The notes under the pieces are model-generated. The model was not told where the DNA came from. It saw only the letters and a program-made list of their open reading frames with translations, and searched no databases. A program made the translations under genes and the position numbers. Of a stretch of DNA of 64,000 nt, positions 1-64,000 are shown one piece after another. The DNA comes from Obelidium mucronatum. Its lineage: Eukaryota > Chytridiomycota > Chytridiomycetes > Chytridiales > Chytriomycetaceae. The DNA lies in contig JAIVFH010000004.1 of assembly GCA_025765595.1 (NCBI GenBank), positions 62,001-126,000 on the forward strand, read 5' to 3'. The stretch's first letter is position 1, and each line of letters begins with the position of its first letter.

Positions 1-33
1 TTCGATGACTACGTCTCCTGCTGAGAATTGAGG

Positions 34-1637
34 TTAGGCGAAAATATGATTAAGTTGAGTTGAAGTACCTGGTGCCGCTTTTGGGGCAGATTCCGCAACG
101 TCAGACGAGACGAGCTCTACAATTGTGGTTTCGGTGGATGTAGCCGCCGCTGTAGCATCAACCGTCTCGACGACGGTGGTTTCTTCCACAATAACTTCAC
201 GCGCTTCAGTGGCACAGACATCCACGACAGCAACTTCTTCAAGAACGACTGTTTCCACAGTTTCGGTGATGATTTCAGAGACTGGTGCGTCTACAGTCTC
301 AACAACAGTGGTTTCTTCAATAATGACCTGAACACCTCCAGCGGTAAGGACTTCCTGTGGAAGGTCACTTTCAGCTACAATTTCAGTAGTTTCGACGATC
401 ACAATCTCCTCAACGATGGTAACAGTTTCCAAAGAACCGGAATAGTCAGCAGGAAGCTCTTCAACGGTTTCTTCAACAACAGTGGTGGTTTCCACAAAGT
501 CGTCTTGGGTAGCTACATGTGGCAAAACGTGAGAAACTTCAGAAAGAAACGCGACATGATATGAAAAATTACCAGGAGCGGCCTTTGGGGCAACTTCAAC
601 AGAGGCAACTTCCTCAGTGGTTGCAACGACAACTTCTTTGCTCACACAGACGGCATCTTCAACAACAGCAGCAACAGTTTCGCCGTTGTTTCTGGCGAGA
701 GCTTGATCAACTGCGATACGGGACGAGACATCATCGATCGTGATGGTCAAAGTCTTTAAGCTATTTTACAAACTCAAAGTCAATATTCATAAACAAAGAA
801 ATAAAAGCAAAAATTACGTGGTGTTGGTGGTAAGGGCGGCGGCGATTGCCTTTTCAGCGTCAAGGCCAACGGCAGCGGTGGCCCCAAATCTCAAGGTTTC
901 CAAAACAGTGTTAGATTGCAAAGCCTGGCAGAAAAGTTAAATGAAAGATATTCATGGAAATAGCGAGATATTACTTGAGCAATAGCGATAACAAATTCGC
1001 TGGTAACGTGGGTGTTTGTCAAATCGAGTGATTTGAGATTAGTGTTGTTGGCAAGAGCTCCTGCCAACAAGAGGCCTTGTTCTTCAATAAGAACTTGACA
1101 GTCCTTCAAATCTAATTCCACCAGTTCAGTACTGTTGTCAATGAGTCCCTGCACAGTGGCATCCACGGCTTTAGCAGCAATAGCCACAGTTTCTACAGTC
1201 TCAGCAGTTTGGACGGTTTCTTCAATAACAACAGTTTCTGTCGACGAGACAATAACTTCCTCACTCTGTTTTTGTGTGCGTGTTATGTTTCGATTTAGAA
1301 CGTCGTGTCCAAATATGATTAAATGCCCTTCCAACACTCCCGATACATACAGCAGTAGCCGTTTGTTCGACGAATTCAGTTTCTACAATGGTTGTAGTCT
1401 CAACTACTACAACTTCCTCCTCCACAGTGGTGACCTTCGTCTCCACTGAATCAACGTTCTAAATTGGTTTTTAGGTAGTGAAGCAGTTACAAGTTAGCCA
1501 GACGGAACAAGATATGGAGCGAGGAGCAGAAAGAGCACAATGGCAGGATGCATTTGCTAAGAGCGTGGCACAATGATGCAGCGGCTCCAGCGGGCAGGGG
1601 CGAATTGGCTAGTGTCACTCACCTCTTGATTTTCCAT
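34..1637 (-). CDS. Leucine-rich-repeat protein with Val/Glu/Thr-rich flanks (hypothetical)
   Basis: I do not recognise an orthologue. A five-exon model keeps one frame: 1637-1623, 1458-1351, 1265-975, 924-818 and 760-34 (415 aa). The first exon encodes only MENQE before a GTGAGT donor, and the other donors are GTATGT, GTAATA and GTAATT. The middle (about residues 75-190) carries leucine-rich-repeat patterns of the RNI/tropomodulin type, for example LVELDLKDC, LKSLDLTNTHVT and LETLRFGA, with the repeated phrase 'NT.L..L'. Both ends are very rich in V, E and T, with near-repeats such as VIIEETTVVETVDA and VIVEETTVVETVDA. LRR folds usually bind proteins; the partner is unknown. It is divergent to HD1, so the two share the 472-bp spacer. 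The exon structure is well supported; the function is not. Confidence 0.7.
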
Positions 1638-2109
1638 TTTTTTTGCCAACACACTAGAAATTTCCGTTTCTACCATCATTTGATTGCAAATTGGTAGTCA
1701 CTCGTGCGATGGAAACATAAACATAACTGCTAATGCTTGGACGTGATTGGTCCAAGCGGCCGATCGCAAAGGTGTCATAAGTATTTGCAGAAGGCGGCGC
1801 TTGCAGAATATGTAACATTCAAGCCTTCGAGCCACCCAAGAGGGATCAGATTCAAAGAGTTGCACTATCAAGGAATATGAATGTTCAAATGCGGAAAGCT
1901 GAAGCTTCGAGGTTTTTGGAAAGAAAAGGAAAAGAGCAAACGCAAGGCCCGACTGCACTTACGCACGAATAGTCTCCAAGGTCTATGGAGGAGCATCTGG
2001 TGTCAAAGACTCGACGACAAAACGACTATCAACCTCTATCAACTGGTAAAAAAATAGAAAAAGAGTCCTGTCAAATTGAAAGTCTACTTGAAGCCAGTTT
2101 AAGACTTCC
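1638..2109. promoter_or_regulatory. Divergent spacer between the LRR gene and HD1
   Basis: No convincing gene is present. The one open frame here (minus strand, 1698-1958) has no similarity I can see and no splice context. The spacer holds a perfect inverted repeat at 1735-1757 (listed separately). I see no clear TATA box before HD1. Confidence 0.5.
1735..1757. repeat. Perfect 8-bp inverted repeat upstream of HD1
   Basis: GCTTGGAC (1735-1742) and GTCCAAGC (1750-1757) are separated by 7 bases. The right arm lies within GGTCCAAGCG, which recurs at 21791-21800 upstream of HD14, again as part of an inverted GCTTGG/CCAAGC pair. It could be a dimeric transcription-factor site; this is inference. 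Confidence 0.5.
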
Positions 2110-2907
2110 ATGAAAACATTCACGTCGGCATCGACTCAAACTGAGTCTGAAACATCAGACTTTGAACTAACGCGCAAGGCGTACGATGCATTGACATCCG
2201 CGCTGTTGGTGTCTTGTTCTTCATCCAACCACGATTCTTTGAATCACAGTTCGCATCCACTTCTTTCTAAAAGTGGCCAGGACTTTCATCCTTTGACTTT
2301 CGAGTCTCTTTCAAGACACAGCAGTGTACCGGGCTCGGATTTTATCGACATTGGTGTCAACGATCTTTTGAACAAGGAGGATTCGTTTTCTTGGAACAAC
2401 TGCTCCTTTCATACGTCACCTTCGTCTCCTATCCAATTGGACTATTACAATAATAGTTATAACTATAAGTTTGACACCTTGGTCGATCATCTTCCTGCTG
2501 TGGGGCAATCCACTTTTCCTTCACCAGACTTGACTCCCCAAATCCCTCCAATCCAACTTCCTGACCAGAATTCCCATTTAAATGCAGACCCTTTGCATAA
2601 AAATGAAGCGGATCTAATCGGGATTTTCGCGATTCCTCCAGCGCATGTTTTCGAGTCAAGTTCAAGTGTATCAAATCACAAATCAGCCGTTCAAAAAACA
2701 AAGTCAAAGCGATTCAAAGCGTCTGCAGATATATTTGGCTGCCTTTCTGCGTATTTTAGATTCAATCCATTCCCGACGGCGAAGGAGGCGGAAAGTATTG
2801 GCATTGAGCTTGATATGAAACCACGTCAAGTTAAAGTTTGGTTCCAAAATCGGCGTAGTGCTTTGAAAAAGATGGGCGAGGAAATTAAAAAGACGAGAAG
2901 AAGCTGA
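2110..2907 (+). CDS. Homeodomain protein HD1 (class A, divergent)
   Basis: Single-exon gene of 265 aa. The homeodomain lies at about residues 200-257 and ends close to the C-terminus. It has the class A loop FNPFPT and an intact recognition helix VWFQNRRSALKK, so Trp48, Phe49, Gln50 and Asn51 are all present and DNA binding is expected. The N-terminal 195 residues are Ser/Pro/Asn-rich and look disordered. Unlike its neighbours it has no RRxSLP box, no Trp48 intron and no C-terminal FFVE box; it stops soon after a basic tail (KKTRRS). It is the first gene of the array, and HD2 starts only 125 bp after its stop. A nuclear transcription factor is the family expectation; the targets are unknown. 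Confidence 0.9.
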   Translation: MKTFTSASTQTESETSDFELTRKAYDALTSALLVSCSSSNHDSLNHSSHPLLSKSGQDFHPLTFESLSRHSSVPGSDFIDIGVNDLLNKEDSFSWNNCSFHTSPSSPIQLDYYNNSYNYKFDTLVDHLPAVGQSTFPSPDLTPQIPPIQLPDQNSHLNADPLHKNEADLIGIFAIPPAHVFESSSSVSNHKSAVQKTKSKRFKASADIFGCLSAYFRFNPFPTAKEAESIGIELDMKPRQVKVWFQNRRSALKKMGEEIKKTRRS

Positions 2908-3032
2908 ATGGAAGGAGAATCAATAAAATAAACTTCAGAAACACGAAATTTGAACCCCATCCCCCAAGCCCCTTTGTCGAAACACCAGCAGCCTATTTGA
3001 AACTTCCACTTGAAAGAAAAACGCCATCCAAA

Positions 3033-3976
3033 ATGTCCCCGGCTGTTTGCAATACTCAGATCGTTGCTGATGACTGCTACTTTGTTCCAAGCCATTCCGT
3101 ACCAAGCCATTATTCAAACAGCAGCATGGATTCTCTTCTTAGCCGACAATCCCCCATCGCCACGCCACCACGTATGAAGCTCAGTATCCCAAGTCTTCAA
3201 CATTGCATTGCTCCAAATCATACGCCTACCGACATTATTCTCATGAACTCTCTTCTGTTGCCGCTCGATCAAAGTCAGTTCCACTTCAGTGAATCAGATC
3301 TACTGCACGCACATCTTGGAAATATGGACCTTATGACACCCAGTCCCATGATTTTACCACGAAACGAAAACAATGCAAGTTATGCAACTTGCTTCTCCTT
3401 TGACTTTGTGGATCATACGGTATCGAATAACGAAGTTGCGGCTCAGCAATTTCCAATCCTGGACTCCGAGCACTTCTCTTCATCCAGTCCGATTCCATCT
3501 TCATCGCAACCACCCAACCAACAGCTGACTAAACCCGTCTCGCTCGATGGCGTAATGGATTCCCCTCCCCAGTCTCCAAACCCGCCACCCACCATTTCCC
3601 CCAAAAAGAACAAAAAGATGCGTTTCAGGGCCACAGAAGCGGAACTTGATTTCCTTTTGACAGTATTTGAATCGAACCCATTCCCAAGCACAAGGCAGCG
3701 GATCCAACTCGCCGAGAAGCTAAGCCTTGATCCAAAGCAAATTCTCTTCTGGTATGACTCCCCGAGTTTGACTTCCAAAATTTTCACACAATATCTGATA
3801 CAACTTCGGATAGGTTCCAAAACCGACGTGCAACTTTAAAAAGTAACGGCATTGTTGCAGTCAAACCGAAAAAGACGGCTGCGGCGACAAGTCTTGCTTT
3901 CAGGGGCAAGAATTGCACATTATCGCCTTTGTCCGCGGAAAATCCCTTTTTCTACGTTGCCGAAACATCCGAATAG
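3033..3976 (+). CDS. Homeodomain protein HD2 (class A)
   Basis: Two exons, 3033-3751 and 3814-3976, joined across a 62-nt intron (donor GTATGA, acceptor ATAG), give 293 aa. The intron splits the Trp48 codon (TG/G), so exon 2 begins inside the recognition helix with FQNRRATLKSNG. The homeodomain is at about residues 195-254 with loop SNPFPS. Exon 2 ends in the class A C-terminal box, LSPLSAENPFFYV. The start is the first ATG with a plausible context; the frame is open a little further upstream but only from a non-ATG codon. The N-terminal region is Ser/Pro-rich and contains SLLSRQSP, perhaps a degenerate form of the RRxSLP box found in other members. Confidence 0.88.
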
Positions 3977-4402
3977 ACGAAACGAAACCATCCTTGTTTT
4001 GCGTTATTTTATTTTCTTCAGCTTTTGCTGAAATGTGTATTATGTGAATTGCTGTTGGGATGAAGACATGATGAAATAGAGTTTTCTGGAAGGGGCGTAT
4101 GTACGAAATTTTCAACAAAAAAGATGAGCAACCCTCATTAGATGTTATCCCATAATTATCCTCGTTTATTTAAGTGTCTTCGTGTGATTTAAGCCTCCTT
4201 GTTTGTTTCGTGAAATACGGAATTGTCGAGCACCCTCGTTTATAAAGTGCCTGAAATCTCTTTTCATGTTCATTTATGAATGGCAATTATTTTAGAGTTC
4301 TGAGATTTTAGCATTTGGGATCCAAATAGCCGCTCGGGAAAATTGTCATCAGACGGTTTTACAACAAAATGACAAGAGGGAATGAAACCCTAAAAAGTAA
4401 TA
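3977..4402. other. Spacer HD2-HD3, no gene seen
   Basis: AT-rich sequence with no coding frame that I can support. A TATAAA (4433-4438) lies just downstream of the first possible HD3 start codon and about 60 bp before the second (4496). This favours the second ATG. Confidence 0.5.
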
Positions 4403-5593
4403 ATGAGATTTCAGGGTCCGAAGAGAAAGAGTTATAAAGGCAATGCTAATGATTTCTATCGGCCTAGACTCTCCGTCAAACACCCGACTCTGTCAATGAG
4501 TGGCGATCACACCCAAGGTGCCCAACTCTCACAAGAGCACTTAGAACAGCAAAATCAACAACCGATCAATAACTCGATGGCATTTGTGCTCGACCGCCGA
4601 TTCTCTCTACCATTTCTTCCTGGAACAGCAATGCCGACCAGCGCCACAGAGTCACCAATTCCAACCAACGTGAATATGATCACTGCACAAATGATGCAAG
4701 CGCAGAGATATTCATCCAGCCAATTTAGTCGACGTATGTCGCTTCCAGCTGGACTAATGTATCAGCCATCGATGACACCTGTTCAATCGCAAACTGCAAC
4801 TTCAATAGCACGGAATCCAGGGTTGGAATCGTTTAAAATGTATGGTCATGTTGCTGGCGACTTGATGCTTTCATCTGAATTCAGCAGTCCACAACAAGTA
4901 ACACCAACCTTTACACCATACGGACTACCGATAACATCAGCATCTACATACAATTTCGAGAACGCATTCAATGAGCTTCTACTTGAAAAGCATCTGAGTC
5001 AGCAATATGCAGTGTTTTCTGAACATCAAGGGAAACCGCCGCAATTTGTATTTGGCTTTCAGCCACAAAAGCAGCCGAAGGAAAACTCGCAAGTTGCCTC
5101 AGGACTTGATACTATTCACGAAACAATTCAGGCTCCAGTTCCCCTACCTATGCCAGAGTTTTACAGTACATCCAGTCCACCACCTGCCACCAACAGTCCA
5201 CCGGCACAACAGTTGTCTCCAGTTTCAACTACAGTATTACAAAGGTCTAAAGACACAATCTCTGGAAAAACACAGCAAAAGTTCAAACCTACGGAAGCAC
5301 AGCTGTCGACTCTTGTTGGCGTGTTTGAGAAAAACCCATTTCCAAGCGCAGCTCTGCGCACCCATTTGGCTGAAATGCTGGACATTCAGCCAAAACAGGT
5401 TCGCTTCTGGTTCCAGAACCGGCGGGCTACATACAAGATCAACGGTATTTATGTCGTGAAGCCAAAAAAGGGGAAACTGGGGAATACAAGTGGAGAAGTA
5501 ATTCAAAGAGGAGGAGGCGAGGGAGCCTTGGCGCCAATATCAAGCGATAATCCGTACTTTTTTGTGGATGCTTCGCGAAAGGCAATGTTTTAG
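4403..5593 (+). CDS. Homeodomain protein HD3 (class A)
   Basis: Intronless, 396 aa if translation starts at 4403. The in-frame ATG at 4496 (365 aa, starting MSGDHTQ) is more likely, because a TATAAA at 4433-4438 then lies about 60 bp upstream, the spacing seen for HD5, HD9, HD10 and HD17. Two N-terminal boxes are clear: LDRRFSLP and SRRMSLPAG. The homeodomain is at about residues 291-350, with loop KNPFPS and helix 3 RFWFQNRRATYK, followed by the conserved NGIYVVKPKK arm. The C-terminus carries APISSDNPYFFVD. It is one of the class A members lacking the Trp48 intron. The RRxS boxes fit basophilic kinase (PKA-like) sites; this is inference. Confidence 0.9.
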   Translation: MRFQGPKRKSYKGNANDFYRPRLSVKHPTLSMSGDHTQGAQLSQEHLEQQNQQPINNSMAFVLDRRFSLPFLPGTAMPTSATESPIPTNVNMITAQMMQAQRYSSSQFSRRMSLPAGLMYQPSMTPVQSQTATSIARNPGLESFKMYGHVAGDLMLSSEFSSPQQVTPTFTPYGLPITSASTYNFENAFNELLLEKHLSQQYAVFSEHQGKPPQFVFGFQPQKQPKENSQVASGLDTIHETIQAPVPLPMPEFYSTSSPPPATNSPPAQQLSPVSTTVLQRSKDTISGKTQQKFKPTEAQLSTLVGVFEKNPFPSAALRTHLAEMLDIQPKQVRFWFQNRRATYKINGIYVVKPKKGKLGNTSGEVIQRGGGEGALAPISSDNPYFFVDASRKAMF

Positions 5594-5832
5594 CGAAGCC
5601 TCCATTTACCAATAAAGACATGTACAGATTTTGCGCCATCGATTTGGAAAGAAAACGTGTTGTTACAAGTCAATAATGAGTCTTGACGATGAATCTTCTT
5701 GTTTACGAAAAATTTGATTGATAAAAACCAACGTCCTTTGCATTCCGAGCATCAGCATCAAAAATCATTCTGAGCATACAAACTCTAGTAGCAGCATTAT
5801 TATTCATACATCACTTCAGCTTCTATTTGCAA

Positions 5833-7007
5833 ATGGCGCCATTCCAGTTTCCACCACAAGAGCCCACCCCAGCAAGCAGCAACGAGGGTAACTGCTCACA
5901 CCATCGGCTTCTTGATCGCCGCTTTTCGATGCCCATCGCGTTTGATTCTTCTATCTTCAGCCATCAACTGCAGTCGCTTGTCCCAGACTCTGACCCATTA
6001 ACAGTTTCGGAGCTGTCCAGACGCATGTCGCTCCAATACCCGCTTCCTGACTTGACCAATATTCAATTTGCTAGTAATTTCGAGTTTCCAACTGTAACTC
6101 AGGATGAAGTGAGCATGATGGAGTTGATGAGTTCTCCCATTCCACCCAGCTTTGGGTTGTCAAACACCAACAATCCAGAGTCGAACGACTCTTTTATCCG
6201 ACGAATGTCTCTTCCTTTTGCTTTTCCTTCTGATTCAAGCGATGCTGGGTTTATGGATTACAGCGGTTACTTCACCCAAGAACTTGACAGTACACCTGAA
6301 TACTACAACACCAACGAGCCCGAACAAGGATCTATCGATCCCGCAGAAACTTTTTGTACAGAGTCACTCAATAGAGTTGCTTCTCCTCTGGTCCTTCCCA
6401 TCACTCCTCCACAATCACACCTCTCCTCCACCCAAACGCGAAAGTCATCTATTTCAACCACCCCTGCAATGGCATTGTCATACTCGATCAAGCGGAAAGA
6501 TAGCTATACCCCTACTACCCCAGAGCCTGGTATGGATATGGTTCTAGCAACTCCACCGTCTTCGCCACGGCCATCGCGACGCGCGTCTATCGATTCCGGG
6601 AAACATCAGCGATTCAAACCAACTGAATCTGAGCTTGTCATGCTGACTGCGATTTTCCAAAAGAACCCTTTTCCTTCGACACCATTGAGAAAGAAGCTTG
6701 CGGAACGGATGGGTCTTGATGTGAAGCAAGTTCAATTTTGGTGAGTTATTTTCCGCATTTTATGCTTGCTATTCGATCTCTTTTCTTATTTTTTGGTTGG
6801 GTGAATAGGTTTCAAAACCGAAGGGCTTCAATGAAACAGAATGGGATCCATGTTGTGAAACCAACAAAGAGCTCTGGTTCTTACTGCAGCAAAAAAACCA
6901 AGAGAGCTTCGCTATCGCCGTTATCGGCCGATAGCTTGTATTTCTTTGTGGATTCGGGACTCTATTCGGATGTGTCTCAAAATCAAAGCGATGCCCACGA
7001 TGTCTAG
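5833..7007 (+). CDS. Homeodomain protein HD4 (class A)
   Basis: Exons 5833-6740 and 6809-7007 (68-nt intron, GTGAGT donor) give 368 aa. Three RRxS boxes precede the homeodomain: LLDRRFSMP, SRRMSLQYP and IRRMSLPFA. A linker TPEPGMDMVLATPP followed by SRRASIDS leads into the homeodomain at about residues 258-317 (loop KNPFPS). The intron is in the Trp48 codon. Reading through it gives TGG-TGA, so an unspliced transcript would end exactly at Trp48, before Asn51. Exon 2 continues with FQNRRASMKQNGIHVVKP and the C-terminal box LSPLSADSLYFFVD. The start at 5833 is the first ATG. Confidence 0.92.
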
Positions 7008-7627
7008 CCAGCAAAAGCCCCCCAGTCCCCCCAGCCCCCCAATCCTTTAACTCGACATTTGCTTTTGATTATTCTATTTTTTGGGAGCTTTTTTGGACAT
7101 CATTGTTTTTTTTTTTTTTTTGAGTTTGCTTTATTCATTCTTTTGCCCCCTTCGTCATAATCAGACACTACATATTGAGAAGTACTAATACGCTGAATCG
7201 CAGAAAATAAATAGTGAAAAGATAATTGTGATAAGGCTAATGAAAAATATTTTGAGTAGCAATTGAGGCTTGTGTGGATTCGGCAGACACTTTAAAAAAA
7301 TTGATTTGTGATTGTAAATAAAATGTTTCACCTCGCTCAATTGAACCAGTTGAGTCAATTATTCAAGATACATGATATTGCTATTGTCAACATCGATACA
7401 TCGGTAGTATACACGTACATAGTGCATATAATGCACTTATGAATTGAATTGCGGCAAGCGGATTCATTTGTTCCAAAAGAAAAAATTTGTTCATTTCAGA
7501 GCGCAAGAATCAATGAAAGGGGTATAGAAAGAAAATCTCATTTGTTAATAGGGCTTCAACATGGAGAAGGATATATAAACAAAGGAAGTAAGAATCTAAC
7601 ACGCCACTCGCAACCAAACAAGCTAGT
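7008..7627. other. Spacer HD4-HD5
   Basis: No gene is seen. The first 40 bases hold a C-rich run (three CCCCCC blocks, 7019-7043), followed by a T-run near 7107. The HD5 TATA box is at the far end. Confidence 0.5.
7572..7579 (+). promoter_or_regulatory. TATA box of HD5
   Basis: TATATAAA, 49 bp before the HD5 ATG at 7628. Confidence 0.6.
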
Positions 7628-8658
7628 ATGGAAAATCACGAAGAGTTTGATAGATCCATGGGTTTCACGGATGCTTCAAGTCTTGCCTTATTACTCGACC
7701 GGCGATTCTCATTGCCAACAGGTTTTCCTCTTTTACAACCGGACCAAAGCAACATGGAACTTCTCTTGTCTAATAGTTGCGACTCATCCATGATGGAACT
7801 GCTCAATTCTTCACAAGTTTCTCCACCGCAAGTTCAACCAATCGCATTGTCTGAAAGCGAGTTTGAAGCTCTTACTCGACGATTCTCCGAGCCTTTCAAT
7901 CCTCTCATGATTCCGACGGAGCCATCTTTCTTGAGTCCGCAAATGGATTTCTTTATGCTGTCTCCCCAATGCTCGCAATCTTACGCTCCTGTCGGTACCA
8001 ATCTCACCTTGTCATCGCCTGGTTCGGTTTCTTTGCACGCACCAGCCCTCATTCCGACAAGCACGTTCCCGTCCATACATTCCACTCCTTCCTCGTCCCC
8101 AAAATCAGAAATCAATCCAATCCGCTCCCCAAAGAAATACTTTGCAGGAAAAATGCTAGAACGCGAACGCGGCTTTGATATTCTCAACACAATGGAAACA
8201 GCTGCACCGACACCGCCAGAAACAATTCAATCGCGTCGGAGCTCGATTTCCGAAGACGGTCGGCCTGCGCGATTCAAACCCACAGAATCTGAATCGGCGC
8301 TCTTGTGTTGCATATTCCAAAAGAACCCTTTTCCCAGCGCGGCAATGAGACAGAGGATTGCAGAGAAAATGGGGCTTGAGATGAAGCAAGTTCAGTTTTG
8401 GTAAATTCGTTGTGTTGTTCATTTTTTTAGGTATTTTTTTTTATTTTCTACAAGTCCTTTTAAAGTTTTGTTCAAACTTTCGTTAGGTTTCAAAATCGAC
8501 GTGCGTCCATGAAAACTCACGGTGTCCATGTGCTCAAGCCGAGAAGAAATAGTTCTGTAGCTGGTACGGGAATTGGATTGGGTGTTGATAGTGTTGTTTT
8601 AGGAGGAAAGCTGAGTCTACTTGACGAGGATAATCCATTCTTTTTTGTTGAGGAATGA
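7628..8658 (+). CDS. Homeodomain protein HD5 (class A)
   Basis: Exons 7628-8400 and 8487-8658 (86-nt intron, GTAAAT donor) give 314 aa. The N-terminus has LLDRRFSLPTG close to the start and TRRFSEPF further on. The linker RGFDILNTMETAAPTPPE then SRRSSISE leads into the homeodomain at about residues 213-272 (loop KNPFPS, helix 3 QFW/FQNRRASMK). Retention of the intron would give TGG-TAA and stop at Trp48. Exon 2 is glycine-rich after the NGIHV-like arm (HGVHVLKPRR) and ends in LLDEDNPFFFVEE. A TATATAAA sits about 50 bp upstream of the ATG. Confidence 0.92.
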
Positions 8659-9421
8659 TGGGAACCTCGATCGAAAAGCGTACAGAATGACGCTGGTCGT
8701 AAACAATGATCTTGATGTATCGGATGTCAAAAGTTTCGACGATTGTCTAGTTTCTGGGATAATTATGTTTAGTTGGAATAAAGCTTGGATTGTAAATGAA
8801 CAGTAAATTGCTCCCTTGGGCTATCACAGAATCTAGTGGCGCCGGTAGTTAGGCTTTCCCAAAATTCGTGGTGATTTATGATTTCATAACGAGTTATGAT
8901 CATTCCTGTGTAAGTGATTTTTTCTAGGCCAACTGTTGAGTGTAATCTTATATCTGGCATTTGCGTAAAGGATATGGGTCTCGGCTGCCTGTAAACACCA
9001 CCTGAACGTATTAGTCAGAAAGGTTTCAAGCTGAACCGAACTCTATTTTTTTTCCTTCGAGGCACTTTTTCTCGGTAAAATTTCTTTGACTCTGATCACA
9101 GATCAGGGGAAACGTGCGTTTCAAAATTCTATTTCACCAATTTGTGATTTCCCTATTTGGTCCGCACGCCGCAGCGCTGACCAAAGTACAGAAGTGCTCG
9201 ATAGAAACTGCCAAGTTCGAGTTAAGCTCGTGTGAATAAGACAACTACACTTGCGGACAATGGTTCGAAGTTGTATCTGCAGTATTTATCCTGCTTATTG
9301 ATTTGAGTCAAGGTCGCCCAAGCCGCCGTATCAGTTTCAAACTCTCAAAAATTCGCTAAACCGTGACAAAAATCTTATTTGTTCCTTAGAAGCGCATATA
9401 TAGCGCGGTACAGTTCCACTA
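8659..9421. other. Spacer HD5-HD6
   Basis: No coding frame is supported. It contains an inverted pair TTTGGTC (9156-9162) / GACCAAA (9179-9185) around a GC-rich centre, and a TATATA at 9397-9402 before HD6. Confidence 0.5.
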
Positions 9422-10429
9422 ATGCCCTACTTTTCTCAAATGACAAATAGAACAACAACAGAAATGACCTTCAACAACAGCCGCAACCAAGACTTTGATA
9501 TCACATCAACTTTAACTGCAAACGATTTACAAGCTCTCGACGACATCTTGCTACTTGACCCAAGCTTTGCTTTGATGGCCTCTTTTGGCCAAACTACCTC
9601 GTACTCTCCACTTCCTAACGGTGATGCCTCTGGGCTTTTAACAATGCCAATTCAAGGAATGAACTTTGCACACCAGTTTGGTTCCCATTCAGAATTCGTT
9701 CCTTTCGAATTCGAGACCATGGTACAAGTTGTTTCGCAGCAGCAACAGCAAGTTCCTTGTGAATATACAGCCGCTTTCTCTCCAAGCCAGGATTCAAGCT
9801 CCTACAACATGTTCCAGACTGATTTTGACTTTCTATCGACACCTCAAACACTCATCAGTTCTATCCATACTTCACCATTACTGGTCAACTCATCCGTGCC
9901 ATCACCTCCATCCATGGAACCGCGCCACGTTCCAAGAGACACGTCCACGACAAGTTTCTGCAACAGCACGATTAACCCTTTGCTTGCACCGAAACGATTC
10001 ACAAACTTGAAGTCTCTCGAAAACGAAGCAGGTCTTGAACTTCTTGGAAACTTCCCACTCACGCCTCACACGGTGGTTGAGAGACGCCGTAGATCTGTTT
10101 CCACTTCTGGAAAATTCACAAGATTCAAGCCGACTGAATTGGAGGCTGATTTGTTGAACGCCTTGTTTCAAAAGAACCCGTTTCCAAGTGCACAGTTGCG
10201 TAAGAAGTTGGCAGACCGGTTTGGGTTGGATATGAAGCAAGTTCAGTTCTGGTTTCAAAATCGAAGAGCAGCTATGAAAATGAGTGGAATCCATGTGTTG
10301 AAGCCGAGAAAGGCGGACGGTGAGGTTTTGGAGGAGGAGTTTGAAGTGGAGGTTGGAGTGGCCAAGAGAAAGGTCTCGTTGAGTCCACTTTGCCAAGATA
10401 GCCCATTTTTTTATGTAGAGAAGAGCTGA
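9422..10429 (+). CDS. Homeodomain protein HD6 (class A)
   Basis: Intronless, 335 aa from the ATG at 9422. Because a TATATA at 9397-9402 is only about 20 bp away, one of the in-frame ATGs at 9440 or 9464 may be used instead. The usual LDRRFSLP box is absent, but the pre-homeodomain linker is conserved (NEAGLELLGNFPLTPH, then RRRRSVSTS). The homeodomain is at about residues 232-291 (loop KNPFPS; helix 3 QFWFQNRRAAMKMSG). The C-terminus has an acidic stretch (about EEEFEVEVG) and then SLSPLCQDSPFFYVEKS. The N-terminal half is Ser/Thr/Gln-rich and probably acts as a disordered transactivation or docking region. Confidence 0.9.
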   Translation: MPYFSQMTNRTTTEMTFNNSRNQDFDITSTLTANDLQALDDILLLDPSFALMASFGQTTSYSPLPNGDASGLLTMPIQGMNFAHQFGSHSEFVPFEFETMVQVVSQQQQQVPCEYTAAFSPSQDSSSYNMFQTDFDFLSTPQTLISSIHTSPLLVNSSVPSPPSMEPRHVPRDTSTTSFCNSTINPLLAPKRFTNLKSLENEAGLELLGNFPLTPHTVVERRRRSVSTSGKFTRFKPTELEADLLNALFQKNPFPSAQLRKKLADRFGLDMKQVQFWFQNRRAAMKMSGIHVLKPRKADGEVLEEEFEVEVGVAKRKVSLSPLCQDSPFFYVEKS

Positions 10430-10573
10430 TTCGACTGAAGACGCAGACAGTCGCGGCATGCAGGCATGCCTGGTAAATAACCAATAAATAAATTGAATCG
10501 CAGTGTGATTAAAGACACCCGCTACTCGCCCCTTCAGCCACCCAATCAATATCAGTGCAAATTTGTGTTTCCA

Positions 10574-11468
10574 ATGTCGCTTTCCGCCGTCGCCCGCCGC
10601 CATTCGCTGCCGTCCGCCGCCGCCGACTTTCACGTGGAAGCGGCGCACTTTCTGCAGGCAACGATGCTCGCGCGCCGCCTCTCGCTGACGCAGGCGCCAT
10701 CCGACGCACTGTCGCAGCCGCAGTCGTTTCCGTTTCTGTTTCCGCAGCCAGACTTGGCGCACTGCGGCGCCGAGCAAACCTTCCTCGATCTGCTCGACGT
10801 CTCCGAAGGCGTGGACCCGTACAGGCACTCAATCGATCCGATGTGTCTGGGAACAGTTGAAGGCGTTTCTCCGACGCACTCGGCTTCTTCTGAGGCAGCG
10901 CTGGTGGAATTCGAAACTAGCGACAGTCCACAGCCAGACCTTGCTCTCGATGTGTCACCTATTCCAACAGATGCTGAAATAGAACCCGGCTTTGACATAT
11001 TATCTTCTCTCGAAGTCTCGTCTCCACCAGCCCGGCAGCGTCGGAACTCTCAGAGTCAAGAATCGACTCGGGGCGATCGATTCCGAGCCACGGAAAGCGA
11101 GTTATTCCTCTTGACGGCGGTGTTTGCAAAGAACCCATTTCCCAGTGCAGCGTTGCGTGATAGAACTGCAGAGAAGCTTGGCCTCACTGGTCGGCAAGTT
11201 CAGTTTTGGTCAGTCTTTTTTTTATTAATGCTGTTGTGTTAAGCACCACGTTCGTGATTTAACTAATCTTTACGGCGCGTCCGTCTATCGCAGGTTCCAA
11301 AATCGCCGCGCCACGTTAAAGAAGGCTGGTGTTCATGTCTTGAAGCCACGAAAAGGCGCCTGCCGCAACGGAAGTTACGATGGCAACAAGAAGAGACCAT
11401 CGTTGTCTCTTCTCTCGGATGAAGCCCCCTTCTTTTTCGTCGAGACAAAGGAAGAATCATCGACTTAA
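10574..11468 (+). CDS. Homeodomain protein HD7 (class A, GC-rich N-terminus)
   Basis: Exons 10574-11208 and 11294-11468 (85-nt intron, donor GTCAGT, acceptor GCAG) give 269 aa. The ATG at 10574 starts MSLSAVARRHSLPSA, so an RRxSLP box lies at residues 8-12; a second, ARRLSLTQ, follows. The linker EPGFDILSSLEVSSPP with QRRNSQS leads to the homeodomain at about residues 167-226 (loop KNPFPS). Here the class A QVQFW is preceded by TGR rather than a xxK. The C-terminus is SLLSDEAPFFFVE. The first 250 nt of coding sequence are strikingly GC-rich compared with HD6, which creates several open antisense frames that I regard as shadows. Confidence 0.9.
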
Positions 11469-11739
11469 GAGCGACGCCACCATTATTTTCTTCGATTCTT
11501 CCATCTTTCATGATTTCTTACTTTTTCCATCTATGCGTCATGTGCCATCTTCATGCATCCAGCATCTGCTTGTTTTTGTTTGTTTGTCTGTGTGTGTGTG
11601 GATAGTAAAGCCCACCTGCTGTCTCCTTCTCTGGCTTATCCCTCGCGCCAGTCACGCTGGACCCTTTTAATCTCCCGTGATAAAATTTTCCTCTTTTTCT
11701 TCGCACCCCACCACACCACCACCACCACTCCCGCCCGCC

Positions 11740-12944
11740 ATGCCGTCTCCCGCGCCGCGCCGCGCCTCGTTCCACCACGCCGCCCGCCCGCAGAACCCGG
11801 CGCCGCCGCTGATCAACACGGTGCCGCCGCCGCCGTTCGATCCCGTCAGACAGCCGCCGCCCTCGTTCTACATCAACAGCTCGAGGTCGCCGGTGGTTTC
11901 GGCCACGGCGGGCCTGCCGAACCCAACACTGACGAACCTGCCGTTCTCACAACATCACTTGGAGCAACAGCAGCGGCAGCTGCAGCACACCTTTCCTAGA
12001 GACTTTGCCTCTTTCCAAATGGGATCTCTCCCGCCCCACTCGAACCTCTTACATACCCCCGACCTATCGTCGCTCTCTACTGACCTCGTACCAATGAATA
12101 CACAACTGAACCAGTTCGACCTCTTACCTGATATACGAAACTCGTCATACCTCTTCGCACCTGAAAACTTTGAAATGCTGGAACGATACAACTCCGATCT
12201 GCTTGCTGGTACAAGCTACTCGAACAACTCATTAACATCTCCAACCGTTGCCACTGGTGGCAGCGGCTTCAAACCAAACATGGTTGGCAATAACAACAAC
12301 AACAACATGAACAACAACAACAACATGAACATGCCGCAAGTGTCCTTCATGCCTGGCGCCGCCGATTTCATCGACATGGACAGATTTGCCGCTCTCCGTA
12401 TGCATTCAATGCCAATCCTGACAACAACAACATCCATCACAAGCCCAATATTTGCCCCTTCAACGTTTACAAGGTCTCCCTCAGAACCAAAGTATGACGC
12501 CATTGGTATGGTTTCCCCACAAGCACAAGCTACATCCCCTCCGGCTTTGTCATCTCCAGTACCGCCCTTCTCGGCTCCATCCAACAACAACAACGCCATT
12601 CAGTCAGTGAAGCCCCGATTCAAGCCAAATGAAGCTGAACTTGCGTTGTTGAATGGAGTGTATTCGAAAAATCCGTACCCAAGCGCAAACACACGGAAGC
12701 GATTGGCGGAAAAATTGGGGCTTGAGTTGAAGCAGATTCAATTTTGGTACTTATTTCTCAGTTTCTTCTATTGTGTTGTTGGATATATTTTTTTTCTAAA
12801 TTGATCCTTAGGTTTCAAAATCGTAGAGCTTTGAGCAAGGCAAATGGTGCTCCTGTGTCTAAACCGAAAAAGGGGACTCCGTCTTCTACGTCAACGCCTG
12901 AAGCAGAACCAAAGCCTGTTGCAGTAGAACCTACTTCTCAGTGA
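11740..12944 (+). CDS. Homeodomain protein HD8 (class A, no C-terminal box)
   Basis: Exons 11740-12746 and 12812-12944 (65-nt intron, donor GTACTT, acceptor TTAG) give 379 aa. The N-terminus is Pro-rich (MPSPAPRRASFHH), with one RRxS site, and is encoded in a GC-rich patch. An Asn/Met-rich run lies in the middle. The homeodomain is at about residues 291-350 with a variant loop KNPYPS and helix 3 QFW/FQNRRALSK. The KPKK arm is kept, but exon 2 then ends without the PLSxDNPYFFVE box, one of the few class A members to lack it. The start at 11740 is the first ATG; the frame upstream opens only from a non-ATG codon. Confidence 0.88.
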
Positions 12945-13667
12945 GGGGGGGAAAGATTGCTGCACTGTGTTTGGGTTAAATCTTCTGTAAAAACAATCCC
13001 CCCCAAACAACTGTCGGCTTTCCTACTTCCCTATTTTATTTTTCTTACGTATACGTTATACTACTTTATTTTGGATTGAGCTGGTCTCTTTCTACCTTTT
13101 TTTTTTTCTTGCTTTCCCTTGCCAATTGATTTGGCCCGTCTATTTGCTCGATTTAGTAGCACACTCTCTTTTGTTCTCTTTTCATTCTTTTGGATTCGTT
13201 TTCCTTTGTTTGATACAAGGAAAAAGTTGACTTCCCCAGGGATGGAACTGCAGATGATTGGTTTTGGTTTGGTTGAAAGTAACGTTAGTTGATCTAACGT
13301 TTCCCATGGTTGTATTTTTATTATTGACTGTACGAACGATGGGAGGGAGGGGAGAGATGCAGGAGGAAAACTGGTTTTTTCGCTCCTTTGAGACTGTTTT
13401 TGTTTTTTTCGTAGATCGAATGAATTTTTTTGTTTGTTATGCCCTGTTGAGTGAGTTGGCTTTTTTTGTATTCGGTCGTGATGCCAAAAAAAAAAAGCTT
13501 TGTAGAAGTATACAAGTTGTGGTGCTCCCATAGGATTCATTATTACTTCCGTTAGTTGACGGGTTAATGATGGAGTGAGGAAATTTTTTTACGTCTTTGG
13601 TATAAAAAAAGCGGCATCTCTATTTTTTTTCCCATATTACACACGCGCGAAAATAAATCATTCATTA
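12945..13667. other. Spacer HD8-HD9
   Basis: No gene is seen. The sequence is T-rich on the + strand with several homopolymer runs. The resulting antisense frames (around 13061-13540) are Lys/Gln-rich low complexity and are not supported. TATAAA at 13601-13606 is the probable HD9 core promoter. Confidence 0.5.
13601..13606 (+). promoter_or_regulatory. TATA box of HD9
   Basis: TATAAA, 62 bp before the HD9 ATG at 13668. Confidence 0.6.
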
Positions 13668-15061
13668 ATGCCACATCGACAAACAAGGAGCTTAGGGAAC
13701 CTAGGTGGTAGTCAGTTGGAAGATGACGGCATGTCGTTGGCGCTGCTCCTGGACCGTCGTTTTTCGGTTCCTCATAATCGAATGTTCAGTCAACCACAGC
13801 AGCAGCAGCAGTACAGACAGCAATTGGAATATTCAAATGGTAGAAATGGTGGAATGTATCAGCTTTTGGATATGAATGACATGTCAAGACGAATGTCTGT
13901 TCCTCAGCCATCTGAATCGTCTGTCCCACCTCCCCTGCCGCTGCCGCTGGGCTCTGGAAATGGAATCCTCATGTCCTATTCTTTTCCTCAGAGCGATACC
14001 ATGATGCCGAAATATGTGCCAATGGAAATGCTCAACTCGCAGTTGGATCAAATGGAGGGGTTACCTGTCGGATACATGTTTCCTCAACAACAACAACCAC
14101 AACAGCAACAAAATCAACTCCAGCAGCTTCAGCAACCTCAGCAACAGCTTCAATTGAATTTGAAACAGCCGCAAACTTTGGAGATGTCGCTGTTCAGTAA
14201 CAGCCAGAGTCTCCTACAGCAACAACCTGCAATCATGGGAAACAACGCTGGTAGCACTACAGATCAATTCTACAGTTTCCAGCAAACCTTCAGTCCACTC
14301 ATGACACCACAACCCAACTATTTTACAATGACCTCCATTCCTACAATGACGCCGTCAGATACCAGATTCGAGCTAACAACCCAAACAGCACCGTCCACGC
14401 CGATTCTGACATACGAACCAAGCCCTCCCACCCCGAAACCAGTGAAAACGACACTGGTGCCCGCCAAAAAACTGTTCCGAACAACACCGGAGCCAGGCTT
14501 GGACTTGCTGCTCAACTCGCCCTCGACATCCCCTGCAAACTTGTTGGCGGCACGGAGAAATTCAGTGACTGAGAGTTCGCGGCCGGCGCGGTTTAAGCCT
14601 ACGGAAGCGGAACTGGTTCTTCTTGTTGCGATTTTCAAAAAGAATCCGTTCCCGAGTGCGCAGTTGAGACAGAAGTTGGCGGATAAAATGGGTCTTGATA
14701 TTAAGCAAGTTCAATTCTGGTATGTGGTGTTTTTTTGTTGTGTCCCGTGTTTATTTCAATTATTGACGTTTTTTTTAGGTTTCAGAATCGCCGTGCAACC
14801 ATGAAAGTGCAAGGGATTATTGTGACGAAACCAAAGAGAGGCGCTGCCGGAAGTGTCCATACCGATACGCAAACTTTTCAGGCGGTCAGCTCAACAAATC
14901 AGCAACAAGCATTCTCGCTGAACAGAACATCCTTGTCACCGCTGTCGGCTGATCCGCAACCTCAAGGTCACCTCCAGGCGGAAGATTCCCAGAGCCAAAA
15001 CTACCTCTCTTTTGATGCTAGTATTAACTCTGGAATGGAAATGCCGCCTGTCGACTTTTGA
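13668..15061 (+). CDS. Homeodomain protein HD9 (class A)
   Basis: Exons 13668-14719 and 14779-15061 (59-nt intron, GTATGT donor) give 444 aa, the longest clean class A protein. The N-terminal boxes are LLDRRFSVPHN and SRRMSVPQ. A long Gln-rich tract covers about residues 140-190. The linker TPEPGLDLLLNSPSTSP, then ARRNSVTES, leads into the homeodomain at about residues 306-365 (loop KNPFPS, helix 3 QFW/FQNRRATMK). The C-terminal box is only half kept: SLSPLSADP is followed by about 30 unrelated residues instead of NPYFFVE. The start at 13668 has a TATAAA 62 bp upstream. Confidence 0.9.
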
Positions 15062-15571
15062 CAAATTTTTTGGGGGCTAATATATGTACACACACGCACA
15101 CACAAAAAAAGGGAGAAGAGCTGGTTCTCTTCTGTAAATAATCATGCATCTCTTGATTTCTTATTTTTTTAAAATACCTTGCATTGATTTTCCGTCTCCC
15201 CCTCCCGCTCCCCTCGCATTTTTGAATAAAGGCATTTTTCCGTACCGATTGAAGGCTCAATCTCCATTACAACTCCTTTTTCGTGTCATCAAACAAGTAG
15301 ATGCCGCAATTGCACACCTCTGCGTGGTGTTGTATGCGGCTGAAGAAGCCATTTTCGCAATGAAAAAAATAAGAGAATGAAAATTTTTCCTAACCCTTTC
15401 GCCCGAACAGGTGAGTTGTATCGGGAGTTCATATTGATGAATTTTTGTCATTGGCTTCTGAAAAAAATGAGAAGGGGGGTGTTTGAGTGTAGAGATATAT
15501 AAAAAAGAGGGCTGGCTGTTTTTTTTTCATTCACGGATACTCTGGTTTTTCTCTCTCCAGCTTTTTAAACT
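15062..15571. other. Spacer HD9-HD10
   Basis: Nothing coding is supported. A short (CA)n tract lies at 15088-15106. The HD10 TATA box is at 15495-15502. Confidence 0.5.
15495..15502 (+). promoter_or_regulatory. TATA box of HD10
   Basis: TATATAAA, about 70 bp before the HD10 ATG at 15572. Confidence 0.6.
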
Positions 15572-16611
15572 ATGGCCGACCAACAAGACTTTACACTATC
15601 GTACCTGCTTGATCGAAGGTTCTCTCTGCCAAACTTTCCACCTCCGCCGTCGCTGGACATGAATTTGGATGACATGATGAACCAACCGTTCCCAACACCC
15701 ATCCCGCTGCACATGTACATGCCAACGTCGTCCAATAGAAGAATGTCTACACCGTTTCTCTTTTCAGGAGCAGCATCAGCAGCAGCAAGCGGTCTCTCTA
15801 ACGAGTTGGATCTTTTACCTGTCACGTCAGAGATGCTCTCGAATCAGTTATCCAGACAACTGTCCAACAATGCGTTCCTCTTCCCAGCCAACAAAGTCAC
15901 GCTATCTCCCACCAGTTCACCGCTTGGGTCGAATACGAATCTAGAGCAGTTCAACACAATGTGTTTGACACAAGAGTCGCAACTATTTCAAAGCCAGAAC
16001 AATAACAGCAGCAATAACAACAGCAGCAGCAACGGCAACAGCATCAACAAGATGCTATTCTCTCCACCGATAACACCAAAACACTCGCGATCCTCCTCAT
16101 TCGCCGATCCTTCGCTTCTTTTCTCGCACCCATCATCATCATCATCCACTTATCTTCAGCTGAATCAGTGAGTCCAACTCTGCTTCCATCTCTTCGAACC
16201 CTGCGTTCCGGCCCAGAAGCAGGCGAAGAACTTGTAGAAACTCTTCCCACACCCACGAACGACACGCTGGCGCGTCGGGAATCGACCGACAGCGGCGGCG
16301 GTAGCGGCGGCAGAGTAAGGTTTCGGCCAAGCCAAGAAGAGCTGGAATGTCTGATTCGGATCTTCAACAAGAACCCGTTCCCGAGTGTTGCGCTTCGATT
16401 GCGGATTGCGGAGCGGATGAAGTTGGATGTGAAGCAGGTTCAGTTTTGGTTCCAAAACCGACGGGCAACCATGAAAACGAATGGGATTCTAGTTGTGAAA
16501 CCAAAGAAATCAAAGCATGGAGGTGGTGGTGGTGAAAAGAAGAATATCACTCTTACGCCATTGTCTGCCAATTCGTCCTTTTTCTTTGTCGAAACACATG
16601 ACCAAGAATAG
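15572..16611 (+). CDS. Homeodomain protein HD10 (class A) with one frame change
   Basis: The ATG at 15572 starts MADQQDFTLSYLLDRRFSLP, and NRRMSTPF follows. This frame stops at 16171, while the rest of the protein (linker GPEAGEELVETLPTP, ARREST, then the homeodomain VRFRPSQEEL...NPFPS...QFWFQNRRATMK and C-terminal box TPLSANSSFFFVE) is in a second frame ending at 16611. No GT lies in the right phase between about 15980 and the overlap. A GTGAGT at 16168 spliced to an AG at 16292 would restore frame but would delete the conserved linker. A (TCA)n run at 16131-16145 is a likely spot for a one-base indel. The homeodomain itself is intronless and intact. Confidence 0.82.
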
Positions 16612-16792
16612 CTCTGCTTGCAGCTTTTTTTTATATATGGTTCTTCTTTCTTTTAATAAATGTTGCCTCTTGTTATTTGTCCTTTCTTTTTTTTTTTTTT
16701 TTTAAATTTATTTTGATTTGAGGCGCTTTCTGTCAAAGTCACTCGTTCGTTCAGTCATCAGCCAGTCCTCATATTTCGCTTCGACTATCGAG

Positions 16793-17866
16793 ATGAATAA
16801 CTGTCAGTCTTCGGCTGTTGCTGATGAGCTCAGATTATCAGTTCCCAACAACTTATACAATGCTTTGTCTCGACACCACCCATACCAACAACAACAACAA
16901 CAACATCAATTCATACAAACCATGTTGCCGCTGTCGAGTCATATTCATGCAGCAACCGATTCCTTCAGCAATCTTCCTCCTCCTCCTACTCGTGTGTCAC
17001 TAGTGCCTCTTTCGACAACTTTGAACCTGAATCCAATTTCCAACACTTCTGCAGCATCTTCTGAGTTGGGACTACGTCAGATAATGTCATCCTACAATGC
17101 GTTCATGCTTCCGCAAGAGACCAATGGGTCAGCGTCAGTGTACAACAGTTATGCGGGTGGGCTTGCAATGATGCAACAATCGACTCAGCAGCAGCAGCAG
17201 AGTGGATATTCAGGAGTCGTTGAGACGAATCAAATTTCATCGTCGGACCAAATGAAATTGCCTGTCTTATCTTCAACGAGCAGCGGCAGCAGCAGTGTCT
17301 CGCCTTCAGCAGCAGTGCCTTCACTGCAAGAGCGATTTTTCGCAAACACGCCTCCAGAGTCAAGCCAGTCGCCACCACCGCCGCCGCCACCACCATTAAA
17401 CTCTTCAAATACGAGTATTTTGCAAGCACCCGCCCCCACTGAAAACAAACTTGTATCGCTCCTTGATCCTACGCAAGCGTTGAAAAAAACAAACCGGTTT
17501 AAAGCCAAAGACTCGGATTTGAAGATGTTGATGGCGGTTTTTGAAAAGAATCCGTTTCCAAGTTCAGTGTTGCGGAAGAAACTTGCGGATCGGTTGAAAA
17601 TGGATCAGAAGCAAGTCCAGTTTTGGTAATAGCCTCGCTTTCACTGCGACAAAAAAAAATCGCCTGACCAAATATTTTTTCCATTTAACAGGTTCCAGAA
17701 TCGTCGGGCTACGTTGAAAGTCAATGGAATCCACGTACTTAAGCCGAAAGCTAGAGAAGGCCAAGGAGTGAACGGGAAGCCGAATCTTGTGCCGTTAACG
17801 TCCAAAAGTGACTATTTTTATGTCGATGCTTCTTCTCCACCCTCGGATGTGGCGCTTATTGAATGA
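16793..17866 (+). CDS. Homeodomain protein HD11 (class A)
   Basis: Exons 16793-17625 and 17692-17866 (66-nt intron, donor GTAATA, acceptor ACAG) give 335 aa. The N-terminal region is Ser/Gln-rich, with a proline run PPPPPPPP before the homeodomain at about residues 233-292. The class A sequence is slightly modified (RFKAKDSDLKML, loop KNPFPS, helix 3 QFW/FQNRRATLK). No RRxSLP box is seen. The C-terminus keeps a drifted form of the shared box: VPLTSKSDYFYVDASS. The intron gives TGG-TAA on read-through. The chosen ATG (MNNCQSS) is the first in frame. Confidence 0.9.
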
Positions 17867-18415
17867 GTTTGCGCGTGGACTCCTCTTTTTAATCTATGTG
17901 TTATAATTTAATTCTTTTTTTTTATATATTAGTCAAGGCAAATTGCATTATTTGATTTCTTAAAATGACTAAACGGGAAATAAAGTAAAACCTACAACAT
18001 AAAGAAGGAAACGCATGAAATTTATTGGGTTTTGCAACGGTTTTGCAACCGTTGAAACTCCGCGCATTTTCGGGTGGCGCCTACGAAAAGTTGTCACAGA
18101 CTCAATACCGTTGTTACAATAAAAAAGTGCCAGGTTTGCATACGTAGCGTTTGCGTCAAATCGATTACAAAACTCAGTATTATCCGAGGCAAAAATAATA
18201 AAACATTCTTCATAATGAACATCCCGTTTGCGATGCGATGAAACTTTTGAAGTTGAAACAAAACCGAAACTACTTTCGTAATGAAATTTTCCGACACCCC
18301 TCTCTGAAAAAGAAAAAGGGAGGTGTTTCCGTTCACCCCCGAAACAAATCTCATTCCAAAACAGCAACTTGCCGCACCCACCACCTGCATAATAACACCG
18401 ACCAAATAGCTGAAA
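17867..18415. other. Spacer HD11-HD12
   Basis: No gene is supported. The antisense frames at 17969-18427 have no recognisable content. A short inverted stretch GGTTTTGCAACGGTTTTGCAACC lies near 18029-18051. Confidence 0.4.
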
Positions 18416-19339
18416 ATGGAGACTCAAAACGCACAGATAATGGACAGCACTGCTGGCAGTGTGGAAATGAAGGAACTGAGAACTGTATCAGCAACAGCAG
18501 CACCGCAATCCGTGCCTCAAACACCGCAACAGCAGTTCATGTTTGCATCGCCGATGCTAGTGTCGCGGTCATCACAGCCGCAACTGCATGTTCTGCCGCA
18601 GCCGGAATACTACCGCCGCATGTCCCTCCCAGCGCATCTTGCCACCTCGCAGATCAACCCCCTCGTCCAGTACTCCCAAATCCAGACGGACCTGATGAAT
18701 TCATTCTCCCCGTACATGCTGCAGCAGTTTGACGACGGCAGCCAGCCGAGCCTCGTTGGCTCACTGTCGATGGATGGAATGAACATGTTTGACTCTGGTG
18801 CCATCTACTACGATGCCGCCAGCCGCGCGCCCACGCCGTACTTCGAAGTGCCCGCCAGTCTGGCCGCCACGCCGCTTGCGTCGCCCGTCATCCAGGCGCG
18901 CGCCGCTGTTCACGCAACTCCGGCCGAAGACTCGAACCAGTCAACGCCGTCCGCAACGCCGCCCGCGTCGCCGGAAAAACAGCAGCGGTCGAATTCGATT
19001 TCAAATTCAAATAATTCAAATGCAAACGACAAGAAGAACCGCTTCAAGGCCACCGAGGCCGAGCTGCCGATTCTGTCCGCCGTCTTCGAGAAGAATCCGT
19101 TTCCCAGCGCAGTACTGCGCAAGAAGCTGGCGGACCGGCTGGGCCTCGAGGTCAAGCAGATCCAGTTCTGGTTCCAGAACAGGCGCGCGACCCTCAAGAT
19201 CAACGGAATACACGTCATCAAGCCGAAAAAGACAAACACGCCATCTGCATCGTTCAAGGCGAAACCGGCTCTGTCGCCGCTGACGGAGGGGAACCCGTAC
19301 TTTTTCGTGGAGCACAATGCCGCGAAAGAGATTGTCTGA
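18416..19339 (+). CDS. Homeodomain protein HD12 (class A, intronless)
   Basis: Single exon, 307 aa. One N-terminal box, YRRMSLPAH, is present. The homeodomain at about residues 207-266 is close to the class A consensus (RFKATEAELPIL, loop KNPFPS, helix 3 QIQFWFQNRRATLKINGIHVIKPKK). The C-terminus has LSPLTEGNPYFFVEHN. The second half of the gene is GC-rich (18780-19250), unlike HD11 and HD13 on either side. It lacks the Trp48 intron, although HD11 has it. The ATG at 18416 is the first in frame after an in-frame stop region. Confidence 0.92.
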   Translation: METQNAQIMDSTAGSVEMKELRTVSATAAPQSVPQTPQQQFMFASPMLVSRSSQPQLHVLPQPEYYRRMSLPAHLATSQINPLVQYSQIQTDLMNSFSPYMLQQFDDGSQPSLVGSLSMDGMNMFDSGAIYYDAASRAPTPYFEVPASLAATPLASPVIQARAAVHATPAEDSNQSTPSATPPASPEKQQRSNSISNSNNSNANDKKNRFKATEAELPILSAVFEKNPFPSAVLRKKLADRLGLEVKQIQFWFQNRRATLKINGIHVIKPKKTNTPSASFKAKPALSPLTEGNPYFFVEHNAAKEIV

Positions 19340-19765
19340 TTGCCAGTAGTTCATTTGCATGCGTTCCCAGCCTCATTATTGTCTTTTCTTTCTCCTTATC
19401 ATTCCCCCCTCGTGCATCTTTGTTTTTATTTAATTTTCCTCGAATTCTTTGTATTTCCCGACTCCGTGTCCCTGCATCGCATTTGTTTTGAGTAGTCGTA
19501 TTATTTTGCAATAATTGTGTGTTTACATTCTTCCATATTCCAAAGTGTAAAATCTGCCAAGATCTCTATTTTCTTGCTTTTCTGAAACAGAATCTGACAA
19601 ACGCAACTCCTCCCAGAAATTCTATTTTCGGAAGTCTTCCCCTGCAACAAAAAACTTCTAAATTGCAGTTTAAAACAACTCTCAGAACATCAAACCAATT
19701 TGAACTGGTTACTGTTTTAAAGTGGACCATTACTCAGTTTCAGCCGAGAAAAAGCTTGTTAAAAT
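19340..19765. other. Spacer HD12-HD13
   Basis: Pyrimidine-rich on the + strand. No coding frame or clear TATA is seen. Confidence 0.4.
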
Positions 19766-21549
19766 ATGGACAACTCAAGTACAAACGACGAACAGCAGCA
19801 ACCACAACAGGCAACATTTCCACTTATCGACACAAGGATTTCTTCTGTCGGATCAAGTTTGGAAAGGAAAACTGATGCGTTCACAGTCCCAAGTCACGGA
19901 AGACGTTTATTAGATTTCAAGTGTGATATGAGCCTCCTACCAGCCACTCCTCTCACTCCTCAAAACTTTGCAGCAGCAATCACTCAATCCTTTCCTTCTC
20001 CAAACACTCCTCGCAAGAGTACATCTATTCAAACCCCTGTTTCTGCAAACGACTTGATGTCAACTTTTATGTTCCAACCACCACTATTGAAAACTGATTT
20101 CAGCTTTCCTGCCATGCCATACAAGTTAGAGCAAGGCCCTATTACTGCCACATCCTTACCATCGGCTTCGTCTGACTTATTTATGAACCAATCGTCTTCT
20201 TCCACTCACGATTTCTTGTTTGACGCTGCTTCGCAAGCGTCAAATCTCATATCTCTGACTGATTTGAACCTCCAATTCCCAAGCGAAAGCCAACAACAAC
20301 CGCAACAACAACAGCAAAGTCAAGAACAAGTGTCGATGTTTGCAGGATCAAACATGGATTACTCATTCATGAATCAAGGGTCTTTGGACCCTGTGATCAC
20401 GTCATCAACTTCGTTTGATTCGATTTCCGATTTCAACAACAACAACGCCGCCACCAACGCCTCTGGATTTAATAATACACAGTTGAATCAAGCGTTGCTT
20501 CAGCAACAAGTTCAGAATGGCCGTCGACAGTCGATAAGCTTTCCAAACAATGGGTTTCCTCAGCAGCTTCAGCTTCAAATGCAGCAGCAACAGCAGCCAG
20601 CATTATTTGGAGCAGATATACTATACTCTAGACGTCCATCCGTGATATCGAGCGCCATGTCGTCTCCATACCTGACGAATGGAACACCACCAAACTCTTC
20701 GACACTATCATCTTCCATGAACATGAATTTGATGAGCCCCATGATGATGAACCACCAGTTTCAACAACACCAACAACAACTCCAGTTGGATGCCAGTGGG
20801 GACAGGAGGCCTCGAATGACTTCATTGGGGTCGTTCCAGTTGCATAATCGACAACAGAAGTTTGATGGTTCCGATGGACGGCCTAGAATGAGTTCGTTAG
20901 GCTCTTTTCGTGAACCAATGGTTTTGGGAGGTGGGGGCACACCTACAACGACGGGGTCTCCTGCGTCTGTCTCTGGAACTGCATCTCCCATCATAAGTAA
21001 CGCCCATCTTGCGACAAATGCGGGATCTGCTACTGCCGCCACTGTTTCCGCTGGAGGAGCTGCAACTGCTACTGGAAATACAGCTAAGCAGTCTCCAGCC
21101 TTATCATCAGCGTAGACTTAGTCTTGTGAACCTTATTCGCCGGTCGAGTATGGGTGGATACAATAATAATCTGGGGAGCTTGCATCAAAAGGTACCACCA
21201 AGTCCAATGGGGAACAGTGCAGCAGCTATGGCGGCGGCCGCTGGCGGAGGCACAAAGAAAACCTCGATTTAAGCCCCAGAAAGCGGATTTAGAGGTCCTT
21301 ATGGCATCGTTTGAGAATAACCCGTTCCCAGATAAAGAAGAGAGGCGGCGGCTTGCAGAGAAACTTGTGTTGGAGCCGAAGCAGATTTTGTTTTGGTTCC
21401 AGAATCGGAGAGCTGCTTTGAAAATGAATGGAATTCACGTGCTGAAGCCGGGAGGTGTTGGTGGAGGCAGTTCAAGCGGTGTGGGGGATGATCAAAAGTT
21501 GGCACCATTGATGGAGGATAATGGTTACTTTTTTGTTGAGCAAGAGTGA
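19766..21549 (+). CDS. Homeodomain protein HD13 (class A), two frame changes before the homeodomain
   Basis: The first frame (19766-21115) encodes a long Gln/Ser-rich region with GRRQSISFP, SRRPSVISS and two internal repeats (RPRMTSLGSF and RPRMSSLGSF). Coding character then moves to a second frame (about 21095-21260; QRRLSLVNLIRRSSMGG) and to a third for the homeodomain (RFKPQKADLEVL, loop NNPFPD, helix 3 FWFQNRRAALKMNGIHVLKP), ending in APLMEDNGYFFVEQE at 21549. An intron 21113-21222 or 21113-21225 would join frames one and three directly, but it would remove the RRLSL segment. Two single-base indels are the other reading. The homeodomain itself is intronless with all key residues. Confidence 0.75.
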
Positions 21550-21955
21550 TTTCAGGTTTCGAAAGAGTGTTTAGAGTGCTTTTTTTTCATGGAGGTTGCA
21601 TTGAGTTTTTTTTCCATCATTTTTCCCACATATGCTTGCGTCATTCTATTTGTTTATTAGTTCTTTGGGAATATATATGCGTGTGTAAATAGAAACTATG
21701 TTTTGTACGGCCTGAGTGTCGCAAAAAAGAAATAAGCTGCGGAATAACATGCTAAAAATATGCCGCGCCCAGAGAACTGCTTGGCTTTATGGTCCAAGCG
21801 CAAAGCAGGGTTTTTCGGACAAGGGACCCCCCCTGGTCGGAGGGGCGGAAAAACAGTTATAAGCAAACACCAAAGCATCTCAAATTCACACGCCAACTCA
21901 TCCAGCATACGCACCAACCTTCAGCGAATTACAATCTGCACTTCGAATACAAAAA
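21550..21955. promoter_or_regulatory. Spacer HD13-HD14 with inverted repeat
   Basis: No gene is seen. GCTTGG (21779-21784) and CCAAGC (21794-21799) form an inverted pair that shares GGTCCAAGCG with the repeat upstream of HD1. Confidence 0.45.
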
Positions 21956-22686
21956 ATGCAATTTCGGCAACAGCATCAACAACAGCAACAGCATCCTTCG
22001 CCATTCGAACTCATTCACTTGGACCTCAACTTCTTCCCTCCTACCACCAACACCACCACCCACAGCCCTTCCTGCCCATCATTCATACGCCAGGAGCCGC
22101 TCAGCTTGCCAATGAACTTTTTCCTCTCCCCGTCACCGTCAGTGTCACCGTCGCAAACGCCGCTGCTTGGCGCGTTTCCCGATGCGGAGTCTATTGCCCA
22201 GCACCCTCTCCTGCGTGCCGTTGTGCCATCACTGCCATCGCCTACGCTGGGCCAAGCTGAAGAAGTATCGCGAAAGTCAAGTGCCGCAGTCACTACATGT
22301 CTCGAGGAATCATCCGCTGCCAACACCACCCCGAGCACCACTGCCACAGCAACACGACCGGCACAGCAAAAGAGAAAAATATCGAAAAAGAAGACGAAAG
22401 CAGTGAAGGAACCAGCTCCCAACACGCGTTTTAAGGCGACTGAAATGGAGCTGGATTTTCTATACGCCGAGTTTGAACGAGACCCGTTTCCATCTGCAGC
22501 AGATCGAAACAGAATAGCAGAATCTCTTGGCATGGAAGCGAGACAGGTTCAGTTTTGGTATGTTTATGATTTTTTCAACGACCCCATACACTGCAAAAAA
22601 TACTGACTCTTTTGTTTAATAGGTTTCAAAACCGACGAGCCAATGCAAAAGCAAAGGGGATTGTCTTGACACCGGCCAAGAAGTAG
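21956..22686 (+). CDS. Homeodomain protein HD14 (class A, short)
   Basis: Exons 21956-22557 and 22623-22686 (65-nt intron, donor GTATGT, acceptor ATAG) give 221 aa, the shortest member. The N-terminus is Gln/His-rich, then Ser/Pro-rich, with a basic run KRKISKKKTK before the homeodomain at about residues 156-215. The homeodomain is more diverged (RFKATEMELDFLYAEFERD, loop DPFPS, helix 3 QFW/FQNRRANAKAKG). Exon 2 stops 20 residues after Trp48, so both the KPKK arm (here TPAKK) and the FFVE box are lost or reduced. It marks the end of the class A block. Confidence 0.88.
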
Positions 22687-23510
22687 ATGTATATTTGCCT
22701 GTATTGTATTAAGTTAATATTATTTTCGTTATATTTTGATGGACTTGTGACACTCTTGTTGCATTTTCTGTCTGCTACTTTTTGGCCTATTATCCTCCCC
22801 CTTTTTTATTCTTGATTCATATTTTTCTTTATGTAATCCATTTTTGATGGTTGTTGTGATGCTATTATTGGTATTTATCCCTATGATTATTGGCAGTGCC
22901 CCGTGTGTATATTTATAAGTATATTTGATTCTTTGTCAAACTATTTTCCAATTTTAATTGTTTTCAGCATTGAAATCTGTTGGGGATTTGTGTTCAAATG
23001 TTGACTGTTCAAAGCATCTTATGGCGCTTCTCCAGTCGTGGAAATGCAATAACTCTGTTACAAGGCCGTGGCCCTGGCCGTGCCCCTGACCTTATTTTTG
23101 ATTTATAATAATGAGTACGATACAAGGAGGCTTGGCCACCGCCGATATGGATGCTGTTGAACGTGTTCGTGCCAGAGCCAAAAAAGAGCATTGAACGCAT
23201 CCCACACGTCGGCGGGATGCCCACCATGCGAGTTGACAGCTGTGCAGCGCCTGTCGACGCAGCGCACCGGCGGTCACGTGGGCAATGAGGCGACTTGCGC
23301 GTGCCTTGTACGGGCTTGAGCCAGTGCGTGGCATTGCTGTGCCTTTCGAAAAAATCTAATATTTGTCGTAAATGAACAAGTTGATTTTTAGAGGGCACGT
23401 CAGCGGACAGAAATGAAGAAAGGCAAAGCACATAAATACAACAAGAAGGAAGCACAAAAGGGAGAAATCCGAGCAATTGCGCAACCACACCCAACTCGCA
23501 TCCACCTAGA
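22687..23510. promoter_or_regulatory. Spacer between the class A and class B blocks
   Basis: This 824-bp spacer is the longest in the array. The first half is AT-rich; the second has a GC-rich patch (about 23060-23330) with GGCCGTGGCCCTGGCCGTGC and a CACGTG E-box at 23275-23280, upstream of HD15. No gene is supported on either strand. Confidence 0.5.
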
Positions 23511-24425
23511 ATGTCCCACCAACAGCAACATCAACAGCAACTATTCGACGCTTCGTTCTTCTTTGACAGTCAAAAGTCAAGCACCAACACGTACCCCATG
23601 CTGCCTCCTGTCGAACCCGTCAACGCACTGTCTTTTTTCTTTCTGTCGGCGAACGTTGTCAATGAAATCCCAGCAGGATACCACCTGGGCGGAGCTCCTG
23701 TTGTGCCCTCGTCGCCTGTCGATGCATTGGCCAGCCCCCTCGAAAGCTCTCTTTCTGGTGGATACAGCAACTCTAGCAAAGGAGGCCTGCACCCACTCCT
23801 GTGCCCACAACTCAGCAATTTCTACTCACAACCAGACTCTGCTTCAGTAGCAAGCAGCATTAATCCATTGGATATCTTTCGATGCGCGTCACCAGAGCAA
23901 TCTCCTCGTCAAAGCTTTGAATTCGATCTTCAACTCTCTTCTGACAGCACCAACAATACACCAGCATTGGGCCATTTGAGCTCTCCACGATTCGAACACT
24001 TGGTTACTCTTCCATCGTGCCCTTCTTCATTCAGCCAGCTTCCATCTGCATCTTTCGACGAATATCCCGCATTCATTCCTAGCCAGCCACTAGTTGTTCC
24101 ATCCCAACCCGCAGCGTCAAGCCGTCGCCCGGCGACAATGACCGGTTCTCCACAAAAGCTCAAGTCTCTTTCATCTCCCGCCGATTGCAACAGCGGCGAT
24201 TCCAGAAAACGTACCCGCTTGAGCAATGATCAACGCGAATACATGATGAGCGTGTTTGATGAAAACAACCAACCAAACACAAAAACGTTGAAGGAGGTTG
24301 CTGCTACTGTGGGTACGAGTTTACGACATGTGCAATACTGGTTCCAGAACCGTCGGGCAGCAATGAGAAGACGTGTTGCTCAATCTGGGTCTGGTGTTTC
24401 TGATTCTGAGGACTTGGCCTTTTAA
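23511..24425 (+). CDS. Homeodomain protein HD15 (class B)
   Basis: Intronless, 304 aa; first member of a distinct homeodomain class. The homeodomain at about residues 233-290 reads KRTRLSNDQREYMMSVF, then loop NQPNTK, then helix 3 VQYWFQNRRAAMRRR. It is therefore basic at both ends and lacks the class A NPFPS loop and KPKK arm. The protein ends soon after with an acidic tail SDSEDLAF. The N-terminal region contains IPAGYHLGGAPVVPSSP, nearly repeated in HD16, and FDEYPAFIPSQ, also shared with HD16. No RRxSLP or FFVE boxes are present. It starts at the first ATG (MSHQQQH). Confidence 0.9.
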   Translation: MSHQQQHQQQLFDASFFFDSQKSSTNTYPMLPPVEPVNALSFFFLSANVVNEIPAGYHLGGAPVVPSSPVDALASPLESSLSGGYSNSSKGGLHPLLCPQLSNFYSQPDSASVASSINPLDIFRCASPEQSPRQSFEFDLQLSSDSTNNTPALGHLSSPRFEHLVTLPSCPSSFSQLPSASFDEYPAFIPSQPLVVPSQPAASSRRPATMTGSPQKLKSLSSPADCNSGDSRKRTRLSNDQREYMMSVFDENNQPNTKTLKEVAATVGTSLRHVQYWFQNRRAAMRRRVAQSGSGVSDSEDLAF

Positions 24426-25232
24426 AAATCCACCCCCGCAAGCGAAATGCAGTGTCTACTCTCTGATTATTTCAAACTCTTCATCGTATCTCTCCCTCTC
24501 CATATTTTTTTCGTATCGGCGCTGCTTTTATCTACCACTTCAGACTTTTTTTGATATTACCGTCTCTCCCTCTCTGTCCCCACGTATAACCATTCCTTCT
24601 TATTCCGACCAAAAAGGCTTATCCTCGTAGTCTTCTATGGAATCTTTGTAGTTCCAGTAGCCATTTAGTAGTTGTTTTTGTTTTGCATAATAGACTTTTG
24701 TAGTAATTCTCGTGTATATTTGTATTTGCCTTTTATATAGTTTCTTCCAACTTTCAGTCTTTGAGCTGGTTTTATGACAATGGCGCGATCACCAATTGGT
24801 GCAAGTGTGGAACTGTCACACAAGTGCATTATAAATTCTTGAGCAGTTTCTCGTTTATTACCTTTATCTTTTCGTTTCATGATGGAATTGATTTGAGAAG
24901 GAGGTCATCGCTAAAACATTCATTAAACTAGCGGCTTGACGCTCTCAAACACCATGCATTTTTAGAAAAAGCAGAGCAACTCATTACAAAATGCCAAATG
25001 AAACAATTCCATGATGAATTTGCGCCCTCTTTTTTTTGTCAGAGTCGACCGTTTCCATTCCGGTGGGGGAGATTGTAGAATTCATCAAGGAATTTTTCGA
25101 GGGTCTTTTTACAACAAAGACATAAATAGAGGGACTGACGCACCCTCCCTTCTAGTTACGACGATTCTAACTTGCAGGCTCGTTTAAATCAAAGTGGGCA
25201 CTTTGCTAAAACTACAGTCGAAAACAACCAAC
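24426..25232. other. Spacer HD15-HD16
   Basis: 807 bp, T-rich on the + strand in its first half. No coding frame, RNA gene or repeat that I can support. Confidence 0.45.
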
Positions 25233-26314
25233 ATGGAAACTTCTACTTTCATTTCGCACAATGCGTTCCCAGGCGAACATGAAGGCCTGCTCGTTGAATA
25301 CTTGTTTGCTCCAAATGAAACTAGCAAACGTCCGCTACAGTTATCTACTTCTACTTCAGCACTAGCATCCTCCAATACCGCCTTCTTCTATCCGGGCGGA
25401 GGAAACACTGTTTCTGCAATTCCACCTGGTTTCCGTCTTGGTGGAACGCCGGTCGTTCCATCATCTCCCATCACAGCAGTTCCTCTCATTCCTCTACCTT
25501 CAACACCTACAGTGAACCACGCAATTCATCCACTACTTGTTGACAGGTCCAATGACTTTATTGTGTTTTCAAGTAACCACAGCAACAACGGCAACCCATT
25601 CGACCTCTTTGAATCTCAAAACTTGGCCTCTCAGCAGTTTATTGTTGAGCAGGACTTGATGAGTGGCGCTGCTACTACAAGCACGACCAGTTACAACGAG
25701 ACGAGTCGCCCGTCTTCTTCCACTACAACACCAGCTCTTACATTCCACACATCCCCACGATTAGAGTCTGTTTTCTTTCCCAATGCCCTCAGCTTCAACA
25801 ACTGTACCCTTCTTTCATCATCTGGCGCTACCTACGTCGACTGTCCCACCAAATACAAACCGAGTACCCTGCCTTTATTCCAAGCCAAACTTACTCTCCA
25901 TCCATGGCGTTTCTAGGATCGCCAATGCTTCCACCAAATAATCAGCCGCAGTACCACCACAAATTTATCCCAACACCACCACCATCCGACCGCCCAAGCA
26001 GTACCAACAGCAGCAGCAGCAACAACAACACAAACAGCGACTCCAAAAAGCGCACACGTTTATCCACTGAACAACGCGAATACATGCTTCAAGTATTCGA
26101 AGAAAACAACCAACCAAACACAAAAGCATTGAAGGAAGTCGCCGAAAAAATTGGAACGAGTTTGAGACACGTTCAGTTTTGGTTCCAAAACCGACGGGCA
26201 GCGATGCGGAGGCGGAAGGGTGGGAATCTTAATGGCGAGTCTGCAGCCGTTGCTACTGGTTTTAGGAAAGGCTTTTCGGAGAGTCCAGAGGGATCTGGAT
26301 TTGACTCTGAATGA
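25233..26314 (+). CDS. Homeodomain protein HD16 (class B), one frame change
   Basis: A close paralogue of HD15. The ATG at 25233 opens a frame containing IPPGFRLGGTPVVPSSP and runs to 25916. The homologous continuation (EYPAFIPSQ, then a Ser/Asn-rich linker and the homeodomain KRTRLSTEQREYMLQVFEEN, loop NQPNTK, helix 3 VQFWFQNRRAAMRRR) is in another frame ending at 26314. The switch lies at about 25840-25863 with no usable splice sites, since the matching segment in HD15 is continuous across it. I therefore treat it as a one-base indel, either real or in the sequence. The homeodomain is intact and intronless. Confidence 0.8.
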
Positions 26315-26922
26315 GATATCAACGCACACAAGACACATTCATCACACCTAATTTGACTTTTACTTTCCCTCACTCGCAATATGCACATAACTCTTTAATT
26401 AATTTGAGGCAATCTGGCATTGTTATTTTTTCATTTCTCCAATAAACCGAAATGCATTGTGATTGCATGTGATAACTCGAATAAATCAATAATATGACCG
26501 AATACTTTTAATCCACCACGTGGAGCAAAGCAAAGAAGTTGCCCCCCGTCATGGGAAAAGCCCCACCAAAGCGAGCCGCCAAAAAAAAGAAAACGTGCAA
26601 AAAACGGCCACGTGACCCGGTCTGGATTCCAGCATTTGCTGCTTAGCGTTTGCAGCTTACACTTATTGTGGAAATAGAATAGAACCGCTGCTCGAAATGA
26701 TGGCTTCAAAAATCCAAGGCATGGGTTTGATGACGCGGATGACGTCGACCAATTGCGTCAGATTCAACATTCCTTTTTGGGGGCGAAGACAAGTTCAAAG
26801 ACACATTGTCTTGGCCCAGGTCTGTAAATGAGATTTCGGAAAATCTTATAAAGATACCAGCATCCCTCTCCTCCAAGCAGCAACAAATCTAGCTTCCCGA
26901 AGTCCAGAGAGAGCAAAACATA
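26315..26922. promoter_or_regulatory. Spacer HD16-HD17 with two E-boxes and a TATA box
   Basis: No gene is seen. CACGTG occurs at 26517-26522 and 26609-26614; TATAAA at 26847-26852 lies about 70 bp before the HD17 ATG. Confidence 0.5.
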
Positions 26923-28008
26923 ATGGAATCCATGCCAAACTCCGGGATCACCACTGAACGCGACGAGTTCATCAATGCCTTCGTCGCCAAAACAGTCCAA
27001 GCAGCTTCGGTCTTGTTTGACCAATACAAATCTGCAAACAAGCAACAGACTCCAGCCTCCAAATCAGCGTCGCTACCACTTGTTCAGGAGTCCATTGCAC
27101 AGTATCTTGCCACGCCCAGTGGAACTCCAATGATTACTCCACTGTCACTACCGCCAGCCAGCATTCCGTATCCTTTTAATCTGAGCTCTTCTGCATTTGC
27201 ATATCAATCTCACGATCCCCAGCTTTCTTCGCTATATTCGTCTCCAATCGCGCTTGCCCCACTGACAAATCCACCAGTACAAATGAACTTCGAGGAAGCT
27301 GAAGCAATCTTATCAAGTCCATTGTGCAGTCCTATGCTGGGCCCATCTGCCAATTCTTCTCCATACATTCAACAACGTCGGCGCATGTCCTCGTTCAATT
27401 TACAGTCATCCTTGTCCAGAAGATCAAGCATCTCAGCAGTACCTCCTTTGAGACGAGCCAGTATTTTATCCACAGCATCTACCGCATTGCCGTTCATCGC
27501 TAATTCAGAAACTCGGGATATGAGCACCTTATCGTCTCTTGGTTGTGAAAGTGGAATCTCGATGTTTCAACAGGTTGCTTCCACCAACCCATTGGCATTT
27601 CAACCCACGGCAACAGCCCCACCGCCCTCATTTATCAAGAGTTGCGACAGTATCCCCAGCACACCATTGCAATCCCACTGTACATCATCCAGCAGCACCG
27701 ACAGCAACAGCATCAACAACTCTATCGAATTCGACATTGCTGCCCCAATTTCCCCAACACTGTTACAATCCCTGCGCGAATCCGCTCCTCCAATCGAAAC
27801 CAAGAAACGCACAAAGCTTACGTCAATTCAACGTGATTACATGATGAGTGTGTTCAAGAAGGACCAGAACCCATCCAGTAAAGTCTTGCGCGTTGTCGCT
27901 GAAAATGTCGGTATGGACTTTCGGTTGGTGCAGTATTGGTTCCAGAACCGTCGCGCGGCATTGCGGAGACGGACTCGTCGTTCTCAATTTTCGGATGAAG
28001 AGCTTTGA
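26923..28008 (+). CDS. Homeodomain protein HD17 (class B)
   Basis: Intronless, 361 aa. The N-terminus has a helical-looking segment TVQAASVLFDQYKSANKQ that is partly repeated in HD19. The box MNFEEAEAILSSPLCSP recurs in HD18-HD20. Three basophilic sites follow: QRRRMSSF, SRRSSIS and LRRASILS. The homeodomain is at about residues 295-352 (KRTKLTSIQRDYMMSVF, loop QNPSS, helix 3 VQYWFQNRRAALRRR), and the protein ends in an acidic SDEEL. A TATAAA about 70 bp upstream supports the start. Of the HD17-HD20 subgroup this is the only intronless member with a fully intact homeodomain. Confidence 0.92.
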   Translation: MESMPNSGITTERDEFINAFVAKTVQAASVLFDQYKSANKQQTPASKSASLPLVQESIAQYLATPSGTPMITPLSLPPASIPYPFNLSSSAFAYQSHDPQLSSLYSSPIALAPLTNPPVQMNFEEAEAILSSPLCSPMLGPSANSSPYIQQRRRMSSFNLQSSLSRRSSISAVPPLRRASILSTASTALPFIANSETRDMSTLSSLGCESGISMFQQVASTNPLAFQPTATAPPPSFIKSCDSIPSTPLQSHCTSSSSTDSNSINNSIEFDIAAPISPTLLQSLRESAPPIETKKRTKLTSIQRDYMMSVFKKDQNPSSKVLRVVAENVGMDFRLVQYWFQNRRAALRRRTRRSQFSDEEL

Positions 28009-28445
28009 TTTTACTCTGATTTTGACAGACATAAGTATGTCCCACATTTACCCTCTTATTTCTTTTTTTAACGCTGGTGGTCGTTTGCGCTTCCCTTTTT
28101 TCTCCCTTTTTTTTGATCGTATTCAATCTAATCTATCCGTAATCCATTATCTACCCTGATTATTCTCTGAATTCATTCGTAAACTGTTCTGTAGAATAAT
28201 GATAATAATAAATAAGTTCAACGAGTGAGTTTTCCTTTGAGATGGTATTGGTTGTTGGTCTGGAGGGCCAGACAAAGTTTGTGGCGCGTGTTGTCCGGCA
28301 GCGTGGCCATCGGTTTTAATCAACCTTGGCCTCAAATATCCAATCCATGTTTTTTTAAAGGCATATCTTCATTTATTTTCAGAGTTTTGACATTCGTGCA
28401 TTCAAATAATCAGTTTGTTTTGATTGTAGTAGTGATTGCCAACTG
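28009..28445. other. Spacer HD17-HD18
   Basis: Mostly AT-rich sequence with a GC-richer patch at 28240-28330. No gene or TATA box is supported. Confidence 0.4.
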
Positions 28446-29439
28446 ATGGGCTTGTCAGAAGAGAGTGCGCGTGCACAAAATGCACAAAAACCATCGCCCC
28501 AACGCAAGAAAATTCTCCTGATTGAAAAAGATTTGCGAAGTTCTTGGAGCTTTTATCTTACGGGTGTTATGATGGGATCTTGCACGTTGCTGCACAAGGG
28601 CACATCAAATCTTGCAAGCGAACCCGGCTTCATGGACTCTGAACTTGAACGAAGGCCAGAGCGAAGGCTATCGCTGGACTCACTTAGAAGCGACTTAAGA
28701 CAATCAGCACAGCCAATCCCAGTGTTCGATCCTGAAGCTACTCCTCAGCTATTCCCTGCTCGAGATCAACTGAGGGCTGCCAGTTTGAGTCTCTTTGGGA
28801 CCCCGGAAACACATTGTACAAATCCGCCGATTCAAATGACTTTTGATGAAGCTGAAGCGATCTTGTGCAGTCCTTTGCTCGGTCCCGCTCTCGAGTTGGG
28901 CTACCATCCTTCACCCAAATTGTCAACACCAAAGGCGAAAAGACCTTCCATGACACCATTGGACCTTGAGTATCGGTCGCCGTACTTAATCCATCTAGAA
29001 AGCCCTTGTTCCTTACTTCCATCATCCGTGGAAAGTTCAGCGAGTTTTGACAGGCAGGCGGATGTCAGTGGTCTGCAACCTTCTCTTCCAGAATCTCCAA
29101 GGCCAACGCCGGTTTCATCAGATATCCAAGATTCAGAAATCAAAAAGTCTACTAAACAGGCCCGTCCAAGGGCGCGCACACAGCTCACCCCATATCAACG
29201 ATCTTTTTTAATGGGAATATTCGACGAGAATCCTACACCTGAAAGCAGTGTCATTCGGAAAGCTGCTGCGAAAGTTGGAAAAGATTTCAGGCTGGTTCAG
29301 TACTGGTTCGTAGGCTTTCTTTCCTGCTGGTTGTTTGTTGGTTGTTTGGGCTGTTGGTTTGAAACTTGTTTATCACTTGTGCAGGTTCCAGAACCGCCGC
29401 GCCGCATTGAGGAAATCCGAAAGAGAAATCGAAAAATAA
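28446..29439 (+). CDS. Homeodomain protein HD18 (class B, with Trp48 intron)
   Basis: Exons 28446-29305 and 29385-29439 give 304 aa. The 79-nt intron again splits the Trp48 codon, with a weak donor GTTCGT and acceptor GCAG. It is the only class B member with this intron. The shared box MTFDEAEAILCSPLLGP is present, with ERRLSLDS near the N-terminus. The homeodomain at about residues 242-301 (RTQLTPYQRSFLMGIF, loop NPTPES, helix 3 VQYW/FQNRRAALRK) ends only seven residues before the stop. The start is uncertain: the first 35 residues do not resemble HD17 or HD19, and internal ATGs near 28569 may be used. Confidence 0.85.
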
Positions 29440-29804
29440 TCTGTTTTAATTTACTTTACTTTTGTCATTATGCATTAAAGGATCGTGTTCTACTATTCTA
29501 AATTTTTTCCATTAATTTGGTTTACTTGAGGACACATTCAGTGTCGATAGGCTTAACTCAGAACAGCATTAGATTCTCAAATAATGTAATCACCCGTGAT
29601 TGGTGCGGGAACCCCCGTGATTGGTGCGGGAACCTGGCGGGAGGGCTTGCCGAAAATTCTCATAATGGACATTATTTTGATTAAAACCTTCCAATCCAAA
29701 AAAAAACACGTGCAAAGGTGCCATTGGTCTTTAGAAATTCGACGAAACCGACAGCGCACTATTCGAGGGATCCAGAAGACCCCTATTCTACTATATTAAC
29801 CACC
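29440..29804. promoter_or_regulatory. Spacer HD18-HD19 with tandem 21-bp duplication and E-box
   Basis: Contains an exact direct duplication (29593-29634, listed separately) and a CACGTG at 29707-29712. No gene is seen. Confidence 0.5.
29593..29634. repeat. Exact tandem 21-bp duplication containing ATTGG
   Basis: Two identical 21-bp units, 29593-29613 and 29614-29634, each with GATTGG (an inverted CCAAT core) and a GTGCGGGAACC end. They lie about 170-210 bp upstream of the HD19 ATG, a position typical of CCAAT elements. Confidence 0.75.
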
Positions 29805-30779
29805 ATGAACCACCAACGAGAACGCACCGATTTCATGAAGAACCTTGTTGCAACGAGTGTAGTGACTGCGAATGCCCTCTTTGATCAATACCTCCAGCAA
29901 AAGTCTTTGTCATCCCTCCACCATTGTCCGGAAGCCGTGGTTCCTCACCAAACCTGTTCTAGCGGTTATCATGCTGATACGGCACTCGTGAACACAGTTA
30001 GGCAACCAGACGTGTCTCTCCCCACAAAACTATTGTCATCTCCCTTCATCTTGCCAACTCAAGACCAACTTCTTCAGTCTCCCGGCGTTGGTTTAGGAGT
30101 TTTCTCGCCGGCACAGCCACTTTTATCCAACATTCTTTGTGGTGGAATGGACTTTGCCCAAGCAGAAGCAATTTTGACCCCCAAGCTTCAACTGAAGGTC
30201 CACATGTGAACCAAGTCCCAGCAATATCTCTTCGCGACACTCTTACGGCCCTGAGCATGGCAAGGAGCCCAAGTCCCTCTTTGAGACGATCCAGTCGAAA
30301 TTCGACAGCAGCTTTCCCGCAACCAGAAACCCGAAATTCAAGTTTGTGTTCTTCATTTAGCTTTGACCTGCAGCAACAAGAACCAAGTATGCCTTCTTTT
30401 ACGCCTCGTTTGGACCCTGGGGAGTCTTTGGCCATAGCGCCTTACCTGTACTCCCCTGTCAGTCCCGTCAAGATGAACGAATCACACAGTCAACGTATTC
30501 AAACTCCATCCTATTCTATTTCTGAAGATTCTCATGACGTAAAGAAGTCGTCCTTCCCCAAAGGCGTCATCGTCCGAGAAACCACGTACTCGACTGACTC
30601 AAGAACAACGCGAATACATGATGCGCATCTTCGAAGTCGATCAAAATCCTTCAAGCAATGTAATGAGAAAAGTGGCAGAGACTGTTGGAATGCGGTTCCG
30701 ACTCGTTCAATACTTTTACCAAAACCGCCGTGCCGCCCTTAGACGACAAAAGGCGGGCCAACCAAAAACCGAGGAATAA
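29805..30779 (+). CDS. Homeodomain protein HD19 (class B), Trp48 replaced, two frame changes
   Basis: The ATG at 29805 begins MNHQRERTDFMKNLVATSV, then NALFDQYLQQKS as in HD17. This frame runs to a stop at 30209, just after the shared box DFAQAEAIL. The homologous continuation (LRRSSRNST, FPQPETRNSS as in HD20) is in a second frame, and the homeodomain (RTRLTQEQREYMMRIF, loop QNPSS) is back in the first frame, ending at 30779. The recognition helix reads VQYFYQNRRAALRR: Trp48 is Phe and Phe49 is Tyr, while Gln50 and Asn51 are kept. Two opposite one-base indels would explain the frames. Whether the gene is functional is open. Confidence 0.65.
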
Positions 30780-31497
30780 TTTTCGTAGTCTTTCATGAAT
30801 TCGTATACAACGTATCCCGCCAAAACCGTCGAGCTCTCTTTCTTTAATAACGTTTTTTTGCTTTTTTTTTTTTTTTAATTTTAACCTATACCTAGTATAA
30901 CATCGAACACTTGCAAATAAAGCCACATTAAATAGTTCAACAGTTGATTGGTCTGATTATCCTACCAGTAGCACTCCAGTTCCGAGAGTGGAATGTCAGG
31001 GTTCATGTTTTGCGCCTGTGGGACAGAAAATTGGAGAGCGTGGCCTCCTAATCTCCAAACTATTGATTAAAAAGCCTTCCAACGGAAGCTGCGGACGGTC
31101 AAACGGAAGCTTCAAACGATAAAAATATGAAAAGATTAGCTCTTGTACAAAGTGCTGTTGGCATCCGGACTGCCCTGTCAAAGTTGTGGCCTGCGAAAAT
31201 TGTCATTTTAATTGAATGTTCCGAGCGCGTGCAGATTGTCATTTTTAGGAATGAATGGTGTCTCAATCATGGGAGAAACAAAAAAAGAAGACCAAAAACC
31301 GGAGCTCAAGAACCAACGGTTCTTTCGCCATTAGCAATGAGTCCTGTCTCTGATGATACCATCTTCGCCCAAACTGCATGCCAGAGTCCTTTTGCACCGC
31401 AGGATCACTCGTCCTTGCCGATGCGGCTGCAGCATCCTCATCTGCAAATGGACTCAGTTAATGGACTCAGTTAAACTGGAGTTTCTTGGATATCAAA
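30780..31497. other. Spacer HD19-HD20, possible remnant of the HD20 N-terminus
   Basis: A frame at about 31290-31474 has Ser/Pro-rich content (SPFAPQD) faintly like HD19 SPFILPTQD, so the HD20 coding region may begin here with a further break. ATGGACTCAGTTA is tandemly repeated at about 31448-31475. Otherwise nothing is seen. Confidence 0.35.
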
Positions 31498-32379
31498 ATG
31501 TCCCAGGTCCCAAAAGTCCCTTTGGCCACTATCTTGCGGGAGACGATGACAAATTCAAAAAGGAAGGCCCCAGCAAGCTCTGAAGTGCAACCGCTGAGAC
31601 CGGCGTTTGTCGACAGACTCGCCTCCTCTGTTGGATTGGGAATTACGTTGGCTCCTGTTCCTACCACCCCGACAATGTCATTCGAAGAAGCAGAGGCTAT
31701 CTTGACAAGTCCCCTCTGCAGCCCAAATTTAAAACCTTCGGACTCTGCGAGTCTGCTTTCTCGTCCCCAGCTTTGCATTGTGGATAGCACACAACCGCTG
31801 GATTGCTTTACTCAAGCCGCTTCGCCTGTCAACGGTTTTCCGCAGCCTGAAAGCCGTAATTCGAGTATCTCAAGCGTCTCTAGCACCTTTTCCGACTTAT
31901 CTGAAAGCAGAAGCGGGGACATGTGCAATGGCGCCATTTTGTCATTAATTGCATTTAGTCAAGCCCCACAAGTCAGCACGCACCACCAGCCACACCACTT
32001 GGCACTGTCCACGACAACACAAGCACCACCACCTCAAAATCTTATCTGGAAGCCAAAACAAGGCGAGACCCTCCGGAACCAGCTGCTGCCATCGCCATCA
32101 AAAGCAAACACCACAAGTCTCTTGCAAAAAGCAATCAGTGCGGCTCCTTCTGTTTGCGTTCCCTCTGCAACTCAGCCCGAGAATGAAAAGCAGCGAACTC
32201 GATTAACTCACGAGCAACGTGAATACATGATGCGAATCTTTGAGATTGACCACTAATCCTTCGAGTAAAGTTATGCGTCAGGTGGCGGAAACGGTTGGAA
32301 TGCGGTTCAGACTTGTTCAATACTTCTATCAAAACAGGACGTGCAGGCATTGAGGAGAAAGTCTGGAAAGGAAGTTTAA
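31498..32379 (+). pseudogene. HD20, class B homeobox with broken homeodomain
   Basis: The frame from 31498 contains MSFEEAEAILTSPLCSP and FPQPESRNSSISS and enters a class B homeodomain (RTRLTHEQREYMMRIFEID), then meets TAA at 32254. The remainder, NPSSKVMRQVAETVGMRF and LVQYFYQNR, continues in another frame. Two more single-base insertions lie around 32338-32347, inside the recognition helix, before ALRRKSGKEV and a stop at 32379. Like HD19 it has Phe in place of Trp48 and Tyr in place of Phe49. Three breaks within 100 bp suggest decay, but the wider indel problem in this window means a sequence artefact is also possible. The 5' end is uncertain. Confidence 0.6.
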
Positions 32380-32583
32380 AAAATGTTACGTACACTTTTA
32401 TTTTGGTTTGATACCTTTTTACTCTTTTTTCTATTTCTTGCGTATTCTTTCCCCCATAGTTATTATGTTGCCGAAATACCTTATAATAAACTTTAATACT
32501 AATACTGATGGCAGTCTGGGTAATTCTAATCAATTTTTTATTTTTCTGGACTAATTCAACTTGTATAAAAATGAGAAAAGTGT

Positions 32584-34959
32584 TCAGTCTTCTTCCTCCT
32601 CGGCTGCTTCTTCGCCTTCTTCTGCAGCTTCCTTGGCCTCTTCCTCCTTTGCCCGTTTTGCTTCTTCGAAAGCAGTCTCCTCTTCGACTGTTGGATCTTT
32701 TTGCTCAACCATTCCCTTTTCCTTGATAATTGGGATTCTCAGGATCATCTGGATTCTCTTCCTTTTCAATGATCACAAATTCTTTGGCGATTTCAGGCAG
32801 AACTGGAGGTAACAGCAAACCATCCTTCAAATACATGCCCTTTCCAACATCTCCATGCCCATCTCCCACGTAAAGATTCGCGAATTTGTCATTGTACGCG
32901 ACAACAACTGCACCCTGGCCATCTGGTACTACGAAGCGCCACAGGCGTGAACTTACAGGACTCAAGGTACTACAAGGTCTAGCCACCCACGCTGGCCCCC
33001 CTTCCGGAGCATCTTCATCATTAGCAAGGGGAGTCAACAAGGGAGGTCCAGTTTCAGGTTCCGCAGTTTCAGCAGGGTTCTCTTCCTCCTCTCCCTCTCC
33101 CTCTTCTTTCTCTTCATCATCGCCTCCTTCGTCTCCGTCTTCATTGTTTTTCGCGAGGCTGGCAAATGGGTTCTCCCATGTGACTCGGCCTTGTGGGAGG
33201 ATGTATGGGACGTGGTGGACCCAATTCGAGAGCATGAGGAGGGAATCGTTTGGAAGTCCTTCAAACTCTGGATTGATGATGATTGTGGGTTGGTCTGTTG
33301 TGAGATGACTAAAGAAAAAGCAATGTGTTTTGTTAGCCCTTTTTTTTTTTATCTGCAGAAGGCGAGCCGAACTCACGTCCTTCTTCTTCGTTTCCTTCAT
33401 CTTCTGGATCGAATGTGTAGTATCCTGCTGGACTTGCAACGGTTGCTGCTGATATTCTAGCAATTTGGCAACGCAAGTACTGAGCCTCAGTTCCTTCGAA
33501 TTTCGGGTAAGAAATAATCTTTGAAAACGGATGCAAAATTTTTTTGTGAAGTGGTTGCGCGTATGATATTCGAAACAAAAAAAGAGTTTTACTTGATGGT
33601 TCAGGTCTCCTGTAAAGTACTTTCTGATTTTTCGTGAGATTTGAAGTTTTTCATGGAATCACGTCAGGCAATCTAACCCATGGAGCACCAGCTAAAGCCC
33701 CACCAATTTTTTTAATTACAGAAAAATATCTAAAACATATATAAAGAAAGACAAAAAAAACTCACGGTAAGAACAGACATAATAAACGTATCTGTTCACT
33801 CCTGCGCGTTGCTCTTTTGGCAACGGCGGCAAGCACTTTTGTTTTTGGCTTTGGAACTCCAGCGTCTTCAGCTACTGGCTGCAGCAGCGCCTTCACCCTC
33901 GGCGGCGACAGCAGCACTTCCATCAGCCAGCCGCAGCTTCAGCAGCTTCGGGATCTACAATCCCATTCACTGCATCCCCCTCTTCGTCATTTGCACCATC
34001 TTTAAGTTCACCCTCCGTAATAATATAGGAGCTGTTGAGACCATGGATTTTGCCCCACAATCGAACTGATTTAAGCGGCTTTTCGGCAACAAGTTTGCGT
34101 AAGGAAAGGAACAACATAAATGTCTCCTCTCTGCCAAAGGAAACCTGTTTTTGTTTCTGACTAAATATTTCATCTAGATCAACGGCTAAAATAATCCCTC
34201 ACCCCAGCCCATTCCCACAAATTAGACAAGTCCATAATATCAGGAATTTCGCCGAGTCCTTCTTCGGGGGCGTCTTCTTGAGATGGTTGCTGTAATATGG
34301 CTGGCTTCAGAGAAATATTACTACCCCCCCACCTCATACCTCGTATAGCTTTATTTGGGTTTTTGCGATCTTGATTCCAGGCAGTCCATCAAAAGCGGGC
34401 TGAAAGAACGTGTCGCGTTAATAAAAAAAATACAACCAACAGTTATCCTCCACCCCTCCTCACTTACGCGGAATGCAGAAGACATGGGATCCACAGATCT
34501 GAACTTTGATCTTTTGATTTCAGAAGAGATGGACTCAAATATGTCGATTGGGTTCTTTGGTCGCGTTTCCAACACTCTCATCACTGTCAAAGTGAGGTGA
34601 TCATACATGTTCATTTCTGACTTTTCCGAGTTTTGCAGTAGATATGAACGGGCCAGCTGGAACTCGACATCCTCATGTAGCTCCGCCTCGGGTTTGTAGT
34701 ATACATCTTTTCGCTTCAGATAAGGCGTAGTTGATTCCACAAGGGTTTGTTGAGGCGCGAGATGAACAGATGGTTCGTCTGCCACAGGCGCAGCGGATGG
34801 CACCGGAACAGGTGCCTCTGTCGCGATCGATTCTGGGGCAACTGGAGTTTCGTTTGCTGGAGCTGAGCTGGGTGGTGATGGCTCCTCTTCCTTTGGAGCA
34901 TCTACTGGTGCTTCGCTTGGAGTGGCTTCTGGAACTGGTGCGTCGACCTGGTCGTCCAT
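32584..34959 (-). CDS. RSP4/6: Radial spoke head protein RSP4/6 (RSPH4A/6A family), with frame breaks
   Basis: A structural subunit of the radial spoke head in motile 9+2 axonemes. The start is the ATG at 34959. Recognisable family segments in order: [84 protein letters not shown] and [47 protein letters not shown]; and an acidic C-tail after DPTVEEE. At least five introns are seen (first donor at 34467). Single-base breaks lie at about 33651-33655 (between LPDVIP and its continuation), near 32724 before DPTVEEE, and possibly in the Ala-rich stretch 33840-33930 (or an 87-nt in-frame intron there). It is convergent with HD20. The family assignment is secure; the frame breaks are probably indels in the sequence. 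Confidence 0.85.
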
Positions 34960-35628
34960 TCGTATTTCTGTTCCTTTGTTTGATGCGGAAGATTGACAAT
35001 TCCAATTCGCGAAATATCACCAACTCTCCTTCTTCCCATAGTTATATGGCCATGCTGGCGCGGTAGATTGAGCTTATGGCATTCGCTGATTAAGAGGTAT
35101 TGCGACTTGTTGTCTTCATTGTCTTCACTTCTGGCAAGGTGCCAGATAAAACCTCAAAAAAAATGTCCCATCCATCATGCCTACGAGTTTATTGGAATAG
35201 TTCAATCATTAGTCACTAGTGCTGTTCTCGGCTTGAAATAAGGAGTGTTGATTGCTTCCAGCGTTTTCAGGTTTCCTGCTGAAAACAATAAAGGGAAAAA
35301 ACAAACCAACAAACGGCTGAATGTATATCTATTTTGATACGATTTCTTTGTTTTGTCAGTGTATGGGATCGACAATCCTCAAAAGATCGAGAGCGGGAAT
35401 CACTGGAAATAGGCCCAACTCTCCTCCTGTTCAAACGCGCCCTAATCTTCATCCTTCATATCCGCTCAATCAGATTCACGCGTTGTCAGGCTCGGCAGAG
35501 TTGCACTCACTCTCTTTGCCGCTGTCAGTCAATTTAGAAGCAATAAATAGAATACAATTCTTTTAGCAAATCGACAAAACAATTTTCCCTGCTTTCGTTG
35601 CCCACTTCTCAGTTTGACAGCAGTCTCG
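34960..35628. other. Divergent spacer RSP4/6 - HD21
   Basis: About 670 bp between divergent genes. No gene is supported and I see no conserved element. Confidence 0.45.
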
Positions 35629-36795
35629 ATGGATCACGCACGGTTTGTTCGCCCATCCCGCGCCTTGGCACATTCTCACCCCGCACGCCGCAGCCAAGCC
35701 CACGCGCAAGCCCACGCGCGCGCGCCGCCGCCGTCGGCCGTCGTGCCCGTGTCGCTGTGGGCCGTGCACGCCGCCGCCGCCGCGCCGCACAAAGCCGCGG
35801 CGTTCCACCACCACCGCCACGCGCCGCACAGCCACGCCTTTGCGCTCGGCGCCCCGCCGCGCTTTATTCCGAGCTCGCAGATGCGCCACCCCCACATCGC
35901 CGCCCAGCCGTACCCCGCGTATTCTGCGGGCCCCGCAGCACCACCTGCAGCAGCAGCAGCAACAGGAGTCGCGTCCCGCGGGCAGACCCGTGATATCTGC
36001 CATACCCTCATCAGTTACCGCAAAACACCAGCTCGCATCATTAGAAGAAGCCTTTAGAAAGTCGAATAAGCCAACAAGGTCTGAAAAGAAGGCCTTGAGT
36101 GAACGCCTGGGAATTCCGTACAAGAACATTCAGCTATGGTAATTGAAATGTTTTATGTTCCACCCTGCCTTCACACAATACCAACATATTTTATTACCTT
36201 TAACAACCAGGTTTCAGAATCGTCGCGCTGCAATTCGACGTGAAGACAGACAGCAGCAAGATACAGTGTTGGCGAAAAAAGACGCATTTTCTGCTTCCCA
36301 TCACGTCGCAGTCACCCTCCCACTTCCTTCAGCTGCATTGCAAGCTGACATAGCACCACAATCTGCAGATCCTGATATCCAACAGCAACAGACGACACCT
36401 CTTGCATCTTCTCTTGAAACCATTAGCATGAAATCAGAAGGCGACTCGGGCGATTCAGCCCAATCTCCACCTGGATTTTATCCTACAGATACACCTTCAC
36501 CAAGTGGCCCTGCCGCATGGTCCGGAAATGATCAAAGTAAAACTGTTAGACCAAGAATTAAACCTCGAAAAGATCAGACTGACTACTTGCTCGCGTGTTT
36601 TGCCCAAAACGGACGTCCAGACAAGGAAGAAAAAGGAGAGATTGCAACTAAGCTGGGCCTACCATTAAACTTTGTAACTTTGTGGTCAGTGTCATCTTTC
36701 ATTTCAATTTTTTTTGTGTTGTTGAACTTAGTTTACATTTCAGGTTTCAAAATCGCCGAAGTAAAATGATGAGGGAAGGAAGCGTCTGTCTCTGA
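35629..36795 (+). CDS. Double-homeodomain protein HD21
   Basis: Encodes two complete homeodomains. HD21a (LASLEEAFRKSNKPT..., helix 3 IQLW/FQNRRAAIRRE) is interrupted by an intron at 36139-36210. HD21b (RIKPRKDQTDYLLACF..., loop NGRPD, helix 3 VTLW/FQNRRSKMMRE) is interrupted at 36685-36743. Both introns sit in the Trp48 codon, as elsewhere in the array. About 150 residues, partly Gln/Ser/Pro-rich, separate the two. The N-terminus (MDHARFVRPS..., His/Ala-rich, very GC-rich) is in a frame different from the first homeodomain; the change falls in the CAG-rich stretch 35925-35965. The frame stops at 36795, but a neighbouring acidic frame stays open to 36905, so a further one-base indel near 36775 is likely. 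Confidence 0.8.
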
Positions 36796-37086
36796 GACGG
36801 ATGCAACAATTTCGCAATCAGAGCAAACGGACGCGCCTGAAATATTGGAGGCAGCTTCACTACTCTTGAGTGTATTTGGTAACAATGGTACTAGCACGGA
36901 GCAGTAAAGGAGATAGTTTTATGCATCTTCTTCGCATTATTTTGGGGTTTTTGTCTGTTGTTGTTGTTGAGAGCTATGGAAATGGAATGCAAGAAGTGGG
37001 AGTGATATCGCATAAACTTAATAAATAATTCCGTAATATATATTCTTAAACATTTCGTCCTTTCGGTAAATAATGAGAGTTTTATC

Positions 37087-38692
37087 TCACGGAATATACT
37101 CTTGAATGGCGTGGCCCACTGCAAACATGTGCATTTCATTTGAAGCCATCGCTAATGTAGTATTGAACAATGTACCCAGCTGTTTTTCAACTCGAGCTCT
37201 AAAGCCTTTGATAAACGAATGAACCTTTTCCTCCTTCTTGCGCATCTTATCGAAATCCATCATCATCCGTTTTGACATTGCCAATGTAAGTTTAGCAACT
37301 TTCTTGGCTCGTCTATTCCTCTTCTTGTTCTTGAATTTGTAAACAGTTTGCATTGAAAGCGCCGGTTTGATTGCATTGTTGATCTTCTTGAACCCAGTCT
37401 TGACCTTTTCAGGAACTTTCAACTTCTTTGTTGTGCCTCTCTTTCCCAAGAAGTTCCCACGCTTTCCCAACCCATCAAAAACAAACTGTATCACTTCAAT
37501 GCTTTCACTATAAACAACCTCGTCATAACACATGATTCCCGAATCCATCTCTAACCCATGCTTGACTGCCCAACCAGTCAAACCAACCAACGGATCATCC
37601 ACTTTAATAGCATCATAGACCCCACTTCCAGGAGGTATTTCTTGCACTGCACCTCCCCCACGCTCGTACCCACGGTTACTCATCAACTCTGGATTGATTT
37701 TCTGGAAATACTTGAAATATCGATCCAGATTCCCATGATGTAGCCAAAAGACGGGATCATCTGGACTCGAATGTAGATTCGATAACGTGCCGTATTCAAC
37801 TACCCCGCCGCCTCCACCGCCGCCGCTGCTTTGCAAGGACCCTGCTACTTGCATATGGAAAATCCCATGAGGCAAGTTGATGAAATCATTAAACTCAGTG
37901 TACGAAGCGTACGGCTGCGCGGTTTCCGGATTAATTTGAAGTGCTGTGAGCATAATCGTTTCACTAAACAGAGCGTCTTGGTCAGATGAATCGGTCGTCA
38001 GTGTCGCCGTCGAAAAGTAGCGCGTGATACACGTGTTGTACGTTGTAGTCCAATTGGCGAATGCAGAGTTGGATGGAAGGCAATGGTTCTGAGTAAAGAG
38101 TCCAGTCGTTCCAAAATTGGTGGCAGTCAGAATGCCTGTTTCGGGGAGGTACCAGGTGGCGCTGTCGGCGCCCCATGCCCAATAGGGAAGGCCAAATGTG
38201 GGGTCATTGAGGACTTGTTGGAGCTCTTGTTCGAAAAGGCGGAGAAAGACTCTGTGCCATGGTAGAAATGATGGAGTGTTGTGATACCATTCTGCGCCGA
38301 TTGCATGTACTTGGACAAAATCATTGTATCGATTGCCGTAAACGAGATCAGATGGCGTGGTTTTCAAAATTTGGAGGCCGGTGAGGAATTGCTTTTGCTT
38401 TGTTGGAGACAAGTCGCGGAAATCCATCCGTGAGACAGGAGAGACACAGTTTTGAATTGAAGGAGCTGAAAGAAATAGATTGCTCACAACTCTATTTTCA
38501 TGTATCGCGAGCGCGTCATTTGCATTGCATCGATTTGTACCAAGCCAGAGTATACCATTCACTCTTCGAATACAGTTGTGGTTCTGCCCGCTGTAAATAA
38601 CTCTCGATTCTTCAAAAATCCAGAGCTGTGATCGGTCTGCTGCGCAAGGAGCCAACTTGGCACTGAAGTTTTCAATATTCACAGCAACATGC

Positions 38693-38743
<51 letters not shown>

Positions 38744-39305
38744 ACGTTCACAATCCCTTTGGTTGATAGGTCTCCAGAGTTTGCAGAAGGTGCGTTCCAG
38801 CATAGTCCATTGCCAACGTTTCTGATTTGTCCAAAAGAACTATACCATAGCTGGTATGCGTTATTGCTTGAACATTGAGCAACAGTCAACCCGCCCGCCT
38901 ATTAAAAAAAAAATCAGCCAATATTACAACAACAGCAAAATATTATTGTCTTACGTTAGTCCCATCGATACACTGGCCACCCATTTTTAGTGTATCGACA
39001 GCTGTTCCCTGAACTCTTGGTTTTGGAGGGAAAGCAACAGACCTGATACGTATACTATCTTTTCCAGTACTTTTACAAGAATCAACACCCAAGAGTGCTC
39101 CGAATTTAGGACCCTTGTATCCAAATGCGCCCAAACATAGTGTGTCATTGCCAGCAATTTTGATAAACCCCGCCGACGAGCGAAACTGTTGATTTGCGTT
39201 TCCGGAAGTACATTGCTGGAAATTCAGTATTGAGCTAGCGGAATATGTGACGCATAGTTGGGGTTGCATTCCAGCAACATGTGTCGATATTGTGAAAGTA
39301 TCCAC
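37087..39305 (-). CDS. Tyrosinase (type 3 copper) with N-terminal beta-trefoil lectin repeats
   Basis: Oxidises phenols or tyrosine to quinones, as in melanin synthesis. Copper site A is in VHAIGAEWYHNTPSFLPWHR; site B uses LPHGIFHMQV and then SSPDDPVFWLHHGNLDRYF, so the six expected histidines appear present. Ahead of it are ricin-B-like repeats with QxW motifs (NAYQLWYSSF, SQLWIFEES, NANQQFRSS). Exons include 39305-38955, 38898-38746 and 38655-37087; the intron 38745-38656 contains the long poly-A/T run. The C-terminal 130 residues are Lys/Arg-rich. The 5' end is not resolved: the frame at 39305 does not begin with ATG, and an upstream exon (perhaps near 39570, MTKNNTLKPASS) is likely. I see no signal peptide. 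Confidence 0.85.
38694..38740. repeat. 47-nt poly-A tract inside a tyrosinase intron
   Basis: An unbroken A run on the + strand (T on the coding strand) just after the GTGAGT donor of a 90-nt intron. Its length is probably not exact in the sequence. Confidence 0.9.
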
Positions 39306-39821
39306 ATTAGTGAAGCTCTGTAAGCAGATTTTGCGTAGGAGATATAGTCATTGCAAGTTTCAAGGGCGAATTGAGCGCTGTTGTGAATCGTAGAAGCCTC
39401 CCAGCATCGTGACGTTCGAAGAATCAAATAGCTGAATGTATGCTGATGATGTGAAGCACGATTTTCACCGCATCCGATTGAAATGGTATAATATTCAGCG
39501 GATCTTTAGGGAAAATCATGGTCGTACTGGAGGCTGCCTGGATGACGCCGGTTTCAGGGTATTGTTCTTCGTCATTGTTGATTCAAAGACCGATTGTGAT
39601 TGGAGAGGATGAAATTCAAAGGAATCTAAAGAAAATGAATCTTGTATCTCTGTGACGTCATAAAATAGTATCGCAGCTTCCTTTCTGCACGTGATTTATG
39701 TATTGTAGCCAGCCAATGAGAATCGAATGGCAAAAATCCCTCAAACCAAAAAAACGCAAAAATCCCTCAACTCCCTCCATCCACTGCCTCAAACGTCTTA
39801 ACGCCATCCAGTCTGTCTCTC
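39306..39821. promoter_or_regulatory. Divergent spacer tyrosinase - HD22 with CRE and E-box
   Basis: TGACGTCA (39653-39660; an ATF/CREB-type palindrome) and CACGTG (39688-39693) lie 27 bp apart between the divergent genes. The first tyrosinase exon probably also lies in this interval. Confidence 0.5.
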
Positions 39822-40571
39822 ATGTGTGCATTTATGGATAAAGTAAGTCGAGGTCTTACCATACTCCATCTGGCCCAGAGAGCGCTCATACCAACAACAA
39901 GACACTCTTCAAGCAGACGCCATCACCAGCCTTCCTCTGGCGCCCAGATCCAAGGCTCTCGCCATCAAATACTGAGATCGAGAGCTGTCCACCGCTGTCA
40001 CCGGCGGGAAGCGCTTCCCCCAACCACAGCCCCATCTGTCACTCCAACACAAATTGGTTGAACCAAGATCAAGACCAGAAACCGACACTACCACCACTAT
40101 CCCAGCTGCTGTCAGCACTTGCTTCACAAGCCGCCGTCATTCCATTCACACTACCTGCTCGGTGTATTCTACCGTCTACCCCACTGATCCAACCACCAGC
40201 TGCTAGCACGCCCAATATTCAGACCTGTATTATTCGACCCATACCCATAACAAGCTACAATCAAACAAGATATCAAGTCGAAGTCCCTGGCGGCCTGTGC
40301 AAAACTTCCAGCCGACCTTGTTCGAACGCAGAGTTCAAATTGACAATCCACCAGCTCAACCTTCTCAAGAAAGCGTTTGATGCCAACGACACCCCAAACG
40401 TGGCAGAGTATGATCGTATCAGCACTGAGCTTCAGATTCCCCGAAAGTTTCTACTTACATGGTGAGTTTTTTCGCACAATTTCCAATTCAGGTGAACTAA
40501 AAAAGCATCCTCTTTTTTTTTGTAGGTATAGACATCGGAGGGCCAAAGACCGGAAGCAAAGCCGCAAGTAG
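39822..40571 (+). CDS. Homeodomain protein HD22 (class D, Asn51 replaced by His)
   Basis: Tentative three-exon model: 39822-39842 (MCAFMDK, GTAAGT donor), 39902-40461 and 40526-40571, 208 aa in one frame. The homeodomain (FKLTIHQLNLLKKAFDAND, helix 3 LTW/YRHRRAKDRKQSRK) has normal spacing from the helix-1 Phe to Trp48. Positions 49-51 are Tyr-Arg-His instead of Phe-Gln-Asn, so the Asn51 that contacts adenine in almost all homeodomains is missing. The last intron splits the Trp48 codon and reads TGG-TGA if retained. The protein ends right after the homeodomain. The N-terminal region is Ser/Pro-rich and shares PTLPPLSQLL with HD23. The first exon is a guess from splice sites. Confidence 0.78.
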
Positions 40572-40710
40572 TATTAAAGAGGTCTTTTTTTTCTCATCGA
40601 TTTTGTAATAAAAACCCCAAGTGTCTCGCAAAAACCCCTCGCGATGAAAAAACAGCAAAAATCGTAGCAAAAATCGCTCACTCTCACACTCACACTCGCC
40701 CCTCAACACT

Positions 40711-41502
40711 ATGACAACCTATGTAGGCATCGTCCTTCTAAATGACTTTCCCTTTTGTCTTTGCGACTTCATCGGTCTCGCACGCTGACCAGCTATTTCC
40801 TTCTGCCTTCTGATAGACTTTGAGTTCTTTGCAAGCAGACGACCAGCCCCCAAGTCCCACCTATTCCAACTCCCCAAAAAGATACATCACTCATCACCGA
40901 GCTCATTCAACGTATTCGCATTGTATAACGCCGAACGGAAGCGTCTCACCAAGGAGGCAATCTCCATCATCACCCGCTTCGCCTCCCTCAAGTTCGAATG
41001 ATGTCTATACATCATCTCACCCCATCCGACCAACCCTGCCGTCGCTTTCGCAAGTTCTAGTACATGTATTGAATGCCAGAGAAAGTTCTGGTCCCTTCAT
41101 CCTGCCGCTTCCCAGGGGAATTTCTTCTACTACCAATCCTACCTTACCACCGTCCCCGACAGCGAGTATAACAAGAGCCTCAAAATTTCAAATCCATGTA
41201 CCGACTGGTCCTTCTTCTACCATACCATCGCATTACAGCAGCAAGAGCCGTGACTTCAAAGTATCTTTTCATCAACTTGCCTTGCTGAAGCGAGAATTTT
41301 CAAACACGAAGCACCCAACATCAAGTGATTATGATCGGATAAGTGCTGTACTAAATATCCCTAGAAAGTTTGTTTTGACATGGTGAGTATTCTGCATCTG
41401 TTTCCTATTCCTGATAATAGTAATGCCCCTTTATCCAGGTTCCGCCATCGACGAGCAAAGGACAGACAACAATCAGAAACACAAATAAAAAAGAGGCAGT
41501 AA
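40711..41502 (+). CDS. Homeodomain protein HD23 (class D, Asn51 replaced by His)
   Basis: A paralogue of HD22. Exons 40817-41382 and 41439-41502 are firm (56-nt intron in the Trp48 codon, GTGAGT donor). The first exon 40711-40722 (MTTY) is tentative but keeps frame and gives 213 aa. The homeodomain (FKVSFHQLALLKREFSNTK, then IPRKFVLTW/FRHRRAKDRQQ) again has Arg50-His51 in place of Gln50-Asn51. PTLPSLSQVLVHVL matches HD22 PTLPPLSQLLSAL, and both have DYDRIS/EYDRIS in helix 2. It is the last homeobox gene I can see in the window; the next genes are on the other strand. Confidence 0.78.
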
Positions 41503-41611
41503 AATCTAAATACTTTGTGAACCGATAAAAAACAAAAAAGAAACAACCAAAAATCCCCAAACTGAACTTAAAAAGAAAAGAAAAAAAAAACGCCACAAAC
41601 ACGGACGTTGT

Positions 41612-43906
41612 TTACAATTCATCATTCTCCTCATCATCTGTAGATGTTCCAGAGAGTAACCGATACCGCCTCTCGGAAAACTTTTGCCACCCTTCCAGCT
41701 TGACTCTTTTAGCTGCCGTGGCGGCTGCAGCAGCAGATGCATCATTGGTTTCTTCTGACTTATCATCCGAAGCGGTTTCGGCAGGTGTATCAGCATCCGC
41801 CCCTTCTTCGTCATCATTCACCCACACTTCATCTTGTAATCGGAATGTGACGTCAGCAGATCGTCGAATATTCTCAACATGGCGTCGACTGTCCAACAAA
41901 AAGTCAAGAAATAGTCCAGCGGCTTTGGGATTCCGCTTCAAATCAAGAAGCGTGATGGCATTGGCCGTCGGCCGGATGAGGTCGATACTGGGATAAAAAT
42001 TCAAACCACGTTAAGGATGACACCAATACCACTCCCAATAAAACTTACATTAAAGAAAAGAAATCATAGACTGTGTATTGCTCCGGCACCTTGGTATACT
42101 GATGCTCCCAAAAGGTTTCAATCTCCAACAGCGAAACCAACCCATCTTCGTCAATATCTAAAACCCGGAACCAATAATACAGCCCAGGAACAGATGTTTT
42201 ATCTTCGACAGACATTATGAACGCTGAAGAAAAAAAAAAGTCAACTTAATTGTTTTTAAAAAAAAAGTACAATTAAAAAAATCACCCACCAACAAACTCC
42301 TTGAATCCAAAACACTTAATACGATTCCTCGCCAACATAGCTACAGTATTTGGATTCGCTTCATCATCAGTGCCACTGGCCGCTCCTCCTTCAGGAAGCA
42401 CAGGGACTCTCCCATAACACTCAATAACCCGAGCAAGAGCTGCATGAGACAGCCCACGATCACTGTATCGCTCCAAATCATGAAGAGTGAGGTACATGTC
42501 ATGGTCCTTGTCAAGTTCCCAGAACGCACAGTAGATAACATAGAAATCCTTGTAGGAGAAGGGCGGTGGGATATGGAGCCCAAGTGAATTTGTGGCGCTT
42601 TCAATATCAGCAATTATTTTGTAAATGCCAGCCGTTCGGAAATCGTGAAGGGAGAGGCGATTACGCCCGTGGAAGTGGGTAGAGTAAAATAGACGAACTA
42701 TGACAGTCTCAGCTGAGTGAAAATACTTGGTTAACAAAGAATAATCAAAAAATGCATAAGGCGAACACTCACTGAATCGCGCCTGGAAATCAGGAGACGA
42801 AGCCAAAAACGCAAAAGCAGTGTTATTTTCCAACACATCTATATGCAAGTAAAAACAACAAAAAATCAGCACAAAACTATCATATAAAAAACACACACAA
42901 ACCTTCAACAAATACTTTGAAATCATTTGGAACTAGCCACCGGTCATTTTTACCGCCAGACTTCAAGATTTCAAATGCAAGCGCTTCAACATCTGGGTTG
43001 TACCTCTGGTAAACACTCTCCACAAACAACTCAAACTCCTGCCACGTAACATTCCCACTGGTTTTTGCCTCCTCACTCATGGAGAGACACTTTTTGTGCA
43101 ATGCATACGTCAAGTGTCGTGGAATTCGGCAGCATATCGCCACAACTTCGAATTCCTCCCGTTTTAGAGAAACGGATTTCTGATGGTTCGCAATACTTCG
43201 TCGAGGTTGGTATGTCTCTGTAACAGTTTCTGTTGAGCCAGCAGACACGATTGGGAAAAAGATGGGCCTGGCAAGATCCTATAAACAAGAACCGTTAAAA
43301 AAATTAAAATGGATTTCAATAAGTCAGTAATTTACCAAAACGTAGTTTGCAAGCTTCTCCTTCTCTCCCATGGCAACCAAAGGCCGGAATGTTAATCGAG
43401 TTTGAAGAGCCTGAAGGGTCAGAGCAACTTGCTCGGATTTCGTTTCTACAGATGCATTGTCATTTGGGAAATCCAATTCAGTGACGTCTGTGCTGATGCT
43501 GGAACGACCAACACCGTCCTCCACAGCTACTACTGCTGCTGCTGGAGCTGCTGCTGCTGGTGCGACTGCTGTTGGTGCTGCTGTTGCTGTTGCTGTTGCA
43601 GAAACACCTTTGGGGCTCTCCTCGGCAGCAGAGGCAACTTCTTTGGAACTTGGTGGTTCTTCGCTAATTATTTCAATCGGTATCGGAACAATGGTTGGAA
43701 CAATGGTTGGGACGTGTGGTGCAGAGTTGGTTCCAGCAGTGCCTTTCGAGAACCGGGACAAAGCTTCTAGCGCCGAACTATCAAGAGTATTCAAACTAAT
43801 CGGAATTTCCAAGTCAGCTTCTTCGTCCACTGGGTGTTTCAAGATCAACAACCGCTACTGATGGAGATGATTCATCTGAGGCGATTTTGATGCTTTCTTC
43901 GGCCAT
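41612..43906 (-). CDS. PPP2R3: PP2A regulatory subunit B'' (PPP2R3 family), conserved region
   Basis: B'' subunits target and regulate protein phosphatase 2A and bind calcium through EF-hands. Family segments are clear: PRHLTYALHKKCL; YKDFYVIYCAFWELDKDHDMYL; EFVAFIMSVEDKTSVPGLYYWF; and DIDEDGLVSLLEIE (EF-hand). The exons join across introns with good signals: donor after YVL with acceptor before DLARPIFFPI; GAAG/ATGTG; TTCA/CTGAG; and GTTG/CGTTC. The C-terminus is acidic (STDDEENDEL). The upstream part from MAEESIKIASDESS changes frame near 43835-43850. The same gene probably continues into 44018-46070, giving a PR130-like protein with a long disordered N-terminal region; the junction (about 43910-44040) is not resolved. 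Confidence 0.85.
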
Positions 43907-44017
43907 AAACGCATCCCGTACTGCAGCATCAACAACGATACGTATAGGTTCTTGTTCCAAGTGACACGGCCGGTGATTCGCCAGTAGTGTCTTGAAGCGC
44001 AATAACAGTCAACAGTT

Positions 44018-46070
44018 TCAGTAACAGAATAAATCGGCTAGCTCATCGTCTTGAACTCGTTGTTCTTGTAGCACAGGACGTTCAGGCACAATCAAAGCAG
44101 CCGATTCCTTTGACTTGACAGCGATCTCAACACTGTCCTCCCAAGTTGAGATAATCTGAACAACTTCAACAGTGTCGAAATTGGCGGTAGCAGGAATAGC
44201 AACAGTTTGCGGTTGAACAAGACAATCTTGTTCCCCCACCTCCTGTTTCTCAATCACAGCCTCCTTCTCCTCCTCGACAACAACTGTCGCACTAACAACA
44301 TCATCAACTATCACAGCTTGTTGGTCCTGCTCCTCTTTAAGCCCTTGATCCTGTCCAATCAACTTCCCATCATCATATACCGGTGAAACGACAACATCCT
44401 CCTCCTCGGTAACCAATCCTTCCTCAACAACAGATTCGTCAGCCGCTAAAACTTGCTCAACAACAACATCAATCAACTCTGCAGACGTCAGTTGCTCTTC
44501 TCGTGGCAAAGCGACATTTTCCATATTACCTTTTGAGGAATTATCAATAACAAGAGAGTCGTCGAGGGGACGGAAAGTCTCTACCACCAAGTGCGGAGGA
44601 ACCGGAGACGACGACGGTTCTTCTTTTAATGAGCTTGGACTGGATGGAGCCGACGAATCCACTTCTTGAACTTCATGAGACGTTGTTTCTACAATCAAAA
44701 CTTCATCCAAAGAGGAAGGTGATGAAGACGGGGATGAGGAGGAGGAGGAAGGAATCGACGAGGAAACCAGTAGATCCGGAGACGAAGAAGATAATATCTG
44801 ATTCTCTTGTTGATGCGACTCTTCCACATTCAAAGAAACGTCTTTGGTTGCTGTTGACGTTGAAGCAGTTGATTCCGGGAGTTGCTCATTTTTTAGAGCA
44901 GCTGTTTCCAAAATTGTGGAGCTTGACGATGCAGATGCATGAGTTGCTTGAACTTCCTCTGGGGATAAAACCACGGCTGTGGTCGCAAACGGAGGGAATA
45001 GAGTCGCCAAAGGTGAAGACAAACGTTTGGAATTGGTTGAAGACATTCGTTCGCTAGACAAGCGCTTCTGCAGATTTTCACTGGATAAACGTTTCGGCTC
45101 CGGAGATGGGATATGGAAAGGATGATGCAGGTTGGTTGGGGAATCAATGGTATTGTTGGCGTTATTAATTTGTAATTGTTGAAGCTCCACAACAAGAGAG
45201 TCTGAGGAGTCTGTTCGCTTTTGTTTCCGATTGGAGGTGGGTTTCGGTGATTCGATTAGTGTTGATGAGCTGTCTTCATCATGGTTTGATGTTGCGGAAA
45301 TTGTATTGGTAGATCTGATCAATTTAAATTGGTTAAGGCTTTGGCATATCCAATTACTCAAAACTAAACGCTTACTTGATGTCCTTGAGAAACTCCGCCG
45401 GGGATACAGATGTTGGAGTAGTGGTAGTAAGAGAGTTGATCATTGACGAATGACGACGAATGACTTTCGATATTGGTGAGACAATGTTCTCAGAGATGGA
45501 GTCAATAATAAGTGACGTTGTTGAAATTGACGCCGGCATTGAGTTTCGGCGAAGTTGGACTGGATTAGCAGGCTTAATGTAGTCAGACTGAGGTAGTTGT
45601 GGCTGTTCTGGCAGTTGTGGTTGTGGTTGTGGGTGCTCTTGTGGTTGTTCTGGTTGCGCTTCTTTAAGTTGCACCGCCTCTTGCATGCTATCGTTTTGCG
45701 GCGCCGCTGCTGGCCGCCCGAGCGGAGAGTTTGCCGCCGGCCGATCCACGACGACGGGCTGGCTCGCCACCGCCGGCGCGGCAAACATGCGGCCGAGCAG
45801 CGAGCGGCTCTTTGCCTTCTTCGGCTCCGGCGCCGACGCCGCCCGCAGCATCGCCACGCCGCCGCTGCGCCCGCCGCTCTTCGCCGAACTGCGGCGCCGC
45901 CGTCCGCGGAACGACGGCCCCCGCTCGTCGTCGCTAACGTTTCCCGGCGCCACGGCGTCCGCCAGCGCGCCGCCGTTCGCCGAACCCGGGCGCGGCGCGG
46001 GCGCAGGAGCAGGCGGCGGCGGCGTCGGCGAGGGCGAAGGGGAACTCCACTTGGCGAACCACTTCTTCAT
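44018..46070 (-). CDS. Disordered Ser/Glu/Val-rich protein, probable N-terminal part of the PP2A B'' gene
   Basis: The ATG at 46070 opens MKKWFAKWSSPSPSP. Exon 1 (46070-45376) is joined to 45314 onward by a GTAAGC/CAG intron that keeps frame. The product is low complexity: a GC-rich Pro/Ala/Arg region, then Ser-rich stretches with several basophilic sites (RRNSMP, RRHSSM, KRLSSE), then a Glu/Val/Thr-rich end similar in style to the LRR protein at the left edge. The frame stops at 44018, but similar composition continues in other frames into the PP2A B'' gene, with no second promoter evident, so a single gene is likely. No folded domain is seen. Confidence 0.6.
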
Positions 46071-46439
46071 TCTCCCCTTAATTTTGTTTCTGATTCAAAT
46101 CTGCAATGAATTATGAAGAGGCCAAAGATGAAAAGTCCCCCCTTCCGACTCCAAATTACCAAGTATTTGGCGTGGCAATGCTGTGTTGCGAGGCGATCCG
46201 AATGAAAACCCCAAGACCTGCTCTCTGCCAGCACCAGAAGTGCCTCCCAGTCGCACAAGCCCGGAAAACTGTATTTGTCACCTGAGCAAAAAGTCAAGTG
46301 CACGGAATGACCGCACGGTTCCTCACTTCAAACTACTTCAACTATGCACTTATATTCAACTTACTGTACTACCAAAAAAAAAACCCCCAATATGGAGAAA
46401 ATTTGAAAGACACACACAGACACAGCCAAACCTTTTCCC
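46071..46439. other. Spacer between the B'' gene start and the TPPP 3' end
   Basis: 369 bp between two minus-strand genes; it would contain the promoter of the gene starting at 46070. No conserved element was noticed. Confidence 0.4.
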
Positions 46440-47737
46440 TCATGTCCGAAGAATCTGCTTCAAATCTTTCACGTCACCTCCGCGGTATTTTGATTCACCT
46501 CCAGATCCCAACGGAGCCGAATCTCGACCCGCCAATCCTCTACCTGTACCGTCTGCATTGAAACGGTGCTTGTGAGCGCCAGTATAGTCTTTCGTGTTTG
46601 TCAGTCGATCGAATACCGATGCTTTCTGTTGCATCACGTAAGGAAAATCGGCACATGGATATCAAAAAGAAAAACATCAAACACAAACCGATGAAGAAAC
46701 AGAAGAATTCTTTGTTGCAAGAGATTGCTGACTAGATGCCAATGAAGAAGAAGTCGTGTAATTGGCCGACTGTTGAGTTGCACGACGGCCAGCAACTGGC
46801 GTCTTTTTTGGTGCATTCGTGATGTTTTCTAAAAGCAAATGCATATTTTGAGAATCGTGTTCACGTTGCAGTAAAAACATATTTTTTTTTCTTTATCATA
46901 CATACCCAATCGCTCCTCAGACTGAGTCAAAACACTCTGTCTCTTCCCACTTGCAACCGTCGACGTACGATTCTTTTCAGTTGTAGTAATAGGTCTCGAA
47001 TTTTGTGGGACCGATGGACGCTGGACTGCAATATCTCTGCTCACAATCTTGCCAAGTGTGTCGGTTCTTGAAATTGTGTCTCGGCCTTGTAATCCTAAAC
47101 CACGACCTGCGCTGTCGAATCGGTTCTTGTGGCTTCCAGTGTATCCATTCACGTCAGTTAATCTGTCCAAAACAGCGTCTTTTTGAACAGCCTGTGTTTT
47201 TTTTTTGAGGTAAAGTTTTTTTAAGCCCTGTATTAAGTCACGAAGATGAAAAAGAAAAGCACTCAACTGTAGCCTTCGACACGGGCCCATGAGCTCTCAC
47301 ACAAACATCATACATGACTTGCGTAAAAGCATCTTGTGCATGCTTCTCGGCATACTTTTTCTCCGCCACCATCTTGAGGGCGGCTTGGAATTCTTCCCAA
47401 TCGATTCGACGGCTGTTTTTTGCCTTGACCTTGTTGAAAATAATGTCGATTTCAGTTGACGTGATTTTCTTGTTGTCAATGAGGTTGCTGTCGCGTGCAA
47501 ACTTTGCTGGAGGGAGGGGAGGGAGGGAGGGGGGCGTCGGAAGAGGAAATTGAATTTATTTGAATAGTCAGTTTTTTGCTAAATAGTTATTCTTTGTGCA
47601 CAAGTCAACTGACCCCATTTGGCGCCGTCCATTGTACTTCCGCCAGTGAGGGAATCCAAGGAGGAACCAACAGAGCCGCGTCCGAAAGCGCAGAATCGTT
47701 CAAATGTGTTTCGTAACTCGAAAACTGTTGCTGCCAT
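46440..47737 (-). CDS. TPPP: TPPP/p25-alpha-like protein with duplicated C-terminal motif
   Basis: p25-alpha proteins bind and bundle microtubules and are tied to cilia and flagella. The ATG at 47737 starts MAATVFELRNTFERFCAFG. Exon 1 ends at 47614 (donor GTCAGT); exon 2 starts with AKFARDSNLIDNKKITSTEID and contains NSRRIDWEEFQAAL, the p25-alpha core. The diagnostic C-terminal motif occurs twice: DRLTDVNGYTGSHKNRFDSAG with GLGLQGRD, and, after a Ser/Thr-rich linker, DRLTNTKDYTGAHKHRF with GRGLAGRD just before the stop. Five exons join in frame with no breaks. Typical animal TPPP has this motif once. With RSP4/6 nearby, it argues for a flagellated cell stage. Confidence 0.9.
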
Positions 47738-49511
47738 AATTTTGTGTGTTTTTGTGAGTTCTTTTTTTTTTTTTTTTGAGAATGTTTTCTTTTGCTTCCA
47801 TAAGTTAAAAATAGAACAGGGCAATGACTCACCCAACTATCGTTAAATAAATAAATAAAAAGTGCAAAAAAAAAACATCAACCAAGATGCGAGGAAATAT
47901 GTTCCGTTCCCTGCCGAAGCAAAGCATCGCGAACCTAGCTGCTTTAAGCCAAAATACAACTGCCCCGAGAGTCGTGCACATGTCCAAGGCGTCTCTGAAT
48001 TCGCTCTTGTTTAACCAAGCGGGCGCTTCATCTGCTCCATTCTCAACATCATGCTCCATCAAATAACTGCAACAATGCCGGATCTAAATCATCTATCCCA
48101 TCAACATATTCTGGACCGCAATCAACGCTATCGACGACTGCTGTGGTATGGAGAGAGAGACCTTGATCTTCGAGAGATGAAATCTAAAAAAGAAAACTGC
48201 AAAAACCAAAAAAAACATTTATTCAGCTGTCAAACGTACCAGTTGCTCTAGCAAATGGATTCATGTCTGACTGGTCCTTGTCGTCTCTTCTGCTCTCGAA
48301 AGTGGACATGAGTGATGGTTAGTTTTTTGAGTCCCCTTTTCGATGGTTCGTTTTCCCTCCTTTTTTTTTTCTTGCACTCTCCCCACTTCCAATACACAGC
48401 CGCCCCCCCTTTTTCTCCTTTCCTTTCTTTTTTTTTTGTATTTATCCACACCTCCCTTTTTTTTTTCTTCCCAAATCTAGATGAATAATATTTTCCCTTT
48501 TTGTTGACTCTACCTTTTTTATCCATTCAAGATTCCTGAATTTGGGGAGGGGGTTTTCTCTTTTTTTTTTTTTATTTTCTAAAAAACATATTCCTCACAC
48601 CACATACCAAAAAATAACACACTATTCATCAAAGCTTGACTTTTTTTTTCTTTCGTATTTCCGTCCCTCCCCCCCATCTCTTCTTTTTATTCTTCTCTCC
48701 CACTCAAATCAAACCTTTTTTTTCATACCATTTTCTTTTCTGTTCTTTTTCTTTAGAAATAGCCACTTAAAACTTCCCTTTCCTCTCTTTCCTCCTACAA
48801 AACAAGAAGTTTTTTTTATGGCTCACATTACTTTTCTTCTCTTTTTTTTCCATCAAAGATCACTGAAAAGTTTCAATGCCTTTCCTTTTACGTTGTTGTT
48901 GTTCTGTTGTTTTGTTGTTTTTTGTTGTTTTTTTTTTTCTTTATCCCTGCTATCGTTCCCACTCTCTCTCTCTCTCTCTCCTATATTTGCTTTATTTCTT
49001 TTGTTTGTTGATGGGTTTCTTTCTTCAAAGGGTAGACGTCTAAGTGGTTTACGTTTTTAAGTTGTTGGGTGGCTGGTTGGAAGAGTTGCCGTTGAAGAAA
49101 GCAAGCAAGAAACTTGATGAAAAAAAGAGAGAGATAAAAATAAAAAAAAATATATATCCTATATGTATTGATTGATCCCCAGCATTATAAAAAAGTTGTT
49201 TTGGTATATTATTTCAATGGATGCAGTGGAGATATGAGTACAGGACTGTGTTGCAGATAATGATAAGACATTTGTCTTTGGGCTTTCAAGCCGCTTGGCA
49301 AGCCCAGGGGCTATCAAAAAGCAACAACAGCGGAAACAACAACCGAAACCAAAAACGACAACGGACACTTCTGGAGTGCTTGGGCATGCAGCGTGATTGT
49401 CATCACGTGACAGATGTGACAGGTGCCACCCTGATTCAACAGAGTGCGATGTGGTTGCAAGCGAGATCAGAAAAGTTGTACAAAAAATCTCACCCAGCAC
49501 CCAGCACAGCC
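47738..49511. other. Long gene-poor interval with pyrimidine-rich tract
   Basis: Apart from one small frame (47887-48066), no gene is supported. From about 48340 to 49020 the + strand is almost purely T/C with many poly-T runs and a (CT)n array at 48962-48981. It may be leader or promoter of the PH-domain gene. An ATG at 49221 is in frame with that gene, but the extra 97 residues look non-coding. Confidence 0.5.
47887..48066 (+). CDS. Small frame resembling a mitochondrial presequence (doubtful)
   Basis: 59 codons from ATG to TAA. The product MRGNMFRSLPKQSIANLAAL and onward has Arg/Lys/Ser, no acidic residues, and a PFSTS near the end, as in matrix-targeting sequences. It is divergent to the TPPP gene. 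It could be the first exon of a gene whose remaining exons I cannot find (a Ser/Thr-rich frame continues to about 48170), or chance. Confidence 0.25.
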   Translation: MRGNMFRSLPKQSIANLAALSQNTTAPRVVHMSKASLNSLLFNQAGASSAPFSTSCSIK

Positions 49512-50744
49512 ATGTCCACCACCACCAGCACCACCACCGCCACCCCCAACATTGCGCGCAAGAACTCGAATGCGCACCGACTGGACACGCTGCTGGCGTC
49601 GATGCGCGCCGAGTTTGAGCGCGACGACTTTTCGCCGCCCGTGTCGCCGGCGCCGCAGTCGCAGCCGGAGTCGGCGGATAGTTTTATTGCGCCGCTGTTT
49701 GTCGGAGCGGAGAGCACGCTGGCGCACCTCGCGGCGGGCGGCGGGCTTGCGCACGCGGGGCCGCTGCTGAAGCTGAGCGGGTCGGGCGCGTGGCGGCCGC
49801 GGTTCTTTGCGCTGACTGTCGACGCGCGGCTGTTCCTCTTCCGCGCGGGTGCGCGCGCGTCGACGGCGCCGGTGACGTTTCTGCCGCTGGCGGCGGCGGG
49901 CGGCTTCTTCAACGCGCTGCTCAACGCGTGGGTGCTGACCGTCGCCGGCGCCGGCCGCGACTCGAGCGGCGCCGTCGTGCGGCGCGAGTGGACGCTGAGC
50001 TGCGGCGCGAGCGAGCCCGTCTTTGCCGAGTGGCGCGCGCGTCTGGCCGCCGCCGTCCCGTTCGCCGCCGCGCCGCCGCCGCGAACGCCGCGCTGCGAGT
50101 CGCTGGCGCCGCACGAGTCGGCGCTCGCCCGCTCGAACTCGCTGCGCCTCCGCAGTCCGCCCGCCGACGCCGACGCCGCCGCCCCGCGTCTGTCGCGGTC
50201 AGCGACGTCAATCACAAGCAAGTACCTGGCGCGGACAACGCCCCCGGCGGCACACCCACACTCAAGCCACCCGAGTCTGGACCGGCCAACGTCAGCTGAC
50301 CCCAGTCTCGACAGCGTGCCCTCGCTCACTGGATCAAATCAAAACAGGTACTCGGGCCACTCTGGAAACTCGTCATTTGTAATTGCCCCTGCTCCTTCGT
50401 CACGCGCATTCTCAAACCTTCCTGCCGTCTTGGAGCACAGAGCTGCCAGTCTCGATGTGCAGATTGTTCCATCTTCTCTTCGATTTCCATCATCAAGCAA
50501 TAGTCGAAGGAACCTGAGCTTTGATGTACCGCGAAGCAATGTGAACGATGATGGTGATGTGGAGGGGATGATGAAGGCAGGTGCGCCACATCATGTTGGT
50601 TCCCACCAAGACAACAATGTCAACATCAACATCAACAACAACAACAACAACACAAAAAGAATGACGCTACCAGCACGAAACAAGCTGGATGGTGGAACAA
50701 TCTGTTCAAAAAAGGAAACCAACAACATTTTGCCTCATGAATAA
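49512..50744 (+). CDS. PH-domain protein, otherwise disordered
   Basis: From the ATG at 49512 (MSTTTSTTTATPNIARKNS) the product is about 410 aa. Residues about 80-180 look like a pleckstrin-homology domain: GPLLKLSGSGAWRPRFFALT, DARLFLFRAG, then a long strand region with WVLTVAG and a final helix VFAEWRARLAAAV. Such domains bind phosphoinositides or proteins at membranes. The rest is Ser/Pro/Asn-rich with sites such as ARKNSNA and SRRNLSF. The PH region (49550-50200) is extremely GC-rich, which produces long open antisense frames that I reject. An in-frame ATG at 49221 would add 97 residues of non-coding appearance. No clear orthologue. Confidence 0.75.
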   Translation: MSTTTSTTTATPNIARKNSNAHRLDTLLASMRAEFERDDFSPPVSPAPQSQPESADSFIAPLFVGAESTLAHLAAGGGLAHAGPLLKLSGSGAWRPRFFALTVDARLFLFRAGARASTAPVTFLPLAAAGGFFNALLNAWVLTVAGAGRDSSGAVVRREWTLSCGASEPVFAEWRARLAAAVPFAAAPPPRTPRCESLAPHESALARSNSLRLRSPPADADAAAPRLSRSATSITSKYLARTTPPAAHPHSSHPSLDRPTSADPSLDSVPSLTGSNQNRYSGHSGNSSFVIAPAPSSRAFSNLPAVLEHRAASLDVQIVPSSLRFPSSSNSRRNLSFDVPRSNVNDDGDVEGMMKAGAPHHVGSHQDNNVNININNNNNNTKRMTLPARNKLDGGTICSKKETNNILPHE

Positions 50745-50922
50745 TATATGTATGTAATAGTGTGTTTAAAAAAAGTCTATGAATTTATTATTGAAAAGAT
50801 CAAGTAAAACATTTATCTATTTGACCTCAATTTCATACCTACTCCTTTTGTCTGTGATCTTCAAATTGTGAAAGCGCCAAGCGAAATAAAAAGAATTCAA
50901 CAAACTCCACATCACCAAACCA

Positions 50923-53900
50923 ATGTCTTCAGCACCGCCGCCGCACGACGAAGACATCATCGTGTTTGTGGCGGACACCGGCCGGCGCGCCACACTCTCC
51001 GCATCGGCCCTTCGAGGCGCCGCAGGCGGCAAAGAGGACGTGGTGGCTGTTGTTGCTGCCGCGCTGGGTCTCTCTGCGCCAGACTTGATTGTGCTGGGTC
51101 TCGACGGAAAAGCGGCGCTTGAAAATGTTAGCGGCGGTCTGATGGTCTTTACAAAGAGCGTCCTCTCAAACGAGTCCAGTAGCGATATTACAAACTCAGA
51201 TATCAACATATCTATGAGCCCTCTACCTCCGATACAAAGTAAGATGGCGCAACATGCTTACATTCCAGCCCCTTTCGAGGTTTCTGATTTGCGGGGGCTC
51301 TCTTATCTGTTACAGCTCTTGTACCACTCCTCTATTCAACAAACGAGTCTCCAAGTTCACTTCTGGATGCCTGCTACGCGTCTTTCAAGTCAAATGTAGA
51401 TTACGCAAAGGGAGTTGTAGCATCCGCTGAAGAGAATGCCCGAAAGATGGATGAGCTGTTGGAAGGTTCGAGTGTTTTGATCGAAGGGAATGATTTTTTG
51501 ATCTCTTTCCCCACCCACCCCACAGAGCAAAGAGTGCAATCTCTAGCACTTCGAATTGCTGTACAGAGTTTGCAAATGCACTGCAAGTGGGTCCCCGCCC
51601 CCCTTTTTTTTTGTTTCTTTTGAACTGGGTTTATTAATCAAAAACAACGCCAAATTAAAAAAAAAAAAAAGACCAGCGTGTGATGCATTTGATTCGTTCA
51701 TAGCTCATACTCAAAAGGAAATTGCGAAAAACTTTGGATTGATTCAGAGGTGAGTGAATTGCGTGTGTGGTCTTCTGTGTGAATGAGCAACTGATCCACA
51801 AGTTCACAGCTTCCCCTCAGATTTACAGGCACTCCATCGAATACCTGTTCACCCAAAGATTGCGTCCAGGAAATCCAGTGCAGCAGCAACAGCAAATCAA
51901 GATGATGATAATAACGATGGCGATTCTCGATTCTTGTCTGATTACGTTCCAGAAGAAAAGTTGCTTCTTTGGGCGGATAAATGCCGATTGGGACATGGTT
52001 TGTTTTTTAATGTATTCTTCACATGTTTCCATTCAATTCTGAGATATATTCTCACCAGAGGAATTTGTCAAGAAGACTATGGCTTTATCCGAAGTAGTCA
52101 AAACCTTGAAATCTGGATCCGAAATGGAAGCAAGCAATGGCCTTGATATTGAGTATGAAAACCTTAAGAATCGGGAAATTTTCAAGCTCACCTCTATATT
52201 TTAGTTTTGAAACGCTCACATCTCAAACCTCATCCGCGCAATCCAATCTCGCCAACCTGCGACAAACCCTTCAGCTTCTTATAAGAGATTTCACACGTGT
52301 TCAGTCTATTCTGCAAGACTTACGGAATCGGGATGACCACCGCCCCAACAACAACAGCAACTACCACCAAGCCCAACAAATCGATCAAAAAACCCTTACC
52401 GCCCTACACCACCTCCAAGAAATCCACACCAAAGAATACATCCCCTCCCTCACCACCACAGCCACCCACATCTCCAACCTCTTCACCACCCTCCACACCT
52501 CCAAACTCCACGCCACAAGCGCCCTCCGATCCCGCCTCCGCAGCATCAGCCACCTCCAAACCCTCTTGAGCAACACAATCGCACCCGGCATGACACGGTT
52601 GAACCAGAACCTGACAAGCATGAGTCAAGCATTTGGGCAGCTGTTGCATGTCCATCGGATGCCGGCCGCCTGGGGCGCCGCGATGGTTGAAATCGTGCGG
52701 AGGAGAGAGTTTGTGAGGGTGTTGGTGGCACGGGCTGAGTCTGTGGCGAGTGGTTTCGCGCGTGTTGGGGAGATTGAAAAGAGGCGGCGGGAGACTTTTG
52801 ATGGTGAGATTAGCAAGTATTTGCCTCGGGTTGTTGTTGGAGAGAAGGGGAATGGGTTGGTGGTGGTGCAAGGGTTGGATGAAGGGGTGCCGAAGGTGGA
52901 AGTGAGGGTTGTTAAAGGTGGGGATTTGTTGCCGAGGATTGGGAGAACTGATGTTTATGGTAGGAAACTCTTTTTTTTTTTTTTTTCTTTCTTTCTTTGA
53001 TTAACCAAGTCTCTGTCTTTTTTTTTTTTTTAAACAATTTAAAAAAAACAAGAATTCGAACAATTCATTTCTCAGATTCGAGCGGCAATGACAGACGTGG
53101 ATCCATCCTCATCCACTGTACCTTCAACGAACCAAACATTAACGTCATCACATACTTCTTCAGCTGCTGGAAACCCGGCCGATTCAATCTCTAAACTACA
53201 AGCGACAATGACGAAAATGATTCCTCAAATCGATGCAGTGGCAGGCGAATTTGATCGACAGCTCGCAAAGTCTGGATTCGGAGGCGGTGGAGCTGGTGGA
53301 GGAGGAGGTGACCGAGTGGGGAAATTGGAGGAAGAAAATGCCAGATTGAGAGCGGAATTAAATGCCTTAAAAAGCGGCGGCGGTGGCAGCCTTGCGCGAA
53401 ATCAGCAGGCTAGCGGGGGTGTGGGAAGTCCTGTTCCTCCTGCGACGCCGTCAACATCAGCTCCTGTATCCGCACGGAAGAGTATTGTGGCAAAAGCCAT
53501 GAGTGCTGGGAACTTTGATGGGGATTGGGCGAAAGCAGAGGAGACTATACGGGTATGTTGAAAACACGACTGACTTGGATTTGAAATCAGCATTCAACAA
53601 ACCTCTATATTTTTTCGTTTTTTTTTCTTTATTATAGGCGTATGAGTCCCGTATCAGAACTTTAGAAGATCTCCTGCAGCGAAGCTATCATATGGAAAAA
53701 TCCCACATGAACAATTCGGCAGCATCTTTGGCTCCCACAGATCCCGTAATTTTGCAGCAACTACAGAATGAAAACTCAACATTGCGAACACGCCTGTCAG
53801 TCTTGGAATCTCAATTTAATACCACGAGTTCGTCTCTCCAGAGTTATGAGGTGAAACTGAAAGAAGTGCGATCAGATCGAGAGAACTTGAGGACACTGCT

Positions 53901-56286
53901 TGATTCCGAACGATCCTCCTTCCAATCCCGTAACGCAGAACTGGAACGGGAAATATCAAACCTTCGGAATCAAGTCCAAGAAAAAGACAAGGAAGGACGA
54001 GTTGTAGTTGGCGAAGTGGAAAGATGTGCAGGCTTTGTTCGGGAAGTATACGAGCTCCTGGATGACTGTGCAGGAGCTTTCAAAGTCCGTGGGGACAGTA
54101 GCAGTGGTGGTGGCGGTGGGTGTCGTTGATGAGTCTCCACACCCTTTGGCCGCTCACTACTACCCATCATCGACTCTACAGCAGCAGCAAGCCTCTGGCG
54201 TCACGAGAAACTCATCCACTTCTTCCTCGTTGGGGAAATATCAGTCCCCAACCTCGCCATCGGCGGGACTCATGGCCTTGGTGAACGCGGCCACATCATT
54301 TGGATCCAGTTCTGCTGCGACACCGATAGGCAGAGCGAATGGAGGTGGGTTTGGAGCAAACCCGCTCCTTTTGGCGCATCAGGCGCAACAACAGCAACAA
54401 CAACAACAACAACAAGCTGCCGCTGCGGCACCGGTCCTCGCGATCCTTTCAACCCTTCGGACAGATGAACGTGAGATCCGACGCAGACTTCGGGAACTAC
54501 AAGATGATATCCGGTGTCAGACTTTGGAGCTTGTTGGGCTTCAAGATGAAATGGCTGCGATGGGTGCAATGTCTTCACAGAATTATAGTGCTGCTGATGA
54601 TGGGGGAGGAGGAGGAGGAGGAGGGACCGGAGAACTGTCGCCAGAGTTTGGGTCTAGTGGATTGGGTGTTCCTGGAGGAAGCGGTGGTGGTGGTGGTGGT
54701 ATAGACGTTGGTTTGTCGCCAAACACGGAGAATTCAAGATCTGGAATAAGTATTGGAGGTACTGGCGTTTGCAGCGGCGGCGGCGGTGTTGGGATGGGCA
54801 GAGTTGGCCACTCATTTGGCCACCTCAATCCCAATTCTAGAGGAACTGCATATTTCGAAACGAGAAATTCAGCGGCTTGAAAGCGTCTTAGAAGATCTTG
54901 TGTCTGCATCCGAGAAAGCCAAAGCGGAAGCAGACGACGTGTTGTTCAAGTACAATGAATTAATCCAGGATTTACCGCTTCGCGAAGCGCATATTGAGCA
55001 GCTGACAGAAGCCATTACTAGATTGAATTCGGAGAAGGAGGAATGGATCGAGTCGAATGAGAATGCGTGGATGAAGATGGAGAGACTGAAGGGGGTGTTG
55101 GAAACTGTGCAGAATGAAAAACTGGGGTTGGAGACTCGGTTGAGGGAGCTTTCTAAGAGCTTGAAGGCTTGCAAGTTGAGCATGGAAGGCTGGATTCTGA
55201 TTGGAAGTTGAAGATGGGAGAGATGACGCAAACTGTTGATGCTTTGACTGAGCAAGTGAAGGCGTTGAAGGGCTCCCTGCAATCTGCAGAAGACGTTGCG
55301 GCGATGCAACGAAATGAGTCTGAAGCTGCTCAATTTGACCTCAACAAAACAATCGTGGAATTACAAGGGGTGCTGAATAGTATGGAGACTCGAGTTCAAA
55401 CAGCTGAGGCTGAACGATCTGCTGCCGATGCAATAATCCGTCAGAAGAATGGCGACTTGGCTCGACTCGAGGATACCTGCGAAAAGCTGCAAGCCGCTGT
55501 CTGGGAAGGAAATGGGAAAAGCTGCCAAGCTCAAGGAAAAGGTGGAAGATTGGAGGGTTGTGTGTAAACTAGCTATGGAGTGTCTTACCACTCGGTTTGA
55601 AGCGTTGGGAATATGGGGGATGCCCTGGCGGACATGGATATGTTTGTTTCAGGGTTTGTTACAGAGACTCTTGATCGCCAAGCCTCTCCCATGTCAGTGG
55701 CTGTGGTGGAGGGGGGCAAGAATCCTTTACATATCAAGAATGCTGATATGAATTCGTTCAAGTCTGCTTTGACCGTCTCTTCATCTATGAGTAACAGTGT
55801 TGGGGAACAACATGATATGTCACCACAACGATTGACTCCAGGCTACCAAACTTGGATGTTCGCGAATCGTATTTGAATATGATTTATCTGATTGATTCTC
55901 TTGATATTGCTGGTTGGTCTGATGCTGTAATCAAGTCATGCCATACTTGGAAAGAGGGAATAATGACCCAAAGCTTGAGGAGAGCAATGGTACCGGATAT
56001 CAAGATATCATTCTCCAGGTATGCTATTTCATCTTCTGGCTCAATTTAGGTCCAATATATTCACTATCTGCTTTTTTTTTTGTTTAGGTTTAAGGAAGGT
56101 GATTTGGCGTTATTTCTTCCAACGAGAAATCCCAAAGCTTGGGCTGCATTCAATGTGAATGCTCCTCACTACTTTTTGTCAACAGCTTCAGCAGAGACAC
56201 ATTTCTCTACTCAAATCAAAAATAAGGACTGGATTCTTGCAGTCATAACTAAAATCGAGGAACGCCAAGCTGTGAACAATTCCTAG
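50923..56286 (+). CDS. ATG11: Atg11-family selective-autophagy scaffold (multi-exon, several frame breaks)
   Basis: A scaffold that links cargo receptors to the Atg1 kinase. The N-terminus is ubiquitin-like (IIVFVADTGRRATLSASAL... LGLSAPDLIVLGLDG). Next come family hallmarks LQALHRIPVHPK and LSDYVPEEKLLLWADKC, then an Atg17-like region ending in QLLHVHRMPAAWGAAMVEIVRR, long coiled coils (53690-55560), and the C-terminal Atg11 domain, FKEGDLALFLPTRNPKAWAAF and NAPHYFL. An in-frame TAG at 56284 precedes GNPFGLVVGSRYFW, which is normally part of the domain. Introns are evident (for example near 51725-51815 and 53555-53637). Frame changes without splice sites occur near 51335, 54115, 55165, 55515, 55615 and 55845. 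Confidence 0.82.
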
Positions 56287-56445
56287 GGATCTGGTACTGT
56301 TCAGTCTGAAGGGAATCCATTTGGTTTGGTTGTAGGGTCTCGGTACTTTTGGTGCACCTCAATACCAGTTGACGAAGAAGTGATAGTGATGCCTTTTTTT
56401 GTGTATTTAAAACTCGATAATAATACAGTAAACTGCTGTGCATAT

Positions 56446-59400
56446 TTATTGCTGATTCTCATCATCACTATCTTCGTCCTGTTCTTCTTCTTTTGGCTCA
56501 ATAACGAGGCTTTGGGTGTATAGTTCCTCTTCTGTTGCAACTCCCAACCCAGACAATGATAAATCTTCAGATACTCCTATCGGCTCTGTCGAGAATTTAG
56601 CTTTTGTTTCGCCGATTCGACTCAAGAAATTTTGAACTCCTTCTATTGCTTGCCACTGAAAAGGTGTTGCTTGGAATTTTTGGATTTCCTTGATGACTCC
56701 ATGTATTTTTTTGCATTTATCAAAGTTGATGAGTCGAACTTTTCTCGAGGCGTTTATATCAGTGTTTGGTAGCAATTCCGGATTTCCGAGGTCGATGAAT
56801 GTCAAGTCCGTGAAAAATAGTCCTGTTTTTTTTTTTTCGTTAACTTAATTAATAAAGTATTTGAATAGAAACCTAAGAATGGTATTGCTGGAAGCTTGAT
56901 ATCTTTCATTTCTTTTCGATAACTGGCATATTGTCCTTTTGGGCTGACAATTTCAGCCGTCTGCTCATATTCAGCACAAATCGACGGATAATGTTTGTTG
57001 AACTTTCTCCACGTGCGATGCAACCGAGCGACTGGGGCCATTGAAAGTCCAGCAACGATTCCCGTGATTCCGTTGTAGTTTTTTATATCGCGGCATTTCT
57101 GTGGCTATTGGTGAGGCAAACCGCTTGTGTTTTTAACCGGGCTGGCACTTACAATAGCGCATTGTGCAAAGTATTTCAGCAGGATCACTCGTATTTTGAC
57201 ATTTGACGCAGAAATAATTACAGTGGCAATCCATATAGTCAGCTAGAATAAAAAAATTGCGATGAATATAGAAAGTGATTTCTCTTATAAATGCAACATA
57301 CATTGTTTGTATGAGATATCATTCGAGAAATGGCTGATTGGGGGGACGATGTATATTCTTTTGTACAAGCCTTTCCCGCTGTCTTTCTCCCCATGGCCTG
57401 AAGCCTGGCGGCCACCCGCTCTTTCTCGATTTTCGAAGCCCAAATTTGATCCAAACACTCGGATGCACGAACCAGTAAGAAATCGTCGAATTCTGAGATT
57501 GTCAACTGCTTTGCAAACTCAAGTGGATCCAACTCTACTATTCTGGTAGCATCGGAAAACAGTACCGCTGGATCTATACCAGAGAAGAGTCCAAAGGCTT
57601 TCGGGACCACTTTCAATAGAGCTTGTTTTGCTTGATGGGTTTGATTTGTTCCAATGGCCGCCATTTTCAAGTCCATCGTACCAAGTAACAGTTTCCCATT
57701 CACTTCCCAATCTGCAAGTATCACCTTATCGATGTAGTCCCGAGTATTACTGAACAGAATTTCGTTTTGTACAAAGTCTTCCTCAAAATACAAGCTTATC
57801 CAAGTTGCCAGAACTTTGAGCACACTGCGAAAACGGTTATTATTTTGATATCAAAGTGCATGGAAACTCACTTTTGCTGTATCGGCTTCACTTTGATCTC
57901 GAACCAAGCTGTGAACTCACGCTCGTTTAGATTGCTCGGAGGGATTATTCCCTCATAACGGGCCGTGAGGCATTTCAACAATTCAACTGATGTTGTGAAA
58001 GAGTGGTGGCACATTAACAAAATACTTGCCAACTCAGATTCTAATTCAAACTGATTAGTTTGCCATAAGTCGATGATGGCAAAAAAAGAAAGCACCATAG
58101 TTGTTATGCGATGTTATGAGTTCCACCAGTTTTGAAAGCTGACCACCTTTAAGACTGTTTTGTTTGGCATCAAACACAATTCCGTCGATTTTATCGTCCA
58201 ACTTCAATTTCCCAATGTCGCATTGCTCGGAAGATTCCTATAGAAAGATAATAGTCATTTCGAATTCCAGATCTTTCACTCAACAGTTCCAGTTGTTCCC
58301 CTCCATGCTTCAAATAGTGCCATGACGTTTCCATTCTGAGTGGTTGTTCGGTTCCACTCTTGTTGTCGTCGCAAATCCCCTTCCCAGCAAACCCGTATCT
58401 TGCCGGCTACCGCTTTAGCAACCGAAAACAGTTTCTTTACCGACTAAGACGCAAGGATAGCAGGCTTCAAGCATTTTGCGTTCGATATCGGGGGTTGACC
58501 ATGACAAACTAGCTTCTCGCCCAAGTTCTTCAACCCTTGCTGAAGTTTCAAGAACCTCTTGCTGAGAAATATCCAACAAGAACAATGCCGGAGCAGGAAA
58601 ATCGCATATGTTCAGCTTGACGCCAGTTTTCTCAATCGCTTCAATGTCATCTTCATCCAATACAACTGAATCAAACGAATCGGCAAAGTCGACAAACAAA
58701 TCAAAGCCTTGAATTTCTTCAATAATTTCAATTGCTCGCACGCTGACTAGATTTGACGCTTGAATGTATCGATCTCGCTGTTTTTGAGTTTGAGCTTTTT
58801 TGAGTTCAGTTACAGCAACCACGAATTGTTTCAAGTTAAGCTCCAACGCCTTGAAGTATTCAACATCAGGGTCTGCGGGCTTTTCGTCGATATTTTTGAT
58901 TGCCTCCAAATTCGAAATTGATCCATGCACTGCCATTGTTTTAGACAGTTGCTCCACATTCAGCAAGTCGTTTAGCTGTTTGTACTTTTCGTAAGTGACG
59001 AGATTCGGTCTCGGCCATCCCTTGCCGTCTTCAATATCTTGGACGTAATTGGAAGTTTCCATTTCAGCCGAGTTGCGATTTTCATTCACTTGCTCAAACT
59101 GTTGGAGACGGGTTAAAAATCACGGAACTTTTGTTGAAAATAAATACCTGAAGCAAAAGCTGCTTATCCAGAATAGAATAGAAGCCCAAGCAGTTTGAAA
59201 GGTCGACAAGTGACTTGCATGATCTTGACAATGCTACTGCGGATTGCATCATGTCTGATAAGGCTGTAGTCGGCGGCCAAATACCACAAGCAATTTTAGT
59301 AGTGAACATCAATGATTCTTGAAATTCTGTTCTCAAAGCTTTCGCCTGTTGATTGAGAACAGCAACCAAATCCGATTTTGCAAATAAAGAAGTCTCGAAC

Positions 59401-61419
59401 AACTTGTTACTCAAGGCAGGAGAATATTGAGGAGAAATTGGGACAAACCCATCTCTTGGAGATCTGTCAGACGATCGAACAGTTTCAAGCATATCCAATA
59501 TTGCAGTTGAGAACCTGATTGCTTTTGCAGCAATTACGACATACGTCGCTTTGTCGTGTTTATTCGCTGCGACGGCTAACTGTGTTATGCACTTGAATAC
59601 TTGCAAAAAGGCGTCGTCAAAATCAGTTCCACGGATTGGAAGGTGCTCTGTCAAGTCAAGCCGTCCTCCACTATTTATAAGAGTGTCATTCTGATTGGGT
59701 ATGTTAGCAACGAAAGACCGTCAGACTATAGATGTACCTGTGATGGAACTGCAAACTTTCGATTATTTACGGAAGCTCTTGAAGGAACATCCAATAATTT
59801 AGCGGATGGATTTTCCGACTTCAGAATCTCGATCAGCTTGGAGGCGTCATCCATATCATCTGAAGATAATAAATACAGCTGATCTTTTTTGGCAGCCGGA
59901 AGTTTTTTGGATGGATCCACAACGGGTTGCTTGAATTTAACCAACCATCCTTGGAGTTCCCACTCCCAAATAGGGTATTCAACACTCAACTTTTTCATTC
60001 TGCGAAGACCTTGCTTAACCCAATCATCTGTTTCCATGTTTGAGACAGCACCAGCATGTACCAACATCTTTGCAACTTCCATTCGACGCATCCAACAAGC
60101 TATCATGATTGCAGTGCATCCTTTTGGAGAACCCACTCTTGCATTCACATCGGCACCATTTTTCAAGAGATAACGAACTACTTCAGAATGCCCGCTGAAA
60201 GACGCGAGCATCAACGGTGTTGGTGTGAATACTTCTACCCAAGGTTGAATTCCGGGGGCATCTCCTCCCTCAACTTGAGCCTTACCAATCTCTACTAAAT
60301 ATTCAACTGTTGCAAGATGCCCTGAAAGACACGCATAGCAAAGTGCTGTTAATCCTCGGGCGTCAATCATATCGATATGAGATTTGGGTGTTGCTGGACT
60401 TATGCATTCTTCGATCAAACCCAAATTTCCTTTGTATGCTGCTTTCATCAACGGAGTGACTCCTTGTTTGTTTTTCAACGTGGAAAATTGAGAAATATTC
60501 TGGCCGTCTTTAGGGAGTTTGATGTTGAGGTATGCTGCTGTGTGGGGCGAGAGTGGCAGGACGGGGATTATATTCACAACCTTTGCCAGATCGAAGGGTG
60601 AACTTCCATTTGAAGTATCTACCGATACTGATAAACTAGAATCTGGTTTTTGGTATAATGGCGACAGGAGCATTGGTGATGTGGACTTTCCTTTACCAAG
60701 AGATGGGTTTTGAGTTGCCTTTTTTGGTGTCAAGGGTGACATAGAAGTTTTCTGATGAGTGGATGCCATGGAATTACTTGCATAAAGTCCTTTTGATTCC
60801 TTTTCGACTTCTTCGGGGGAGAGTTTACCTCCATGGAGAAGTAGCAGTTGTGTCAATTTATGCGAATACCCAAGCAACCTTAGCGAGAGGAGTGTCGGAG
60901 AAACTCCATGATTTATTTGCTTTGTTGGGATCCGCCCCTTTGATCAGCAATATTGCTGAAAGGAGGAAGTCTTTGTATGCAACGGTGACATGTAAATTTG
61001 TGTTGCCAGTAGATGTCGATAGGGCGTTTAACTGTTTGAAGTACTTTAATTTGCACTGATCGAGTGGAAGATAGCCTACGCAGTTGGTCAATTTCCCCTT
61101 CCTGTGTATAATTGAGATTTTTAAGTGAAGTTCATCACGTTATCAACTCGACCTGACAGTAGTCCAAAAATCCTTTTGATTTGGTCAAAGACTGATCTCC
61201 AATCAAGTGAAAAGAGCTTTGCGACGTGACAGAGCTTGAAGGTCTAGGTGTGTGATGAATACAATAGTTCCAGTTACTTGAAACTTACGTGACGGAACTG
61301 ACACGCCCTCCGCGGCCCTCTCTGAAACTTCTTCTAGCTCCAATGGCACTTAGAAATGAGGACTTCGAGTTGGAATCTTTGTCAGGAACTATTGTTGTTG
61401 GCTTCTTCAACCCCTTCAT
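56446..61419 (-). CDS. Ankyrin-repeat / RasGEF (CDC25-type) fusion protein
   Basis: Predicted Ras-family GDP-GTP exchange factor with N-terminal ankyrin repeats. The start is the ATG at 61419 (MKGLKKPTTIVPDKDSNS). Ankyrin repeats lie at about 61060-60080 (GVTPLMKAAYKGNLGLIEEC, GLTALCYACLSGHLATVEYL, PTPLMLASFSGHSEVVRYLL, CTAIMIACWMRRMEVAKML). A helical middle region follows (59660-58250), then a RasGEF_N-like stretch (VLATWISLYFEEDF) and the catalytic domain (DPLEFAKQLTISEFDDFL; VARLHRTWRKFNKHYP; IPFLGF; NPELLPNT; LINFDKCKKIHGVIKEIQKFQ). The C-terminus is acidic. Several introns are clear (60077 side excluded; for example donor at CAG/GTACAT near 59735). Frame breaks are suspected near 60875 and 58425. 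Confidence 0.8.
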
Positions 61420-61526
61420 TGTCCCAATAATTTTTTTGTATTTCACAGAAAAGTTCAAACAGAAAACAAACAAAAGTTGAAAGTGAAAGATGATTAAACA
61501 AATTACAAGAGGCGCAAATACTATAG

Positions 61527-63819
61527 TTAGTTCGCCGGAACAGCTTCGCTCCGCTCCACTACTTCGTCTTTCTTTGCAAACCAAATAACAGTTGCAACAC
61601 CAACAAAAGAAGATATTGCACATGCTGCCATTGCACCCCATCCAGTTGCTGTGATTGTTGTGGGAAGGGTTGAAGGTCCAACCATGTACCCAGTCATGTC
61701 AAGACCCTTATTTCCTGCAGCATTTCCAGATGATGGGATCCCTTGTGCCTTACACATAGCGGCCATAGCTGGGTCGATAGATCCGCCAATCTTTGATGGA
61801 GCCTCGAATAAGATCGCAGCAAGACCGGCTTCAAAGTGCCATTCGATGTGACAGTGCAAGAACCAAGCGCCAGGATTCGATGCCTGGAATCTCAGAATAG
61901 TGTATCCTCCTCCTGGAATGTTAATGGTATCGCGACGCATTGGGTTGGCTGGGAGTGGGTTTGGGTACGGGTTGGAAGCGTCAAAGGTCTCGTTGCTCAA
62001 AGCAATCACTTGGAAAGCATGTCCATGCAAGTGGACTATCAAATAGGGAAGAAAAACCATTTTGTCAAAAACATGACTTTATCGGTGTTGCGGTACTCAC
62101 ATGGATGTTTTCCGCTGTCGGAGTTCACAATAATGATTTCTGCCACATCTCCAAGATTCTTAACCACCATTGGCAAAGTGGAATGCTCCGTAAACTGCCG
62201 GGTTGTTCACATGGTCACTTCCAATCGTTTGCGCGGTAAACAAGCTTGGAACTGCAGGCATCATGAATGGAGTTGAGTTGAATGTACCATGGTTGACTCC
62301 ATCAGAAAATACTTGAAAGATGACTTCCAAATTGAACGAGTTGCTTGGATGAGGATTTGGTAGGGCGTCAAGCACAGCAACAGGAACTAGAGTTGTCTCA
62401 TCCATCAAATCAGTCTCCAAATCAGGAATGGTATCATTCGAGGCTTGGAAAATTTCAGCATTTGGTGCAGAGTTGTACACGAGCGTCATCGTCACGTCTT
62501 CAATGAGGCCTTCTGCGCGAGATTCAAACATTCCACTCTCCATGACAGCATGAACGTTGTAATTCACATCGGTACCATTTCCGGCTTCGCGAGCCTTAAC
62601 AATAACAGACATTCGCTGTGCCGGGGCCAAAGCAAAAGCCTTTTGGAGGCTTGGCTCCATATCCACCTAATTTTCCATTAGATCCAATACAGCGGCAGAA
62701 GACACTACTTACTCCATCGGCCTCAACAACATACATATCATGACCCTCAAAGTAAATGTCATATGTTACAAGGGCAGCAAATGACACGAAACGGAACTTG
62801 TAGGTCTTTCCAGGCGTCATTTTGAAGTCAAAGTGATCAACTTCATTCAACATTCCTTGATCTAACAGGAACAATCAAAAATCAAATTGGTTGTCATAGA
62901 ATATACCCTACTTGGCGTTGGCTCAGCCCCGGATGGATTATAAATACTCAAGAAGCGGGAAAGGACAATCGGATGTTCTTCGTTGTACCAATCAGCGACA
63001 GAAATAACTGTCTCTTCGTCAAATGGCGCCATCTCAACAGATTTCGGTGGGTTGATGACCAACGGAGCACGTAATCCATCAACGTACTCTCCTTTCCAGT
63101 GAGCATGAACCCAGTAAGTACCCCACTGCAAAACTTGGAATTTGTATTGGTATGATCCTCCAGCTGGAATTGGACTGTCGAGTGTTGTCTTGTCAGTGAA
63201 TGATGCTTCAAAGTATAAAAGTTACCATTGAGTTGCGTATGTAGCACCGTCCATATTCTGAGATCCATAGTGGAAGATTCCGTGAAAGTGAATCGCAGTC
63301 TCCTTGTCAAGGTGGTTGACCTGTCAAAAGTTCAAAACACTTAGACGACATCGCTGGCGAGTGTAGGTACTATATGCATACCACGTTGAAAATAACTGTA
63401 TCGTTATAATCGACGACCATTCCTTCGATTCTATAGCGAAATACGATCTGAATATTTGATGCAGCCAGGCAGAAAACAACACTGGTAACTCACGGCCATT
63501 TTCCATTCACACCAATCATACGTCGAGTTGTATTGAATCTAGTAACGCCATTGACGTATCCGATATCCCAAGTGAATGTCTTAACACCTCCCTGTTGGAA
63601 CACGCCAACTGGAGCTGGACCTCCGGTATCACCAATTTGCTGGACAAAGGCACTGCTGGGCCGGGCTAATGCTGCACTTGTTGTTGAAGAAGAAGTGCTT
63701 TGAGCTGACGCAAACGCCGCAATGAAAAGAGCGATAACTGATTGCTTGGTTAGAAATCAATAATCTGTTGGAGTTTTGGGCGGACACATACGCTGGATGA
63801 GGGTCTTGGAATAGCTCAT
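61527..63819 (-). CDS. Fet3-like multicopper oxidase, membrane-anchored
   Basis: Secreted or type I membrane multicopper oxidase; by similarity probably a ferroxidase, though laccase activity cannot be excluded. The start at 63819 gives MSYSKTLIQ, spliced to IALFIAAFASAQS, a signal peptide. The four copper motifs are present: AIHFHGIFHYGSQNMDG, GTYWVHAHWKGEYVDGL (His-Ala-His instead of the usual His-Ser-His), HPFHLHGHAFQVI and FLHCHIEWHFEAGLA. Near the C-terminus, GWGAMAACAISSFVGVATVI is a membrane segment followed by a short charged tail, as in Fet3. Seven or so introns have good GT-AG ends and I found no frame break. No iron permease gene is seen beside it within the window. Confidence 0.88.
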
Positions 63820-64000
63820 TGCAAAGATGCTAAGGGCTATTGGATGCGCTTGTATTTGAAGCTAAAACGAAAAGGGCTTTTAATGAGGTTTTTAGTTCCT
63901 ACTTTTTTTGGAGATGTTGGTCGGAAAGTCAGCAACCAATCAGAAGCCTTCGGAACCTGGGAGTTCCTTGTGACAACGCAAGCGAGATAACACGCACGCG
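63820..64000. promoter_or_regulatory. Upstream region of the multicopper oxidase gene
   Basis: The remaining 180 bp at the right edge; nothing coding is seen. Confidence 0.35.

Follow-up and report, generated by a model that had tools for sequence, protein, structure and literature searches.

Gene content of the row

The window examined here, a stretch of 64,000 nucleotides from Obelidium mucronatum (Chytridiomycota, Chytriomycetaceae), carries between positions 2110 and 41502 a row of homeobox genes that all lie on the plus strand (Table 1). A six-frame profile search using the window's own homeodomains found 24 homeodomains, none of them on the minus strand. Because the pair at 36011 and 36539 belongs to one gene, these correspond to 23 genes. 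A weak profile match at 39056 (E 0.99) was excluded from the count. Twenty of the genes occupy 30 kb (2.1–32.4 kb), the last being a frameshifted pseudogene, and three more, one of them with two homeodomains, follow up to position 41502. A preliminary description of this DNA had placed twenty one-strand homeobox genes in about 30 kb and three in the next 9 kb of a fungal genome; the profile search confirmed these counts and the host is indeed a fungus, a chytrid. Its total of 23 genes holds as a number but not as a set of intact genes, since the copy at 32182 is a pseudogene. Likewise, the extent that it gave is right as far as it goes, but the row continues upstream, with four more plus-strand homeobox genes 8–15 kb before the window. 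The array thus amounts to 22 genes and one pseudogene, the frames of g16 and g21 being broken on the window haplotype.

Table 1. Genes of the homeobox array and the two genes interspersed with it. Gene starts are the first ATG of the open frame, by sequence alone; "W48 intron" denotes an intron within the W48 codon of the homeodomain.
Gene	Position	Strand	Homeodomain at	Features
g02, homeobox gene	2110..2907	+	2695	PF00046 45.4 bits; without W48 intron; outside subfamily B in tree
g03, subfamily B	3033..3976	+	3606	phase-2 intron in W48 codon
g05, subfamily B	4403..5593	+	5267	without W48 intron; RRFSLP, RRMSLP, C-terminal motif
g06, subfamily B	5833..7007	+	6595	W48 intron
g08, subfamily B	7628..8658	+	8258	W48 intron
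g10, subfamily B	9422..10429	+	10109	without W48 intron
g11, subfamily B	10574..11468	+	11063	W48 intron; NCBI BDR26DRAFT_890897; one of two paralogues structure-modelled
g12, subfamily B	11740..12944	+	12604	W48 intron; without C-terminal motif
g14, subfamily B	13668..15061	+	14574	W48 intron
g16, subfamily B	15569..16611	+	16312	without W48 intron; against the C195 allele, 5' part on C4 is out of frame
g17, subfamily B	16793..17866	+	17483	W48 intron; NCBI BDR26DRAFT_929718
g19, subfamily B	18416..19339	+	19025	without W48 intron
g21, subfamily B	19763..21549	+	21250	frame split on C4; open frame of 591 residues on C195
g22, subfamily B	21956..22686	+	22418	W48 intron; first branch within starred B clade
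g24, subfamily C	23511..24425	+	24198	best match of two Siphonaria proteins (59–61%)
g26, subfamily C	25649..26314	+	26036	5' end uncertain
g27, subfamily C	26923..28008	+	27796	Siphonaria reciprocal best hit (51%)
g29, subfamily C	28446..29439	+	29163	W48 intron; NCBI BDR26DRAFT_914607
g30, subfamily C	30543..30779	+	30570	homeobox exon alone
g32, decayed homeobox copy	32182..32380	+	32182 (two frames)	frameshifts and stop inside homeobox; pseudogene
Radial spoke head gene (flagellum)	32705..35016	-		PF04712 in two ORFs; between g32 and g36
g36, single gene	35618..36795	+	36011, 36539	W48-codon intron in each homeodomain
Tyrosinase gene	37087..38898	-		PF00264; between g36 and g40
g40, divergent homeodomain	39842..40571	+	40325	R50, H51; W48-codon intron
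g41, divergent homeodomain	40817..41502	+	41240	R50, H51; W48-codon intron

The curated PF00046 cut-off is exceeded by 21 of the 24 homeodomains; g40 and g41 score below it (20.6 and 21.2 bits vs 22.9), and g32, with its broken homeobox, is not among the matches above it. The whole 48.3-Mb assembly holds at least 102 PF00046 matches, second-haplotype copies included, of which 21 fall within these 39 kb, and given this assembly-wide count, chance clustering of homeobox genes is excluded. The modelled intergenic gaps measure 0.13–1.8 kb, the genes lying about 1.5 kb apart. The row is compound: it joins subfamily B (13 genes), subfamily C (5 genes) and the outliers g02 and the 36–41 kb genes.

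Homeodomain class, motifs and structure models

The spacing between positions 20 and 48 is 28 residues in all 23 readable homeodomains of the window (g32 being the broken 24th), in agreement with the preliminary description, which had called them non-TALE. The TALE class, in which helices 1 and 2 are separated by three additional residues, was rejected on this spacing. Exceptions at the landmark residues themselves are g30, with F instead of W at 48, and g12, with Y at 20. Eight window homeodomains also pass the cut-off of Homeobox_KN (PF05920) at 27–35 bits; the strong TALE-type matches to PF05920, at 37–72 bits, are all on contigs other than the array's. N51 is present in 21 of the 23 readable homeodomains, H51 taking its place in g40 and g41, and F47, Q50, N51 and A54 are constant throughout the 13 subfamily B genes.

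The best solved-structure sequence match was DUX4 and the best fold matches were PRRX and OTX2, the tree having been built without ANTP rows; these, plant HDG and PDF2 and other single non-TALE proteins from animals, plants and fungi have a homeodomain signature similar to that of the array. Among the best 50 of 555 Foldseek matches (E up to 10), nearly all alignments span 49–58 columns, that is, the homeodomain, and the longest, to 2dms, spans 80 columns with an rmsd of 9.9. No START or paired domain was found in the ten array proteins scanned. Outside the homeodomain, a C-terminal motif, LxPL...FFV, is present in 10 of the 13 subfamily B genes. Among 45 relatives it recurs in 35, with a maximum of 1 over 200 shuffles, and an N-terminal motif, RRxS[LVMI], in 34, with a maximum of 3, counts to be read with patterns composed after viewing the sequences and with several of the 45 relatives being strains of one species. 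The N-terminal motif resembles a phosphorylation or 14-3-3 site. In models of two B paralogues, built from 28 and 24 sequences, the C-terminal strands are predicted to form a small beta-sheet beside the homeodomain.

Subfamilies and age of the duplications

The homeodomain tree that the preliminary description had proposed (105 rows, 71 columns) resolved the subfamilies, B and C each having a starred branch of its own. It was built without Claviceps, the C13 and C135 rows, haplotig duplicates, matches below 15 bits and 21 of the 51 Chytriomycetaceae relatives; it separates the subfamilies and not the order of duplication within B, 35 of its 97 inner branches being open. Relatives from other genera are tied by starred branches to g05, g11, g12, g17, g19 and g21, and reciprocal best hits were also found. 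Dispersed relatives of g03 lie on C36 and C47 according to the tree and, weakly, on C13.

At the DNA level, the array genes of the window resemble each other over short stretches only, at 68–80% identity, and because the similarity is so limited, the duplications look old. The closest window pairs are g30/g32 (80%, across 142 bases) and g24/g26 (75%); two upstream genes reach 89% identity. Array proteins aligned with g19 are 29–36% identical. Local expansion, as proposed earlier, stands as such but not as a single expansion of one family, since B, C, g02 and the 36–41 kb genes are joined in the row. The W48 intron is distributed as a mosaic within subfamily B. On a tree of 19 B members (the C13 rows and C135_71.8 included), which has few supported forks, the intron state requires six changes, no fewer than in shuffles (mean 6.6).

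Second haplotype and allelic constraint

Contig C195 is the second haplotype of the region. It aligns to C4:32431-84431 at 94–97% outside a repeat tract and carries all 17 homeodomains of the aligned stretch in identical order, the overlap with the array being g02–g21. Because the second haplotype repeats the order, the assembly artefact that the preliminary description had held up against its own claim is unlikely for g02–g21; no second copy was available for g22–g41. Across 13 array genes (g16 and g21 by partial frames), allelic pS is 0.051 and pN 0.0058, a ratio of 0.115, and across 17 genes with the upstream ones the ratio is 0.148. Overall, purifying selection acts between the alleles. 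Higher ratios are seen in the upstream genes m14 (0.46) and m11 (0.45) and in g16 (0.37), g02 (0.28) and g10 (0.25), and in g16 and g21 the C4 allele has a broken frame compared with its C195 counterpart. Per 2-kb bin, with partial edge bins, allele divergence is 0.2–3.4% in the array (g02–g21) vs 0.9–10.6% in the flank, so that no peak like that of a mating locus is present.

None of four telomere repeat patterns was found in C4:1-146000 or in C195. Between array genes, TAATTA (3 vs 4.5 expected), TAATTG (6 vs 11.2) and TAATCC are not enriched and TAATGA occurs 14 times vs 8.2 expected (sd 3.1); core homeodomain sites thus give no clear sign of cross-regulation there.

Relatives and linkage in sister genera

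As far as searched, subfamily B has close relatives in Siphonaria, Podochytrium and Chytriomyces and nowhere else. Among the matches listed, all 49 of g19 belong to Chytriomycetaceae or to the window itself, and 31 of the 49 of the B profile belong to Chytriomycetaceae, the other 18 covering 14–36% of the query. The protein of g19 is 72% identical to a Siphonaria protein over 97% of its length, and its homeodomain is identical to one in that genus.

Linkage in the relatives was read from locus tags and contig extents rather than from DNA. Seven of their contigs each carry at least two array-assigned genes. Two-gene contigs cannot fail an order test and therefore show linkage alone. Both contigs with at least three assigned genes keep the array order by locus tags (g17-g19-g24-g27 in Siphonaria, g12-g17-g19 in C. 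hyalinus), the linked C. hyalinus genes 2313 and 2314 being left unassigned. The former, HDU81_002313, might break the order: it is like g06 by BLAST and weakly like g05 in the tree, and either would be out of order after 2311. Assignment is ambiguous for 2311 itself (g14 by BLAST, g12 in the tree) and for Podochytrium 7490 (g10 by BLAST, near g12 in the tree). The synteny check suggested earlier for related zoosporic fungi has yielded linkage, and shared gene order across genera may be supported in part. That relatives are linked in sister genera too points to an old row that has been maintained, not to a chance arrangement.

Interpretation of the array

The preferred reading, to which we give a probability of roughly 0.7, is that the row represents non-TALE homeodomain transcription factors of an old, tandemly arranged family, which within the searches made is confined to Chytriomycetaceae and whose function we infer. 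Judging by the modelled gaps, each gene would form its own transcription unit. The subfamily B proteins would read nearly one common core DNA site, as predicted because F47, Q50, N51 and A54 are constant, and their members may differ in expression timing and in partners, the latter being reached via the variable N-terminal half, the RRxS[LVMI] motif and the C-terminal element. A likely role would be stage-specific gene control in the cycle of zoospore, cyst, rhizoid-bearing thallus and sporangium. Copies would arise through tandem duplication, some of them decaying (g32), and a few may have left the row, perhaps as retrocopies. There is a slim prospect that the order has been kept over the age of the fungal family by shared control elements or by sequential switching-on from zoospore to sporangium, the row, composed of a homeodomain subfamily that has a C-terminal folded element of its own, then being a fungal counterpart of animal clusters.

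An alternative would see in the row a fast-evolving reproductive cluster like mouse Rhox, made of recent lineage-specific copies under diversifying selection in gametes or zoospores. Mouse Rhox is described as having 32 predicted genes, the "most gene-rich" homeobox cluster known from any species in 2006, with a young 40-kb unit in eight copies that are 95% alike and with diversifying selection acting on the paralogues of Rhox2 and Rhox4 (PMC1562416). Both are lineage-specific tandem homeobox rows, and the Obelidium row is large, restricted to one lineage and includes a pseudogene, closer pairs (g24/g26, g30/g32, m10/m11) and a few genes with raised pN/pS. However, compared with the young mammalian cluster, the fungal genes are closely spaced and mostly old, far from 95% alike; they have relatives in other genera, down to the identical homeodomain of g19, and they are constrained in the allelic comparison, which concerns alleles within one species. 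This alternative is improbable.

Little credence is given to the row being a relic, that is, old and mostly redundant duplicates that stay adjacent solely for want of a break and whose clustering has no regulatory meaning. The identical recognition residues across subfamily B, the pseudogene and the frame-broken g16 and g21 alleles are in keeping with it, but most genes are under constraint and the C-terminal motif has been kept in most of the relatives.

Homeodomain genes build mating-type loci in Dikarya, and in basidiomycetes the HD1/HD2 loci pair a TALE with a non-TALE gene in divergent orientation and have hyperdiverse alleles. A locus of this kind, for mating type or self-recognition, would also be a fungal locus with several homeodomain genes, and the assembly does hold two haplotypes of the region. 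Nevertheless, the array has no divergent pair, all its homeodomains being on one strand, no TALE member and, over g02–g21, no hyperdiverse alleles, the divergence lacking a peak and the ratio of 0.115 indicating constraint. A mating-type locus is very unlikely and is rejected on the orientation of the genes, their homeodomain spacing and the divergence of the g02–g21 alleles. That the row is a collapsed repeat or an artefact of assembly has next to no chance and is rejected for g02–g21: the assembly is a single one, the one-base differences within g21 may stem from sequencing error and no second contig was available for g22–g41, but a separate contig repeats g02–g21 with mostly 1–3% substitutions, the aligned array proteins are too different from g19 to be copies and, by locus tags, the linkage recurs in other genera.

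Comparison with known clusters

Animal Hox, NK and PRD-class (homeobrain-rx-orthopedia) clusters probably draw on homeobox classes other than that of the array. Like them, the Obelidium array consists of adjacent homeobox genes linked in more than one genus; unlike theirs, its kin were found only within one fungal family. The resemblance in form to animal clusters that the preliminary description had noted is no more than a likeness. To our knowledge, large homeobox rows have so far been an animal story, and we know of few regulators of chytrid cell types (zoospore, cyst, rhizoid, sporangium). An old chytrid row with linked relatives provides an independent case in which to study the reasons for homeobox genes remaining adjacent and whether being clustered is in itself enough for ordered expression. 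It would also represent a lineage-specific transcription-factor set with its own homeodomain-linked element in fungi that form these cell types.

The homeodomain/homeobox family is counted among the most dynamic transcription-factor families in early fungi in the matching passages of two studies, which contain no mention of a tandem homeobox array (PMC10406608, PMC5415576); the name Obelidium is absent from the main text of the former. By title and abstract start, no earlier description of a fungal homeobox array was found among the papers listed from the open-licence PubMed Central literature, nor anything there combining homeobox with Chytriomyces, Rhizoclosmatium or zoosporic fungi; an array already described in other fungi, which the preliminary description had named as refuting its claim, was not encountered among open-licence papers. 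The open-licence Obelidium genome papers that were found concern, by title, TPPP proteins.

Layout of the row

The preliminary description had placed twenty homeobox genes head to tail on one strand in about 30 kb and three more behind them, and this layout was matched by the homeodomain search and the gene models. The profile search found 24 homeodomains on the plus strand from 2695 to 41.4 kb of the window, which gene models resolved into 23 genes (g02 to g41). The last of the first 20 genes, g32, is a pseudogene with frameshifts inside the homeobox; the final three are g36, which has two homeodomains, g40 and g41. Gaps between the gene models from g02 to g30 measure 128–1793 bases, the longest being shorter if an open frame upstream of g21 is included. 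The assembly of Obelidium mucronatum (Chytriomycetaceae, Chytridiales, Chytridiomycota) has 48.3 Mb in 694 contigs, and the window covers bases 62001–126000 of contig C4 (726,426 bases). The first 142 kb of C4 hold 34 homeodomains in total, a count that leaves out two matches whose E value is about 1 or higher. The open reading frame that parts the upstream group A from the array is built largely of 201-base repeats, and in the alignment this repeat tract is about 5.8 kb long on C4 versus 7.8 kb on C195, a contig of the second haplotype.

Features of the homeobox row, its surroundings and related loci in Obelidium
Feature	Location	Strand	Remarks
Upstream homeodomains	C4:1.3–8.0 kb	−	five, two weak (under 20 bits)
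Group A homeodomains	C4:48073–53550	+	four, upstream of the window
2,101-residue repeat ORF	C4:55731–62033 (window side 34–765)	−	between group A and the array (subfamily B)
First 20 homeobox genes	window 2110 to 32.4 kb	+	g02 to g32
g11		+	BDR26DRAFT_890897 (NCBI)
g17		+	BDR26DRAFT_929718 (NCBI)
Radial spoke and tyrosinase genes	between g32 and the final three	−
47-A run	window 38694–38740		in the tyrosinase gene region
g40 and g41	window 39842–41502	+
Further homeodomain	C4:141.5 kb
Second subfamily C row (L024)	C100:55595–60803	one strand	five homeobox genes
L026	C6:193167–194687	−	five homeodomains
L027	C6:212231–213742	+	five homeodomains

Animals are known to have tandem homeobox clusters, and one abstract gives the mouse Rhox row 32 predicted genes (PMC1562416). 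Fungal homeobox genes are treated as a dynamic family in passages of two papers (PMC5415576, PMC10406608), and these passages do not mention homeobox arrays. An earlier description of the same array in other fungi had been named as one possible refutation; none was found among the open-licence papers listed on fungal homeobox or homeodomain genes, a result that does not prove its absence.

Second haplotype and allelic constraint

The other refutation, that the array is an assembly artefact, is unlikely for g02 to g21, over which C195 shows the same genes in the same order. This contig (53,251 bases) matches C4:32431–84431 at 94–97% identity, the repeat tract excepted, and all 17 homeodomains of the aligned stretch are present. 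Because C195 ends at g21, comparison with a second copy extends up to that gene and not to g22 to g41. Substitutions between the two haplotypes per 2-kb bin amount to 0.2–3.4% in the array versus 0.9–10.6% in the flank, edge bins being partial. Comparison of the alleles of 13 array genes gave a pS of 0.051 and a pN of 0.0058 (ratio 0.115), and the ratio over 17 genes was 0.148. Single genes vary, with g06 (0.00) and g19 (0.04) at the lowest end and g16 (0.37) and the upstream gene m14 (0.46) at the highest. On C4, g16 is out of frame relative to C195 through one 5-base difference and g21 through two single-base differences; these breaks may be natural or sequencing errors.

Subfamilies within the row

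Local expansion had been proposed as the origin of the row. A tree of 105 homeodomains groups 13 array genes (g03 to g22) in a starred clade, B (99/93), which also takes four dispersed Obelidium rows of the tree, 26 of 30 relatives and none of the eight outside rows. A second starred clade, C (99/94), unites g24, g26, g27, g29 and g30 with three proteins of Siphonaria, the five-gene row of contig C100 and the gene at 141 kb of C4. Clade A (starred, 99/96) is made up of the upstream genes, two genes of contig C8 and one Siphonaria protein. The genes that are long or unplaced are g02, g36, g40 and g41. The presence of several clades means that the row is a meeting of several families side by side, and the idea of local expansion does not hold as a single burst. 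Between array genes of the window, BLASTN alignments were no longer than 189 bases, lay almost entirely over the homeobox and showed 68–80% identity; the upstream pair m10/m11 reached 89% over 175 bases. Contig C464 is likely the second haplotype of the C100 row. On contig C6, L026 and L027 are copies in inverted orientation, separated by about 18 kb; the divergent homeodomains of each lie on one strand at a spacing of about 0.3 kb, and each locus is perhaps a single five-homeodomain gene.

A phase-2 intron of 59–86 bases inside the codon of homeodomain residue W48 is found in g03, g06, g08, g11, g12, g14, g17, g22 and g29, and g36 (twice), g40 and g41 have an intron in the matching position. 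The W48 intron is absent from g02, g05, g10, g16, g19, g21, g24, g26, g27 and g30, and several other Obelidium homeobox genes seem, by pattern, to have it. Its occurrence in several families suggests an ancestral origin with repeated loss, the number of losses being left unfixed by the trees, including one with intron state. Dispersed copies resembling g03, two each on C13 and C47 and one on C36 (loci L001, L005, L038, L039 and L040), are without the intron, as would be expected for retrocopies of a spliced message.

Relatives and linkage in other genera

When g19 was searched against 5.8 billion proteins, all 49 matches came from Siphonaria, Podochytrium, Chytriomyces, Obelidium or the window itself. 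A subfamily B profile, among the best 7,992 candidates, gave 49 matches, 31 from Chytriomycetaceae and 18 others covering 14–36% of the query; a subfamily C profile, among the best 7,995, gave nine (three Obelidium, five Siphonaria and one insect Rx-like protein). The protein matches included no row from Rhizoclosmatium, whose proteins may be missing from the database.

Best matches, in a comparison of 51 relatives, and the tree assign four genes of a single Siphonaria contig (HDU68_009073, 009074, 009076 and 009078) to g17, g19, g24 and g27, respectively. On the same evidence, g17 and g19 correspond to Chytriomyces hyalinus HDU81_002315 and 002316, whose contig also has homeobox genes 2311, 2313 and 2314. 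Genes of the g17 and g19 types have adjacent locus tags in a further C. hyalinus assembly (HDU78) as well. Altogether, seven contigs of relatives carry at least two assigned array genes. Order, taken from locus-tag numbers, agrees with Obelidium on both contigs able to fail the test (about 1 in 36 under random order, by arithmetic), the other five having two genes each and being uninformative. Against this, HDU81_002313 is similar to g06 or g05 and would then sit out of order, and for 2311 BLAST points to g14 but a starred branch to g12. Synteny in related zoosporic fungi, which the preliminary description had proposed to check, is therefore well supported as linkage and only in part as shared order. 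Siphonaria HDU68_002296 (P0079) is an apparent head-to-tail fusion of two subfamily C genes, possibly an annotation join, whose first homeodomain ends before the recognition helix.

Protein features and possible function

Residues F47, Q50, N51 and A54 are common to all 13 B genes, whose proteins have variable N-terminal halves. Homeodomain–DNA structures in general lead one to expect a similar core site from the same recognition residues, and such a site is thus expected for the B proteins. Two motifs, with patterns defined after viewing the sequences, recur among 45 relatives that include several strains of one species: RRxS[LVMI] in 34 (at most 3 in 200 shuffles) and a C-terminal LxPL...FFV in 35 (at most 1 in 200 shuffles). 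The former occurs in 7/13 window B genes and the latter in 10/13, g12, g14 and g22 being without it. As in g12, the C-terminal motif is missing from four Chytriomyces proteins whose tails are nearly identical, and one of them (2311) groups with g12 in the tree.

The row consists of conserved, constrained homeobox genes in a kept neighbourhood. To judge from the gaps between the gene models, each gene would have its own promoter; the proteins would share a common core DNA site, with the work divided according to timing and partners. Most probably they would act stage by stage during the life cycle of the chytrid.

AlphaFold2 models of g19 and g11 have a confident homeodomain (blocks about 89–96), and the matches listed by Foldseek are to this domain. 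Both models show strands directly behind the homeodomain and at the C-terminal motif (residues 265–267, 286–288 and 296–299 in g19; 225–227, 249–253 and 256–262 in g11); the 10-residue blocks there score 71–86 and 63–87, respectively, at the motif. The remainder is mostly of low confidence (mean pLDDT 57.7 and 63.6). In the neighbours g40 and g41, R50 and H51 replace the usual residues, and DNA binding by these proteins may be altered or absent.
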